IMG/VR virus record: IMGVR_UViG_3300047476_001728
Coordinates: 1-43,613 of that record
From: a virus
Length of the DNA: 43,613 nt
Strand: one strand, 5' to 3'
A program made the position numbers and the translations under genes. Positions 1 through 43,613 of this stretch are shown in pieces. Within the stretch, counting starts at the first letter, position 1. Every line of letters begins with the position of its first letter. The notes below the pieces were generated by a model that saw only the letters and a program-made list of their open reading frames with translations, did not search any database and had not been told where the DNA came from.

Positions 1-1
1 G

Positions 2-208
2 AATGAGCTTGGGTTTGAACCAGAGCTTTACATGCGTGCAGCTGGAGATATGCGCCCTGACTGGATTGTCAAGTATGAGCTATTCCAAGAGCACATTGCT
101 GGTAAGTATCACGTTTGGTTTGTTCTTGATGATCGTGACCAGGTTGTTGACCTTTGGCGTCGCAAGCTTGGTCTTCCAACTTTTCAGGTAGCGGACGGTG
201 ATTTCTAA
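2..208 (+). CDS. pseT: Polynucleotide kinase/phosphatase, C-terminal fragment
   Basis: The reading frame is open from the window edge, so only the last 68 residues are visible. They read as the end of the phosphatase half of T4 PseT-type enzymes: DMRPDWIVKYELF, then WFVLDDRDQVVDLWR and a final QVADGDF. The DDR..VV..WR block is the HAD-type acidic motif of the 3'-phosphatase. In this family the enzyme removes the 3' phosphate and phosphorylates the 5' end of cut RNA so that RNA ligase can seal it. The P-loop and the first HAD motif lie outside the window. The RNA ligase gene 0.8 kb downstream in the same gene chain supports the call. Confidence 0.88.
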   Translation, partial: NELGFEPELYMRAAGDMRPDWIVKYELFQEHIAGKYHVWFVLDDRDQVVDLWRRKLGLPTFQVADGDF

Positions 209-378
209 TGAAGTGCGAGTACTGTGGCAATCAAGCTGTGTTCCGTCTGTACCATCGAGATGGTTCTGAAACTGTCCGCTGCGGTGAGTGCAAGAATCCA
301 GCTACAGTATTCAGTATCGCTAAGCTTGGTCTTGAGTTTAAAAATGATAACTACATCTATGTACGAACGGAAGACTGA
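208..378 (+). CDS. Small zinc-ribbon-like protein
   Basis: This 56-residue protein starts at an ATG that overlaps the upstream TAA (taATG), which suggests translational coupling. It begins MKCEYCGNQAVF and has a second pair CGEC around residue 30, so two CxxC knuckles spaced about 25 residues apart could bind one zinc ion. No enzyme motif is visible. The stop overlaps the next start (gaTGATGg). The function is not recognised; it may be a nucleic-acid-binding accessory protein between the RNA repair genes. Confidence 0.75.
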   Translation: MKCEYCGNQAVFRLYHRDGSETVRCGECKNPATVFSIAKLGLEFKNDNYIYVRTED

Positions 379-716
379 TGGCTAAAAGTCCGCTAGGCCT
401 TAGCTACTGCACTATATGCTCTGAGTACTTCTGGGAGAGCAAGCATGAGTGTAAGTGGGGTGTTGAGAAGTTTACTGATAGTGATGGCTACCCATCCCTA
501 AGACAGGTGATCGGTACCCACGAAGAGCAAGAGATTACTCAGACCTTGACTGAGGAGTTTGAGCGAACCATGAAGCTGCTAAAAGCAAATAATGACTCTG
601 GCGTAATGACCGCGGCAATGTGGTTGCTACTTGAAGATGCGTACTACAGTGGAGTACAGTGTAACTGGCCGAAGTGGAAGATGTATCTAAAAAATCTGAA
701 GGAAGACAATAAATGA
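378..716 (+). CDS. Hypothetical protein with N-terminal Cys pair
   Basis: The gene encodes 112 residues and overlaps the previous stop by one base and the next start by four (ATGA). A CTICSEYFWESKHEC segment near the N-terminus could form a small metal site. The rest is predicted helical with a Trp/Tyr-rich C-terminus. No family is recognised. Its overlaps on both sides place it in the same operon as the RNA repair genes. Confidence 0.7.
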   Translation: MAKSPLGLSYCTICSEYFWESKHECKWGVEKFTDSDGYPSLRQVIGTHEEQEITQTLTEEFERTMKLLKANNDSGVMTAAMWLLLEDAYYSGVQCNWPKWKMYLKNLKEDNK

Positions 717-1039
717 GTAAATGGGTTTGTAAGACCTGTGATGATATAATTCCTCACGAGCACTACCCTACAACTGAAGGAGTACGTAGGGCGTATGTCT
801 ACCCATCCCCTAGCGGAGCAGTTTGGGACGAACAAGACGCAGAAGTAGAGTTCAATCTTTGGCTAAAATACCACGATGAGGACGTGGCTAAAGATACTGA
901 GGAACGCATTATCAAACGACTTGAAGAAGAACGTGAAAAGCACATTCCGTGGTGCGGAGAGGTTCAGCCCTGTCCTAAGTGTTATCAGACAATTGGCTTA
1001 GAGACTGCTATCGCTCTTACCGAGGGAGAGAACAAGTGA
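713..1039 (+). CDS. Hypothetical protein with two CxxC motifs
   Basis: The protein has 108 residues and opens MSKWVCKTCDDIIPHEH. A second cysteine cluster, WCGEVQPCPKC, lies near residue 85. These could form a split zinc site around an acidic helical middle. The start overlaps the preceding gene by four bases and the stop overlaps the GTG of the RNA ligase, so it is probably co-translated with the ligase. No function is recognised. Confidence 0.72.
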   Translation: MSKWVCKTCDDIIPHEHYPTTEGVRRAYVYPSPSGAVWDEQDAEVEFNLWLKYHDEDVAKDTEERIIKRLEEEREKHIPWCGEVQPCPKCYQTIGLETAIALTEGENK

Positions 1040-2133
1040 CTCATCTATTTAGTGTCGTAGATCGGGCTACGTATAGGAAGGCTGTAGATGCTGGCTACAT
1101 TAAAGTTCAGTCGCACCCTGAGATTCAGGGCTACACTATCCACAATTACACTGATGCTTGTACCTGGGACCAAGCGTGGGATGAGGCCACACTAAACTGC
1201 CGTGGACTTATTACGGATGACGATGGCAACATTATTGCTCGTGGCATGCCTAAGTTCTTCAACTCAGATCAAGAGCAGGCACCTGTGTTTGCTTTGGACG
1301 ATGAAGTTATTGTCTCAGACAAGATGGATGGCTCTCTAGGTATTCTCTACTATCCGCCAGACTTCTCTGAAGCTATTGCAACTCGTGGTTCGTTTGCTTC
1401 GGAGCAAGCGGTGTGGGCAACTAACTGGTGGCGAGAGAATCGTCCAGACATTGCTCTAGAAGCTGGCAAGACTTACTTGTTTGAAATTATTTATCCTGAG
1501 AACCGAATCGTAGTTGACTATGGCGGTAAAGAAGGGTTGGTTTGGCTAGGCACTGTAGATAACGAAACTGGTAAGTTTGAGCCTGGATGGAGCCTACCTA
1601 TTGACTCAGCGGCTCGTTATGACTACAAAACTTGGGGGGAAGTACTGTCTGCTCCAGCTCGTGATAATGCTGAAGGATTCGTAGTGACTCGCGTATCTGA
1701 TGGCGCAATGGTAAAGATTAAGTACGAGGACTATAAGCGTCTACACAAGTATATGACTCGTGTAACTGAGCGCCACGTCTGGGAGTGTCTAGTAGAAGAT
1801 CGATCTCTTGAGGCCGAGTTTGCGGGTGCGCCTGACGAGTTCCACGGTTGGGTTCGTGAGGTTGCTAGTAGGTTGTTGGCAGAGTTCGAGAAGCGTCACT
1901 TGCAGATTATTCTCGACTACCGAGCAATTCGCTTTGGTGTTGAAGAGGCCTCGTTCGAAGTTGAAGACGATCGTGAGGCCAAGAAGAACTTCGCTATGGC
2001 AGTTAAAGATAAGAAGGATAAAGCGTACTACTTTACTTGCTTTGGTGATGGCAGTATTTCTGCTCAGGTTTGGAAAGAACTTAAACCTGCTGGTGGAAAT
2101 ACGTTCCGTGTTGTAAGTTCAGATGCAGATTAG
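1036..2133 (+). CDS. rnlA: RNA ligase, T4 Rnl1-like
   Basis: This is an ATP-dependent RNA ligase that joins a 5'-phosphate end to a 3'-hydroxyl end, the sealing step of phage tRNA repair. The nucleotidyltransferase motif I is VSDKMDGSLGILY near residue 100, with the Lys that takes the AMP. A later EGFVV motif and a VKIKYEDYKRLHKYM segment fit motifs IV and V of this superfamily. The length of 365 residues is close to T4 Rnl1. I chose the GTG at 1036 because it overlaps the previous stop (GTGA) and the protein then begins MTHLFSVVDRATYRKAV. An upstream in-frame ATG at 979 would overlap the previous gene by 61 bases and is less likely. With PseT it would counter host anticodon nucleases. Confidence 0.92.
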   Translation: MTHLFSVVDRATYRKAVDAGYIKVQSHPEIQGYTIHNYTDACTWDQAWDEATLNCRGLITDDDGNIIARGMPKFFNSDQEQAPVFALDDEVIVSDKMDGSLGILYYPPDFSEAIATRGSFASEQAVWATNWWRENRPDIALEAGKTYLFEIIYPENRIVVDYGGKEGLVWLGTVDNETGKFEPGWSLPIDSAARYDYKTWGEVLSAPARDNAEGFVVTRVSDGAMVKIKYEDYKRLHKYMTRVTERHVWECLVEDRSLEAEFAGAPDEFHGWVREVASRLLAEFEKRHLQIILDYRAIRFGVEEASFEVEDDREAKKNFAMAVKDKKDKAYYFTCFGDGSISAQVWKELKPAGGNTFRVVSSDAD

Positions 2134-2141
2134 GAGAAATT

Positions 2142-2351
2142 ATGTTGCCAAAGATTCCTAGAATTAAATCCGGTCATATTGATGCACTAGTTCGTAGGGA
2201 CACTTCTGATCGCTGGGAAGAAGTTAATCCTGTATTAGAAGCTGATGAAATTGGTTATGAGACAGATACCGACATTTTTAGAGTTGGCGATGGTATTCGT
2301 CAATGGGTAGATCTGAAGCAGTACAGGAAATCAAATGATAATCAGAACTGA
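2142..2351 (+). CDS. Small protein resembling a phage tail-fibre Mtd_N motif
   Basis: The 69-residue product contains VLEADEIGYETDTDIFRV followed by GDGIRQWVDLKQY. This is the signature of the short repeat at the N-terminus of phage tropism and tail-fibre proteins (E.GYETDT..FKVGDG...W.DL.Y). Usually it is part of a much longer fibre, but here it stands alone. A GGAG ribosome site lies a few bases upstream (taGGAGaaatt). It could be a small virion or adsorption accessory, or a domain kept for another role. The motif match is strong, but the role is inferred. Confidence 0.75.
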   Translation: MLPKIPRIKSGHIDALVRRDTSDRWEEVNPVLEADEIGYETDTDIFRVGDGIRQWVDLKQYRKSNDNQN

Positions 2352-2586
2352 AAGCGGATCTAGCTATGAAATTGATGACCGCGGGATTTGTCGTAAATTT
2401 AATGGTGAGGGTACCTGCGTAGACTCATTCAAAGTATTCTTCATGAAAGCTATTCCAGATACCATAACTAATATGGGCGATATCTGGGACTGTCCGAATA
2501 GCGATCCAGAAGTTGGTAAGCTGCTTTATATTGGTGGTAAAGACGGATGGTGGCTAAGCACCAAGGTTATTTCTATTGAAGATTAG
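2335..2586 (+). CDS. Hypothetical protein, 83 aa
   Basis: The gene overlaps the preceding one by 17 bases and its ATG lies inside the last codons of that frame. The product is mixed alpha/beta with two cysteines and ends GGKDGWWLSTKVISIED. No family is recognised. It closes the first operon: a clear promoter for the next gene begins at its stop codon. Confidence 0.65.
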   Translation: MIIRTESGSSYEIDDRGICRKFNGEGTCVDSFKVFFMKAIPDTITNMGDIWDCPNSDPEVGKLLYIGGKDGWWLSTKVISIED

Positions 2587-2615
2587 TTGCGTAATTTAAT
2601 TTTATGTTGTAGTCT
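2587..2615 (+). promoter_or_regulatory. Promoter for the 2637 gene chain
   Basis: TTGCGT at 2587 and TAGTCT at 2610 are separated by 17 bases. The predicted start is near 2622, giving a short leader with an AAGGAG ribosome site before the ATG at 2637. Confidence 0.6.
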
Positions 2616-2636
2616 TTAGCTCTACTAAGGAGAAAA

Positions 2637-3173
2637 ATGAAAGACGAAATTGAGGCGCTTCCAGTAGAGAAGAAGCTACTTGATCGCATTGATCCTAGCT
2701 ATGGCAAATGGATTAGCTGTGATAAGGGCTGGTATCGAATTCTGGAAGAACTAGATGCAAAGTTGGAATACCTATATCCTGACTACAAGATTGCCCAGGT
2801 AAAAGAGAAATTTGGCACCCTTAGGTTCTATACTGAAGGAGTGCCTGTTGGCGTTGTCGGAGAACTGATGGATGACGCTATTGCAGAAGCTTCGCGCCTA
2901 TCTGCTAAAACCTGTGAAATCTGTGGCAAGTCTTCTATGCGCGGTGGCAATGGTTGGGTCTATGACCCTTCTGTTGGAACTCGTGTGCGGGGAGGTTGGT
3001 ACAAGACTGTCTGTGATGATTGTGGCATTCCACTGGGGTATGCTCCGCCTAAAGATTCATATGAAAGTGCGTATGATGATTGCATTACAGACCTTAAAGA
3101 TTTTTATAAAAGTAAAGACCTTGAAGTTCCTGAAGGCCTTATCAAGTATCTGACAGGAAAAGACGATGAATAA
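2637..3173 (+). CDS. Conserved phage protein with zinc knuckles
   Basis: The 178-residue protein has CDKGWYRILEEL near residue 28 and VKEKFGTLRFY near residue 60, then CEICG and CDDCG pairs about 35 residues apart. I recognise this arrangement (CGDGW..L...EKFGTLRFY, then CxxC...CxxC) from uncharacterised proteins in phages and bacteria. The cysteine pairs probably hold zinc. A strong AAGGAG ribosome site and its own promoter precede it. The last eight bases overlap the next gene. The molecular function is unknown. Confidence 0.8.
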   Translation: MKDEIEALPVEKKLLDRIDPSYGKWISCDKGWYRILEELDAKLEYLYPDYKIAQVKEKFGTLRFYTEGVPVGVVGELMDDAIAEASRLSAKTCEICGKSSMRGGNGWVYDPSVGTRVRGGWYKTVCDDCGIPLGYAPPKDSYESAYDDCITDLKDFYKSKDLEVPEGLIKYLTGKDDE

Positions 3174-3315
3174 CGACTTACTGCATGCGCTCGAGATGTC
3201 TAAGGACATTATCTCGATGTTAGCTGGTGTAAAAAAGCAAGCTGCAGATGCCGGGTTTAGCGAAGAGATTGCAGAATTAATTGCTTTAGAGATCTTAAAA
3301 AAGGGTGGTTCTTAA
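3166..3315 (+). CDS. Small helical hypothetical protein, 49 aa
   Basis: The frame begins at an ATG eight bases inside the preceding gene and encodes MNNDLLHALEMSKDIISM followed by a helical stretch that ends KKGGS. The amphipathic pattern suggests a short two-helix protein. The overlap and the lack of any gap favour a real coupled gene. Confidence 0.6.
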   Translation: MNNDLLHALEMSKDIISMLAGVKKQAADAGFSEEIAELIALEILKKGGS

Positions 3316-3316
3316 T

Positions 3317-3433
3317 TTGTCTATTTTTGGTTGGTGCCTAACTGGTCATCATGAGCATTGTATCCTTAAACTACCTTCAGCTGATGTTTTATGTGGTTGC
3401 AAATGCCACTCTAAGGAAAAGGAGTCAGAATGA
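3317..3433 (+). CDS. Cys/His-rich small protein, 38 aa
   Basis: A TTG start two bases after the previous stop gives MSIFGWCLTGHHEHC and later LCGCKCHSKEKESE. The spacing of Cys and His residues is like a small zinc-binding protein. Similar WCLTG.H..C peptides occur in actinophages as far as I remember. The stop overlaps the next ATG (aATGA). A weak GGTGG ribosome site precedes the TTG. Confidence 0.6.
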   Translation: MSIFGWCLTGHHEHCILKLPSADVLCGCKCHSKEKESE

Positions 3434-3900
3434 TTTCTCAGGATGATCTTGATAAGGCAAAAGAAATTGCTCGACTTCATGATGAAGCTTTTTGGCATCT
3501 ACATAAATTTGATGGCCATGCTAAAAGTGGCGACGGCAATGTCTCCATCGAACTTGGACTAGGCACTGTTTGGGATAGGCAAGATGGTCCGGTAGAGCCG
3601 ACAATTAGTGTAAATATCTACTCATATGTAGTTGCAAGTGATACTCCTTCTTACCCTAACTTTGGACAACGCAGCCACTACTTCGAATCAGTAGATCAAG
3701 CACTTGATGCAATGAGGGAGTGGCACGCTGAAGCTATGGCGTACAATCCGTCTGAAGCAGACATCGCAGAAGCCAATGAAATGGCAAGTGATATCTGGGA
3801 AATTGTCAAGGATAAAACAACTATTTATGAGTTGAAGAATGGTGAGACTACCCAGGTTTGGCCTCCTAAAAGGTTTAGGGACAAAGCTAATGGAGAGTAG
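3430..3900 (+). CDS. Hypothetical protein, 156 aa
   Basis: The gene is coupled by an ATGA overlap with the small Cys/His gene and has a GGAGTCAGA ribosome region. The N-terminal half is beta-rich (NVSIELGLGTVW...TISVNIYSY) and the C-terminal half is helical and acidic. No catalytic pattern or known family is recognised. Confidence 0.7.
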   Translation: MISQDDLDKAKEIARLHDEAFWHLHKFDGHAKSGDGNVSIELGLGTVWDRQDGPVEPTISVNIYSYVVASDTPSYPNFGQRSHYFESVDQALDAMREWHAEAMAYNPSEADIAEANEMASDIWEIVKDKTTIYELKNGETTQVWPPKRFRDKANGE

Positions 3901-3902
3901 TC

Positions 3903-4097
3903 GTGCCATTTAAACTAGACGGCAGCTACACAAATCGGTGTAGTGCGCATAAAAATAAAATGATTTATGGTGATCCAAACACTGTAATTAATGTAGTACT
4001 TAGGACTCAGGAGCGTTTTGGTATAAAGCTAGCTTGGTATAAGTGCGAAGTTTGGGGCGGATACCATTTATGTAAATTTGAGAATAAGCAGGACTAA
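3903..4097 (+). CDS. Small zinc-finger-like phage protein
   Basis: The GTG start follows the previous stop by two bases. The 64-residue product has NRCSAHKNKMIYGD early and LAWYKCEVWGGYHLCKFE late. The pattern C..H.K..Y then Y.C..W.GYH. resembles small phage proteins of the YxC...CGGWHL kind, which probably fold around one zinc ion. Its exact role is unknown. Confidence 0.7.
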   Translation: MPFKLDGSYTNRCSAHKNKMIYGDPNTVINVVLRTQERFGIKLAWYKCEVWGGYHLCKFENKQD

Positions 4098-4280
4098 ATG
4101 ATTAAATTTGAAAAGCTTTGGACTGGTACCCTAACCATGACCATTGGAAACAAGGTTCACTTCTATCTAGGAACTACTGATCACTGGGGTCTAGGGTTTG
4201 ACTACAACCACTACGACCGATCGTTCACTCTGGATATTATTCACTGGTATATGGGTGTTCAGGTTTGGCACAATGAGTGA
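4098..4280 (+). CDS. Hypothetical protein, 60 aa
   Basis: The ATG directly follows the TAA of the preceding gene. The product is rich in aromatic residues and histidine (HFYLGTTDHWGLGFDY, IIHWYMGVQVWHNE) and is predicted to be mostly beta strand. It has no known motif. The last eight bases overlap the next gene. Confidence 0.6.
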   Translation: MIKFEKLWTGTLTMTIGNKVHFYLGTTDHWGLGFDYNHYDRSFTLDIIHWYMGVQVWHNE

Positions 4281-4554
4281 TTCCTTACGCTCTACTCGTA
4301 TATTGCTAGAAAACACGGGTACATATATCTATTGCCATGATGAACTAAGTTGTCGTGGTAGCTACTGCACGCTACATAACCGCAGTGGCCATCACATGCG
4401 CAATATGCCTCAGATTTGGAGGGATGACCGTGGCCTTATGGAGCGAGTTTGCGAGCATGGCGTTGGGCATCCTGATCCAGACGAGATTAATCTGGACTTG
4501 GGCGGCCGCGCAGTACATGGTTGTGATGGATGTTGTAGAAATACTGGTATCTAA
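4273..4554 (+). CDS. Conserved phage Cys/His-rich protein
   Basis: I place the start at the ATG overlapping the preceding TGA (ATGAGTGA), which gives 93 residues. The product contains CHDELSCRGSYCTLHN near residue 16, then RVCEHGVGHPDPDEI and a final HGCDGCC. The RVCEHG.GHPDPD...HGCDGCC signature is one I recognise from many uncharacterised actinophage proteins. The spacing of Cys and His suggests two zinc sites. Its function is unknown. Confidence 0.8.
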   Translation: MSDSLRSTRILLENTGTYIYCHDELSCRGSYCTLHNRSGHHMRNMPQIWRDDRGLMERVCEHGVGHPDPDEINLDLGGRAVHGCDGCCRNTGI

Positions 4555-4586
4555 ACACTATGTTTTAAGTGTGGTATTTTACTGGT

Positions 4587-4931
4587 ATGGCAACCCCGAA
4601 GAAAATCAAGATAGCTGGACAGCTATATAACGTAGTCGAGCGCGACCCTAAAGAAGACGGGACGCTCAATGAAGCTAATTACGGATATACGTTAGACCAG
4701 GGTAATTTGATCGTTCTTGATAAGAGCATGTCTGTCAGTAAAAAGCAGCAGACGCTCCTACATGAAGTCATGCACGCGATTCGTATGGTTTTTGATGGCA
4801 TGAAGAAGCCCAGCAAAAAAGACGACTATGAAACTTGGGAACACCATTTCATTGGTGTATTCGAAGCTGGTATGTTAGCCTTTCTCAAGGACAACCCAGA
4901 AGTTGTGGAATGGCTAACTAAGGAAGAATAA
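4587..4931 (+). CDS. HExxH metallopeptidase-like protein (ImmA/IrrE type)
   Basis: The protein has 114 residues from the ATG at 4587; a GTG at 4569 would add six residues. The core is LLHEVMHAIRM at about residue 60, a zincin HExxH motif in a helix, followed by a helical domain with HHF near residue 90. This resembles small IrrE/ImmA-like peptidases of phages and mobile elements, which in other systems cut repressors. No HTH domain is fused. The third zinc ligand is not certain. The target is unknown. Confidence 0.72.
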   Translation: MATPKKIKIAGQLYNVVERDPKEDGTLNEANYGYTLDQGNLIVLDKSMSVSKKQQTLLHEVMHAIRMVFDGMKKPSKKDDYETWEHHFIGVFEAGMLAFLKDNPEVVEWLTKEE

Positions 4932-4933
4932 TC

Positions 4934-5272
4934 GTGGGGCGTAAAAAGAAGTTTGTAAGTGCCGGACCAAAGCCTAATGATCTATGGATCTATGAAAAAG
5001 ACATTCAGATCAATGGACGTAATGTCTCACCCGGGACCGAACTGAAAATTTCAGGAGAGCGTGGACGCTTTCGTTTTATTCAGCATGTAACCAATCACAA
5101 TGGTGTGCAATGGGTAGACGTATGGGGCGGACCTAAAGGTGCAGAAAACTGTCGCAGCTTTCGCCCCGATCGAATCAAACGAGTGCACTACAAAAATCAG
5201 ACTGTAGAAAATCTTGCAGCTGAATATAAAGAAAAGAAGAAGGCGCTAAAAGAAGCTGGGGAAAGCAACTAA
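4934..5272 (+). CDS. Conserved actinophage protein, 112 aa
   Basis: A GTG start two bases after the preceding stop begins MGRKKKFVSAGPKPNDLW. The middle is beta-rich (FRFIQHVTNHNGVQWVDV, WGGPKGAENCRSF) and the C-terminus is a charged helix. I recognise the LKISGERGRFRF..HV.N..G..WVDV pattern from uncharacterised actinophage proteins. It closes the rightward operon; the stop overlaps that of the convergent gene by four bases. Confidence 0.72.
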   Translation: MGRKKKFVSAGPKPNDLWIYEKDIQINGRNVSPGTELKISGERGRFRFIQHVTNHNGVQWVDVWGGPKGAENCRSFRPDRIKRVHYKNQTVENLAAEYKEKKKALKEAGESN

Positions 5273-5577
5273 CCTGCGTAAGATGCTCCGGTAACAAAAC
5301 CAGCTAGCTGCTTGTAGGCTTCGTTCTTTTCTGCGTGCTCGACGATCTTGTAGTACTGCTCCGAAATTAGTGGCAACATCTCTGGCCACTGATCTACATT
5401 CTCAATGACTGGGTGCCAAGTTGTTCCATCAAAGACTGACGGAGCTTCTTCGCCATAAACCAACACGTAACCTAGGGTCTGCCCGTTTTCTTCAAATGGG
5501 CTGTATAGAATCTTGTCTGGGTCTGGCCATAGACGAACACCGCGCATGAGTCCAGCTCGAGGATTAATGTTAACCAT
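5269..5577 (-). CDS. Hypothetical protein, 102 aa
   Basis: This leftward gene ends inside the convergent gene 4934-5272 and starts eight bases inside the next leftward gene, so the two form a small operon. The sequence has a Pro/Asp-rich N-terminal half and a helical C-terminus. No motif is recognised. Confidence 0.65.
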   Translation of the reverse strand: MVNINPRAGLMRGVRLWPDPDKILYSPFEENGQTLGYVLVYGEEAPSVFDGTTWHPVIENVDQWPEMLPLISEQYYKIVEHAEKNEAYKQLAGFVTGASYAG

Positions 5578-6088
5578 TTTTACTCTCCAATTTCTTCAGT
5601 GAAGCGATGTGCTTATCTGAACAGTCGTTACATACGTTACCAACAATAATAGTGTTATTTGCGCGAATTAGCACCTCTTGGAACTCCACGTGTCCATCGG
5701 TTTCGCAGTTGTCGCACTTGGACGGATTCTCTTTGGCGTGGCTCAAGCCGTATGTATAGGCGCAAGCTGGGCACATTAGAGTGTTTGGCTTTGACAAAGA
5801 AACCATCCAAAGAGACGGGTGATCAAAGTCTAGGTGCTCATCCGCAAAGATATTGCCCTCTTCCACGTAGCTCCAGAAGGTCTCTCCATTCCTAAACCAA
5901 GGCATACGCTCACCTAAGTAGGTATCGGCAACGCTATAGGTTGCCTCGTCATTGATGAAAGCTGCTTGCATTTCACCGCTTTCGGTGAAGACTTCCGCGA
6001 TGGTGTCGCTGATGTCTTTGGCTTGAGCCTGGGCTCCTTCGAGTTGCTCTTTGTAGTGAGCCTCTCGGATGTCGTCATTTGTAGTCAT
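5570..6088 (-). CDS. Zinc-binding hypothetical protein, 172 aa
   Basis: The C-terminal half holds three CxxC pairs: CPACAYTYGL, CDNCETDGH and CNDCSDKH. They could make a two-zinc fold similar to rubredoxin-like or zinc-ribbon pairs. The N-terminal half is helical and acidic. A TATAGA box eight bases upstream of the ATG suggests a very short or absent leader. The function is unknown. Confidence 0.7.
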   Translation of the reverse strand: MTTNDDIREAHYKEQLEGAQAQAKDISDTIAEVFTESGEMQAAFINDEATYSVADTYLGERMPWFRNGETFWSYVEEGNIFADEHLDFDHPSLWMVSLSKPNTLMCPACAYTYGLSHAKENPSKCDNCETDGHVEFQEVLIRANNTIIVGNVCNDCSDKHIASLKKLESKNG

Positions 6089-6162
6089 GGAATAACTCTA
6101 TAGGTGTATGTTGCAAAAAGCAAACTAATTCAGTAGTATGAAAATCTAATGAAAGGATCCAT

Positions 6163-6483
6163 ATGGAAAGTGTAAATGAACGGGCGCTAGAAATCATCGA
6201 GGCAGTCTCTGCTCAGATTGCTAGCGAGAATCTAGTGGGCAAGTGTGTGAAATTTGAATATAAAAAGGGCTACACCGGATATATTGATGGCGGGCTAGTT
6301 CTTTATGAAAATGCAAATGGACTTGGTCTAATGCTTTACCCAACTGACCCAGAGTTTTATTTTTTGCCGTGGGCATCAATTGGACTGATTGAGGTTATTA
6401 GCGAACCAGAAGAGCAGATCATGGCTCTATATAAGTTGGCAAAGAAGCATTCTCGCAACCCTGCTGGATTTATTCTTCAGTAA
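6163..6483 (+). CDS. Hypothetical protein, 106 aa
   Basis: A TAGTAT -10 box at 6134 and an AAAGGA ribosome site precede the ATG. The product has a long N-terminal helix, a beta-rich middle (VKFEYKKGYTGYIDGG) and a helical end. The middle resembles small SH3-like barrels, but this is a guess from pattern. It directly precedes the methyltransferase. Confidence 0.65.
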   Translation: MESVNERALEIIEAVSAQIASENLVGKCVKFEYKKGYTGYIDGGLVLYENANGLGLMLYPTDPEFYFLPWASIGLIEVISEPEEQIMALYKLAKKHSRNPAGFILQ

Positions 6484-6501
6484 TCTGCTAGGGTATAGCT
6501 T

Positions 6502-7068
6502 ATGACTTTAAGAATCGGTTCCTTGTTTAGTGGCTATGGTGGCCTAGACATGGCAGTATCTCAGGTATTCAACGGAGATGTTGTCTGGCACTGTGAATGG
6601 GAAGATGCTCCATCAAAGGTTTTAGCAGCTAACTTCCCTGGAGTCCCTAACTATCGAGACGTAACTAAGGTTGACTGGAAGTCAGTCGAACCAGTAGATG
6701 TTCTTTGTGGTGGATTTCCGTGTCAGGACCTCAGCCTAGCTGGTGGTCGCGCTGGATTAAAAGACGGAACTCGATCAGGACTATGGTCAGAGTTCGCCGA
6801 GGCGATTCGAATTTTGTCGCCTAAGTATGTAGTGATTGAGAACGTAAGAGGGTTGTTGAGTGGAAAAGCATATAGCGACGTGGAACTCGGAGAAGAGTAT
6901 ATGGTTGCGAAATCAGGAGAACCAGCTCTTAGGGCCATGGGTGCTGTTCTCGGCGACCTGGCCCAGCTCGGGTATGACGCAAGGTGGCAAGGCGTACCAG
7001 CTTCCGCCGCGGGCGCTCCTCATGAACGGTTCCGAGTATTCATCCTCGCAATTAGACGAGATTCCTGA
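6502..7068 (+). CDS. Cytosine-C5 DNA methyltransferase, catalytic part (motifs I-VIII)
   Basis: The 188-residue protein carries the SAM-binding motif I (IGSLFSGYGGLDMAV), motif IV with the catalytic Cys (VDVLCGGFPCQDLSLAG), motif VI (VVIENVRGLL) and motif VIII (APHERFRVFILA). It stops right after motif VIII and has no target-recognition domain. Single-chain phage enzymes of this type run to about 450 residues or more. The missing part lies in a second frame starting at 6860 that overlaps this gene by 209 bases. The pair resembles split enzymes such as M.AquI, where two subunits from overlapping genes make one methyltransferase. The likely role is protection of phage DNA against host restriction. 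Confidence 0.88.
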   Translation: MTLRIGSLFSGYGGLDMAVSQVFNGDVVWHCEWEDAPSKVLAANFPGVPNYRDVTKVDWKSVEPVDVLCGGFPCQDLSLAGGRAGLKDGTRSGLWSEFAEAIRILSPKYVVIENVRGLLSGKAYSDVELGEEYMVAKSGEPALRAMGAVLGDLAQLGYDARWQGVPASAAGAPHERFRVFILAIRRDS

Positions 7069-7822
7069 AGAATCAATGCTTCGTACTCCTTCAGCAATTG
7101 AGGGAGAAGGCGGTGCTATCCGCGAGGATGTAGCACGCGCTAAGAACCGTATGCTCATGGTTCGTGATCAGATGGCTCAGTTGGCATATGAAAACGGGTT
7201 GCCTGTTCCAGATGCCATCGCTAAGCTGCCAACTCCTATGGTGATGGATCGCGCCGGAGCCATGCACCCAGATGATCGTAAGAAGAGTGGTGCTGGATAC
7301 GGCCCTGCACTTCGCGACATCCCTTATCTGCTTGGTACTCCGCGTACAAGCTCTGCTAATGGCTCTAGTTCTATTCAGGTTGCGACTGGCGCACCGAAGT
7401 CTCGACTAGAAGATCAGGCAGAAGTAATCAACAATCTTCCAACACCAACAACCCGTGACCACAAGGATGGCACTGTTCCGCACGAGCGTGACGGTGTTGT
7501 TCAGGTTGATACGGTTGCTCGTGCTGTAATCAATAGTGGTGAAGTTACCGACATTTCTTGGGGTAAGTTTGAACCTGCTATTCGCCGTTGGGAGCGAGTT
7601 ACTGGACGCCCTGCTCCTGCCCCTACAGAGGCTACTGGTAAAAATGGGACACATAGGCTCAGTTCGAAGCTGACGGAATGGATGATGGGGCTCCCAGACG
7701 GATGGATCACCGGACACGGTCTTTCACGCACTGCAGAATTGAAACTCGCTGGAAATGGTGTGTGCCCTCAGCAGGCCGTTTTGGCTTTGACTTTACTTAC
7801 ACAAGATCTTGAACTAGAATAA
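6860..7822 (+). CDS. Cytosine-C5 DNA methyltransferase, target-recognition part (motifs IX-X)
   Basis: This 320-residue frame is +1 relative to the catalytic part. The GTG start has an AAGAGGG ribosome site seven bases upstream. The first part reads LFSATWPSSGMTQGGKAY then NGSEYSSS and RTPSA, a pattern I know from the variable region of phage C5 methyltransferases. The end carries HRLSSKLTEWMMGLPDGW (motif IX region) and LKLAGNGVCPQQAVLA (motif X). Motifs I-VIII are absent, so it can only act with the protein from 6502. Because both frames are conserved within the shared bases, a simple base-call indel does not explain the arrangement. Confidence 0.85.
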   Translation: MEKHIATWNSEKSIWLRNQENQLLGPWVLFSATWPSSGMTQGGKAYQLPPRALLMNGSEYSSSQLDEIPEESMLRTPSAIEGEGGAIREDVARAKNRMLMVRDQMAQLAYENGLPVPDAIAKLPTPMVMDRAGAMHPDDRKKSGAGYGPALRDIPYLLGTPRTSSANGSSSIQVATGAPKSRLEDQAEVINNLPTPTTRDHKDGTVPHERDGVVQVDTVARAVINSGEVTDISWGKFEPAIRRWERVTGRPAPAPTEATGKNGTHRLSSKLTEWMMGLPDGWITGHGLSRTAELKLAGNGVCPQQAVLALTLLTQDLELE

Positions 7823-7837
7823 CTAAACAACTAAAAA

Positions 7838-7911
7838 GGTCCTGTGGCGCAGTTGGTTAGCGCGTCTCCCTGTCACGGAGAAGGTCGCCAGTTCAAGTCT
7901 GGTCAGGATCG
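7838..7911 (+). tRNA. tRNA-Asp (GTC)
   Basis: The cloverleaf folds by eye: acceptor GGTCCTG with CAGGATC, D stem GCGC/GCGC, anticodon stem TCTCC/GGAGA around CTGTCAC (anticodon GTC), T stem GCCAG/CTGGT. The discriminator base is G, as expected for aspartate. No CCA is encoded. Confidence 0.95.
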
Positions 7912-7915
7912 CGAT

Positions 7916-7990
7916 GGCCCCATAGTTTATCGGTTAGAACACCGCCCTTTCACGGCGGCAGGGCGAGTTCAATTCTCGCTGGGGTCACCA
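7916..7990 (+). tRNA. tRNA-Glu (TTC)
   Basis: Acceptor GGCCCCA pairs with TGGGGTC, the anticodon stem CCGCC/GGCGG encloses CTTTCAC (anticodon TTC), and the T arm is intact. The 3' CCA is encoded at 7988-7990. It lies four bases after tRNA-Asp. Confidence 0.95.
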
Positions 7991-7991
7991 A

Positions 7992-8066
<75 letters not shown>

Positions 8067-8112
8067 ACAGGCAGAGAAACTATCTCGGAGGCATCTGAGA
8101 TAAGTCAAACCT

Positions 8113-8194
8113 GGAGCTATAGTACAACGGCAGTACGCAGAGGTCTGAATGCAGGACATAATCTGAAATCTTGGTTCGAATCCAGGTAGCTCAT
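8113..8194 (+). tRNA. tRNA-like element with an expanded anticodon region
   Basis: The acceptor GAGCTA/TAGCTC, the D stem GTAC/GTAC and a full T arm (CTTGG, TTCGAAT, CCAGG) are clear. The anticodon arm is not: no 5-bp stem with a 7-base loop can be drawn. The best closing stem is CAGA/TCTG around about 20 bases that include an inner hairpin TCTG-AATG-CAGG. Total length is 82 bases instead of about 72. A CTG anticodon (Gln) is possible but its stem would be poorly paired. It may be a degenerate tRNA, one with a small insertion, or a tRNA mimic. The first pair (G-A) is also mismatched. Confidence 0.45.
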
Positions 8195-8198
8195 TTTA

Positions 8199-8272
8199 CG
8201 AGACTTAGCTCAGCTGGTTAGAGCCCCTGACTCATAATCAGGTCGTCGTGGGTTCAAGTCCCACAGTCTCGA
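8199..8272 (+). tRNA. tRNA-Met (CAT)
   Basis: Acceptor CGAGACT pairs perfectly with AGTCTCG, the D stem is GCTC/GAGC, and the anticodon stem CCTGA/TCAGG encloses CTCATAA (anticodon CAT). The first pair is C-G rather than the C-A mismatch of initiators, so it is an elongator Met or an Ile tRNA modified at C34. The T stem is GTGGG/CCCAC. Confidence 0.93.
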
Positions 8273-8277
8273 CGATG

Positions 8278-8289
8278 TAGAATATATGT
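8278..8289 (+). promoter_or_regulatory. Leaderless promoter -10 box
   Basis: TAGAAT at 8278-8283 is followed by exactly six bases and the ATG at 8290, so transcription would start at the A of the start codon. No good -35 box is seen because the upstream bases belong to the tRNA-Met T arm and acceptor. Confidence 0.5.
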
Positions 8290-8913
8290 ATGGATGGCTT
8301 CAATCTTGTGCATAACTTCATCTCCGAAGAAGAGAACAATCAGCTGGTTGAGTTCTTGGATGAAGTATCTGGGTATTCACCAGAAGAAACTTCGCATAGG
8401 CACGCCTTGGGATACCCTGGGTTCAGGGTTGCCTCTAAAATTTCCATGGATAATCCCGCTCTTCCTTTAACTGGGGATCCTAAAAAAGATTCTGCAATCA
8501 TGCTCATAACTGATATCTATGACAGAGTCAAATACTTCTTGCAGGACGTATACAAAAAAGAGCTGCTACTGATACAAGCTAGCTACACAGAAATTGGTGT
8601 CGGTCCAGGCATGGGACTCCACTCGGATAACTACTGGCTTGATGGCGAAATTCGAGATGATGATATTTCGATCGTCATGGAGCACTCGGCAGTGTTATAT
8701 CTAAACTCGCACAAAGAGGAGTTCACTGGCGGAGGTCTCTACTTCCCGTTGCAGGATTATAGGTATTTACCTCAGGAGCGTGATCTAGCATATTTTATTG
8801 GGGACTTGGATCATATTCACATCGTGGAAGCGGTGGAAAGTGGTAAAAGAAAAAGTCTTTCTATTTTTTATGGCGACAAAGAAACTGTTATAAAGCATCG
8901 CGACGGTGCTTAA
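8290..8913 (+). CDS. 2-oxoglutarate/Fe(II) oxygenase
   Basis: The 207-residue protein has the iron-binding H-x-D in MGLHSDNYWLDGE near residue 112 and the distal His in LDHIHIVEAVESGKRKSL near residue 180, where the Lys/Arg could bind 2-oxoglutarate. The GGGLYFPL strand between them is typical of prolyl-4-hydroxylase-like folds. The N-terminus (FNLVHNFISEEENNQLVEF) matches the helix at the start of this family. It sits among the tRNA genes and probably has its own leaderless transcript. Its substrate is unknown; free nucleotides, DNA bases, virion proteins or surface glycans are all possible. Three more oxygenases are encoded in this window. Confidence 0.85.
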   Translation: MDGFNLVHNFISEEENNQLVEFLDEVSGYSPEETSHRHALGYPGFRVASKISMDNPALPLTGDPKKDSAIMLITDIYDRVKYFLQDVYKKELLLIQASYTEIGVGPGMGLHSDNYWLDGEIRDDDISIVMEHSAVLYLNSHKEEFTGGGLYFPLQDYRYLPQERDLAYFIGDLDHIHIVEAVESGKRKSLSIFYGDKETVIKHRDGA

Positions 8914-8922
8914 ACCAACTAA

Positions 8923-8995
8923 CCCCGTGTACCCCAATGGTAGAGGGACCCGACTTAAAATCGGCTCAGTATCGGTTCGAGTCCGATGGCGGGGA
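8923..8995 (+). tRNA. tRNA-Leu (TAA), short variable loop
   Basis: The acceptor CCCCG pairs with CGGGG (six of seven pairs including one G-T), the anticodon stem CCGA/TCGG encloses CTTAAAA (anticodon TAA, reading UUA), and the T arm ATCGG/CCGAT is good. The variable loop is short, unlike standard bacterial tRNA-Leu, which are class II. The D stem has only about three pairs. It starts nine bases after the oxygenase stop. Confidence 0.78.
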
Positions 8996-9610
8996 CTAAG
9001 GCAACATGTCGTAGAAAAATACAAGAAGGTTCACACGAGAGCCTTTTGTTATTTCGTTAACTCCGTGAGATACGTAGTGACCAGGGAAAAGAACTAAACT
9101 TCCTTTCTTAGGCTTGATAGCTACGCCTTGATCGTCAAATAAAAGTTCTCCGCCCTCATAGTCATCATTCAACAAGACGCTACATACGTGAGACCTTTTC
9201 TTGCCGTCAAACTGCCCGTCTGGATTAGCATCCTCGTCTCGGTGTGATGCGAGAACTGCCCCTTGGTCCATAACGTTTCCAAAGATTCTACTGAAAACAA
9301 ACTGTCCGTACATCTCATAAGTATTTTCGTAATAATCTCTTACGGCTTCGACTAGGTCGAGTAATTTTTTATCTGGGTCTTGGTGAATTGGATAATGTCC
9401 AGCTGCTAACAACTCGCTGTCAAAGAACCCCATACCGCGAAAATTTGGTTTTGGATCTGTTTGAGAATTGTCAAGAACTATCTGGCTAAAGTAGTCGCAG
9501 GTCTCTGGCGATAGATAGTCTTCAATTATGTGGAATGAGCGTTCGTTAGTCAACGTATTTCCTTCTATATGATGTTCCAATTCTACCTTAAATTGTGCAT
9601 AGCTTGACAA
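8996..9610 (-). CDS. 2OG-Fe(II) oxygenase, prolyl-4-hydroxylase-like
   Basis: The 204-residue product has LASHRDEDANPD (H-x-D) near residue 120 and HYVSHGVNEITKGSRVNL near residue 180, with the distal His and the Arg that binds 2-oxoglutarate. DYEGGELLFDD and LVLFPGHYVSH are typical of P4H-like proteins. The start is a TTG at 9610 with an AGGA ribosome site; a later in-frame TTG is possible. The N-terminus overlaps the -35 box of the divergent gene at 9640, so the two may compete. The substrate is unknown. Confidence 0.85.
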   Translation of the reverse strand: MSSYAQFKVELEHHIEGNTLTNERSFHIIEDYLSPETCDYFSQIVLDNSQTDPKPNFRGMGFFDSELLAAGHYPIHQDPDKKLLDLVEAVRDYYENTYEMYGQFVFSRIFGNVMDQGAVLASHRDEDANPDGQFDGKKRSHVCSVLLNDDYEGGELLFDDQGVAIKPKKGSLVLFPGHYVSHGVNEITKGSRVNLLVFFYDMLP

Positions 9611-9633
9611 AGCATCCTAGAGTCTGATATAAA
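9604..9633 (+). promoter_or_regulatory. Leaderless promoter for 9640
   Basis: TTGACA at 9604 and TATAAA at 9628 are 18 bases apart. The -10 box ends six bases before the ATG at 9640, so the predicted transcript starts at the start codon. The -35 box lies within the first codons of the leftward oxygenase. Confidence 0.75.
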
Positions 9634-9639
9634 TGTCTC

Positions 9640-9819
9640 ATGAGCAATTCAGGTAATGGTGAAGAGCGGATGGATGACTTTCTATACCGCCTAAGGAACA
9701 TCGACGGTAAGCTGGTCAAGGGAAAAAAAGAGATCGAGGACTTGGCCACAAAGATCGAATTTACGTTCCTAATGCTGGCCAATGACATGGGATATCTAGA
9801 TTCTGAGGACCAGCTATAA
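9640..9819 (+). CDS. Small helical protein, 59 aa
   Basis: The gene follows a near-consensus leaderless promoter. The product begins MSNSGNGEERMDDFLYRL and continues as one long charged helix (KKEIEDLATKIEFTFLML). It looks like a coiled-coil or DNA-binding regulator fragment, but no family is recognised. Confidence 0.65.
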   Translation: MSNSGNGEERMDDFLYRLRNIDGKLVKGKKEIEDLATKIEFTFLMLANDMGYLDSEDQL

Positions 9820-9828
9820 TTGTAGTTG

Positions 9829-9981
9829 ATGCCATCACAAGAGGATAAGCCCGTAGCTACAGCTAAAGAAGTCCTTGACTTCTTGGTTAAAGCTGGGCAC
9901 ATAAACTACAGCAAGCCAGACGACGTATATTTTTACTGGAAAGATGGCGATTTAATCTTCTTAAACTTTCGGCTCGAATAG
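9829..9981 (+). CDS. Small hypothetical protein, 50 aa
   Basis: The frame begins ten bases after the previous stop and encodes MPSQEDKPVATAKEVLDF, then a short beta segment VYFYWKDGDLIFLNFRLE. It is probably co-transcribed with the 9640 gene. No homology is recognised. Confidence 0.55.
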   Translation: MPSQEDKPVATAKEVLDFLVKAGHINYSKPDDVYFYWKDGDLIFLNFRLE

Positions 9982-10018
9982 TCTGATAGTATCTTTTTAA
10001 CTAGAGAAAGAGATAGTG

Positions 10019-10321
10019 ATGCGAGAACGGCAACTGCGAAAAATTCAAAAACAGCGCCATATGTCTAACATCATTATTATGATCTTAAACAACCCTATTT
10101 TTAAGAATCTAGGGGAGGCCGATCAAAAGAAGATGGCTAAGCTGATCTACAAGGCCGAGATGATCGAGATGCACGCTCGTGATAAAGACATCATTCGACT
10201 TAATTCTTCTTTCCAAGACATCGTTGATTCGATTCGAATCAATCTAGAACAACTAGATGAACGCGGTCTATTGGATGATGACGATGACTTCGATGATTTC
10301 GATGGAGATAATCGAAGGTAA
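10019..10321 (+). CDS. Hypothetical protein with acidic tail, 100 aa
   Basis: I chose the ATG at 10019; a GTG at 10016 in the same frame is the alternative. The N-terminus is strongly basic (RERQLRKIQKQRH) and the C-terminus strongly acidic (LLDDDDDFDDFDGD). A TAGTAT box lies about 30 bases upstream and an AGAAAGAGA ribosome region just before. It is the last rightward gene before the shared terminator at 10330. The function is unknown. Confidence 0.68.
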   Translation: MRERQLRKIQKQRHMSNIIIMILNNPIFKNLGEADQKKMAKLIYKAEMIEMHARDKDIIRLNSSFQDIVDSIRINLEQLDERGLLDDDDDFDDFDGDNRR

Positions 10322-10329
10322 AGGAAAAA

Positions 10330-10360
10330 CCCCCGGCACTAGTACCGAGGGCTTTTCTTT
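10330..10360. terminator. Bidirectional terminator
   Basis: CCCCCGG pairs with CCGAGGG with one mismatch around CACTAGTA. T runs follow on the plus strand and A runs precede, so it can end both the rightward gene at 10019 and the leftward lysis operon. Confidence 0.8.
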
Positions 10361-10371
10361 GTTGGGGGGAG

Positions 10372-11247
10372 TTAGCCTAGAGCTTTCCAAGTCAGGGGAC
10401 CAACAATTCCGTCCGACTTGAGTCCGCTCTTCTTCTGGAGTGCCGCTACTGACTTATGGGTATTTTCACCAAATACGCCTAGCTGATCTCCCTGTACGGC
10501 TAACTTCGTTTGTAGGTATTTGACCGCTGCTCCCTTAGAACCCTTCTTAAGTTCTCCAGTTAGTGCTGGCTTCGCTGGGGCTAGCGGTGCTTTCTTTACA
10601 ACAGGTGCTGCGACTGGGGCAGGAGTAGCTGGAGCTGGGGCCTTATTAGCTGCCTTCTCTGCTTCGTACTTTTCCTGTACCTTAGTTGCAAACTCTTCAG
10701 TGTGCTCTGGCGCATCTGCGGTAGGAGCATCTTCTGGGGTAGAAGCTGGTGCTGCAGCAATCTCTGCTTCTTGTGCGATAAGTGCCTTGAAGAACTTAAC
10801 TGCGTTAACGAAGCCCTTGCCGTCTGCAGACCAACCGTGAGTCTTTCCAGCCCACATCTCCCAGTGGAGGTGAACGCCAGTTGACATACCAGTAGTTCCC
10901 ATGATTCCTAGGACTGTTCCGGCTTCGATCTTCTGACCTGGCTTAACCTTGATTGAGCCGTCCTTCATGTGTGCGTAAAGAGTTGTGTAGTGCTTACCGT
11001 TAATCTTGTGGTACACAACTACGTAGTTTCCGAAGCCTCCGCCTGGTGCGGTTGACTTAGTTGCCTTAAGAACCTTACCTGCATAAGGTGCTTCGATGTA
11101 GAATGGGCCCTTGCCTAGGCCGATGATGTCTGCACCATTGTGGTGCTTCTTGGTCTTCTGAACTGGGTGAATTCTCCAGCCCATTTCGCTGGTGATCTTC
11201 CAGTCTTTTCCAAGCTTCCCGTCTAGTGGGAACTGTGCTTTTGCCAT
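10372..11247 (-). CDS. Endolysin: M23 peptidase plus peptidoglycan-binding domain
   Basis: The 291-residue enzyme probably cuts peptide cross-links of the cell wall at lysis. The N-terminal LytM/M23 domain has the zinc motif HHNGAD near residue 37 and HLHWE near residue 127, with YTTLYAHM between them. A Pro/Ala/Lys-rich linker (about residues 165-225) leads to a C-terminal PG_binding_1 domain: GSKGAAVKYLQTKL then SDGIVGPLTWKALG. No signal peptide is present, so export would need the holin. It is the last gene of the leftward lysis operon and overlaps the previous gene by 25 bases. Confidence 0.93.
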   Translation of the reverse strand: MAKAQFPLDGKLGKDWKITSEMGWRIHPVQKTKKHHNGADIIGLGKGPFYIEAPYAGKVLKATKSTAPGGGFGNYVVVYHKINGKHYTTLYAHMKDGSIKVKPGQKIEAGTVLGIMGTTGMSTGVHLHWEMWAGKTHGWSADGKGFVNAVKFFKALIAQEAEIAAAPASTPEDAPTADAPEHTEEFATKVQEKYEAEKAANKAPAPATPAPVAAPVVKKAPLAPAKPALTGELKKGSKGAAVKYLQTKLAVQGDQLGVFGENTHKSVAALQKKSGLKSDGIVGPLTWKALG

Positions 11248-11486
11248 GTCATATCCTTTAGTTTTGCCATAGCGTAGCTGTGGCGGTAGTTGTTTTTGTA
11301 TCCTCTTTGGAAAGCTATGAAATCTTCCCGTCTTTGGTTGTACTCTGCAACCCTAGGGAACATATTTGAAGGATTGCGTAGCGGTCTGAGGGCATAGTAC
11401 GTCTTAGCTGCTAGATAGGCCTCCCTACCTAGCTCTTTCTCATTCGGCTGGAAATAGAACCGAATGTATGAGAAAAGCCTCTTCAT
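11223..11486 (-). CDS. Hypothetical protein in lysis operon, 87 aa
   Basis: The product is basic and rich in Tyr, Arg and Lys (MKRLFSYIRFYFQPNEKE at the start). It has no clear membrane segment. It overlaps the endolysin start by 25 bases and the upstream small gene by three (ATGA). Its place between holin and endolysin suggests a lysis accessory, but nothing in the sequence proves this. Confidence 0.65.
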   Translation of the reverse strand: MKRLFSYIRFYFQPNEKELGREAYLAAKTYYALRPLRNPSNMFPRVAEYNQRREDFIAFQRGYKNNYRHSYAMAKLKDMTWQKHSSH

Positions 11487-11656
11487 GGCTCAATTTTATC
11501 AGCTTTAGATATATCCCATTTGTGCATAAAATTGCAAATAAAATCGCGCCGAGAGCGCCAATCCAAAGGACCTTCGACGCTTTCGACGCGACCTAGCTCT
11601 AGTTGTGCTTCTAGCCAAGATTGATGGCTATGTTGTTTGCACCCACATAGGAGCAT
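11483..11656 (-). CDS. Small hypothetical protein in lysis operon, 57 aa
   Basis: The frame begins MLLCGCKQHSHQSWLEAQ and ends DISKADKIEP. It fills the space between the holin-like gene and the 87-residue gene, and its TGA overlaps the next ATG. The CGC..H.H start could bind a metal. This uninterrupted frame is in the strand and register expected for the operon. Confidence 0.6.
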   Translation of the reverse strand: MLLCGCKQHSHQSWLEAQLELGRVESVEGPLDWRSRRDFICNFMHKWDISKADKIEP

Positions 11657-11661
11657 TGTTA

Positions 11662-11862
11662 TTACTTTTTGTCGTCTTTTTCTGGCTTTTCATAGCGGAA
11701 GATAGGGAAAGTAATGACCCAGATGCTTAGGGTGATTAGAATCATGTTTCCGACTAGCTCGCGGGCTGAACCCTCGAGAAGAACCCATGCAGTACCAAGA
11801 CCGAGAAGAGTCCAAGCTTGGTCAACTAGGTCCTGAAAGAGAGCCTTGATAAAGTGCTTCAT
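11662..11862 (-). CDS. Holin-like membrane protein, 66 aa
   Basis: The protein has two hydrophobic segments, AWTLLGLGTAWVLLEG (residues about 16-31) and MILITLSIWVITFPIF (about 40-55), and a charged tail EKPEKDDKK. This size and layout fit a small class II holin. It lies next to the endolysin module. A second holin-like gene lies at 15820-16125. Confidence 0.68.
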   Translation of the reverse strand: MKHFIKALFQDLVDQAWTLLGLGTAWVLLEGSARELVGNMILITLSIWVITFPIFRYEKPEKDDKK

Positions 11863-11871
11863 TTCTGTTCC

Positions 11872-12285
11872 TTACTTGTTTGTTTGAGCTGATGCTCGGC
11901 GTTGCTTCAAAAGATCAAAGTCCTTGATCTTGGTTTCTCCCATGTACTCCCACGCGTAGCCTGAGGCAATCATGGTTTCGTTGAAAGACTGCTCTGCTCC
12001 GTCAATGAACAACCAACCAAGAACTCGTCCATACTTCTCGGATGAGTCTGGCTTTTCTGTTCTGATTACAACGGTTGTTGCTTCTTTCAGCTTCTTCTTA
12101 AGAAGTTCCTTTACCTCTAGCCCGAGCACTTTTTCTGCTTTGTCGGAAGTGCGTGACTCTGGGGTGTCAATGCCTGCAAGGCGGACACGCTTGGTAATAG
12201 AAATGTCGAATCCTAAGTCAATGTCAACGTCGATAGTATCCCCGTCAACAACGCCGAGGACAGACTTAACTCTGTATTCGTACAT
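11872..12285 (-). CDS. Thermonuclease-like (SNase) nuclease
   Basis: This 137-residue protein matches the staphylococcal nuclease fold. VVDGDTIDVDIDL is followed by RVRLAGIDTPES, which holds the catalytic Arg, Asp and Glu. EKYGRVLGWLF supplies the second catalytic Arg. The family cuts DNA and RNA with calcium. There is no signal peptide, so it probably acts inside the host, for example in degrading host DNA, unless released at lysis. The ATG overlaps the stop of the giant exported protein (TAATG). Confidence 0.9.
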   Translation of the reverse strand: MYEYRVKSVLGVVDGDTIDVDIDLGFDISITKRVRLAGIDTPESRTSDKAEKVLGLEVKELLKKKLKEATTVVIRTEKPDSSEKYGRVLGWLFIDGAEQSFNETMIASGYAWEYMGETKIKDFDLLKQRRASAQTNK

Positions 12286-15200
12286 TATTTGATCCTTCGT
12301 GAAGCTGCAGATGGTGCAGCGGCTGTGGTTGCAGCGATTGCTGAACCTGCAATTTGACCAACGATAACCGCGGCTACGGTTGCCTTCTGTGCATCTTCAC
12401 GAACCTCAGGATTCATGTCAGCACCGACGTTGGACAAAAGGTTTAGAACTTCGGCAACTGCAACTGCGGCGGCACCAATACCTGGGATGCTTGCAAGTTC
12501 CTCGTCTACAACAATGTCGTCAGCCTGAGCTGCAACAAAGAGAGCGTCTAGAGCTTGCTCGTAAGCTGGAGATCCAGCTACTGCAGTCTCGAACACTTCG
12601 AGCGCTGCTTCCTTAATTGCTTCTGCCTGAGCTGAAGTTAGATCAGTAGGAACGATTTCTTCGAGAGCAATCTCCATAAGAACATCGGCAGTAATCACTT
12701 CTGGTAGCTCTTCGACTGAAGTGATAGGCTCTTCTTCAGTTGGTTCTTCGGTAGGAGTTGGTTCAGGTGAAGGTTCTTCTTCAGGCTCTACTACAGGTTC
12801 TTCTGGCTTTGCTGTCTCTTCTGGTTCTGGTGTTGGCTCTGGTTCTGGGGTTGGTTCCGGTTCTGGTGTTGGCTCTGGGTCTACTGGTGTGGTCGGCTCT
12901 GGAGTTGGTTCAGGGTCGGGAGTAGGCTCCACCGGGGTTGGAGTCGGGGTTGGTTCTGGTTCAGGGGTAGGAGTAGGAGTAGGAGTAGGAGTAGGCTCTG
13001 GCTGTGGACTTGGCTCTGGGGTTGGAGTTGGGGTCGGCGAAACTACTACTGGAATTGGGGTGTAAGAAATGCTCTGGATTACAAGAACTTTAACTACGCC
13101 AGGGCAGGTGTCTCCAGCAATGCCATTGTCTGAGAAGACAACAACTGATGAAGTTCCTGCGAAGATCTGGGTCATCTGCTGGGAGACATCTACACCGCAA
13201 GATAGGTTGTTTGGATCTCCGTACCAAGCTGTCACTGTCTGGAAGGTGTTTCCTTGGATTGCGTTAATTAGAAGTGACTCGCCTTCTACAATCGAGTAAA
13301 TCCCTGTTGGCGCTGGAGCTGGAATGCTTGCGGTTACCGTTGATGAGAACTCTGAGTAAAGAGCGATGCTGTCAATGTCACCACGGATCTTGAAGGTGTA
13401 GGTGTTACCTCTACCTCCAGTAGTGTCAAAGATCTGAGCTGGGAGAGTGATTGAAGTTCCAGTGGAAGCTACTCCCCATCCTGCGTTGTTGCCAGTTGTG
13501 AAAAATACTGCGTAACGCTCTACCTGTGTATTCTGAGTTACTGATGCATCCCAAGTTAGGGTTACAGACCCATCCGAGTTAGTGGTTGCTTGAACGTTAG
13601 TTGGAGCTGCGATCTTAGGAGAAACCTCTAAGTTGTTGGCAAATGCAAATGGGTGAGCAACCTGTGCGCTGAAGTTTGCAACATTTATTGCGTAGTAGTT
13701 ATTTACGTTGTTGGTGTAGTCAAAGTTGTTGTATTCAACGAAGATGCCACCCTTACCATCCCATGAGTTGTTCTGAATAGACGCGCCTCTTTGGTTGGAC
13801 TTACCGTCGTTGTTGCGGTCATCTAAGGTGATTACCTTATTTACGTTGTTGGTGAAGGTATTGTTGTGGATTACACGGCCCTGCGGTGGATCCGAGAAGA
13901 ATGAAGTCCAGCTGGTAGGAATCCACGAGCTAGTGTAAATAGCGTATTGGTTAGCGTTGAAGGTCGAGTTAGTTACTCGGTGCTTGTTGATTCCTTGCAT
14001 ACGGAATGCAAAAACGTTTGAGTTGAAGATTGAGTTATCAACTAGAACTGTGCGCTCGCCGTAAATAGCGGTTGAGTTGTTGTTGAAAGTTGTGCCGGTA
14101 ATAGTGATGCGGTTGTCGTAAGCAGTGTCTACTGCTGTAGTAGTAGAAGGAGTTGATCCGTAGTTAGAGAAGACACCTTGATTGTTGTTCGTGAAAAGTG
14201 AGTTTGAGATGTTGATATACGAACCACCTTCCTTAGTTGTTACGGCAGTTCCTTGTGCGATGTTGCGGAAGTGGACGTTATTAACATTGGCAGTTCCGCG
14301 GACAATCCACAAAGCCGATCCACGTTGCCAGTCGGATGCAAAGGTGTTCTGAATGGTGACATTAGATAGGTTCAGTGTGAGAGAGCTGCCTCTCATATCG
14401 AATGCAGTGTAGAGAGCATTACCATCAATAATCGAGGTTGCTCGGTTGTCGGAGGTAATGGTTACGTTCTGGGTGATTAGTGGGAGGTTTGCGGTCAGAA
14501 CGATTGGCTCTGTTGTCTTGATGGTGATGAGATCGTAGATACCACCAGCTTGTGCGTTAGCCTGTGCAATTGCCCAGCGGAGGGTTCCTTCAGCTGTAGT
14601 GTCGGCTGTAGAGGTGACTTCTAGGCTGGTAGGTGGCAAAGTGATAGCGGAAATCGCATCTACTACTGCTTGTTTTGCAACTGTAGCAGTATTTATTGCA
14701 TTTGTAAGAGCCGTTGAAGCGTCAGATGCTACCTGTTGTGCGTTGTCGCGGATCGTTTCTAGGTTCTGAAGGTAGCTTGAAGCGGATAAATTGTTGTAAT
14801 TTTGCTGAGAACTCGCAAGTGTAGCAGTCGCTGAACTTACTGCACTAGAAGCTGCAGTGTAGTTTGGGGTCAAAGCATCTAAAGCTGCCTGAGCTTGTTG
14901 ATAAGTTTGCTGTGCGGTTGCATCGTAAGAGTTGCTAGCGAATGTGAACTTGTCTAGGTAAAGAATGTCGTAGTCACCTGGAATGACGTAAGACTTAATG
15001 ACTTTGCCTGTTGGTGCGGTATATGAAACGTTGCAGTAGTAGCTCGGACAAGCATTGTTTCCAACACCATTAGGGTTCACAAAGGTGGCGGTGGAGTCAT
15101 CGGTGAAGGTGACGGTAATAGTCTGATCTCCATTACGAGCGTAGGTCTCGAAACCTAGGGCTGTTGGAGAAGAATTGGCTGGTGCAATAACGTGAAGGTT

Positions 15201-15842
15201 CTGGCCCCATTGATTCACAAAGACGCGCCCGCTTGTGATCATTGGGTTGCCAGTGTTCGAAACTAGAGCGTTAGTTCCATTTAGTAGGAACTGGATCCCA
15301 GAAGTAATCTGGTTTCCGTTGAAGTCTTCAAGGATGTTAGCGTTGACAACGGTTGATTGGTAGTTAGCATATGCAGTATTTCTAGCTGACAAAGCTTCTG
15401 AGTAGCTTGGCTGTAGAGCAGCTAAAGAAGCAGACGCCGTGTCGTAGTTTGCCTGGGCAACATCTAACGAAGCCTGAGCTGTAGCGATCTGCCCTGGCAC
15501 TGCGCTTACATTTCCTTGTGCAACTTGAAGAGCCGCTAGAGCACTGTAGTGGTTCTGTAACGCCGAAGTCGCGGTAGATACGGCCGACGAGAAAGGAGTT
15601 AGGGCTGATGCAAAGTCGTTTAGTTCGTTGATCCTAGAAGGAGCGTATGTCTGGTAGTGCCCTGTGTAGGTCGAGTACTGCTGGGTGTAGGTCTGTAGAT
15701 CCTGCTGGAGACCAGCAACCTGCTGGGCAGGGTCAACTGACGCATATGAGATAGTAGCGCCAGCTGTTAGGGGGAAGAGAAAGGCAAGGCTTATAGCTAA
15801 GTATGCGTTTAGTAGGGGTCTATTTCTTGAGTTTAGACGCAT
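12285..15842 (-). CDS. Exported beta-helix surface protein with Fn3 domain and membrane anchor
   Basis: The 1185-residue protein begins with a signal peptide: [12 protein letters not shown], a hydrophobic core [16 protein letters not shown] and a likely cut after SYA. A helical Ala/Gln-rich part follows (about 40-180 and 310-400), with a beta domain between. A right-handed beta-helix starts at [16 protein letters not shown] (about 415-700) with many N-rich turns. A fibronectin III-like domain ([19 protein letters not shown]) follows, then a PTPTPEPEP linker of about 110 residues. The end has a hydrophobic helix and SRRIK, like a membrane anchor. I chose the ATG at 15842; an upstream TTG at 15878 would put charged residues before the signal. 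It lies in the lysis region and would be placed on the host surface, not in the virion. Confidence 0.82.
12745..13045 (-). repeat. Low-complexity Pro-Thr-Glu coding repeat
   Basis: This stretch is built from short repeats of GGTTCTGG and GGAGTAGG-like words on the plus strand. On the coding strand it encodes a PTP/PEP linker. It is prone to slippage, so linker length may vary between relatives or assemblies. A long Gly/Ser/Val frame on the other strand is a by-product. Confidence 0.85.
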
Positions 15843-16125
15843 TTGGGGAGTCTTCTCCAGCTTCTTTGAGGCGGACAACTTGAGAGAAAATCATGTTGAC
15901 TTCACTTCGGCTGATCTTTCCGTCCTCCAAGAAAGCGAGAGCTAGCTTCTCAACAACCTTTGCAACTGCTAGCAGACCACCGAGGGCGGCAGACATCCAT
16001 ACATCTAAACCAATAATTGAGCCAGCTCCGATTACGCCGAGCGCGCTGGCAATGAATGTGGCTATAACCCTGTACGTGATGTCGAGGGTTAGACCAGCCT
16101 TACTGTTCTTATTTTTCGTAGACAA
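15820..16125 (-). CDS. Holin-like protein, actinophage type
   Basis: The 101-residue product has [20 protein letters not shown] and [20 protein letters not shown] as two membrane segments, followed by [17 protein letters not shown] recognise [19 protein letters not shown] and the following DGK.S..E.N motif from proteins annotated as holins in Streptomyces and other actinophages. It is the first gene of the leftward block and overlaps the exported protein by 23 bases. Confidence 0.78.
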
Positions 16126-16180
16126 AATGGAGGCTCCCGTTAGGTGGCCTCTCCCCGATACCTATTTTACCACGTATAGC

Positions 16181-16209
16181 TTGCGCTGACTGGGTATGGG
16201 TGTTAGTAT
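16181..16209 (+). promoter_or_regulatory. Promoter for 16235
   Basis: TTGCGC at 16181 and TAGTAT at 16204 are separated by 17 bases. The start near 16216 leaves a leader with a strong AAGGAGG ribosome site before the GTG at 16235. Confidence 0.68.
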
Positions 16210-16234
16210 TTAGGGGACCTTAAGGAGGTTTACT

Positions 16235-16381
16235 GTGGTAATTTCATTCGTTCTAGACTGGGCGTCATTCTTTGTTGGAGTAGTTTCAACCGTAGTGATT
16301 AGCTTTATCGGTGCCTTCGTTGTTGCAGCTTCGCAGTATCGCAAGCAGTCACGTGGAACCGGACGCCGAGGCCGTATCTAG
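16235..16381 (+). CDS. Small single-pass membrane protein, 48 aa
   Basis: The GTG start has AAGGAGG seven bases upstream. The product is one long hydrophobic segment (WASFFVGVVSTVVISFIG, FVVAAS) and a very basic tail QYRKQSRGTGRRGRI. It could act in lysis control or membrane binding. No family is recognised. Confidence 0.7.
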   Translation: MVISFVLDWASFFVGVVSTVVISFIGAFVVAASQYRKQSRGTGRRGRI

Positions 16382-16383
16382 GT

Positions 16384-16395
16384 TATACTTAGAAT
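16384..16395 (+). promoter_or_regulatory. Leaderless -10 box for 16396
   Basis: TATACT at 16384-16389 is followed by six bases and the ATG. The -35 region is poor. The gene may also be read through from 16235. Confidence 0.5.
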
Positions 16396-16575
16396 ATGGA
16401 AGACGGCAGAATCTTAGTACTGGTAGTAGTAGTAGTTGTATGGCTACTATCAATACTAAGTTTCAGCATCTATTTCTGGGTACGGATCATGCCTATTATT
16501 AAGCACCTGCGCGAAACGCCAGATGGGCACATACAACTAACTAAGATCCTGTTTCCGCCTAAATTTCATAGATAA
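16396..16575 (+). CDS. Small membrane protein, 59 aa
   Basis: The product begins MEDGRILVLVVVVVWLLS and continues hydrophobic through ILSFSIYFWV, then a basic cytoplasmic-like part ending FPPKFHR. One membrane helix is expected. It lies 14 bases after the previous membrane gene and 11 bases before the glycosyltransferase. The function is unknown. Confidence 0.68.
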   Translation: MEDGRILVLVVVVVVWLLSILSFSIYFWVRIMPIIKHLRETPDGHIQLTKILFPPKFHR

Positions 16576-16586
16576 CCTAGGCGCAC

Positions 16587-17633
16587 GTGAAGCACACAAC
16601 ATTAATCACGCCTTTAGATCTATCTATTAATTACAATAGGGATGCCTACGTAGGCTATGAGCACATGTCCGGGGAGCTAATCTCTGGGACTCTAGATGAA
16701 TTAAAACTTAAGATCGAATATATGAAGCTGCAGGATATCCCTGAACTTCTAACGGATCGTCGCAAGTACATCGTAAACTTCAACCTAGCCTACTTCCACG
16801 TAATCATGGAGGTTCTACCCGAGATATTTCGAGTTAGGGCCTTAGATCCTAATATCCTATTTGTACTGCATGTGGATCTAGATAAGGCTACTGAGTCTTC
16901 AATCTACTCCTATACATTAGATTTATTGGATGCTAACGGTATTGACTACTTCATAGTAGGAACACCAGTGCCTGGGGTTGGTATGGCATTACCTGTTGTA
17001 ACTAGGATGACCAACTTCTCCTATATGTCCTCTATGCGCCAAATGTCAGAGCTATCCCTAGAAGCGTCACTTCCAGACATAAAACTGGTTCTAGATAAGA
17101 TCTGCGAGTTCAGTGCGGTAACTTCTAACAAACGCCGTAAAGTCTACCTAAGTCGTAGGAAGGTTCGCTTCCATAGCTTGGATGAAGGTAGTGATTACCT
17201 TGGATATAAAGATGATTCCCGTCTGTACGGGGAAGCTGAGCTTGAGCAATATCTTGCTGAGCTGGGGTTTGATATAGTCTGCCCTGAAGACTTTAACTCT
17301 TTCGATGATCAAGTAAAGCTACTTGCTGAGACAGACGTACTTATAACGAGCACTGGTTCTGGCTTAGTAAACCTAGGATTTATGCCTGAAGGTGGGTTAG
17401 TAGTGGAGCTCAGGTGCGAGCTGCTGTTTGGACATATTGGTGGGCAGTGGCACGAGCCTTATCAAATGCTAATTGGTGAGTACGTAGATCTTTCCTATAT
17501 AAAGCGTCATACTCATATCTTGATATCAAATCCAGACAAAGAAGCAGGAAAGATGGTGGAAGCCCTTAAAGGTCTTCGTCCTCTTCTTCTGGCCCCCACG
17601 CGTACAACTTTGCAGTCCCTAGAAGGTCAATAG
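16587..17633 (+). CDS. Glycosyltransferase family 61-like protein
   Basis: The 348-residue protein has the GT61 (DUF563) C-terminal signature: KVYLSRRKVRFHSLDEGS, then ELEQYLAELGFDIVCPED, FDDQVKLLAETDVLITST and GSGLVNLGFMPEGGLVVEL. The N-terminal YIVNFNLAYFHVIMEVLPE also fits (N.A.YFHW..E.LP). The family moves sugars such as xylose or GlcNAc. A second family member lies at 20564. A GTG start follows the upstream gene by 11 bases. It may modify virion proteins or the host surface. Its 3' end overlaps a convergent gene. Confidence 0.82.
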   Translation: MKHTTLITPLDLSINYNRDAYVGYEHMSGELISGTLDELKLKIEYMKLQDIPELLTDRRKYIVNFNLAYFHVIMEVLPEIFRVRALDPNILFVLHVDLDKATESSIYSYTLDLLDANGIDYFIVGTPVPGVGMALPVVTRMTNFSYMSSMRQMSELSLEASLPDIKLVLDKICEFSAVTSNKRRKVYLSRRKVRFHSLDEGSDYLGYKDDSRLYGEAELEQYLAELGFDIVCPEDFNSFDDQVKLLAETDVLITSTGSGLVNLGFMPEGGLVVELRCELLFGHIGGQWHEPYQMLIGEYVDLSYIKRHTHILISNPDKEAGKMVEALKGLRPLLLAPTRTTLQSLEGQ

Positions 17634-17784
17634 CTTCATAAGCTAGGGCTTCTACCGCAAGTAGCAGGTCTGCCTTCTTCTCAGGGTCCGTAGGCTCTTC
17701 TACCTCGTAATGCGCCTCTTGGATGGCGTAAGTACATAACTCTATACGTTCTAGAGCTCTGCGTAGTGGATCCCTGGTTTCCAT
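17566..17784 (-). CDS. Small acidic helical protein, 72 aa
   Basis: The product is almost fully helical and acidic (LRRALERIELCTYAIQ, EEPTDPEKKADLLLAVEA, ending PEEEDEDL). A TAAAAT box ends six bases before the ATG on the minus strand, so the transcript could be leaderless. The 3' 68 bases overlap the convergent glycosyltransferase gene. No family is recognised. Confidence 0.6.
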   Translation of the reverse strand: METRDPLRRALERIELCTYAIQEAHYEVEEPTDPEKKADLLLAVEALAYEAIDLLGTAKLYAWGPEEEDEDL

Positions 17785-17813
17785 GAAACTATTTTAGCTT
17801 GGGATACCTTGTC

Positions 17814-18827
17814 TTATTTAAGAAGTGCGTAAACCTTTTCGGTGACGTGCAGTGGCTTATCTGCTGGACCCTTTACATATGAGTCAATCCAGATGCGCTT
17901 GCGCTTCCACTCTTTGTTGGCATCTTTATATGGTTGCCACCGCCAGAATCCATTTACAACCCAGCGGTGCGAGTACTCACGGTCGCTTGATCCTCCAGAA
18001 CTCGCAACTGTTGCGTACTTACGTCGAATGTCAATGACTGTAACCTCGGTCGGCATCTTCTTTTTTGCAAGTCGAGCTGCTTTTTTCTTGGTTGCTTCAG
18101 CTTTTGAGATGTGAATAACCTCTGGTTCTTGGTTGAGCATGAGCATTAGAGCGTGAAAAACCTGCCTAGGGTCAAGATCAATTGCATGCATCCTGTACAT
18201 CTCACGACTCTTAGCAGTGAACTCTTCGCGCTCTTCCGGGGTAACAGGGGATAGTTGAGTTCCTTCGCGGTATGAAAGGTTGAACCTAAATACCCAGCGT
18301 TCCCGTTTAATCTGGTCAAATCCGTGGCGCTCTAGGTACTCTGTCCATGACTCCTTTGATCCGTCTGCCTCGTTGAACTTATCATTCAGTCCGTAAACAA
18401 GAACGTTACTAGGATCCTTAGGCTGTTCACACCACAACAGCGCATGAATGGTCATACCCTCGGATACCTTAATACCCTGTGCAAAGTAGCAGAAGCCGTA
18501 CTTGCTAGGCAGTAGCGTTAGGTCAGTTAGATCGGTATTGTCCATTGCTCCGGCAGAAGCCTGGATAACTGCAGACATCTCTGGGTCGCAGTAGAAAACC
18601 TTTGGATTACTATTAGTAATAGCAGCTACGCCGAACGCTAGGTAGTCGGCGCTTTCTTTAAGTTCCTTGAGGTCCGTGCGTTGCTCGGGGTCAATCCCTT
18701 CAACAACCGAGTTGTTAACAACGGTAGTTGCGTAGATCCTGAAAGAACCGGCTTCGATGAACTGGTCATTCTTACTTACCTTAGCTAGGTCCGCAAGTAG
18801 CTCTAATGTGTCTCGTGCATTAATCAT
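17814..18827 (-). CDS. Conserved actinophage protein, 337 aa
   Basis: The C-terminal part reads REYSHRWVVNGFWRWQPY then RIWIDSYVKGPADKPLHV and TEKVYALLK. I recognise the HRW.V.GFWR.Q.Y......R.IWI..Y.KGP...PL signature from uncharacterised proteins of actinophages and actinobacterial plasmids. The rest is alpha/beta with a Lys/Ala-rich hinge (TKKKAARLAKKKM) near residue 245. Expression comes from a near-consensus leaderless promoter. It is the outermost gene of the leftward arm next to the switch region. The function is unknown. Confidence 0.8.
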   Translation of the reverse strand: MINARDTLELLADLAKVSKNDQFIEAGSFRIYATTVVNNSVVEGIDPEQRTDLKELKESADYLAFGVAAITNSNPKVFYCDPEMSAVIQASAGAMDNTDLTDLTLLPSKYGFCYFAQGIKVSEGMTIHALLWCEQPKDPSNVLVYGLNDKFNEADGSKESWTEYLERHGFDQIKRERWVFRFNLSYREGTQLSPVTPEEREEFTAKSREMYRMHAIDLDPRQVFHALMLMLNQEPEVIHISKAEATKKKAARLAKKKMPTEVTVIDIRRKYATVASSGGSSDREYSHRWVVNGFWRWQPYKDANKEWKRKRIWIDSYVKGPADKPLHVTEKVYALLK

Positions 18828-18862
18828 GCTCTGACCCTACACCGCATATATAGATATGTCAA
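18828..18862 (-). promoter_or_regulatory. Leaderless promoter for the 18827 gene
   Basis: Read on the minus strand: TTGACA, a 17-base spacer, TAGGGT, six bases, then ATG. Both spacing values are ideal, so the transcript should begin at the start codon. Confidence 0.8.
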
Positions 18863-19404
18863 CTTTTTTCCTTCTGTGCGCCAATGCTACGACGGTCTTA
18901 AAACTAGAGGGGGTGGCGGGGGCGGGAAGTCGTGGTAGGTATATAGGTAAAATAACTTCGAATGAAGGTAAGGGTGGGTTAAAAATAGTAGACGCCGGTA
19001 TTACTTAAGTTGCTGCAACTTCGAACGAAGGTTCGTTGGAAGTTTGGGTTATATATTCGTTATCTTATTTGAGTTTGAGTTGAAATGGGGTAAAAATGAT
19101 AGACGCCGATATACGGATATAAGAAGCAGAGGCAGAGAAAAAGAGAGGGTGAAGTGTAGCAGGGTAGGTTGGAGTATAGAAGGGTATTGGTAGGGAAGCA
19201 AATAATGGACGCCGTTATTAATCTTGCTAATATCTGAAGGATCGGAGCTAAGGTAAGAGAGGTTATTAGCAAGAAGGAAGAAAAAAGAAGTGGAAAATTT
19301 TGCTAATGAAACTATGATATCTATATACTATAAAAGTATTAGTGATTATATTTCCTATTCACGCGCGAGAGATTTTTTCTAGCGCTGAATGTAAACCATA
19401 GTCG
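18863..19404. other. Gene-free switch region with iteron-like and inverted repeats
   Basis: No credible gene is present between the leftward 17.8-18.8 kb gene and the rightward 19.5 kb gene. The plus strand is strongly purine-rich. Three copies of a motif around TAGACGCCGnTAT (GACGCC at 18991, 19102 and 19208) lie about 110 bases apart. AACTTCGAACGAA at 19017 and TTCGTTGGAAGTT at 19032 form an inverted pair, and a related copy lies at 18954. CTTGCTAATA at 19223 and TATTAGCAAG at 19264 form a 10-bp inverted repeat, with a further TTGCTAAT at 19304. The region could be an operator cluster or replication origin. Confidence 0.6.
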
Positions 19405-19433
19405 TTGATATATTTATAGAAAAGTGATAGTAT
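19405..19433 (+). promoter_or_regulatory. Promoter for the 19492 operon
   Basis: TTGATA at 19405 and TAGTAT at 19428 have a 17-base spacer. The predicted start near 19440 gives a leader of about 50 bases with an AACGGAG ribosome region. Confidence 0.62.
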
Positions 19434-19491
19434 GGAATCACTTGTAATTTGACATTTGACTTTTGAGTCAGAGAGAACGGAGTTTGAGAGC

Positions 19492-19950
19492 ATGAGTGAT
19501 GTTTTTGATTTCCTGGGTGTAGACGAAAACGAAGCCGAGGAATATCTCAAAGAGATCGAGAATGGCAAACACATTCAGGATCGACGAGTTTGTATTTGTG
19601 GACATCCGATGGTGCGCCATAAGTTGGAAGTGGATCTTGGATACTTTGTCTGTAGTCCGAACGCAGCTGGTTGTTTGTGTAGGACACCAAGGGCGGTACT
19701 AGAGACTGGGGACTTGCGTAAGTTCTTGCGTAGTACCAAGGGAATGGGTTCGTCCCATGCTTTGACCCAGGGTATGTTGGCAGCTAAGAAGGCCGAGATC
19801 GAGATGAGCTGGATTGAACAACCAAGCTGTGACAAGTGTGGAGCAAGTGGGGTTAAGGTTATCCCAGCTCCAGTAAGCCCTAACGGTGAGATCTTGGATA
19901 AAGCAAGTCGATTGAATGTCTTCTTGTGCCAAGACTGTCTTTTGTTGTAG
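19492..19950 (+). CDS. Cys-rich probable zinc protein, 152 aa
   Basis: The protein starts MSDVFDFLGVDENEAEEY. It has CICGHPMVRH then CSPNAAGCLC (residues about 36-65) and, near the end, CDKCGASG and LCQDCLLL. Two zinc sites are likely. The middle is helical. The ATG at 19492 was chosen over further upstream non-ATG starts because of its distance from the AACGGAG ribosome site. It heads an operon of three small genes. The function is unknown. Confidence 0.72.
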   Translation: MSDVFDFLGVDENEAEEYLKEIENGKHIQDRRVCICGHPMVRHKLEVDLGYFVCSPNAAGCLCRTPRAVLETGDLRKFLRSTKGMGSSHALTQGMLAAKKAEIEMSWIEQPSCDKCGASGVKVIPAPVSPNGEILDKASRLNVFLCQDCLLL

Positions 19951-19963
19951 GATGTGATTTAAG

Positions 19964-20176
19964 ATGATGAAAGAAGAAGCTGCCCGATATCTTGAAGAAC
20001 ACATTCAAGTATTGGTAGACTACGATCTGATTGATTCAGGAGTTGCGGAAACGCTGACTGAATACATCTGGAAAGCTATCGGGGAAATTGATCCGGTGGT
20101 TGATGTTGACTCACTAAACCAAATTTGGAAAAAGTTTGGAGAAGAGGAAGAAGGACGAGACCATGGGTCTGTTTGA
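19964..20176 (+). CDS. Small helical protein, 70 aa
   Basis: The product is acidic and helical (EEAARYLEEHIQVLVDY, ETLTEYIWKAIGEIDPVV). It starts 13 bases after the previous stop and overlaps the next gene by 14 bases. No motif is recognised. Confidence 0.65.
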   Translation: MMKEEAARYLEEHIQVLVDYDLIDSGVAETLTEYIWKAIGEIDPVVDVDSLNQIWKKFGEEEEGRDHGSV

Positions 20177-20477
20177 TTGGTTCCGTAAGGACAAGAAGAA
20201 AGCTGTTGCGGAAGTTCCAGTAGCAGTCGAGCGTAATGAGACTGGGCGCTGGGTTGAAGTTAAGGTTGTTCCAGCAACTGTGACGGACAAGGCAGATTCA
20301 ATCCCAAAGATTGAAGTTGTTAAGTCGTCTGCAGAAAAGCCAGTAGCAAAGAAGGCTCCTGCAAAGAAGCCAGTAGCTAAGACTACTGAGAAGAAGGAAG
20401 CGATCAAGAAGGATCTTGCTGACGCTCCAGTTGCTAAGGCTAAGCCAAAGCCAAAGACCACTCCTAAAAAGAAGTAG
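20163..20477 (+). CDS. Lys/Ala/Pro-rich basic protein, histone H1-like tail
   Basis: The 104-residue protein starts MGLFDWFRKDKKKAV and ends in a tail of AKKAPAKKPVAK-like repeats followed by KAKPKPKTTPKKK. Such tails bind nucleic acids in histone H1-like and HU-extended proteins of actinobacteria. The ATG lies inside the previous gene. A strong terminator follows. A role in DNA compaction or binding is likely but inferred. Confidence 0.7.
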   Translation: MGLFDWFRKDKKKAVAEVPVAVERNETGRWVEVKVVPATVTDKADSIPKIEVVKSSAEKPVAKKAPAKKPVAKTTEKKEAIKKDLADAPVAKAKPKPKTTPKKK

Positions 20478-20510
20478 GATGGAAGTATAGGCGGGAGAGC
20501 CTGTACTCAA

Positions 20511-20546
20511 ACGGGTCAGTTTTCGGACTGGCCCGTTTTCTTTTTT
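20511..20546 (+). terminator. Rho-independent terminator
   Basis: ACGGGTCAGT pairs with ACTGGCCCGT around TTTCGG, followed by a T-rich run. It ends the 19492-20477 operon. Confidence 0.9.
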
Positions 20547-20563
20547 GTTGGTAAGATGAGGAT

Positions 20564-21577
20564 ATGCAACCTACTTGGGACGAAATTCAATTCAACTTTG
20601 AGCTATGCGAAGACTCGAAGTACGTCTCACGTAATGAGCGGGGGATTTTCAGCTCTAGCGATGTAAGCAGAATTACTTCTGACTTGAATAAGACGCTGGA
20701 CTTTGTTTCAGATGATAAAAAAATTATCATTCAGGCTCACGCTGCGTACTTCCATGTTCTTACGGAGGTCGCTCCGATTCTTGTTGATGAAATTAGAAAA
20801 GCAGATTCAGAGGGACGAACAGCTCACTTTGTTTTGAGTGTTGATGCCGGTGGACAGGGTGGTCCTAGTGCCCATGTCGGTCCGTTGTACGATCACTTCG
20901 CTCAACAGATTGTTCGACACGGACATAAAGTTTCTTTAGTTTCGTTGAACAATGGTGATGAACTTTTTATCAATAACTTCTCAATCTATCGGCAATATCA
21001 CTCGAACTTGTCACTGAACAAGGCAATTTCAGAGTTCATGCTTAAGGGAGTCGTTGATCTAGAAAAAGTAGAACCAACACGAAAGGTCTACCTGACTCGA
21101 AGCATGACCCTGCCTAACGGGGGGTTCAGAGCAGCTGATGATGAATACAACACCCTAACTATCAGACAGATTAGGGAAAAGTACAAGTACAAAATGAGCG
21201 ATCGTGTTGATGACGAAGCTTTGTTGGAAGAATACTTTTCTGGACTTGGCTTTGAGATTAAATCTCCAGAAGACATCGAATCATTCGAAGATCAACTAAA
21301 GTTTATGGCTGAAGTCAAGACGGTTGTTTCTTTGACTAGCGCAAGCCTAGCTTCCATGTTCTTTATGAAGCCAGGGGCGTTGGTAGTAGAACTGTCTACA
21401 CCACTGACTTTAAAGATGGCTGACGGAGTTGACTTTGTATCAATCCATCCGCACTACATGTACTTGGCGCATGACTTTAAGCACAGCTACCTTTCCCTCT
21501 CGCACGATCGAGTTGCCTCAAAGATTGTTGAAAGAATTGATGGGGACCCGAGACTCAAGGCTTTGTTTGTGAACTAA
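20564..21577 (+). CDS. Glycosyltransferase family 61-like protein, second copy
   Basis: The 337-residue protein shares the family pattern with the gene at 16587: IIIQAHAAYFHVLTEVAP, RKVYLTRSMTLPNGG, EYFSGLGFEIKSPEDIES, EDQLKFMAEVKTVVSLTS and FMKPGALVVELSTP. A TAAGAT box ends six bases before the ATG, so the transcript may be leaderless, though the -35 box is poor. The stop overlaps the next ATG (TAATG), which couples it to the sugar-nucleotide genes. It probably transfers the sugar activated by those enzymes. Confidence 0.82.
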   Translation: MQPTWDEIQFNFELCEDSKYVSRNERGIFSSSDVSRITSDLNKTLDFVSDDKKIIIQAHAAYFHVLTEVAPILVDEIRKADSEGRTAHFVLSVDAGGQGGPSAHVGPLYDHFAQQIVRHGHKVSLVSLNNGDELFINNFSIYRQYHSNLSLNKAISEFMLKGVVDLEKVEPTRKVYLTRSMTLPNGGFRAADDEYNTLTIRQIREKYKYKMSDRVDDEALLEEYFSGLGFEIKSPEDIESFEDQLKFMAEVKTVVSLTSASLASMFFMKPGALVVELSTPLTLKMADGVDFVSIHPHYMYLAHDFKHSYLSLSHDRVASKIVERIDGDPRLKALFVN

Positions 21578-22926
21578 TGAGCTACGCACTTCTGTTTGAT
21601 CTTGATGGTGTTTTGGTTGATAGCCGAGAGCTACACTTCGAAGCATTGAACTTGGCATTAGGGGAAGTTGATTCGAAGTACGTGATCAGCGCTGATGAGC
21701 AAGCAACAACTTACGAAGGTCTTACAACCAAAGTCAAGCTCGAGATTCTGAACAAGACCAGGGGACTTCCAACTAATAAGTTCGAAGAAGTTTGGCAGAG
21801 CAAGCAGAGCCACACGGCTGAGCTATTCAAAAGCTTGGAAGAAGACTCGGAACTTATCGCTATCTTTAAGATGATTAAAGACGAGGGATTCCAGATTGGT
21901 GTCGTTAGCAACAGCATCCGACAAACTTTAGATGTTTGCTTGAATCGCCTAGGCATTGCTGAGTATGTTGACCTGTCACTAAGCAACGAAGAAGTTTTGG
22001 AAGTCAAGCCGTCCCCTAGCGGATACAAGATGGCGATGATTGGTTTGAAGTCCGACACCTTGACTACGGCCATCTTTGAAGATAGTATTGTCGGTAGACT
22101 TGCAGCTGAACGATCTGGTGCGAAGTTAGTCCCAGTGGACAGTCGAAGTGACCTAACTGAAGGATTGGTAAAACAAACCATGGAAGAACTACAACAGCCG
22201 GAAGCTCCAATGTTCAGCCTTTTGATTCCGATGGCTGGAGCCGGAAGTCGTTTCGTTGAAAAAGGATACGAAGATCCTAAGCCAATGATTGATGTCAATG
22301 GTAAGCCGATGATTCAGAACGTCATCTACAGCCTCGACATGAATGGGCACTACATCTACTTGGCACAGGAAGCAGTTGCTGAGAAGTATGGCCTTCAAAA
22401 GTTCTTAGAAGACATCTGCCCACTAGCCCCAAAGGTTACAGTCATTGGCGTTGATGGTCTAACTGACGGAGCAGCTTCAACTTCCTTGCTGGCCAAAGAA
22501 CTTATCAACAACGAGAATCCACTAGTCATTTGCAACTCAGACCAACTAGTTGATTGGAACTCAATAACCTTCCTTCAGGAAACAGGGGAGAAGAACCTTG
22601 ACGGTTGCATTGTAGTTTTCAGGAGTGACGATCCAAAGTGGTCCTACGCCAAAGTTGGAGACGACGGATTGGTGACAGAGGTTGCAGAGAAGCAAGTCAT
22701 CAGTGATTTGGCAACGGTTGGAATCTACTATTGGAAGCACGGCTCAGACTACGTGAAGTTTGCCGAGCAGATGATTAAGAAAGATATCCGAACCAACGGT
22801 GAGTTTTATATCTGCCCGACTTACAACGAAGCAATTGCCAGCGGGTTAAAGATCGGAACTTACGAAGTAGATCGTATGATTAGCCTAGGAACCCCAGAAG
22901 ATTTGGAGGCATATGTCAACGGCTAA
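21577..22926 (+). CDS. HAD phosphatase fused to nucleotidyltransferase
   Basis: Residues 1-205 form a beta-phosphoglucomutase-like HAD domain: LLFDLDGVLVDSRELHFEAL, GVVSNSIR, KPSPSGYKMAM and FEDSIVGRLAAERSGA. Residues 210-449 form a GT-A-like sugar nucleotidyltransferase: SLLIPMAGAGSRFVEKGY, DPKPMIDVNGKPMI, ICNSDQLVDW and a later GEFYICPTYNEAI. Fusions of this kind occur in bacterial capsule and LPS loci. The first part may remove phosphate from a precursor and the second make a nucleotide-activated sugar or polyol. It overlaps its neighbours on both sides by one and 14 bases. Confidence 0.88.
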   Translation: MSYALLFDLDGVLVDSRELHFEALNLALGEVDSKYVISADEQATTYEGLTTKVKLEILNKTRGLPTNKFEEVWQSKQSHTAELFKSLEEDSELIAIFKMIKDEGFQIGVVSNSIRQTLDVCLNRLGIAEYVDLSLSNEEVLEVKPSPSGYKMAMIGLKSDTLTTAIFEDSIVGRLAAERSGAKLVPVDSRSDLTEGLVKQTMEELQQPEAPMFSLLIPMAGAGSRFVEKGYEDPKPMIDVNGKPMIQNVIYSLDMNGHYIYLAQEAVAEKYGLQKFLEDICPLAPKVTVIGVDGLTDGAASTSLLAKELINNENPLVICNSDQLVDWNSITFLQETGEKNLDGCIVVFRSDDPKWSYAKVGDDGLVTEVAEKQVISDLATVGIYYWKHGSDYVKFAEQMIKKDIRTNGEFYICPTYNEAIASGLKIGTYEVDRMISLGTPEDLEAYVNG

Positions 22927-23350
22927 ATTAATCTCACATCGAGGCAACATTGACGGTCCCAACCCTGAACGAGAGAATACACCAGCCTACTTAGTCGAAG
23001 CCTTGAATGTGGGCGTCGATGTTGAAGTGGATGTTTGGGTTGTTGATGGGAAGATCTTCTTTGGACACGACGAGCCACAGCACGAAGTTGGTGAGACCTT
23101 CGTCGAGCTCATCCATCGTGATGCTTGGTTTCATTGTAAAAATCTAGGGGCCCTTGACTACTTCTCAAAGAAGGACCAAGGCTACAAGTTCTTTTGGCAC
23201 CAGTCTGATGATTACACCCTCACCAGCCACGGCCACATCTGGGTGTATCCAGGTAAACCTTTCACGAAGGATTCGATTGTTGTTGATCTCAGCCCCGACC
23301 ACAACTACGGCGAGGGTGAAGTCTATGCCGTCTGCACCGACTACGTATAG
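22913..23350 (+). CDS. GDPD-like phosphodiesterase domain protein
   Basis: The 145-residue product starts MSTAKLISHRGNIDGPNP, then ENTPAYLVEALNVGVDVEVD, WVVDGKIFFGHDEP. These match the HR..., E.D and GHD motifs of glycerophosphodiester phosphodiesterases. The protein is shorter than full enzymes (about 240 residues), as in the short versions found in bacterial surface-sugar loci. It may act on a glycerol-phosphate or similar group of a glycan. It overlaps the fused enzyme gene by 14 bases and ends the glycan cassette. Confidence 0.8.
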   Translation: MSTAKLISHRGNIDGPNPERENTPAYLVEALNVGVDVEVDVWVVDGKIFFGHDEPQHEVGETFVELIHRDAWFHCKNLGALDYFSKKDQGYKFFWHQSDDYTLTSHGHIWVYPGKPFTKDSIVVDLSPDHNYGEGEVYAVCTDYV

Positions 23351-23359
23351 GACTCTTTC

Positions 23360-23632
23360 ATGGATGACAAAATGATCAAGATCAAACTAGCTGCAGAGCT
23401 AGCTCAGGTCGCCGAAAGAACTATTTACAGCTGGATCCAGAACGGTCATCTGAAGCTGGCACACCCTGGATATGTTTTCGAAGCTGACCTTCGGCGAGCA
23501 ATCATCTCCGTCCAGAACCGCAAGACAGAGCAAGCCAAACTCCGTAGCGAACGATTTGAGCGGGACAAGAACGGCAAGTTCCGACTTCTATCAGGTGACT
23601 TAAACGGCAAGAACGTAAGCGGATTACTATAG
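23360..23632 (+). CDS. MerR/AlpA-like helix-turn-helix protein
   Basis: The N-terminal part of this 90-residue protein reads KLAAELAQVAERTIYSWIQN then GHLKLAHPGYVFEADLRRA, the pattern of winged HTH proteins of the excisionase/AlpA/MerR group. The rest is a charged helix and a GKNVSGLL end. It may be an excisionase-like or regulatory protein, or the DNA-binding partner of the packaging genes that follow. Confidence 0.75.
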   Translation: MDDKMIKIKLAAELAQVAERTIYSWIQNGHLKLAHPGYVFEADLRRAIISVQNRKTEQAKLRSERFERDKNGKFRLLSGDLNGKNVSGLL

Positions 23633-23842
23633 CAGGGTGGCTAGATACCCCCAAAGATTTGTTAATAAAAGAGGGAAAAGGCAGCCGTCTCCCTCTCCAC
23701 GCGCAAAATTTTCGTCCGACTTCGTCCGAAGATAAATCAACATTAGTGGCGTCGCGTAAAATTAATACAGCGGCGGCTCGTTTACAAGTCCTCTCCCCAG
23801 TTAAGCGGGCCGTCGCCCTAACTTCGAACGAAAGTTCATGAG
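23633..23842. other. Intergenic region with AACTTCGAACGAA box
   Basis: This 210-base gap contains no gene I can support. It holds a TTCGTCCGA direct repeat around 23714-23730 and a copy of AACTTCGAACGAA at 23820, ten bases before the next gene. The box is the reverse complement of the element fused to promoters in the right arm. Confidence 0.5.
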
Positions 23843-24784
23843 ATGTTTGATGACGAGATAGACAACAAAAACTTAGCACCCGAATACATGATCGACGACC
23901 CGATCGACATGCGCGTTGACCTCAGCCAATACGGCATCGAGGAAGTGGACAAGGGCGTCTGCCAAGATACATTTGAGAACCGTGCTATCATTCGGCGAGC
24001 GCGTCTCATCTGGGACAGCGTCTATTCCCTCAACGGAGTTCCAACGGGACTCATCCGCGTTCGTTCGAAGGAATCAATCGCCGAGAAGCGTCTACTATCT
24101 TTAGCTGAAAAGAAACCGATCCTTGCTGAACCGGACAACAAGAACTCCGACTTCATAACAGGCCTGGATCTTCTAGCGGAAACGGCGAGCGACTACTTGG
24201 TTCCTCCGTGGGTAGTTAACGCCACCCGTATGTACCTCAAGGAGCAAGAAGCCGGGGGACCTATGTCCCCGAAACGGAAACCGCTTGCCATGCCAGCTCG
24301 TTGCCGTCACATAAAAGATGACGGAATCAGATGTATGCTATGGTCCAGCGGGCGTCCAAACGATGACGGCCTGTGCAGAGTACACCTGAGATCTATTCAA
24401 CACAAGACAACCGATGACATCGAACGAGCTCGTGCGAAGTTAATGCAGGCTGCACCGTACGCTGTGGACAAACTCGAAGAACTCATGGAGTATGCTGAGA
24501 GTGAGCCGGTAAGACTCAAAGCTGCAACGGAGATCCTAGATCGCGCTGGAGTTCGAGGCGGCGTGGAGATAGACACCAATGTCAACATTGATGTACGGCC
24601 TGCAGCTAGTGTCATTGCCGAGAGGTTGGACCGCCTAGCTCAAGGAGCGATCGCAACTGCTGCGAAGTTAGCGGATGCAGGTATTCATGTGTCTCCGGAT
24701 AAAGAGATCATTGATGCTGATATAGTCACAGATGAGAAAACGGAAGAGCGGCCTGCGCTTACTTCGGAGGAAGAAAAGAAATAA
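23843..24784 (+). CDS. Terminase small subunit-like protein
   Basis: The 313-residue protein has AAPYAVDKLEELMEYAES then VRLKAATEILDRAGVRGG near residues 205-235, followed by ASVIAERLDRLAQGAI. This A..A...L..L...ES..VRLKAA..ILDR.G..GG pattern is typical of actinophage small terminases. A zinc-like region CRHIKDDGIRCML...CRVH lies near residue 150. The large terminase is not in the window, so the call rests on motif alone. Its start is at an ATG shortly after the AACTTCGAACGAA box. Confidence 0.72.
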   Translation: MFDDEIDNKNLAPEYMIDDPIDMRVDLSQYGIEEVDKGVCQDTFENRAIIRRARLIWDSVYSLNGVPTGLIRVRSKESIAEKRLLSLAEKKPILAEPDNKNSDFITGLDLLAETASDYLVPPWVVNATRMYLKEQEAGGPMSPKRKPLAMPARCRHIKDDGIRCMLWSSGRPNDDGLCRVHLRSIQHKTTDDIERARAKLMQAAPYAVDKLEELMEYAESEPVRLKAATEILDRAGVRGGVEIDTNVNIDVRPAASVIAERLDRLAQGAIATAAKLADAGIHVSPDKEIIDADIVTDEKTEERPALTSEEEKK

Positions 24785-24981
24785 TGAAGACTCAGGGAGA
24801 GATCCTCGAAGCGGCACGCGCTCTGTACGGGAACCTTAAAGCGGACATTGCAAACGCACATACACGGATCGAGCACATACGGATCACAACGTTGACCCAA
24901 GAAGCTGCGAACCTTGTAACGGAGCTCGAGTCTTTCTTTGCTGCATCAGCTGTGTTAGACTCAACGGGTGACCAGATCTAA
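24784..24981 (+). CDS. Small helical protein, 65 aa
   Basis: The ATG overlaps the preceding TAA by one base (taATG). The product is a helical hairpin (GEILEAARALYGNLKADI, ITTLTQEAANLVTELE). It overlaps the next gene by 14 bases. It could be a virion or packaging accessory. Confidence 0.65.
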   Translation: MKTQGEILEAARALYGNLKADIANAHTRIEHIRITTLTQEAANLVTELESFFAASAVLDSTGDQI

Positions 24982-25801
24982 TAAAGCTTTAATAAGCGCG
25001 TTCATTACGACGGCGAGGAAGTACAACGGGTATACCTCGGAGCTACTCGGACGTAACATGTTTGGCCAGCGGGTGGGCTACGATGCTCAGCCTTGGGCGG
25101 GTGCCTTCATTGATGTTTGTGCCAGGGAGGCTGGACTGCGTCTACCATCTTTCACTTATGTGCCCGCGGGACTAGCGGCCTGCGTACGTACGGGTAACAT
25201 CTCACGAACACCTCGAGCCGGGGACATCGCAGTATATGCATTCTCCAGTAACACGGCGAGCGCTTTCTCAGCTCCACACTGCGGGATCGTAGTTGACACA
25301 CGTAACTTCAAACGGACTGGTGAATTCCTCGCGATCGAAGGTAACACCATCGGAACGGGCGTCTACCAAAATAAAGACGGCGTGCACCAACGGATCCGAT
25401 CTTTAAACGAAGTCGTTTTGTTTTGTCGGCCGACGGATCCAGGAACAAGCGGCCTGCATCTTCTGACGAAGCTTCTTAAGAAGTTAACCGGCGGAGCTCC
25501 GGATCGAGTCGAGCTACAAACAATTAACGAAGCGGCGAGCTCACCTAAGGAGATCCGTCTTCCCAAGTTACTAACCGCACGTACTAAGAACACGGACATT
25601 GAACGGGTTCAGCTAGCGCTCTCACTTGTAACGGATCTCAAAGGAGCCGAACGTGGGAAGTGGGATGGAGCTACAGCTTCCGCCTTCGCTAACTTCCAAC
25701 GGACGATCGGCCGAGTTGGATCCGACGCATCCGGTGCTCCAGATCTTCCGACGTTGCAACGTCTATCAAAAGAAACGGGCCTGTTCACAGTCTCTGAGTA
25801 G
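24968..25801 (+). CDS. CHAP-like domain protein with peptidoglycan-binding end, catalytic Cys missing
   Basis: Residues about 10-155 read like an actinophage CHAP domain: GYDAQPWAGAFIDVCAREAG, PRAGDIAVYAF, APHCGIVVDT and FLAIEGNT. In active CHAP enzymes the position after PW is Cys (PWC..F), but here it is Ala. The His of PHCG is kept. The C-terminal part (about 205-270) reads as a PG_binding_1-like fold: DIERVQLALSLV, GKWDGATASAFANFQRT. It may bind cell wall without cutting it, for example as a virion component. An alternative is that the neighbouring Cys (FIDVC) has taken over. Confidence 0.75.
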   Translation: MTRSNKALISAFITTARKYNGYTSELLGRNMFGQRVGYDAQPWAGAFIDVCAREAGLRLPSFTYVPAGLAACVRTGNISRTPRAGDIAVYAFSSNTASAFSAPHCGIVVDTRNFKRTGEFLAIEGNTIGTGVYQNKDGVHQRIRSLNEVVLFCRPTDPGTSGLHLLTKLLKKLTGGAPDRVELQTINEAASSPKEIRLPKLLTARTKNTDIERVQLALSLVTDLKGAERGKWDGATASAFANFQRTIGRVGSDASGAPDLPTLQRLSKETGLFTVSE

Positions 25802-25813
25802 ATGAGATATAAT
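25784..25813 (+). promoter_or_regulatory. Leaderless promoter for 25820
   Basis: TTCACA at 25784 and a perfect TATAAT at 25808 are 18 bases apart. The ATG at 25820 follows the -10 box by six bases. Confidence 0.75.
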
Positions 25814-25819
25814 TCACTC

Positions 25820-26482
25820 ATGAACGTTTTAAAGCTCGAGCACTTTGAAACTGCAGGCCTGCATGCAGAAGAGATCTACCCAGGTATTTTTACTGTGCAC
25901 GAATTCCTCACAGAGGAGGAGGTCAGCAAGCTGGAGCTACAGTTCTCAACAATGAACGAAGAAGACTGGCGAGTCTCTTACACTGAAAGCTTGTACCGGT
26001 TCATCGAGGACCAGTACGGTGTTACTACATTCGAAGAAGCTCAAGCGCTAGGGCACCGTATTGATATCGACGGCGAGTGGGTAGACAAGAATGCGTTGAT
26101 CCAAGATCTCGACGTCCGGCAAACAATCAACGAACGGCTTGCTTCGATCTTTGTTCAGTTCCCGGAGCTCGAGCTTCGTGGGGCAGGCTCGATCCAAAGA
26201 CAGTACGAAGGCGTGCGGCTTAACTACCACGTAGACAGTGAGTCAAACCCGTTGGTTGTTTATGCAGCTGTCATGTACGTGAACGGGGACTTCGAAGGCG
26301 GCGAGCTACACTTTCCACGAATTGATGTGAAGATAAAGCCGGCTGCCAGAGATCTGATAATCTTTCCATCAGCGGATGACTACCTGCACGGCGTGCTTCC
26401 TGTAGAAGCGGGACCCACACGGTATGCCCTCCCAGCTTTCATCAACAAACGAACAACCGAGGAGAACACGGATGCCGCTTAA
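25820..26482 (+). CDS. 2OG-Fe(II) oxygenase, tandem copy 1
   Basis: I chose the ATG at 25820 because of the leaderless promoter; an in-frame ATG at 25802 lies upstream of the predicted start of transcription. The 220-residue protein has LNYHVDSESNPLVVYAAVMY (H-x-D), GGELHFPR, and DDYLHGVLPVEAGPTRYALP with the distal His and the Arg for 2-oxoglutarate. IQRQYEGV is shared with the next gene. The pair clearly arose by duplication. The substrate is unknown. Confidence 0.85.
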   Translation: MNVLKLEHFETAGLHAEEIYPGIFTVHEFLTEEEVSKLELQFSTMNEEDWRVSYTESLYRFIEDQYGVTTFEEAQALGHRIDIDGEWVDKNALIQDLDVRQTINERLASIFVQFPELELRGAGSIQRQYEGVRLNYHVDSESNPLVVYAAVMYVNGDFEGGELHFPRIDVKIKPAARDLIIFPSADDYLHGVLPVEAGPTRYALPAFINKRTTEENTDAA

Positions 26483-27170
26483 CACTGCAGCTTTTAACGA
26501 AGCCGGATACGAAGTTAAGGAGCTAGCTTCAGAGATCTGGGAGGTTGAGAATTTCATCAGCTCAGCGGACATCGAACGAATCTTCGAGTTCGTTGGAACA
26601 CTGACTGAGGAAGACTGGATCGGCCACTACATGAACCACCTCCGCGACAAGGCGGAGAGGGAGTTCGGAACTCGCGACATCGAAACTCTTCAGAAGGAGG
26701 GCAAGATGGAGATCACCTTCGACTGGGCTGATAAGAACATCATGTTTCCTAATTCAGAAATCATTGGACGCGTCAACTCTGGAATCGACAGCATCATTGC
26801 GTACGACCCAAATCTTTACTTCACAGGAGCTGGGACCATTCAGCGCCAGTACGAGGGCTCTGACCTCAAGGTCCACGTTGACAACCACGTAGATCCACAT
26901 GTTGCATATGCTGCAGTGATTTATTTGAACGACGACTACACCCATGGCGAGGTCATCTTCCCTGAGCAGGGCCTCGAGTTAAAACCAAAGCCTGGTTCGA
27001 TGCTGATGTTCTCATCTGGAGAGACTCACCCTCATGGCGTCAATCCTCCAGGGCCTGGTCCTCTGCGCTATGTTCTTCCTTGTTTCATCAAGCAGCACGA
27101 GCTGCCTGAAGGATTTGTGCACAACCCAAGTCCTATGCATTTGAAATACCAGACCACAAAGAAGTACTAA
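26472..27170 (+). CDS. 2OG-Fe(II) oxygenase, tandem copy 2
   Basis: The 232-residue protein overlaps copy 1 by 11 bases. It shares GAGTIQRQYEG, then LKVHVDNHVDPHVAYAAV (H-x-D), GEVIFPEQG, and ETHPHGVNPPGPGPLRYVLP. The metal and 2-oxoglutarate residues are complete, so both copies could be active. It has a C-terminal tail of about 25 residues that copy 1 lacks. Base use changes within the gene: the second half has fewer CGG/GAGCTC-type words than copy 1. Confidence 0.85.
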   Translation: MPLNTAAFNEAGYEVKELASEIWEVENFISSADIERIFEFVGTLTEEDWIGHYMNHLRDKAEREFGTRDIETLQKEGKMEITFDWADKNIMFPNSEIIGRVNSGIDSIIAYDPNLYFTGAGTIQRQYEGSDLKVHVDNHVDPHVAYAAVIYLNDDYTHGEVIFPEQGLELKPKPGSMLMFSSGETHPHGVNPPGPGPLRYVLPCFIKQHELPEGFVHNPSPMHLKYQTTKKY

Positions 27171-27184
27171 GGAATTCAAGTAAC

Positions 27185-27213
27185 TTGACTTTCGGCGAGC
27201 GCCGTGTTACAGT
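27185..27213 (+). promoter_or_regulatory. Leaderless promoter for 27220
   Basis: TTGACT at 27185, 17-base spacer, TACAGT at 27208, six bases, ATG at 27220. Confidence 0.75.
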
Positions 27214-27219
27214 TACTGC

Positions 27220-27444
27220 ATGGGAAAATTAACAGTTACTTCTTCGGAAGCCATGCGCTGGGTCAACCAGGCAGTTGTCACTTTGAATGATGGTCGTACG
27301 GTGCCTGTTGGGTACCTGTCCGATGACGAAGGTCCAGAACTGGACTCCTTGGTTGTCTACGGAGCGGGCGTGCCCGAATCGGTCGAGAACGAAATCAAGG
27401 ACATCCTTGCTGAACTCGGCGCGGACGCCAACAATGATTGGTAG
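27220..27444 (+). CDS. Small hypothetical protein, 74 aa
   Basis: The gene has a strong leaderless promoter. The product begins MGKLTVTSSEAMRWVNQA and has a short beta part (AVVTLNDGRTVPVGYL) and an acidic helical end. No family is recognised. It overlaps the next gene by 11 bases. Confidence 0.68.
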   Translation: MGKLTVTSSEAMRWVNQAVVTLNDGRTVPVGYLSDDEGPELDSLVVYGAGVPESVENEIKDILAELGADANNDW

Positions 27445-27706
27445 TTGCGGCGAGCCTTTCTGCGACACAGATTGCAAACCGTTTGTCTGCAGGGACTGCG
27501 GTGCGAACACGCTACACATCGATGAGTACTACATGCTCACGGACACGGTCTGGAATTCGATCTACAAGAAGCGGCGTGGAATGCTCTGCATCGGATGTGT
27601 CGAGCAACGGCTTGGTAGGAAGTTGGTACCCGCGGACTTCGCGGATGTCCCTCTGAACTACTTCCCAACTTTTTCAACACGGCTTGCATCTAGACGGATC
27701 AGCTAA
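27434..27706 (+). CDS. Conserved zinc-binding phage protein, 90 aa
   Basis: The start is the ATG at 27434, inside the previous gene. The product has CGEPFCDTDCKPFVCRDCG, then IDEYYMLTDTVWNSI, GMLCIGCVEQRLGR and LVPADFADVPLN. I recognise the C..CG...HIDEYYML.D.VW and GMLC..C.E.RLGR..., DF.D.PLN pattern from uncharacterised actinobacterial and phage proteins. Zinc binding by the Cys pairs is likely. Its role is unknown. Confidence 0.8.
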   Translation: MIGSCGEPFCDTDCKPFVCRDCGANTLHIDEYYMLTDTVWNSIYKKRRGMLCIGCVEQRLGRKLVPADFADVPLNYFPTFSTRLASRRIS

Positions 27707-27713
27707 ACTATTA

Positions 27714-27911
27714 ATGAAAGAAATAAACATGTACGGATTTGAATACCAGGTAACACCATCAGCGGCGAGCTCTAACTTCGAACGAGTGATCGTCTTTGCT
27801 GAAGATGTAACGGATGCTGAAAAGCAGCTTGCAGCTGTAACTTTCAACGGACAACCTCTGGCGAGCTGGACACTGAAGGAAAGCAAAACACTACTTGCGA
27901 CAAAGAATTAA
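27714..27911 (+). CDS. Small hypothetical protein, 65 aa
   Basis: Either the ATG at 27714 or the one at 27729 (MYGFEYQVTPSAASSNF) may be the start; a GAAAGAAA ribosome-like stretch before the second favours the shorter form. A short alpha/beta protein is expected (FERVIVFAEDVTDAEKQL). A TAAACT box lies at 27704. It overlaps the following gene by 17 bases. Confidence 0.62.
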   Translation: MKEINMYGFEYQVTPSAASSNFERVIVFAEDVTDAEKQLAAVTFNGQPLASWTLKESKTLLATKN

Positions 27912-28212
27912 GGACGGCCTGCGTCAGTACGTAGATCAGTTCAAGCGAGCCCCTTGGTGGGTTAAAGCGATCGCAACTTTATGCATCGGGTACCTCGTTA
28001 TGCCGATAGACCCATTTGACGTCATCTTTCCATGGCTAGCATTCAGCGACGATCTCTTTGTAGCGGGCATGCTTCTGAAGCTTCTTCACAAGTACGGATC
28101 CATCCCAGGTGATGAGCAGCTCACACCGGTGCAACTTCTAACGAAGATCAAAGCCGAGATCAAGAAGGCCCGCGCAGCTAAGCGGGATCAGAAGCTGCCG
28201 TCATCAGATTGA
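27895..28212 (+). CDS. DUF1232/YkvA-like membrane protein
   Basis: The 105-residue product has WWVKAIATLCIGYLVMPIDP then FDVIFPWLAFSDDLFVAGML, matching the Y...PIDl.PD.....G..DD......L core of DUF1232 proteins. Two membrane-associated helices are expected, followed by a Lys-rich tail. The start is a TTG inside the previous gene. The family's function is not known. Confidence 0.72.
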   Translation: MRQRIKDGLRQYVDQFKRAPWWVKAIATLCIGYLVMPIDPFDVIFPWLAFSDDLFVAGMLLKLLHKYGSIPGDEQLTPVQLLTKIKAEIKKARAAKRDQKLPSSD

Positions 28213-28258
28213 TTTCATAACTTCCAACCAAGCGGACTCGTTTGAAGTCGCGGCCGGC

Positions 28259-28287
28259 TTGCAGATCCGAGCACCGTATGCTATGTT
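28259..28287 (+). promoter_or_regulatory. Leaderless promoter for 28294
   Basis: TTGCAG at 28259, 17-base spacer, TATGTT at 28282, six bases, ATG at 28294. Confidence 0.65.
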
Positions 28288-28293
28288 TTATAT

Positions 28294-28461
28294 ATGGCTA
28301 AAGTAAATTCATATGATGACGTCAAGACCGTTCAGGACCTGAAGGACACTCCTTGTACGGCGTGCGATGAGCATGTCCTCGACTGGAATCTCTGCCCGAG
28401 CTGCAAGTGGGCGCTCGAGTGTGCGGACTGTTGCGGATGCGACGAATTAGAAGATCAGTAA
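28294..28461 (+). CDS. Small Cys-rich zinc protein, 55 aa
   Basis: The product has CTACDEHVLDWNLCPSCK then CADCCGCDEL, four CxxC-type pairs in 40 residues. It probably folds around one or two zinc ions. A leaderless promoter precedes it. Its target is unknown. Confidence 0.68.
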   Translation: MAKVNSYDDVKTVQDLKDTPCTACDEHVLDWNLCPSCKWALECADCCGCDELEDQ

Positions 28462-28467
28462 GTTAAC

Positions 28468-28496
28468 TTGCATTACGGCGTGCACTCTGCTACCAT
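28468..28496 (+). promoter_or_regulatory. Promoter for 28521
   Basis: TTGCAT at 28468, 17-base spacer, TACCAT at 28491. The start near 28503 gives an 18-base leader with AGGAAAGGA. Confidence 0.65.
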
Positions 28497-28520
28497 TTAA
28501 GTATCTAGGAAAGGATTCTC

Positions 28521-28754
28521 ATGGAAACTAAATTTGACTCAAAGGCCTACATCCAGAAGGAGTACGGTTCCATCGTCGGTGCCAAGATTGTCGGCGTGCG
28601 TCCGTTGACGGCAAGCGAACTCGCGGACATGGGATGGGAAGACTCGTACGATGTCGGATTCGTCATCCTTCTTGACAACGGGCAAGCACTCATCCCATCG
28701 ATGGACCCAGAAGGTAACGGTGCTGGTCACGTGTATGTGGAGCGTTGGAAGTAA
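28521..28754 (+). CDS. Small hypothetical protein, 77 aa
   Basis: The product starts METKFDSKAYIQKEYGSI and has a beta-rich middle (GAKIVGVRPLT, YDVGFVILLDNGQALIPS) and a GAGHVYVE end. The IVGVR.L...E....GW....V..L..G....S.D.EGN pattern is familiar from phage proteins of unknown function. It is a single-gene unit with its own promoter and terminator. Confidence 0.68.
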   Translation: METKFDSKAYIQKEYGSIVGAKIVGVRPLTASELADMGWEDSYDVGFVILLDNGQALIPSMDPEGNGAGHVYVERWK

Positions 28755-28775
28755 CTAGCTAACGGATCCACACTG

Positions 28776-28812
28776 AAACTTCCTGCGAATGCGTTCGTGG
28801 GAAGTTTTCTTT
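28776..28812 (+). terminator. Rho-independent terminator with long stem
   Basis: AAACTTCCTGCGAA pairs with TTCGTGGGAAGTTT around TGCG, followed by TCTTTT. The right half resembles the TTCGTTnGAAGTT promoter box with one change, but here it is explained by the stem. Confidence 0.85.
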
Positions 28813-28891
28813 TAAGCGGATGGATCGCCGGCCAGGCATCAGCTAACTTCGAACGAATCACTATTTATTAAGTACAGTACGATTAGATTCC

Positions 28892-29182
28892 ATGAGAGCA
28901 ATTGAACTCCACTTAATAGAAGACGAAGTCGATGCTGGTATGGCCATCGTGGCTGGACTAGTTACCCCTGAGGATCTAGCTGACATTGCATGCATAAGCT
29001 GCACTGAAGATGTTGGCCAAGTCGATGGTACCTTCTATGCATATCTAGTAGGTCTTGATGAGAAGTCCCAGTGGATCGTATGCTTCGATTGCGCTCAGGA
29101 TGCGATCAGCGCTGTACCTGCTAGCCCATATATAGATGAGGATCTTGATCCCCTAACTTTCGACGATCTTGAAGACGAGTAG
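28892..29182 (+). CDS. Acidic hypothetical protein, 96 aa
   Basis: The product has CISCTEDVG and CFDCAQDA, two CxxC pairs about 35 residues apart, then a very acidic tail. TACAGT and TACGAT boxes lie directly upstream, so any leader is nearly absent. AACTTCGAACGAA is at 28845. This gene is rich in GATC, unlike most coding regions to its right. Confidence 0.68.
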   Translation: MRAIELHLIEDEVDAGMAIVAGLVTPEDLADIACISCTEDVGQVDGTFYAYLVGLDEKSQWIVCFDCAQDAISAVPASPYIDEDLDPLTFDDLEDE

Positions 29183-29222
29183 CTGCTGATCGATCAGCCC
29201 GGGAAAAACTAAATAAAAAATC

Positions 29223-29287
29223 TTTGTTGGAAGAGTTGCGCTTTTGTCGCGACTTCGTGTAAAGTTGGTCTTGTCGGGAAAACGACA
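29223..29287 (+). promoter_or_regulatory. Promoter with start-site hairpin (unit 29312)
   Basis: A degenerate box TTTGTTGGAAGAGTTG runs into TTGCGC at 29236; TAAAGT lies at 29260 after 18 bases. The hairpin TGTCG-GGAAAA-CGACA occupies 29272-29287, beginning at the predicted first base. GGAAAGGCACGAAA then precedes the GTG. Confidence 0.72.
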
Positions 29288-29311
29288 CTCAACTACTGGA
29301 AAGGCACGAAA

Positions 29312-29818
29312 GTGAACCCAACAACATTCGGAGAAGTTTCTTCCGAGATTGCTGACGCACTTGCCACTTCTCACGAAGAGGTAAGCACCAAGCCTCGCCT
29401 AATGGGAATGGGCATTTACCTTGAGGCGCACGCAACTAACTCATACGCACGAACCACCCAAGTTCTGATTACCCCAAGTGGTAAGAACGAAAAGGGCGAA
29501 GTCGTAAGTATGGCTGTTATCTATCGCACCATTAGCGAGTTCTCACCTCGCGCTCAATGGCGCACTAACTTCGTTCGAACCCCTAAAGAGTTTGACGCTA
29601 TGTCGCCTGTTGATAAGGCTGTCGAACTTGGTTCGCGTGCGAGCGAAATCACTGCGCGTATGTTCCCAGAGGGATTTACGCCACGACCACGACCAATCGT
29701 GTTCGAACTAACTGATGTTGATTTCACTGACATCAGCACTTGGAAAGCACCTGCGTCTGCGTTGCGCCGAATCACCAAAGCGCGCGCCGAAGTTGGCTAC
29801 CCAGAAAACCTTTACTAG
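29312..29818 (+). CDS. Hypothetical protein upstream of MoxR-type ATPase, 168 aa
   Basis: A GTG start follows the hairpin leader. The protein is alpha/beta with AYARTTQVLITPSGK-like strands and a C-terminal helical part ending ASALRRITKARAEVGYPE. No known family is recognised. It shares a transcript with the ATPase gene (27-base gap), so it may be a third partner or substrate adaptor of the MoxR/VWA pair. Confidence 0.72.
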   Translation: MNPTTFGEVSSEIADALATSHEEVSTKPRLMGMGIYLEAHATNSYARTTQVLITPSGKNEKGEVVSMAVIYRTISEFSPRAQWRTNFVRTPKEFDAMSPVDKAVELGSRASEITARMFPEGFTPRPRPIVFELTDVDFTDISTWKAPASALRRITKARAEVGYPENLY

Positions 29819-29845
29819 GGAAATCGAAAAGGACGGAAAACTGAA

Positions 29846-30862
29846 ATGACTACTACAACAAACACCTACGAAGAAATCGTGGACGCAATCTACCCAGAAC
29901 TCACCTCGCTGATTTTCGGCGTTGCTGTTCAGGGTGAGGACGAAACCAAAGTTCCTGCTGGTCTGACTTCGCTAATGCCGAAAAGTGGACGCGCTAATCT
30001 TCGCGCTAAGATTGGAACTGGAACTCCAAAACCAAAGGCAAAGGCAACTGTGAGCGTAGAAACGATTGAGGGTGCGGAGAAGTATCAGCGTCCGAATGGC
30101 GACTTCTACTTCTCTCGCACTTGGGGAGAACATTCAGATGTTGAGGTTCTTCGCAAAGCACGCGCAAACAATCAGTATGTGCTTTTGTATGGTGCGCCCG
30201 GAACTGGCAAAACTGCTCTCGTTGAGGGTGCGTTCCCAGACGAACTTTACACAATCCTTGGTTCTGGCGACACCGAACTTTCGGACTTCATTGGTGGCTA
30301 TGTCCAAACTCCAAGTGGTTCGTTCGAATGGGTGGACGGCGTTTTGGTAAAGTCTGCCGAAGAGGGCAAGGTTCTCTTGATTGACGAGATTGGTCTGATT
30401 GACCCAAAGGTTCTTTCGGCTGTCTATGGTCTTATGGACGGACGCAAGGAAATCGTAATCACTGCGAACCCAGAGCGCGGAACTGTAAAAGCAAAGGACG
30501 GCTTTTATGTGATTGGCGCGACAAATCCCAATGCGCCCGGAGTTCGCCTAAGCGAGGCGTTGCTCTCTCGTTTTTCCATTCAGGCAGAAATGACGACTGA
30601 CTGGTCGTTGGCGAAAAAGTTGGGCGTTCCTGCGTCTGCTGTTTCGGTTGCCCAGAACCTTGCGAAAAAGCAAGCGAATGGTGAAACTTCGTGGTCGCCT
30701 CAAATGCGTGAACTGTTGGCATACAAGTCAATCAGCGAAGTGTTTGGGACTAAGTTCGCAATCTCCAACTTGCTTGCGAGTGCGCCAGAACTTGACCGCC
30801 CTGTCGTGGCAGATGTTTTCACTCGCGTGTTCGGTGAAGAGTGCCGTCCTGCCAAGATTTAG
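29846..30862 (+). CDS. MoxR/CobS-like AAA+ ATPase
   Basis: The 338-residue protein has Walker A YGAPGTGKTALVEG near residue 115, Walker B GKVLLIDEIGLIDP near residue 175 and sensor 1 VIGATNPNAPGVRLSEAL with the arginine LLSRF soon after. GDTELSDFIGGYVQ is typical of MoxR/CobS proteins, which remodel or load metals together with VWA partners. The partner here is the 31154 gene. About 100 extra residues precede the AAA+ core. Reading the whole gene, I found no GATC and no AGCT. Confidence 0.92.
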   Translation: MTTTTNTYEEIVDAIYPELTSLIFGVAVQGEDETKVPAGLTSLMPKSGRANLRAKIGTGTPKPKAKATVSVETIEGAEKYQRPNGDFYFSRTWGEHSDVEVLRKARANNQYVLLYGAPGTGKTALVEGAFPDELYTILGSGDTELSDFIGGYVQTPSGSFEWVDGVLVKSAEEGKVLLIDEIGLIDPKVLSAVYGLMDGRKEIVITANPERGTVKAKDGFYVIGATNPNAPGVRLSEALLSRFSIQAEMTTDWSLAKKLGVPASAVSVAQNLAKKQANGETSWSPQMRELLAYKSISEVFGTKFAISNLLASAPELDRPVVADVFTRVFGEECRPAKI

Positions 30863-30885
30863 TTTCCGTCCGAAACTGAAAAGCG

Positions 30886-30918
30886 AAGTGCCAGAGAAAT
30901 CTGGCACTTTTGCTTTTT
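30886..30918 (+). terminator. Rho-independent terminator
   Basis: AAGTGCCAG pairs with CTGGCACTT around AGAAAT, followed by a T-rich run. It ends the 29312-30862 transcript. Confidence 0.9.
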
Positions 30919-31091
30919 GGTGGAAAGGCAGCTCTAGGGATCGTACGCATTACTTCCAACGAAGAAATCAAAAGCTTGACCACTGATCGATCACCCGGGT
31001 GGATGGCCCAGGATTTAATCACCCAAAAGCTTGGGCCAAAGCTGCGCCGGACTTGGGATCGAAATCGAACGAAATCTTTTCTTGGATTGAG

Positions 31092-31121
31092 TTGCGCCAA
31101 AGTGTAAAAGTGCGCTATCCT
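31092..31121 (+). promoter_or_regulatory. Promoter for 31154
   Basis: TTGCGC at 31092 and TATCCT at 31116 are 18 bases apart. No tight hairpin is seen at the start; CAGT...ACTG at 31133-31150 is a weak substitute. TGGAAAGGACTGGAAATG follows. Confidence 0.55.
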
Positions 31122-31153
31122 GAATAGGTAATCAGTTTTGGAAAGGACTGGAA

Positions 31154-32944
31154 ATGACACACTTCACACCTAACTCGCGCCTCGCAACTCGCGCTGGCTC
31201 AACTCCGTCTGAATGGTTGGCGACTTGCGCCCAGATTGGTAAGGTCGCAAACGATTGGGCTGGTCGTAATGACTTGGCTGTCTACGCTGGTGAGGACGCT
31301 GGTATGGGGCAAGCGATTGCTTGTTTCATTGGCTCTACTGCCGAAATCGAAATCAACTTGGCTGGTGCTTTTGGGAAAGCAACTAAGCCAGAAATGGTTG
31401 GCGACTTCACACTTCGCGAAACTCAATACGATTGGGCAGAGCCAACTGGCGTGATTTATCACGAGGCTCTTCACGCGCGTTCGTCTGACAAGTGGGATTA
31501 CTCGCTCTTCGAAAGCGAACATCACAAGGGCAACCAAAATGTTCTTGACGCTTTCTGGTTGCTTGAGGAATCTCGCATTGAGCGCATTGGCGTTCTGACC
31601 TATCCAAAGAACAGGCTCTTCCTGCGTGCGTCTGCTCTTGGTCTTGCTCTTGGCGAGATTGACGAAGAGGCGTTGTCAAAGTTGAGCGAGGTTCGCGTGC
31701 TTGCTCAAATGTCTGGACTTGCTCTCGCGCGAGTGGACGCTGGCGTTCTTGGTCTGGCAGATGTTCAGAAGATTTATGAGCGCGCGCTTGAGGTTCTTGG
31801 TAGCGAGTTGTTTGAGAAGTTGCGTTCTGTTTGGGTGCGTTTCCACGCTCTTCCAAATGGCGCGACTGTCGCTGGTCTTGACTTGGCTCGCGAGTGGGTG
31901 GACTTGCTACGCGAGGCTGACCCAGAGGGCGAGAGTGGCGAGGGTGCTGGAATGGCTTTCGTTCTCGCAAGCAAAGGCGACTTGGAAGAGGACGCTGGCG
32001 AAACTGCGATTGCTGTTTCGATTGACTTGTCTGACCAACAGACTGACGAAGAGTGGGCAGAAGAGGCAAAGGGTCGCGCAAGCCAGAGCAAGAAGAAGAG
32101 CGAAGAGCGCAAGGTGGCAGAGGTGATTTTCGACAAGCGCGAAGAGGGTTCTACTGGAACGAAGTCGCGTTCATCACTTCGCGAAAAGCGTGCGCCAAAA
32201 TCTGGTGAGCGTGCGAGTGCTGTCAAGATTGCTGAAATGCTGGACAAGGCGAAGTATCGTGAGCGTTCAGTTCACACTCGCAAAACTCACGCGCCACTTG
32301 GCAAACTCAACACTCGCAACGCTGTTCAGAATAGTGCTATGAAGTCAATGGGGTTGCGTGGCGAACTCCCTGCTTGGAAGTCGAAGTCGCGCAAACACAC
32401 TGACGACCCAACGCTGACCATTGGCGTAATGGTGGACATTTCTGGTTCTATGGGTTCGGCTATGGACGCTATGGCGACAACTGCTTGGGTTCTTAGCGAG
32501 GCTGGTCGTAGGGTTCAGGCGAAAACCGCTATGGTCTACTTCGGTGAAGATGTGTTCGCGACACTCAAGGTTGGGCAGAAGTTGGAAGAAGTTTCGGTCT
32601 GGTCTGCGCCAGACGGAACGGAAGTTTTTGACAAGGGTTTCTCGGCTCTCAATGGCGCGCTTGGTCTGACCTATTCGGACGGCGTGCGTTTGTTGGTTGT
32701 TGTATCGGACGGAAACTACACTCCGAAAGAAACCGAAAACGCGAAACGGATTGTCAAGGAATGTGAACAGGCTGGCGTGGCTGTTCTGTTCATCACTCCA
32801 AAGGATTGCTACGGAACTGGCGCGCAAGACATCACGCGCGGAACTCACGCGGTTCACCTAAACGGAATGGCTGTCGAAAGTATCGCGCTGGAAATCGGCA
32901 AGTCCGCGTCTGACGCTCTCGCGAAAATCGGGGGTGGCGTGTAA
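31154..32944 (+). CDS. VWA-domain protein with HExxH metallopeptidase-like N-terminus
   Basis: The 596-residue protein is the partner of the MoxR-like ATPase. Residues about 95-160 contain GVIYHEALHARSS, a zinc HExxH motif, and FWLLEESRIERIG, which may give the third ligand. A highly charged linker (about 270-400) leads to a VWA domain: IGVMVDISGSMGSAM (the MIDAS DxSxS) near residue 425, then LLVVVSDGNYTPKETE. This domain order recalls the putative metallopeptidase plus VWA-like proteins (DUF2201 type) that pair with MoxR ATPases. The pair might process or remodel a target protein. No GATC or AGCT occurs in the part of the gene I read closely. Confidence 0.85.
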   Translation: MTHFTPNSRLATRAGSTPSEWLATCAQIGKVANDWAGRNDLAVYAGEDAGMGQAIACFIGSTAEIEINLAGAFGKATKPEMVGDFTLRETQYDWAEPTGVIYHEALHARSSDKWDYSLFESEHHKGNQNVLDAFWLLEESRIERIGVLTYPKNRLFLRASALGLALGEIDEEALSKLSEVRVLAQMSGLALARVDAGVLGLADVQKIYERALEVLGSELFEKLRSVWVRFHALPNGATVAGLDLAREWVDLLREADPEGESGEGAGMAFVLASKGDLEEDAGETAIAVSIDLSDQQTDEEWAEEAKGRASQSKKKSEERKVAEVIFDKREEGSTGTKSRSSLREKRAPKSGERASAVKIAEMLDKAKYRERSVHTRKTHAPLGKLNTRNAVQNSAMKSMGLRGELPAWKSKSRKHTDDPTLTIGVMVDISGSMGSAMDAMATTAWVLSEAGRRVQAKTAMVYFGEDVFATLKVGQKLEEVSVWSAPDGTEVFDKGFSALNGALGLTYSDGVRLLVVVSDGNYTPKETENAKRIVKECEQAGVAVLFITPKDCYGTGAQDITRGTHAVHLNGMAVESIALEIGKSASDALAKIGGGV

Positions 32945-33028
32945 GTCGGCGTGCCAAAGAAGTCCATTAGTGGATTGAGCAAACTCGTTTCCCCCTTTCC
33001 AATAATCGCTCTCCGCTAACGGATTAGG

Positions 33029-33065
33029 AATCCCTATCAGCCCCCACTGGTAGGGATTTCGTTTT
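33029..33065 (+). terminator. Rho-independent terminator
   Basis: AATCCCTATCAG pairs with CTGGTAGGGATT around CCCCCA and is followed by TTCGTTTT. It ends the VWA gene transcript. Confidence 0.88.
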
Positions 33066-33396
33066 GCCCGGACTAACGGTGGCGTGATGGCGTGCGCGAG
33101 AAAAGCTGCTGATTGATCACCCGGGTGGAACTACCCACGAAGACGGACGCGCTAGAGGATCTCGAATCGTACCCGGGAAAGATATCCGGTACCAGACTGC
33201 GCGGCCGTTGGTGATCGTTAGAAGTTCAGCAGCTTTAGATATCATGCCCGGGTGAAGCTTGGGCCGAGGATCGGGGGATCTCAGATCTTCAGTCGGATCG
33301 TCATACGCATGTAGGAGCTTTTGCTGATCGATCATAAGCTGCACCGGACCTGGCGAAAGCAGCTCTACGAAATGCCAAAACTTCGAACGAACCTAT

Positions 33397-33424
33397 TTGA
33401 AATGTCGCTGATGTATGCTACGAT
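33397..33424 (+). promoter_or_regulatory. Promoter for 33454
   Basis: TTGAAA at 33397 and TACGAT at 33419 are 16 bases apart. The leader has GAAGGGAAACGAA but no tight hairpin. Confidence 0.55.
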
Positions 33425-33453
33425 TTACTTGTTGCCAAAAGAAGGGAAACGAA

Positions 33454-33741
33454 ATGTGCGACAACTGTGGAAATAACATTCCAAACTTCGCTGAAATGGA
33501 GTTGGACGACAAAGACATTGCTGGCATTGCTCTTACTGCCATTGCTGTCTTCGTTGAGGATTACTGCCAAGATGGATACGCTGACCCAAGGATGTATCGC
33601 TTGCTGGAACTTGCGACTGAACTTGGAAAGAAGTTTGGTAGCGAGGGCTTGCTCACTTACTTGGAAACCACCAAGATTTACGCTGGTATGACCATTGACA
33701 CTTTGATTGAAGAACACAACCTAACTGGAGAGGAAAACTAG
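33454..33741 (+). CDS. Hypothetical protein, 95 aa
   Basis: The ATG at 33454 follows GAAGGGAAACGAA. The product begins MCDNCGNNIPNFAEMELD, with a possible CxxC metal site, and continues helical. It is the first gene of a two-gene unit with the Api92-like gene two bases downstream. Its function is unknown. Confidence 0.7.
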   Translation: MCDNCGNNIPNFAEMELDDKDIAGIALTAIAVFVEDYCQDGYADPRMYRLLELATELGKKFGSEGLLTYLETTKIYAGMTIDTLIEEHNLTGEEN

Positions 33742-33743
33742 AA

Positions 33744-34601
33744 ATGCCAAACTGGGTCTATAACACAATGAATGTTTCAGGTTCAAAGGAAACGATTGCT
33801 GAGTTCAAGGAACTGGCAGGGCGAAAAGCACCAACTGGATTCGACAGCCAAACTGGGTTGCTGACTTATGAAGATAAGGAGGAGGTCTTTTCATTCTGGA
33901 ACTTCATTGAGCCAGAGGATAAGGCACTCTACTTTGGGGCGAGCGACTACAAGCCAGAGGGCTACGATTCGTGGACTATGGAAGAGCGTATGGCTCACTC
34001 TATGAAGTTCTCGTCGAATGGCTGGTATGACTGGAACATTCGTGAGTGGGGAACTAAGTGGGACGCTTGTGATGTGGACTTGAATGACGACAGCGAAACC
34101 TCGCTGGGCTACTCGTTCAATACGGCGTGGAGTATTCCTGAGCCAGTCTTCAATGCGATTGTTCGGAAGTTCCCAACGCTGACCTTTGATTTCTGGAGTG
34201 AGGAAGAGCAGGGCTGGGGTGCGGAGTTCACTTCTTCGGACAGCGAAGAGGAGGGCGAGCGTTCCTTGATTATGACCAAGGAATGGGACATTCCCGACAG
34301 CCACCAAGACTATGTGGACAGGGACAGGGAAGAGTCGTGCAACTGCCAGAGCGACCCTGATGACGACGAGTATTGGTATGCGGATTGCCCTCGCCCCGAA
34401 AAGGAGTTTGAGGTAGTAGTTCGGCAAGTCATTCGGATTACGGCGAAGTCTGCTGAATCGGCGTGGGAGATTGCGAACGGCGTGCTGGAAAACTTCAACA
34501 ACGCCGAGCAACCGAACGGCGTGCGGATTAGTGAAGACAGCGTGGCGTGGGTTGAGGAAGACGGAGTGCGTGTCTATCCAACCTTGACCGAGGTTGCCTA
34601 A
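33744..34601 (+). CDS. DUF1281/Api92-like ferredoxin-fold protein
   Basis: The 285-residue protein starts MPNWVYNTMNVSGSKETI and has NGWYDWNIREWGTKWDAC then FNTAWSIPEPVFNAIVRKFP and GWGAEFT. This is the signature of DUF1281/Api92-like proteins, common on phages and plasmids, whose function is unknown. The C-terminal third adds an acidic Cys-containing part and a final alpha/beta piece. It ends at a strong terminator. Confidence 0.9.
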   Translation: MPNWVYNTMNVSGSKETIAEFKELAGRKAPTGFDSQTGLLTYEDKEEVFSFWNFIEPEDKALYFGASDYKPEGYDSWTMEERMAHSMKFSSNGWYDWNIREWGTKWDACDVDLNDDSETSLGYSFNTAWSIPEPVFNAIVRKFPTLTFDFWSEEEQGWGAEFTSSDSEEEGERSLIMTKEWDIPDSHQDYVDRDREESCNCQSDPDDDEYWYADCPRPEKEFEVVVRQVIRITAKSAESAWEIANGVLENFNNAEQPNGVRISEDSVAWVEEDGVRVYPTLTEVA

Positions 34602-34616
34602 CCAAAACGGACAGAG

Positions 34617-34650
34617 AACACCAGTGGCGAGAGAGCTGCTGGTGTTTTTT
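34617..34650 (+). terminator. Rho-independent terminator
   Basis: AACACCAGTGGC pairs with GCTGCTGGTGTT around GAGAGA, followed by TTTTTGTTT. The -35 box of the next promoter begins right after it. Confidence 0.9.
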
Positions 34651-34652
34651 GT

Positions 34653-34681
34653 TTGACGGATTGGCGTGCGTACACTACGCT
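34653..34681 (+). promoter_or_regulatory. Leaderless promoter of the ClgR-like regulator
   Basis: TTGACG at 34653, 17-base spacer, TACGCT at 34676, six bases, ATG at 34688. The transcript should begin at the start codon. Confidence 0.78.
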
Positions 34682-34687
34682 GATCGT

Positions 34688-34990
34688 ATGACTAGTGAAT
34701 TGCTATACCGCGAAGCCCTCGGACACGTTGCACGCGAGGAACGGATCGATCAAAAGCTAACCCTACGCCAGGTTTCTACTCGTGCGAACATGGCACTCGG
34801 ATACCTGAGCGAGCTGGAGCGTGGACAGAAAGAAGCTTCTTCCGAAGTTGTATCATCCTGGGCCGCAGCTCTTTCCCTGAGTGCCGGAGAAATGATTATT
34901 CGCGCTGGGATCTTGGTTGGTGGGTATCAGATCCCTGACACTGTCGAAGAGCTGCTGGTCGATCTAGGCCAAAAAACTTTCGCTAAATAG
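34688..34990 (+). CDS. XRE-family regulator, ClgR-like
   Basis: The 100-residue protein has REALGHVAREERIDQKLTLR, QVSTRANMALGYLSELERGQ and KEASSEVVSSWAAALSLS. The LR.VS..A..SLGYLSE.ERGQKE.SSE motif is the HTH of ClgR/PopR regulators, which control Clp protease genes in actinobacteria. I chose the ATG at 34688 because of the leaderless promoter. Unlike its neighbours, the gene is full of GATC and AGCT words, so it may have a different history. It may control the array's promoters or host proteolysis. Confidence 0.85.
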   Translation: MTSELLYREALGHVAREERIDQKLTLRQVSTRANMALGYLSELERGQKEASSEVVSSWAAALSLSAGEMIIRAGILVGGYQIPDTVEELLVDLGQKTFAK

Positions 34991-34991
34991 T

Positions 34992-35019
34992 TTGTATTTT
35001 CGCTGACTTAGTGTAAACT
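34992..35019 (+). promoter_or_regulatory. Promoter for 35068
   Basis: TTGTAT at 34992 and TAAACT at 35014 are 16 bases apart. The leader of about 42 bases contains GCC...GGGC, a loose pairing, then AGGGAAAGAGGGAG. Confidence 0.5.
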
Positions 35020-35067
35020 GGTGGCGTGCCTGAAAAAGAGTAGGGCGTAGGGAAAGAGGGAGTTCCA

Positions 35068-35541
35068 ATGGGACTAGATATGTATCTATCTGCTCGCAAG
35101 TACGTGAGTGGCTACGATTTCAACAAAGAGCCAGAGAAGCAGGCGTACGCTGAAGTTCTATCTGCTAGTGGCTTGACCAAGGCAGACTTGGAGTATGGCA
35201 ACCCAAGTGCCACAATCGAAATCAGCGTGGGTTACTGGCGCAAGGCGAACGCCATTCACAACTGGTTCGTTCAGAATGTTCAGGGTGGTCGTGATGAGTG
35301 CCAGAAGGCTTGGGTATCTCGTGAGCAACTGGCTGAACTTCTTGAGGCGTGCCAGACTGTATTGGCTGATGCCACCAAGGCTGATGAGTTGTTGCCACCA
35401 CAGAGTGGGTTCTTCTTCGGTGGAACTGACCTTGATGAGTGGTACTACGACAGCCTGAAGCAAACTGCTGAAATGCTGAACCACCTTTTGACTTCGGAAA
35501 GTCTGAAGGATTACGATTTCGAATACCAATCCAGTTGGTAG
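35068..35541 (+). CDS. Conserved phage protein (MGLDMYL family)
   Basis: The 157-residue protein begins MGLDMYLSARKYVSGYDF and has VGYWRKANAIHNWFVQNVQ, CQKAWVSREQLAEL and LLPPQSGFFFGGTDLDEWYY, ending FEYQSSW. I know this pattern from many phage and bacterial proteins annotated only as hypothetical. It is a single-gene unit with its own promoter and terminator. No catalytic role is known. Confidence 0.88.
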   Translation: MGLDMYLSARKYVSGYDFNKEPEKQAYAEVLSASGLTKADLEYGNPSATIEISVGYWRKANAIHNWFVQNVQGGRDECQKAWVSREQLAELLEACQTVLADATKADELLPPQSGFFFGGTDLDEWYYDSLKQTAEMLNHLLTSESLKDYDFEYQSSW

Positions 35542-35561
35542 TCGTTTCCCTAAAAAGCAAG

Positions 35562-35592
35562 AACCCTCGCCTTCGGGCGGGGGTTTCTTGTT
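35562..35592 (+). terminator. Rho-independent terminator
   Basis: CCCTCGCC pairs with GGCGGGGG closed by the stable TTCG loop, followed by TTTCTTGTTT. Confidence 0.93.
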
Positions 35593-35689
35593 TGGCATGG
35601 GCGCAGCTGAATTGGATCAACTAAGTTCTCGCAGAGTGATCGATCACCAGGCTGGGGGCTACCGTAGGAACTTCTCACGAATAAAAAGA

Positions 35690-35751
35690 TTCGTGGCAAG
35701 TTGAATGTCATCGCGAGTTATGCTACAATCCAAGAGTGGACAAAAGTTCAC
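35690..35751 (+). promoter_or_regulatory. Promoter with start-site hairpin (ssb unit)
   Basis: The box TTCGTGGCAAGTTG at 35690 ends in the TTG of the -35 hexamer TTGAAT (35701). TACAAT follows at 35724 after 17 bases. The hairpin GTGGAC-AAAA-GTTCAC (35736-35751) starts at the predicted first base. AACTTCTCACGAA just upstream (about 35669) forms an inverted partner of the box. Confidence 0.82.
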
Positions 35752-35775
35752 AGGGAAACTATCAAAGGGAAACTA

Positions 35776-36165
35776 ATGGAAACTGTATCTGTCACTGGCC
35801 TCGTTGCCACCACACCTCGCCACATCGTCACTGCCGAGGGTTTGCCGATTACTTCGTTCCGTCTTGCCAGTTCTTACCGCAAGTTTGACCGCGTGGAGAG
35901 CAAGTGGGTGGACGGTGAGACGAACTGGTTCACTGTCACCGCATTCAAGCAACTCGCTATCAATGTCTCTGGTTCTATCAACAAGGGCGACCGTATCACC
36001 GTCACTGGTACACTTCGCGTTCGCGACTGGGACAACGGAGAGCGTTCGGGAACTTCGGTTGAACTCGAAGCGTCATCAATGGGACACGATTTGACTTGGG
36101 GAACTTCGGTTTACACCCGCACCGTTTTGGTTCGTGAGGCTGAGCCTGAGGACGAACTCGTTTAG
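35776..36165 (+). CDS. ssb: Single-stranded DNA-binding protein
   Basis: The 129-residue protein has an OB fold typical of SSB: METVSVTGLVATTPRHIV, FRLASSYRKFDRVESKW, TNWFTVTAFKQLAINVSG and GDRITVTGTLRVRDWDNG. It ends with an acidic tip (EAEPEDELV), as SSB proteins do to bind partners. The start at 35776 follows AAAGGGAAACTA. It coats single-stranded DNA in phage replication. Confidence 0.93.
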   Translation: METVSVTGLVATTPRHIVTAEGLPITSFRLASSYRKFDRVESKWVDGETNWFTVTAFKQLAINVSGSINKGDRITVTGTLRVRDWDNGERSGTSVELEASSMGHDLTWGTSVYTRTVLVREAEPEDELV

Positions 36166-36298
36166 CCTCGAAGCCAAATCCAACCTGAGCAAGTTGTAAA
36201 ACTGCTCGCCAACCTTTTTCCAGGCGTTGGTCAATCCGCACTGGTGCCGGTGGCAAGCTGCAGGGATCAAAGCTCGAAAAAAAGTTTCTGGCGTGTCG

Positions 36299-36327
36299 TT
36301 GAAAATGTCAGTGGGTAGTGCTACATT
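36299..36327 (+). promoter_or_regulatory. Leaderless promoter of the HicA-like gene
   Basis: TTGAAA at 36299, 17-base spacer, TACATT at 36322, six bases, ATG at 36334. Confidence 0.75.
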
Positions 36328-36333
36328 TGAAGT

Positions 36334-36540
36334 ATGTCGAACAGAAAAGAATTCAAGCAGATAGTCAAGGTCGCCGAGTCTAAGGGCTGGGTCGTAACTC
36401 TAACTGGTGGTGGGCACTTGAAGTGGACTTCGCCAACTGGGCAAATAGTTTTCTCCGCGTCCACTCCGTCAGACGGGCGTGCCGTCAAAAACTTGGTGTC
36501 GGAACTTCGCCGACACGGAATCACAATCGAGAGGAAATAA
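36334..36540 (+). CDS. hicA: HicA-like mRNA interferase toxin
   Basis: The 68-residue protein matches HicA: FKQIVKVAESKGWVVTLTGG, GHLKWTSPTGQ and AVKNLVSELRRHGI. The GGGHLKW motif carries the likely catalytic His. HicA toxins cut mRNA independently of ribosomes. It is leaderless. The next gene overlaps by one base and is not an obvious HicB, so the antitoxin may be new, or the protein may be used against the host or other phages. Confidence 0.82.
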   Translation: MSNRKEFKQIVKVAESKGWVVTLTGGGHLKWTSPTGQIVFSASTPSDGRAVKNLVSELRRHGITIERK

Positions 36541-36743
36541 TGAGCAAGCAGGTGTTTTTTGTCATTGGCGTTGATTTAGATGACAAAGAGGTTTTTATCG
36601 CAGATGATACTTATTCAGCGCGGTTCAGTGAAGATGAGCAAGTTTGGGACACAGACGCAAACGAGTGGATTGAAGATGACGATAGGAAATACTATCTAGA
36701 TGCGTTAGACCTTTTGAACACGAAGCGTCTAGCAAAAGACTAG
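36540..36743 (+). CDS. Acidic small protein after HicA, possible antitoxin
   Basis: The ATG overlaps the HicA stop by one base (taATG). The 67-residue product is very acidic: VDLDDKEVFIADDTYSARF, VWDTDANEWIEDDDRKYY. Its N-terminal strand could mimic the short HicB start, but no HicB-type HTH or RHH domain follows. The translational coupling and opposite charge to HicA make it an antitoxin candidate. Confidence 0.68.
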   Translation: MSKQVFFVIGVDLDDKEVFIADDTYSARFSEDEQVWDTDANEWIEDDDRKYYLDALDLLNTKRLAKD

Positions 36744-36838
36744 GGGCGCGGCGCTCGCCAGATCGATCGCCAGGTTTGCCGGATCAGCAGCTGAAAAAAA
36801 AGTTTTTGGAAATGTCGTAAAATGTCCGAAGACTATGC

Positions 36839-36868
36839 TAAAGTTCTAGTAGTTGGAAAAGTTCCAAC
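36839..36868 (+). promoter_or_regulatory. -10 box and start-site hairpin (unit 36882)
   Basis: TAAAGT at 36839 (or TATGCT at 36834) is followed by the hairpin GTTGGAA-AAG-TTCCAAC (36852-36868) at the predicted start. The -35 box is weak. GAAAGGGAAACG precedes the ATG. Confidence 0.65.
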
Positions 36869-36881
36869 AGAAAGGGAAACG

Positions 36882-37091
36882 ATGACTAATCCAGTTATCA
36901 CCGAGGGACTTGAGTTCCTCGAGCGCACCAACGCAAAGTTGGATGCTGTTCAGCCTTTGGCTGAGACCGTTGCTACTCTTATGGAGGTGGCAAACACTCT
37001 CACCGAACTAAAGATGTTCGCAGAGGTGAACAAGGTTCTAGAGGTGTCTAACGCACTTCTGGAAATCGTGAACTCTCGCCTAAATGCGTAG
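36882..37091 (+). CDS. Small coiled-coil protein, 69 aa
   Basis: The start at 36882 follows GAAAGGGAAACG. The whole product is helical with heptad-like Leu/Val spacing (VQPLAETVATLMEVANTL, EVNKVLEVSNALLEIV). It probably forms a dimer or bundle. The function is unknown. It is a single-gene unit. Confidence 0.72.
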   Translation: MTNPVITEGLEFLERTNAKLDAVQPLAETVATLMEVANTLTELKMFAEVNKVLEVSNALLEIVNSRLNA

Positions 37092-37110
37092 GTAGAGTTT
37101 CGAGAGCGAA

Positions 37111-37141
37111 CGCTCACCCTTCAGGGTGGGCGTTTTCTTTT
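37111..37141 (+). terminator. Rho-independent terminator
   Basis: CGCTCACCC pairs with GGGTGGGCG around TTCA, followed by TTTTCTTTTT. Confidence 0.92.
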
Positions 37142-37223
37142 TGTCCGGCGAAAGAGCTGCAGCTTAGATTGATCACCAGGGCCGGAAGATCTCGAGGGAT
37201 CTCAGGCTGGTGAAAAGTTTTCC

Positions 37224-37284
37224 TTCGTTGGTTGTTGCTTTTTTTATCAGTTGATGGTATTTTTATTTTGTAGCAAGTTGCTAC
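37224..37284 (+). promoter_or_regulatory. Promoter with start-site hairpin (unit 37300)
   Basis: The box TTCGTTGGTTGTTG at 37224 ends in the -35 TTGCTT (37235); TATTTT at 37258 follows after 17 bases. The hairpin GTAGCA-AGT-TGCTAC (37270-37284) starts at the predicted first base. Confidence 0.8.
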
Positions 37285-37299
37285 GGAAAGTAGGGAAAA

Positions 37300-37530
37300 A
37301 TGAAGTTTTACATTCGCAGAGCAATCTTCGGAGCGTTAGCAATGCCAATGGTGTCTGGAGCCTATGTTTTTGTTTATCTAGGTCTGTTGCTCTTGGGGGC
37401 AGAGAGTTCACTCAAGATTGAAGAGATTTGGAACAATGGGATGTTGATTGGTTTGGTGAGTGCCGTAATGTTTACTTTCTCACCGCAGGTCAATGCTCTA
37501 CTGGAAAAGTTGACTGGCTCACCTGAGTAA
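37300..37530 (+). CDS. Two-helix membrane protein, 76 aa
   Basis: The product has two hydrophobic segments: AIFGALAMPMVSGAYVFVYL (about 8-27) and GMLIGLVSAVMFTFSP (about 47-62). The N-terminus MKFYIRR is basic, so the N-terminus should stay inside. The size would fit a small superinfection, holin or antiholin-type protein, but there is no direct sign of function. Confidence 0.7.
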   Translation: MKFYIRRAIFGALAMPMVSGAYVFVYLGLLLLGAESSLKIEEIWNNGMLIGLVSAVMFTFSPQVNALLEKLTGSPE

Positions 37531-37547
37531 CGCTGACTCAAAGTTAG

Positions 37548-37582
37548 CCCCGCAGCTCTCGCAGCTTGCGGGGTTTTCTTTT
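37548..37582 (+). terminator. Rho-independent terminator
   Basis: CCCCGCAG pairs with TTGCGGGG around CTCTCGCAGC, followed by TTTTCTTTTG. Confidence 0.9.
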
Positions 37583-37644
37583 GTCTGATCAATCAGAGCC
37601 AGGATCACCGGCGCTGAAACATCGAACGAAGTTTGGGCGTGTTG

Positions 37645-37695
37645 TTGCAAAGTTTGCTGGACTATGCAATAATCAGAGGGTAGTCAAAAGGCTAC
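37645..37695 (+). promoter_or_regulatory. Promoter with start-site hairpin (unit 37713)
   Basis: TTGCAA at 37645 and AATAAT at 37668 are 17 bases apart. The hairpin GTAGTC-AAAA-GGCTAC (37680-37695) starts at the predicted first base. CGAAAGGGAAACA precedes the ATG. Confidence 0.78.
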
Positions 37696-37712
37696 TAATC
37701 GAAAGGGAAACA

Positions 37713-38237
37713 ATGGGAACTCGAAACCTAACTGCAGTAATCAAGAATGGCGCACCTGTAATCGCGCAGTATGGCCAATGGGATGGCTATCCAGAGGGAC
37801 AGGGCACAACTGTCTATGAATTCGTCAAGCACGCGGGAGTGGCTCGTCTCGAGGCAAACTTGGACAAGGCTTACTGGGCTGACGAGGACGAACTCAAGGC
37901 CATCTACTCAAAGTATCAGAGTGAAGAAGGCTGGATGACTATGGAGCAAGGTCAAGCATTTGGCGAAGCCTATCCAAGTCTCTCTCGCGACACTTGTGCC
38001 GAAATCCTTAGCGTGGTTGCCAATGCAACAAAGCGCGTGCCTCTGGTAAACGAGATGGCATTTTTACAGGACACCTTGTTTTGTGAGTGGGCGTATGTCC
38101 TTGACCTCGACACTCGAACCCTCAAGGTCTACGCTGGGTCCGACGAACCTCAAGTGGAGTTTTCGTTGGATGACTTTCCAAGCACGAACGAAGAGTTTGT
38201 GAAGGGTTGCTACAACGCGAGTGAGTCTCGCGTCTAG
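37713..38237 (+). CDS. Conserved phage protein (MGTRNLTAV family)
   Basis: The start at 37713 follows CGAAAGGGAAACA. The 174-residue protein begins MGTRNLTAVIKNGAPVIAQY and GQWDGYPEGQGTTVYEFV, a pattern shared by many uncharacterised phage proteins. The C-terminus has FCEWAYVLDLDTRTLKVYAG and an acidic end. No catalytic role is known. Confidence 0.86.
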   Translation: MGTRNLTAVIKNGAPVIAQYGQWDGYPEGQGTTVYEFVKHAGVARLEANLDKAYWADEDELKAIYSKYQSEEGWMTMEQGQAFGEAYPSLSRDTCAEILSVVANATKRVPLVNEMAFLQDTLFCEWAYVLDLDTRTLKVYAGSDEPQVEFSLDDFPSTNEEFVKGCYNASESRV

Positions 38238-38253
38238 TCGCCATAAAAGATTG

Positions 38254-38281
38254 CCCCCGCAGAAATGTGGGGGTTTTCTTT
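38254..38281 (+). terminator. Rho-independent terminator
   Basis: CCCCCGC pairs with GTGGGGG around AGAAAT, followed by TTTTCTTTTG. Confidence 0.92.
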
Positions 38282-38370
38282 TGCCCGAGATCCTGGCGAT
38301 CACCGGTTGCAGCTGGCTGATCAGCTAAAAAATTCGTTATCATTTTGTGACAAAAAAGTGCCCTCTGGGC

Positions 38371-38430
38371 TTGACTTGCGAAACTTAGCAGACTAGGCTT
38401 GGTATTACAAGCGAACACAAGGTTGGCTTG
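38371..38430 (+). promoter_or_regulatory. Promoter with start-site hairpin (unit 38452)
   Basis: TTGACT at 38371 and TAGGCT at 38394 are 17 bases apart. CAAGC (38408) pairs with GCTTG (38426) and AAC with GTT inside, starting about two bases after the predicted first base. TAGGGAAAGGACGAAA precedes the ATG. Confidence 0.7.
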
Positions 38431-38451
38431 ATTTCTAGGGAAAGGACGAAA

Positions 38452-38748
38452 ATGGCTAAGGCTGTTGTCGTTGATGTTGTAGCCCTGATTGACGAACTGG
38501 TTTCAGTTCGTGAAGCAAAGGCTGAACTATCTGCTCGTGAGAGCGTTATCCGCAAGTCGGTTCTTGGAGCGACTGGCAACACTGCTGTTTCGATTGCTGA
38601 CGAGGCTGGCGTGATTATCGCCGAGGTAGTCGAGAGCACTCGCCGTTCAGTTTCAGACTGGGACGAGTTCGAGGCAACCTATCCAGAGGCATACGAGGCA
38701 CTAGTGAAGTTTACTGATGTCCTCACCCTCAACACTGTCAAGAAGTAA
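38452..38748 (+). CDS. Hypothetical helical protein, 98 aa
   Basis: The start at 38452 follows AGGGAAAGGACGAAA. The N-terminal half is a long helix (VVALIDELVSVREAKAELSA, RESVIRKSVL), then a short beta pair (NTAVSIADEAGVIIAEVV) and a helical end. This helix-then-strands layout resembles phage host-nuclease inhibitor Gam-like or small bacterial proteins, but I cannot confirm any. Confidence 0.7.
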   Translation: MAKAVVVDVVALIDELVSVREAKAELSARESVIRKSVLGATGNTAVSIADEAGVIIAEVVESTRRSVSDWDEFEATYPEAYEALVKFTDVLTLNTVKK

Positions 38749-38764
38749 TCTCGAGGCAGACAAG

Positions 38765-38796
38765 CCCCTCAGTCGAAAGACTGGGGGGTTTTTCTT
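38765..38796 (+). terminator. Rho-independent terminator
   Basis: CCCCTCAGTC pairs with GACTGGGGGG closed by a GAAA loop, followed by TTTTTCTTTCT. Confidence 0.94.
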
Positions 38797-38799
38797 TCT

Positions 38800-38987
38800 C
38801 TGGTCGCTGGTCGATCCGATTACCGGTCGCCCTGGTTTGATCGTGATCGTTGGTGGTTCGTTAGAAGTTATGAAGCGAATCGCAGCAGCTGGCCTTGCAG
38901 CTTAGTCGCAGCTCGTTGGAAGTTTCACCGGAGCTGGCGCAGCTCGAGGCAGCTCGAGAGTGTTACAGATTCGTTATCAAAAAACAC
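38800..38987. other. Palindrome-rich spacer with promoter boxes
   Basis: No gene is called here. The spacer holds TTCGTTAGAAGTTA at 38857, a partial CTCGTTGGAAGTTT near 38911, and many AGCT, GATC and CAGCTCGAGG words. It leads into the promoter at 38988. Confidence 0.55.
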
Positions 38988-39016
38988 TTGACAAGTTTTG
39001 GGTTGGGTAGTAGTTT
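38988..39016 (+). promoter_or_regulatory. Promoter for the 17-residue gene
   Basis: TTGACA at 38988 is a perfect -35 box; TAGTTT at 39011 follows after 17 bases. The leader contains AAAGGGAGATAGGGGG, without a hairpin. Confidence 0.72.
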
Positions 39017-39047
39017 TGGAAGTAGAAAGGGAGATAGGGGGTGCAAG

Positions 39048-39101
39048 ATGTGTGAAGACTATCCATGCTGTGGCCATGACCATGGCGACTGCCCTAACTA
39101 G
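39048..39101 (+). CDS. Micro-protein, 17 aa, Cys/His-rich
   Basis: The product is MCEDYPCCGHDHGDCPN. It is flanked by a consensus promoter, a purine-rich ribosome site and a perfect terminator 17 bases after the stop, so the unit looks purpose-built. I recall longer bacterial and phage proteins beginning MCEDFPCCGH.., which supports translation. Four Cys and two His in 17 residues suggest metal binding. A longer in-frame reading from upstream would need to start inside the promoter and is unlikely. Confidence 0.7.
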   Translation: MCEDYPCCGHDHGDCPN

Positions 39102-39117
39102 GTAGTCAAACAAGAAG

Positions 39118-39140
39118 CCCCCGAAAGGGGGTTTTCTTTT
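39118..39140 (+). terminator. Rho-independent terminator
   Basis: CCCCC-GAAA-GGGGG followed by TTTTCTTTTT. Confidence 0.93.
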
Positions 39141-39141
39141 T

Positions 39142-39326
39142 GCCCAGAGATCTCGCGGCTGATCTCCGGAGATCTCGCAGCTGAGATTGATCTGATCACC
39201 AGGGCCGGACCAGGGAGATCTAGCCAGGTGGTTACCGGTGATCCAGATTTGACAAGCTGCAGCTAATTCGTTGAAAGTTAGATGACCCGGGAGCTGGTTG
39301 ATCGATCAAGACACGAAAAAAAAATG
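39142..39326. other. Spacer dense in GATC and AGATCT words
   Basis: This stretch has no gene. It contains about ten GATC sites, several AGATCT, CAGCTG, ACCGGT, CCCGGG and CTGCAG words, and an extra TTCGTTGAAAGTT at 39267. The genes on each side have none of the GATC or AGCT words I looked for. Confidence 0.65.
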
Positions 39327-39388
39327 TTCGTTGGATGTTGCGTGTTATCCCAAAATGCGGTATCTTTTAGTTAGGCGAAAACGCCTAA
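39327..39388 (+). promoter_or_regulatory. Promoter with start-site hairpin (unit 39405)
   Basis: The box TTCGTTGGATGTTG at 39327 ends in the -35 TTGCGT (39338); TATCTT at 39361 follows after 17 bases. The hairpin TTAGGCG-AAAA-CGCCTAA (39371-39388) begins within two bases of the predicted start. Confidence 0.83.
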
Positions 39389-39404
39389 ACGAAAGGGAAA
39401 CGAA

Positions 39405-39800
39405 ATGACAAACTTTGATTTGGTTGAAGAACGATTGGTAGATGCCAAGGCGATTGCTTGGGACACTTGCCACAAGATTTACGTGTTGATGGATGATGAG
39501 CAAGTCTCGCTTATGCGTGAGTATGGCTATGGAGACGGAACTGATACAGAGGGGCTTATCACTAAATACGCAATGAGCGCAGACAAGATGCTGGAAAAGG
39601 TCAAGCACTGGTATGACGAGAGTTGTGGTTTGCGCTTTGTGAGCGCAGTCTCGACTATGCCAGAAGGTGTAGATGCTAACGAAGGCTTTGAGACCTTGAT
39701 TGGGCAGTTCGAAGAAGACGATTGCGAGGATTGCGGTGAGCGTGGTTGTGCTGGTGTCTGTAATGACTACGAAGACGAAGACGAAGACGAAGAAGACTAG
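39405..39800 (+). CDS. Hypothetical protein with Cys cluster and acidic tail, 131 aa
   Basis: The start follows CGAAAGGGAAACGAA. The protein is helical and ends with EEDDCEDCGERGCAGVCNDY and a run of Asp/Glu. The four Cys in CxxC....CxxxC may bind a metal. No family is recognised. The repeated GAAGAC codons at the end are low complexity. Confidence 0.72.
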   Translation: MTNFDLVEERLVDAKAIAWDTCHKIYVLMDDEQVSLMREYGYGDGTDTEGLITKYAMSADKMLEKVKHWYDESCGLRFVSAVSTMPEGVDANEGFETLIGQFEEDDCEDCGERGCAGVCNDYEDEDEDEED

Positions 39801-39878
39801 GGGGAGCTTGGCTACGGCCGCGCTCGCGGATCGAAGCTAGTCGCCTTGGTTGATCGATCACAAGACACAAAATTAGTA

Positions 39879-39938
39879 TTCGTTTGAAGTTGCGCTAACA
39901 AGCAAAATGTATTATCTTTGTATTAGGCAAATTGCCTA
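39879..39938 (+). promoter_or_regulatory. Promoter with start-site hairpin (unit 39957)
   Basis: The box TTCGTTTGAAGTTG at 39879 ends in the -35 TTGCGC (39890); TATCTT at 39913 follows after 17 bases. The hairpin TAGGCA-AAT-TGCCTA (39924-39938) starts at the predicted first base. Confidence 0.83.
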
Positions 39939-39956
39939 GGAAAGTAGGGAAAGAAA

Positions 39957-40166
39957 ATGAGTTTCGGAGAGCCGAAGTATCCAGATGTTCAAGTTCAGCT
40001 GGTCGGGGAAGATGGAAATGCTTTCGCGATTATGGGTCGCGTAGCAAGCGCGCTAAAGAGCGCAGGGGTTCCTCAGTCTGAGATTGACGAATACTACGAG
40101 GAGAGCACGAGTGGCGATTATGACAACTTGCTACGCACCGCTGTCAAATGGGTGGCGGTGGCATAA
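39957..40166 (+). CDS. Conserved small phage protein, 69 aa
   Basis: The product contains YPDVQVQLVGEDGNAFAIMG, RVASALKSAGVPQSEIDEYY and SGDYDNLLRTAVKWV. The V.L.G.DGNAF.I...V..AL..AG......E......SGDYD.LL pattern is one I know from phage proteins of unknown function. Its stop overlaps the ATG of the next gene. Confidence 0.8.
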   Translation: MSFGEPKYPDVQVQLVGEDGNAFAIMGRVASALKSAGVPQSEIDEYYEESTSGDYDNLLRTAVKWVAVA

Positions 40167-40513
40167 TGGGTGACCGCGCATACATTCAAGTTGAAGCCGA
40201 GGGTTTCAAGACGCCGATTACTTTTTATGGGCACTGGTCAGGAGAGGACAACATTCTTGCTGTTCGTAATGTCCTAAGTCGCAGTGGTCGTATTGGTGAC
40301 GCGAGTTACCTCACCGCGCAGATTTTCTATGAGTTCGCAACGCTAGGCAACTACGATGGCGAACTTTCATTCGGGATTGATAACTATGGAGATGACCCCG
40401 AGGTCGTTGGCTGGGCGAACAACCCTACGGTTTATGTCAATGCTGATACTGGTGTTTATCGCTATAAGGGCGAAACGTTTACCGAGTTTGCGGAAATGGC
40501 AAAGAGCGTGTAG
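40166..40513 (+). CDS. Conserved phage protein, 115 aa
   Basis: The start at 40166 overlaps the previous stop (TAATG). The product begins MGDRAYIQVEAEGFKTPITF, then YGHWSGEDNILAVRNVLSRS and SYLTAQIFYEFATLGNYDGE. I know similar proteins from phages, where they have no assigned function. It shares the transcript of the 39957 gene. Confidence 0.78.
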   Translation: MGDRAYIQVEAEGFKTPITFYGHWSGEDNILAVRNVLSRSGRIGDASYLTAQIFYEFATLGNYDGELSFGIDNYGDDPEVVGWANNPTVYVNADTGVYRYKGETFTEFAEMAKSV

Positions 40514-40538
40514 ACTGTAAGAGTTGCTTGGGTTTGAG

Positions 40539-40590
40539 ATTACTCGCCCGAGTAATGCGCGGAAGGAGTTATCCCCCTTTCACCTTCCGC
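40539..40590 (+). other. Two hairpins before the terminator (structured 3' RNA)
   Basis: ATTACTC-GCCC-GAGTAAT (40539-40556) and GCGGAAGG...CCTTCCGC (40559-40590, 16-base loop AGTTATCCCCCTTTCA) precede the terminator hairpin at 40599. Three stems in about 90 bases is more than other units have. It could be a small RNA released from the 3' end or a processing element. Confidence 0.5.
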
Positions 40591-40598
40591 AAAGAGAG

Positions 40599-40636
40599 CG
40601 GTAGCAAGTCCCCCCTTGCTACCGTTTTTCTTTTGT
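40599..40636 (+). terminator. Rho-independent terminator
   Basis: CGGTAGCAAG pairs with CTTGCTACCG around TCCCCC, followed by TTTTTCTTTTG. Confidence 0.93.
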
Positions 40637-40721
40637 CTGGAGTAGGGCCGCGCTCGCGGTGATCGATCAGAGCTGCCCTGGCCGGAGCGGAGCTTGCCAA
40701 GATCGAAACGCGCTCGCGGTA

Positions 40722-40778
40722 TTCGTTTGAAGTTGCTTGCTTTTGTTTCTGTTATGGGGTAACCTGTTGGTATCCAAT
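40722..40778 (+). promoter_or_regulatory. Promoter with box and small hairpin (unit 40788)
   Basis: TTCGTTTGAAGTTG at 40722 is followed by TTGCTT at 40737 and TAACCT at 40760, or other -35/-10 choices. The hairpin GTTGG-TAT-CCAAT (40766-40778) lies near the start. GAAAGGGAAATG follows. Confidence 0.6.
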
Positions 40779-40787
40779 GAAAGGGAA

Positions 40788-40931
40788 ATGATGGAAACCA
40801 AAGAGACTACAACTTGCTACAAATGTGAAGCCGAGATTGAAGCATTCGTTGGGCAAGTTCATCCGTTGTGTGAAGAGTGTGCCGAAGATTTTGACGATTG
40901 GTTCGCACAACAATTGCGGATGTTTAAGTAG
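40788..40931 (+). CDS. Small zinc-ribbon-like protein, 47 aa
   Basis: Two ATG codons in a row (40788, 40791) can start it. The product has CYKCEAEIEAFVGQVHPLC and EECAEDFDDWF, a CxxC...CxxC pattern for one zinc. It is one of several small treble-clef or ribbon-like proteins in the window. The function is unknown. Confidence 0.7.
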   Translation: MMETKETTTCYKCEAEIEAFVGQVHPLCEECAEDFDDWFAQQLRMFK

Positions 40932-40957
40932 ACACGCAACACGCCGAAGTTTGTTTG

Positions 40958-40986
40958 TTGCTTGTTTGAGCAAACTAGGCTAGTCT
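40958..40986 (+). promoter_or_regulatory. Promoter for 41013
   Basis: TTGCTT at 40958 and TAGTCT at 40981 are 17 bases apart. Only a weak four-pair stem around GGAAATACC is possible at the start. GAAAGGGGAAACGAA precedes the ATG. Confidence 0.6.
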
Positions 40987-41012
40987 GGAAATACCTAGAA
41001 AGGGGAAACGAA

Positions 41013-41162
41013 ATGGGAAAGCAAGACACGATTTGGATTGGTTGCTGGGATTGTGGTAAGACTGTTGAAGTGCCTTGGATTGGCAACTATTCAAGTCGCC
41101 AGATTTGTGCCGAGTGTAAAGCAGAAAGGGCTGAAAAATGGGCAGTAATCTCGAAGTCGTAA
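41013..41162 (+). CDS. Small zinc-ribbon-like protein, 49 aa
   Basis: The start follows GAAAGGGGAAACGAA. The product has IGCWDCGKTVEVPW and ICAECKAERAEKW, again CxxC...CxxC. It overlaps the next gene by 25 bases and is the first of four overlapping genes. Confidence 0.7.
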   Translation: MGKQDTIWIGCWDCGKTVEVPWIGNYSSRQICAECKAERAEKWAVISKS

Positions 41163-41362
41163 ATCGCTACAAAAGGCGCAAGGAACTTATGAGCGCACGC
41201 AAGACCGCGCTCGAAGTGTTTGGCGCACTCGCCGAGTTTGACGCGAAGCCAAATGTGTTCTCTATCTTTGATGGGATGGAGTTTGAAGTTGTGAACGAAA
41301 CTGGTATCGCCTTGGATGTTGAGTTTGTTGGTCGCACCATTACTATCAAGAGGTGGAAATAA
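41138..41362 (+). CDS. Small hypothetical protein, 74 aa
   Basis: The ATG at 41138 lies inside the previous gene; an ATG at 41189 (MSARKTALEVFGALAEFD) would give 57 residues. The product has a helix then a beta hairpin (GMEFEVVNETGIALDVEF). No family is recognised. Confidence 0.62.
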   Translation: MGSNLEVVNRYKRRKELMSARKTALEVFGALAEFDAKPNVFSIFDGMEFEVVNETGIALDVEFVGRTITIKRWK

Positions 41363-41364
41363 TC

Positions 41365-41559
41365 GTGATTAGGTATCACCGTTTTATGGAAAAGTTTTGG
41401 CGCGTGATTGGTTCAGTCGCTTATCGCACCTTTCACACAACGCAGACGCTCGCGCACAAGTCTTATGTCAAAGGTGGTCGCCACGGTCGCCGCCGTCAAG
41501 AGCGCAAACCCCTAACCGCAATTTGGAAGTGGTGGCAAAGTGTCAAGGCGCAATTCTGA
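41365..41559 (+). CDS. Small basic protein, 64 aa
   Basis: The start is a GTG at 41365 with AAGAGG upstream; a GTG at 41353 is possible. The product is rich in Arg, Lys and Trp (RYHRFMEKFWRVIGSVAY, GGRHGRRRQERKPL, WKWWQSVKAQF). It may bind nucleic acid or membrane. It overlaps the next gene by 20 bases. Confidence 0.55.
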   Translation: MIRYHRFMEKFWRVIGSVAYRTFHTTQTLAHKSYVKGGRHGRRRQERKPLTAIWKWWQSVKAQF

Positions 41560-41701
41560 GTTTGCGATTATTTGGCGTGGTATCTCGATCGGGCTAGGTT
41601 TTATGTTCGTTATGGGATTCGCTATTGGGTATGACAACGCCATCGCGCCAGGACTACTGTTGCTCGCAGCTTTAGGTTCGTTGTGGTTATCACGAGATTG
41701 A
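41540..41701 (+). CDS. Small two-helix membrane protein, 53 aa
   Basis: A GTG start inside the previous gene gives MSRRNSEFAIIWRGISIGLG then FMFVMGFAIG and APGLLLLAALGSLWL, two hydrophobic helices. The size is holin-like, but it is not near the lysis genes. Unlike its neighbours it contains GATC and AGCT. The -35 box of the next promoter begins two bases after its stop. Confidence 0.58.
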   Translation: MSRRNSEFAIIWRGISIGLGFMFVMGFAIGYDNAIAPGLLLLAALGSLWLSRD

Positions 41702-41702
41702 T

Positions 41703-41752
41703 TTGACTTTTTATCAAAACGCAGTAAACTGATTCTGTTAGCAAATGCTAGC
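41703..41752 (+). promoter_or_regulatory. Promoter with start-site hairpin (unit 41773)
   Basis: TTGACT at 41703 and TAAACT at 41725 are 16 bases apart. The hairpin GTTAGC-AAAT-GCTAGC (41737-41752) starts at the predicted first base. AAAGGGAAACAAA precedes the ATG. Confidence 0.78.
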
Positions 41753-41772
41753 GCAAAGGAAAGGGAAACAAA

Positions 41773-42144
41773 ATGACTACAAAGGTATTCGCAATTCGCT
41801 CGAATGAAGACGGCGGATTTATTTTCGGGGAAGAGACACACGAAGTTATTTCACTTGAGTTCTTACAGTCATTCGTTGGCGGTTGGGTTCAGGTTGTCCC
41901 GTTGGCAGGTTCACTAAGTGGCTTGTCAATGTGGCTAAACGAAGAGGGTAAGTTTTCAGACCTTCCGCTAAATGAGTTGGCTACGGCTATTTGGGAAGAC
42001 TCATACGGCAAGACTGACTTTATCGTTGGTAACATTCTAATTACTGGTGGCGAGAACTACGATGGCGAGATTGAGTCTCTCACTAGTGAAGAAACTGATA
42101 AGATTATGGAAGTCGTTCTAAAGGCAATGGAACACTCTCACTAA
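41773..42144 (+). CDS. DUF3846 protein
   Basis: The 123-residue protein has FVGGWVQVVPLAGSLSGLSM, WLNEEGKFSDLPLNELATAI and YGKTDFIVGNILITGGENYD. This is the DUF3846 signature (GG..Q.V.L.......NE.GK...LP.N..AT.......D.I.G...I.G). The domain is common on phages and mobile elements and has no known function. Confidence 0.87.
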   Translation: MTTKVFAIRSNEDGGFIFGEETHEVISLEFLQSFVGGWVQVVPLAGSLSGLSMWLNEEGKFSDLPLNELATAIWEDSYGKTDFIVGNILITGGENYDGEIESLTSEETDKIMEVVLKAMEHSH

Positions 42145-42369
42145 GTTTCGTTTCCCTACGAAAACAAAGACCTAGGCTAAGTCTCTAAACTGGCCTTTTA
42201 TCACGCCTAGATTCGGAAAGCTCGCGCTCGCGGGATCACGATCAAACGGCGCTCGCGGATTGCCCTGGCCTAGCTTGCCTTGGCTTGGCCGGACCTTGGT
42301 CGATCGATCCGCAGCTCGCAACTCGCAGCTTATCCCCTTGGTCGATCCACGCGACACACTGGGGCAACA
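42145..42369. other. Spacer with CTCGCG, GATC and AGCT words
   Basis: No gene is supported. TTTCG...CGAAA at 42147-42165 may be a weak terminator stem. The rest holds two GCGCTCGCGG-like copies (42224, 42250), GATCGATC and repeated CTTGCC/CTTGGC and CGCAGCT words, up to the promoter box at 42370. Confidence 0.55.
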
Positions 42370-42431
42370 TTCGTTGGAAGTTGCTTGACTTTTTTCTCGA
42401 AACGCGGGATACTTGGATTAGCCGAAAGGCT
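42370..42431 (+). promoter_or_regulatory. Promoter with start-site hairpin (unit 42452)
   Basis: TTCGTTGGAAGTTG at 42370 is followed by TTGACT at 42385 and GATACT at 42408 (17 bases) or TACTTG at 42410. The hairpin AGCC-GAAA-GGCT (42420-42431) begins at the predicted start and has a GNRA loop. Confidence 0.8.
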
Positions 42432-42451
42432 CGAATGAAAGGGAAACGAAA

Positions 42452-42877
42452 ATGGAAACTGTAATCACCGAATACGAAAACTACGAATTGACCAATTCTT
42501 GTATTTGCGAAGATTGGGATGAAGACACCGACACTTATTCGCCTAGCGATTCTTGCTGGGGTTGCTACGAAGACGAGATGGCTAATTTCAAGTCTGAGAT
42601 TCTGAAGCCTTGGATGAGCGCAAACGGTTATGACGAAGACACCGAGTTGGTTGCTCGCGGAACTGGAATGACTTGGCAACGCTTGAGCGGATACGCTTAC
42701 CTAACGCCAGACGAGATGGTTGAGAAGTTGTCTATCAATGGCGATTGGACTTTACGATTCACTCTCTCAGATGGTGGCAAGACGCTTACTGTTGTTCGCT
42801 ACTCTCACGATGAGCCTGTTGGAACTGGCTTGATTACTTTTGAGCCGAAGCCCGAAGACGAAGACGAATTGTTCTAG
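42452..42877 (+). CDS. Hypothetical Cys-containing protein, 141 aa
   Basis: The start follows GAAAGGGAAACGAAA. The N-terminal part has NSCICEDWDEDTDTYSPSDS and CWGCYEDEM, then a middle with GTGMTWQRLSGYAYLTPDEM and a beta-rich end WTLRFTLSDGGKTLTVVRYS. The T...R.GTGMTW.R..GY pattern is familiar from phage proteins of unknown function. It is a single-gene unit. Confidence 0.75.
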   Translation: METVITEYENYELTNSCICEDWDEDTDTYSPSDSCWGCYEDEMANFKSEILKPWMSANGYDEDTELVARGTGMTWQRLSGYAYLTPDEMVEKLSINGDWTLRFTLSDGGKTLTVVRYSHDEPVGTGLITFEPKPEDEDELF

Positions 42878-42897
42878 CGCGACACGCTCGCGACACG

Positions 42898-42928
42898 CAA
42901 CCGCCCAATGTGGCGGTTGTTGTGTTTT
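42898..42928 (+). terminator. Rho-independent terminator
   Basis: CAACCGCC pairs with GGCGGTTG around CAATGT, followed by TTGTGTTTTT. Confidence 0.82.
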
Positions 42929-42944
42929 TGGCAGATGTATGGCA

Positions 42945-42970
42945 TACTTTTGTTATCGGCAGAAAGCCGA
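42945..42970 (+). promoter_or_regulatory. -10 box and start-site hairpin (unit 42990)
   Basis: TACTTT at 42945 is followed by the hairpin TCGGC-AGAAA-GCCGA (42956-42970) at the predicted start. The -35 region is weak and partly overlaps the preceding terminator. CGAAAGGGAAACAAA precedes the ATG. Confidence 0.68.
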
Positions 42971-42989
42971 AAAACGAAAGGGAAACAAA

Positions 42990-43160
42990 ATGGCATTAGA
43001 CGCAAAGACCGCAAGCAATGTTCGTCACTTGCTAATGAGCCTGTCGGCAGAATCAACCGTAGATGTTTGGCTACTGGCAGAGAACGAAGAGTTGGCGGAA
43101 CTTTACAAAAGTGGCGCAACCTATGAGCAAATGCTCGAATGGGTGAATGAAAACTACTAG
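42990..43160 (+). CDS. Small helical protein, 56 aa
   Basis: The start follows CGAAAGGGAAACAAA. The product is helical: MALDAKTASNVRHLLMSL, then VDVWLLAENEELAELYKS and YEQMLEWVNENY. It looks like a compact three-helix protein. No family is recognised. Confidence 0.7.
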   Translation: MALDAKTASNVRHLLMSLSAESTVDVWLLAENEELAELYKSGATYEQMLEWVNENY

Positions 43161-43177
43161 CCCAAAGAAATGGAAAG

Positions 43178-43205
43178 CCCTCGCGAAAGCGGGGGTTTTC
43201 TTTTT
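43178..43205 (+). terminator. Rho-independent terminator
   Basis: CCCTCGC-GAAA-GCGGGGG followed by TTTTCTTTTT. Confidence 0.93.
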
Positions 43206-43331
43206 ACGCGCTCGCGGTTTCGATCGAAATTAGAAAGCCAATGGTCGATCGATCCGCCCTGGTTCTTTTGCCGGAAGCCTGGAAAGCTCGCAGCTTGTTC
43301 GTGGAAAGTTGGCAGCTCGCGCCGGGTTGTT

Positions 43332-43364
43332 CGCAGCTTGGGCGCAGCTTGGGCGCAGCTTGGG
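43332..43364. repeat. Three tandem copies of an 11-base unit
   Basis: CGCAGCTTGGG occurs three times without change in the spacer before the last promoter. Partial copies (GCAGCTTG, GCAGCTCG) are scattered through the 43.2-43.4 kb spacer and earlier ones. Confidence 0.85.
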
Positions 43365-43412
43365 CTAGAAATTTTCGTTATTTATTTGTTACCAAATTTC
43401 TCTAGATTTGAC

Positions 43413-43460
43413 TTGACTTTTGGCAAATACGCGCTACGCTTATTACATAAGCCAAACGGC
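43413..43460 (+). promoter_or_regulatory. Promoter with short hairpin (unit 43480)
   Basis: TTGACT at 43413 and TACGCT at 43435 are 16 bases apart. GCC-AAAC-GGC (43451-43460) lies four bases after the predicted start. CGAAAGGGAAATGAA precedes the ATG. Confidence 0.72.
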
Positions 43461-43479
43461 AAAACGAAAGGGAAATGAA

Positions 43480-43613
43480 ATGCTACTAGACACCAGGACC
43501 GAAATTGTATTCGCTACTCGCGAGATTGATGGCGCGAAGTTCATCGGCGGAAGCAAGGAACAAGCAGAGCAGGTTTTCACCGCTTGGCTAAAGGACAACC
43601 TAGATTGGATTAC
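43480..43613 (+). CDS. Hypothetical protein, 5' part only
   Basis: The frame starts MLLDTRTEIVFATREIDGAK and continues FIGGSKEQAEQVFTAWLKDN to the window edge. Its start lies at the usual distance from GAAAGGGAAA. The 3' end is outside the window, and no family is recognised. Confidence 0.65.
   Translation, partial: MLLDTRTEIVFATREIDGAKFIGGSKEQAEQVFTAWLKDNLDWI

Follow-up and report, generated by a model that had tools for sequence, protein, structure and literature searches.

The right arm of the virus genome analyzed here raises the question of why many of its transcription units carry, between the −10 box and the ribosome site, a short hairpin whose stem sequence differs from unit to unit. 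The window, by which we mean the entire stretch of 43,613 nucleotides that was analyzed, is a 43.6-kb virus record with 47.9% GC and has no close match among the phage records searched. Its MoxR-like ATPase gene (29846–30862) has relatives in actinophages, i.e., the Actinomycetia phage DSL-LC01, with 73% identity to the window's protein, the Microbacterium phages Pumpernickel, Cece, and Zooman, and the Gordonia phages Sixama and GodonK, and one relative sits within an Aquiluna MAG. Based on these relationships, the host is very probably an aquatic actinobacterium. For comparisons, we used 80 related loci taken from viral contigs.

The first-pass annotation had listed ten hairpins in the right arm, and all ten are found where it had placed them on the plus strand; in nine of them, the stem comprises 5 bp or more. 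Upstream of ORF 29312–29818, TGTCG(GGAAAA)CGACA (29272–29287) begins 6 nt past the −10 box TAAAGT (29260–29265). The SSB gene (35776–36165), which was identified by a Pfam match, is preceded by GTGGAC(AAAA)GTTCAC (35736–35751), which contains one G-U pair and begins 6 nt past TACAAT (35724–35729). GTTGGAA(AAG)TTCCAAC (36852–36868), GTAGCA(AGT)TGCTAC (37270–37284), and GTAGTC(AAAA)GGCTAC with one G-U pair (37680–37695) are located 7 nt past TAAAGT (36839–36844), 6 nt past TATTTT (37258–37263), and 6 nt past AATAAT (37668–37673), respectively. Farther to the right, TTAGGCG(AAAA)CGCCTAA (39371–39388) begins 4 nt past TATCTT (39361–39366), TAGGCA(AAT)TGCCTA (39924–39938) 5 nt past TATCTT (39913–39918), GTTAGC(AAAT)GCTAGC with one G-U pair (41737–41752) 6 nt past TAAACT (41725–41730), and TCGGC(AGAAA)GCCGA (42956–42970) 5 nt past TACTTT (42945–42950). 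The tenth, AGCC(GAAA)GGCT (42420–42431), 6 nt past GATACT (42408–42413), is a short 5′-proximal hairpin of only 4 bp and falls under our counting threshold. The claim that the first stem base is the seventh past the −10 box in most units holds for 6 of the 10 hairpins, and the others start within 2 nt of this position. The total of thirteen units given by the annotation is too high at this threshold: ten were listed, and the extra candidates (35068, 38453, 40791, and 43441) have weak, long-loop, or 3-bp stems. CAAGC/GCTTG (38408–38430), a weak candidate before ORF 38452 that was noted from its sequence only, was excluded from the counts for its 13-nt loop, and GCC(AAAC)GGC (43451–43460), before an ORF at ~43480, is a candidate decayed hairpin that alone is not significant.

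Using right-arm promoter-plus-leader units with −10 boxes placed by hand, we found that 9 of 17 units carry a stem of 5 bp or more at an offset of 4 to 7 past the −10 box, compared to 1.19 ± 1.03 (maximum, 5) in 500 dinucleotide shuffles. With an automatic unit definition, the window had 7 hairpins at offset 4 to 8 vs 1.0 ± 1.0 in shuffled sequences. When folded from the predicted start, the leaders of the listed hairpins in the window form a single 5′ hairpin with a whole-leader energy of −3.7 to −9.2 kcal/mol, and the purine-rich leader and ribosome site downstream of the hairpin are largely unpaired. Stems are mostly 5 to 8 bp and up to 9 bp long with A-rich loops of 3 to 6 nt. Among 50 non-redundant hairpins, loops contain 48% A; thus, the earlier description of the loops as mostly AAAA-like is correct with respect to A-richness, but an AAAA loop is present in just 4 of the 50 and there is no tetraloop consensus. 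Because approximately half of the window's units and most units of the relatives have no hairpin, it is not required for expression. The hairpins do not bear the mark of intrinsic terminators or attenuators, in which a U run comes after a GC-rich stem; they are followed by purine-rich ribosome sites, and none is in the window's terminator list. Strong terminator-like sites follow several window genes and, therefore, many units look like single-gene cassettes. In an Rfam search of the window, no hairpin matched a family above the gathering score, and six tRNAs were the sole matches.

To define leaders in the window and its relatives, we used the criterion that a TANNNT box should be located 18 to 42 nt upstream of a GAAAGG-type ribosome site followed by an open frame. 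In the resulting 372 leaders, hairpins were in excess solely at offset 4 to 8 past the −10 box (69 vs 16.5 ± 3.9 expected; elsewhere, 40 vs 38), with a peak at offset 6 (27 vs 3.5). Once similar leaders had been discarded, the 249 non-redundant ones that remained for the window and the 80 relatives had 50 hairpins at offset 4 to 8 compared to 10.9 ± 2.9 (maximum, 17) in shuffled sequences, while offsets 0 to 3 (9 vs 13.2) and 9 or more (20 vs 14.9) were at or near background. At random TANNNT sites, which served as a control, the profile was flat (36 vs 31.8 ± 4.5). In hairpin units, a purine occupies the seventh position past the −10 box in 86% of cases, with T directly before it in 72%, and units without a hairpin have the same pattern, although weaker. 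Because the seventh base resembles a start site, the first base of the stem coincides with the predicted +1 or lies beside it. These positions fall inside the range of about 0 to 4 nt from the start that is expected for the stems of 5′-terminal stem-loops. The offset enrichment, the start signature, and the G-U excess described below support the proposal of a 5′ RNA element at the predicted +1.

Several observations indicate that the pairing itself is under selection. Among 6-position stems at the start site with one internal non-Watson-Crick apposition, G-U was found 13 times vs 2.6 expected, a fivefold excess, while A-C (4 vs 3.4) and other appositions (13 vs 12.7) were close to expectation. 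The excess of G-U but not of A-C supports that pairing is selected in RNA and not as a DNA palindrome. In addition, stem arms pair with their own partners at 98 to 100% of the inner positions but with the partners of other units at only 51 to 54%. Orthologous leaders, i.e., the homologous leaders of relatives in which the first-pass annotation had proposed that covariation be sought, display the same behavior. For ORF 29312, TGTCG/CGACA is replaced in different phages by TGTTGGA/TCCAGCA, TTGTTGGA/TCCAACAA, TTGTGAGC/GTTCACAA, and TGTTGG/CCAACA, and further stems are TGTTAGG/CCTAGCA, GTAAC/GTTAC, GTAGC/GCTAC, and ATGGC/GCCAT, giving compensatory stems across the orthologous leaders. In the SSB gene leaders, GTGGAC/GTTCAC in the window corresponds to GCAATCA/TGGTTGC and AACAATCA/TGGTTGTT in orthologs; for ORF 36882, GTTGGAA/TTCCAAC corresponds to GTTGGG/CCCAAC, an A-U to G-C change. 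Five stems are found for ORF 37300 (GTAGCA/TGCTAC in the window; GTAGCG/TGCTAC, TATCAGG/CCTGATA, TAGTTAG/CTAACTA, and AGTTGGA/TCCAACT in orthologs), and ORF 37713 has GTAGTC/GGCTAC in the window and GTAGTCA/TGGCTAC and GTGGTCA/TGACCAC in orthologs. Orthologs of the 39371 hairpin carry TAGGC/GCCTA, GACTAC/GTAGTC, and TGTAGTCA/TGGCTACA; that of the 39924 hairpin in relative L009 carries TATTGGCA/TGTCAATA. At least four stems exist for ORF 41773 (the 41737 hairpin), with orthologs carrying TAACCCAA/TTGGGTTA, CATAAGCCA/TGGTTTATG, TAGGC/GCCTA, and TGTTAGC/GCTGACA. For the 42420 unit, the leaders in L009 and L010 have TAGTGG..CCACT around a longer loop, the stem of the 42956 hairpin is identical in the contig of relative L005, and that contig has two units similar to the 43441 unit with 6-bp TAAGCC/GGCTTA and 5-bp AAGCC/GGCTT stems.

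Covariation was scored on register-true MAFFT sub-alignments of orthologous leaders. In sub-alignment A4, 95.8% of the cells were paired compared to 29 to 46% when slid, and three pairs had changed on both sides; in A3, 90.5% were paired and four pairs had changed on both sides. When 16 orthologous leaders were aligned with plain MAFFT and folded with RNAalifold, no consensus structure emerged, because the stems vary in length and register and the alignment slips; the register-true sub-alignments and the arm-swap, shuffle, and offset tests were therefore preferred. Thus, the claim that stem bases differ while pairing is kept is borne out by compensatory changes both between units and between orthologous leaders, and these changes, together with a G-U excess without an A-C excess, indicate that pairing matters and sequence does not. 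A hairpin structure at the predicted start with pairing selected at the RNA level is, therefore, well supported by the sequence comparisons.

What the hairpins do is a separate question, and the first alternative concerns translation. The hairpin could free the purine-rich ribosome site from other pairings or stack beside it and aid 30S loading. In agreement with this possibility, the stem ends 0 to 2 nt upstream of the ribosome site in 25 of the 50 non-redundant hairpin units, the ribosome site is unpaired in the folded leaders, and a second kind of hairpin, type B, holds the ribosome site in its loop. However, a service to the ribosome site would predict a fixed distance to that site, and this distance is not kept: the enrichment tracks the distance from the −10 box, and in leaders of at least 28 nt, +1 hairpins are still in excess (19 vs 5.3 ± 2.4), while hairpins that abut the ribosome site but lie elsewhere than at +1 are no more frequent than background (4 vs 3.4; 1 vs 3.0). 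The position of the hairpin is set by +1 rather than by the ribosome site, and we consider a role as translation insulator or enhancer improbable; preferential translation of hairpin messages, as previously suggested, is less probable than protection of the 5′ end. Type B hairpins occur in short leaders. Those with stems of 6 bp or more were in modest excess (31 vs 17.3 ± 3.9; in short leaders, 25 vs 15.3 ± 3.6), which hints at a second type of hairpin that encloses the ribosome site. A tentative case in the window is CAGT..ACTG (31134–31150, plus strand), which flanks GGAAAGG, the ribosome site of ORF 31154; this hairpin is kept in relatives L003 and L005, and its start offset is not that of +1.

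The remaining alternatives invoke a binding protein or no function at all. Inverted repeats just 3′ of +1 are in the usual place of an operator, the ESAS of cluster K is such a palindrome, and an HTH protein is encoded at 34649–34990, so that the repeats could be DNA operators that overlap the start site and are bound by a repressor or an activator. Against this, stem letters differ among units of one genome such that no single protein could read them, and DNA dyads have no preference for G-U over A-C mismatches. Given this bias, we judged a DNA operator very unlikely. Similarly, binding of one phage protein via the hairpin sequence is unlikely, as there is no conserved sequence to read. A phage or host protein that recognizes shape instead, e.g., an RNA chaperone or a phage RNase inhibitor, might mark messages for stabilization or preferential translation, and the uniform size (mostly 5 to 8 bp with an A-rich loop) and placement as well as an architecture common to many genes would suit it; with loops of 3 to 6 nt that have no consensus and no candidate protein found, we regard this as a rather unlikely explanation. 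Finally, short stems commonly arise by chance, and alignment-based folding gave a null result, but the shuffle, offset, random-site, and ortholog controls all part the signal from background, making chance inverted repeats or a search artifact exceedingly improbable.

The hairpins are unevenly distributed among genomes. In the clade nearest to the window, 34 of 96 units have a hairpin (5.5 expected) compared to 12 of 136 units (4.8 expected) in other relatives. The contig of L005 (136 kb) has eight +1 hairpins, every one of them within a single 17-kb segment (46.4 to 63.1 kb), which is the part matching the window's right arm; the rest of this contig has no +1 hairpins. DSL-LC01, Pumpernickel, Zooman, GodonK, and Sixama have isolated cases at most. 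The Aquiluna MAG (398 kb), used as a host control, had no excess (2 vs 1.9), although this control is small with 36 usable units.

The start-associated sequences of cluster K phages, SAS and ESAS, had been named as the nearest parallel. As in the window, they are present in many copies before right-arm non-structural gene starts of actinophages, with inverted repeats near the promoter (PMC3203893, PMC11373665). However, both are fixed sequences: SAS is the 13-bp GGGATAGGAGCCC at the ribosome site, and ESAS, a 17-bp inverted repeat with a fixed consensus, holds the −35 and −10 boxes and lies upstream of +1, and its discoverers saw little in favor of RNA pairing (PMC3203893, PMC11373665). Allowing 2 or fewer mismatches, we found no SAS site on either strand of the window compared to 16 in the right half of Anaya, a phage whose promoter region sits within the ESAS repeat TGCATACAG..CTGTATGCA. 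The repeat in the window, by contrast, is downstream of the −10 box, has no sequence consensus, and has support for RNA pairing. Membership in the SAS/ESAS group was, therefore, rejected, and the parallel does not hold. The leader of T7 gene 10 (class III) also belongs to a phage mRNA that starts with a hairpin, which probably stabilizes it; that hairpin is invariant in sequence, is linked to the T7 promoter, and is not one of a set of diverging stems. In the literature searched, of which coverage was partial, we found no earlier description of such a hairpin set.

Closer parallels come from 5′-terminal stem-loops of bacterial RNAs. The Mycobacterium tuberculosis sRNA DrrS starts at the first base of its stem, two or more extra 5′ nucleotides cause faster decay, and its stem-loop on a lacZ message increases expression threefold (PMC5360333). 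The hairpins described here share with DrrS an actinobacterial setting and a stem-loop that is predicted to begin with the first transcribed base. The difference is that DrrS is one host sRNA, whereas here many phage mRNAs of one genome would each have their own stem, and their function is deduced. The Escherichia coli ompA and papA and Bacillus subtilis aprE stem-loops, as cited in PMC3997798, likewise have a paired 5′ end that hinders 5′-end-dependent decay; they belong to single genes, as opposed to a different stem at each promoter genome-wide. Based on positional and structural marks, the element in the window appears to be of the ompA/DrrS kind, and by analogy it may protect against decay.

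Among the three mechanisms that had been put forward in the first-pass annotation, protection of the 5′ end fits best because the hairpins are anchored to +1 and have no conserved sequence for a protein to read. We consider it probable that the 5′-terminal stem-loop denies enzymes of the RppH, RNase J, or RNase E type a single-stranded end. In this model, each unit would be a self-contained transcription cassette. It would begin with a sigma-A-like promoter and a 5- to 9-bp hairpin with its first pair at, or at most about 2 nt from, the transcription start; next would come a ribosome site (GAAAGGGAAA) that is rich in purines and free of structure, followed by a single small gene or a few of them and, in many cases, by an intrinsic terminator. 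On leaving the polymerase, the hairpin would fold and leave 0 to 2 unpaired nucleotides at the 5′ triphosphate end. B. subtilis RppH requires at least two unpaired 5′ nucleotides (PMC3997798). Such a paired end should block pyrophosphate removal by RppH-type NUDIX enzymes as well as loading of 5′-end-dependent RNase J and RNase E, and short accessory-gene mRNAs would be longer-lived. With pairing and position but not letters being important, stems would be expected to drift by compensatory change. The Aquiluna MAG, the single candidate host genome, codes for RNase J, RNase E/G, and NUDIX proteins/hydrolases; RppH activity in the host is assumed. The exact start site, decay protection, and the benefit to the phage are deductions from these sequence patterns.

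It is conceivable, if not quite probable, that this phage lineage caps its accessory-gene messages singly with locally evolved 5′-terminal hairpins, which would serve as a sequence-independent "structural cap" against host 5′-end decay. Host messages and phage structural genes would be uncapped, and half-life, not promoter strength, would bias expression during infection. 5′-Terminal hairpins are already known on single bacterial RNAs. Their systematic deployment by a virus, with clear covariation and with each promoter having a stem of its own, would represent a natural experiment with dozens of independent solutions to RNA decay. If true, these hairpins would provide ready-made stabilizing leaders for actinobacterial expression work and a simple sign for locating transcription starts in uncultured phages. 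They would also suggest that phages of actinobacteria with RNase J and RNase E are under genuine selection from 5′-end decay.

A second, tentative hairpin form was seen in short leaders that carry complementary arms on either side of GAAAGG, an arrangement that would place the ribosome site in the hairpin loop (for example, TTACC..GAAAGGGGTAA). Candidates for this form were identified among the related loci from viral contigs (L006, L007, L008, L009, and L044) and in the window at 31134-31150. Their stem sequences vary, and hairpins of this form occurred in modest excess over the swapped controls.

A separate clade of these loci (L016-L018, L031, L036, L038, L041, and L045, among others) has the fixed box CCTGATATAATAG, followed by CACCCAAACGACGAAAGGA, upstream of the ORF that precedes the MoxR-like gene, and no hairpin was found at the corresponding position in this clade. 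In the window, the MoxR-like ATPase and the 596-aa protein that follows it span 29846-32944; the 596-aa protein is annotated in relatives as a cobalamin biosynthesis protein or an AAA-ATPase; the pair is kept across lake, Microbacterium, and Gordonia actinophages.

The HicA-like ORF (36334-36540; Pfam match below the cut-off) starts only ~6 nt past TACATT and, based on this spacing, its message should be leaderless or almost so. The ATG of the HTH ORF (about 34689-34990) lies ~11 nt downstream of TACACT.

Elsewhere in the window, six tRNA genes (Asp, Glu, Thr, Gln, Met, and Leu) map to 7838-8996, and a run of GAAGAC repeats, coding for an acidic tail, closes the ORF at 39405-39800. The words GATCGATC, GCAGCT, and CGCTCGCG crowd the intergenic gaps between cassettes (30930-43400).

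The −35 of several right-arm promoters is overlapped by a recurring box close to TTCGTTNGAAGTTGC (42385, 39335, 39877, 40721, and 37233). In other units, ATGTC is located 17 nt upstream of the −10, and 14 of the 28 ATGTC occurrences are at that spot. The TTCGTTNGAAGTTGC-like box and ATGTC may mark where an activator binds or may define a second class of promoter.
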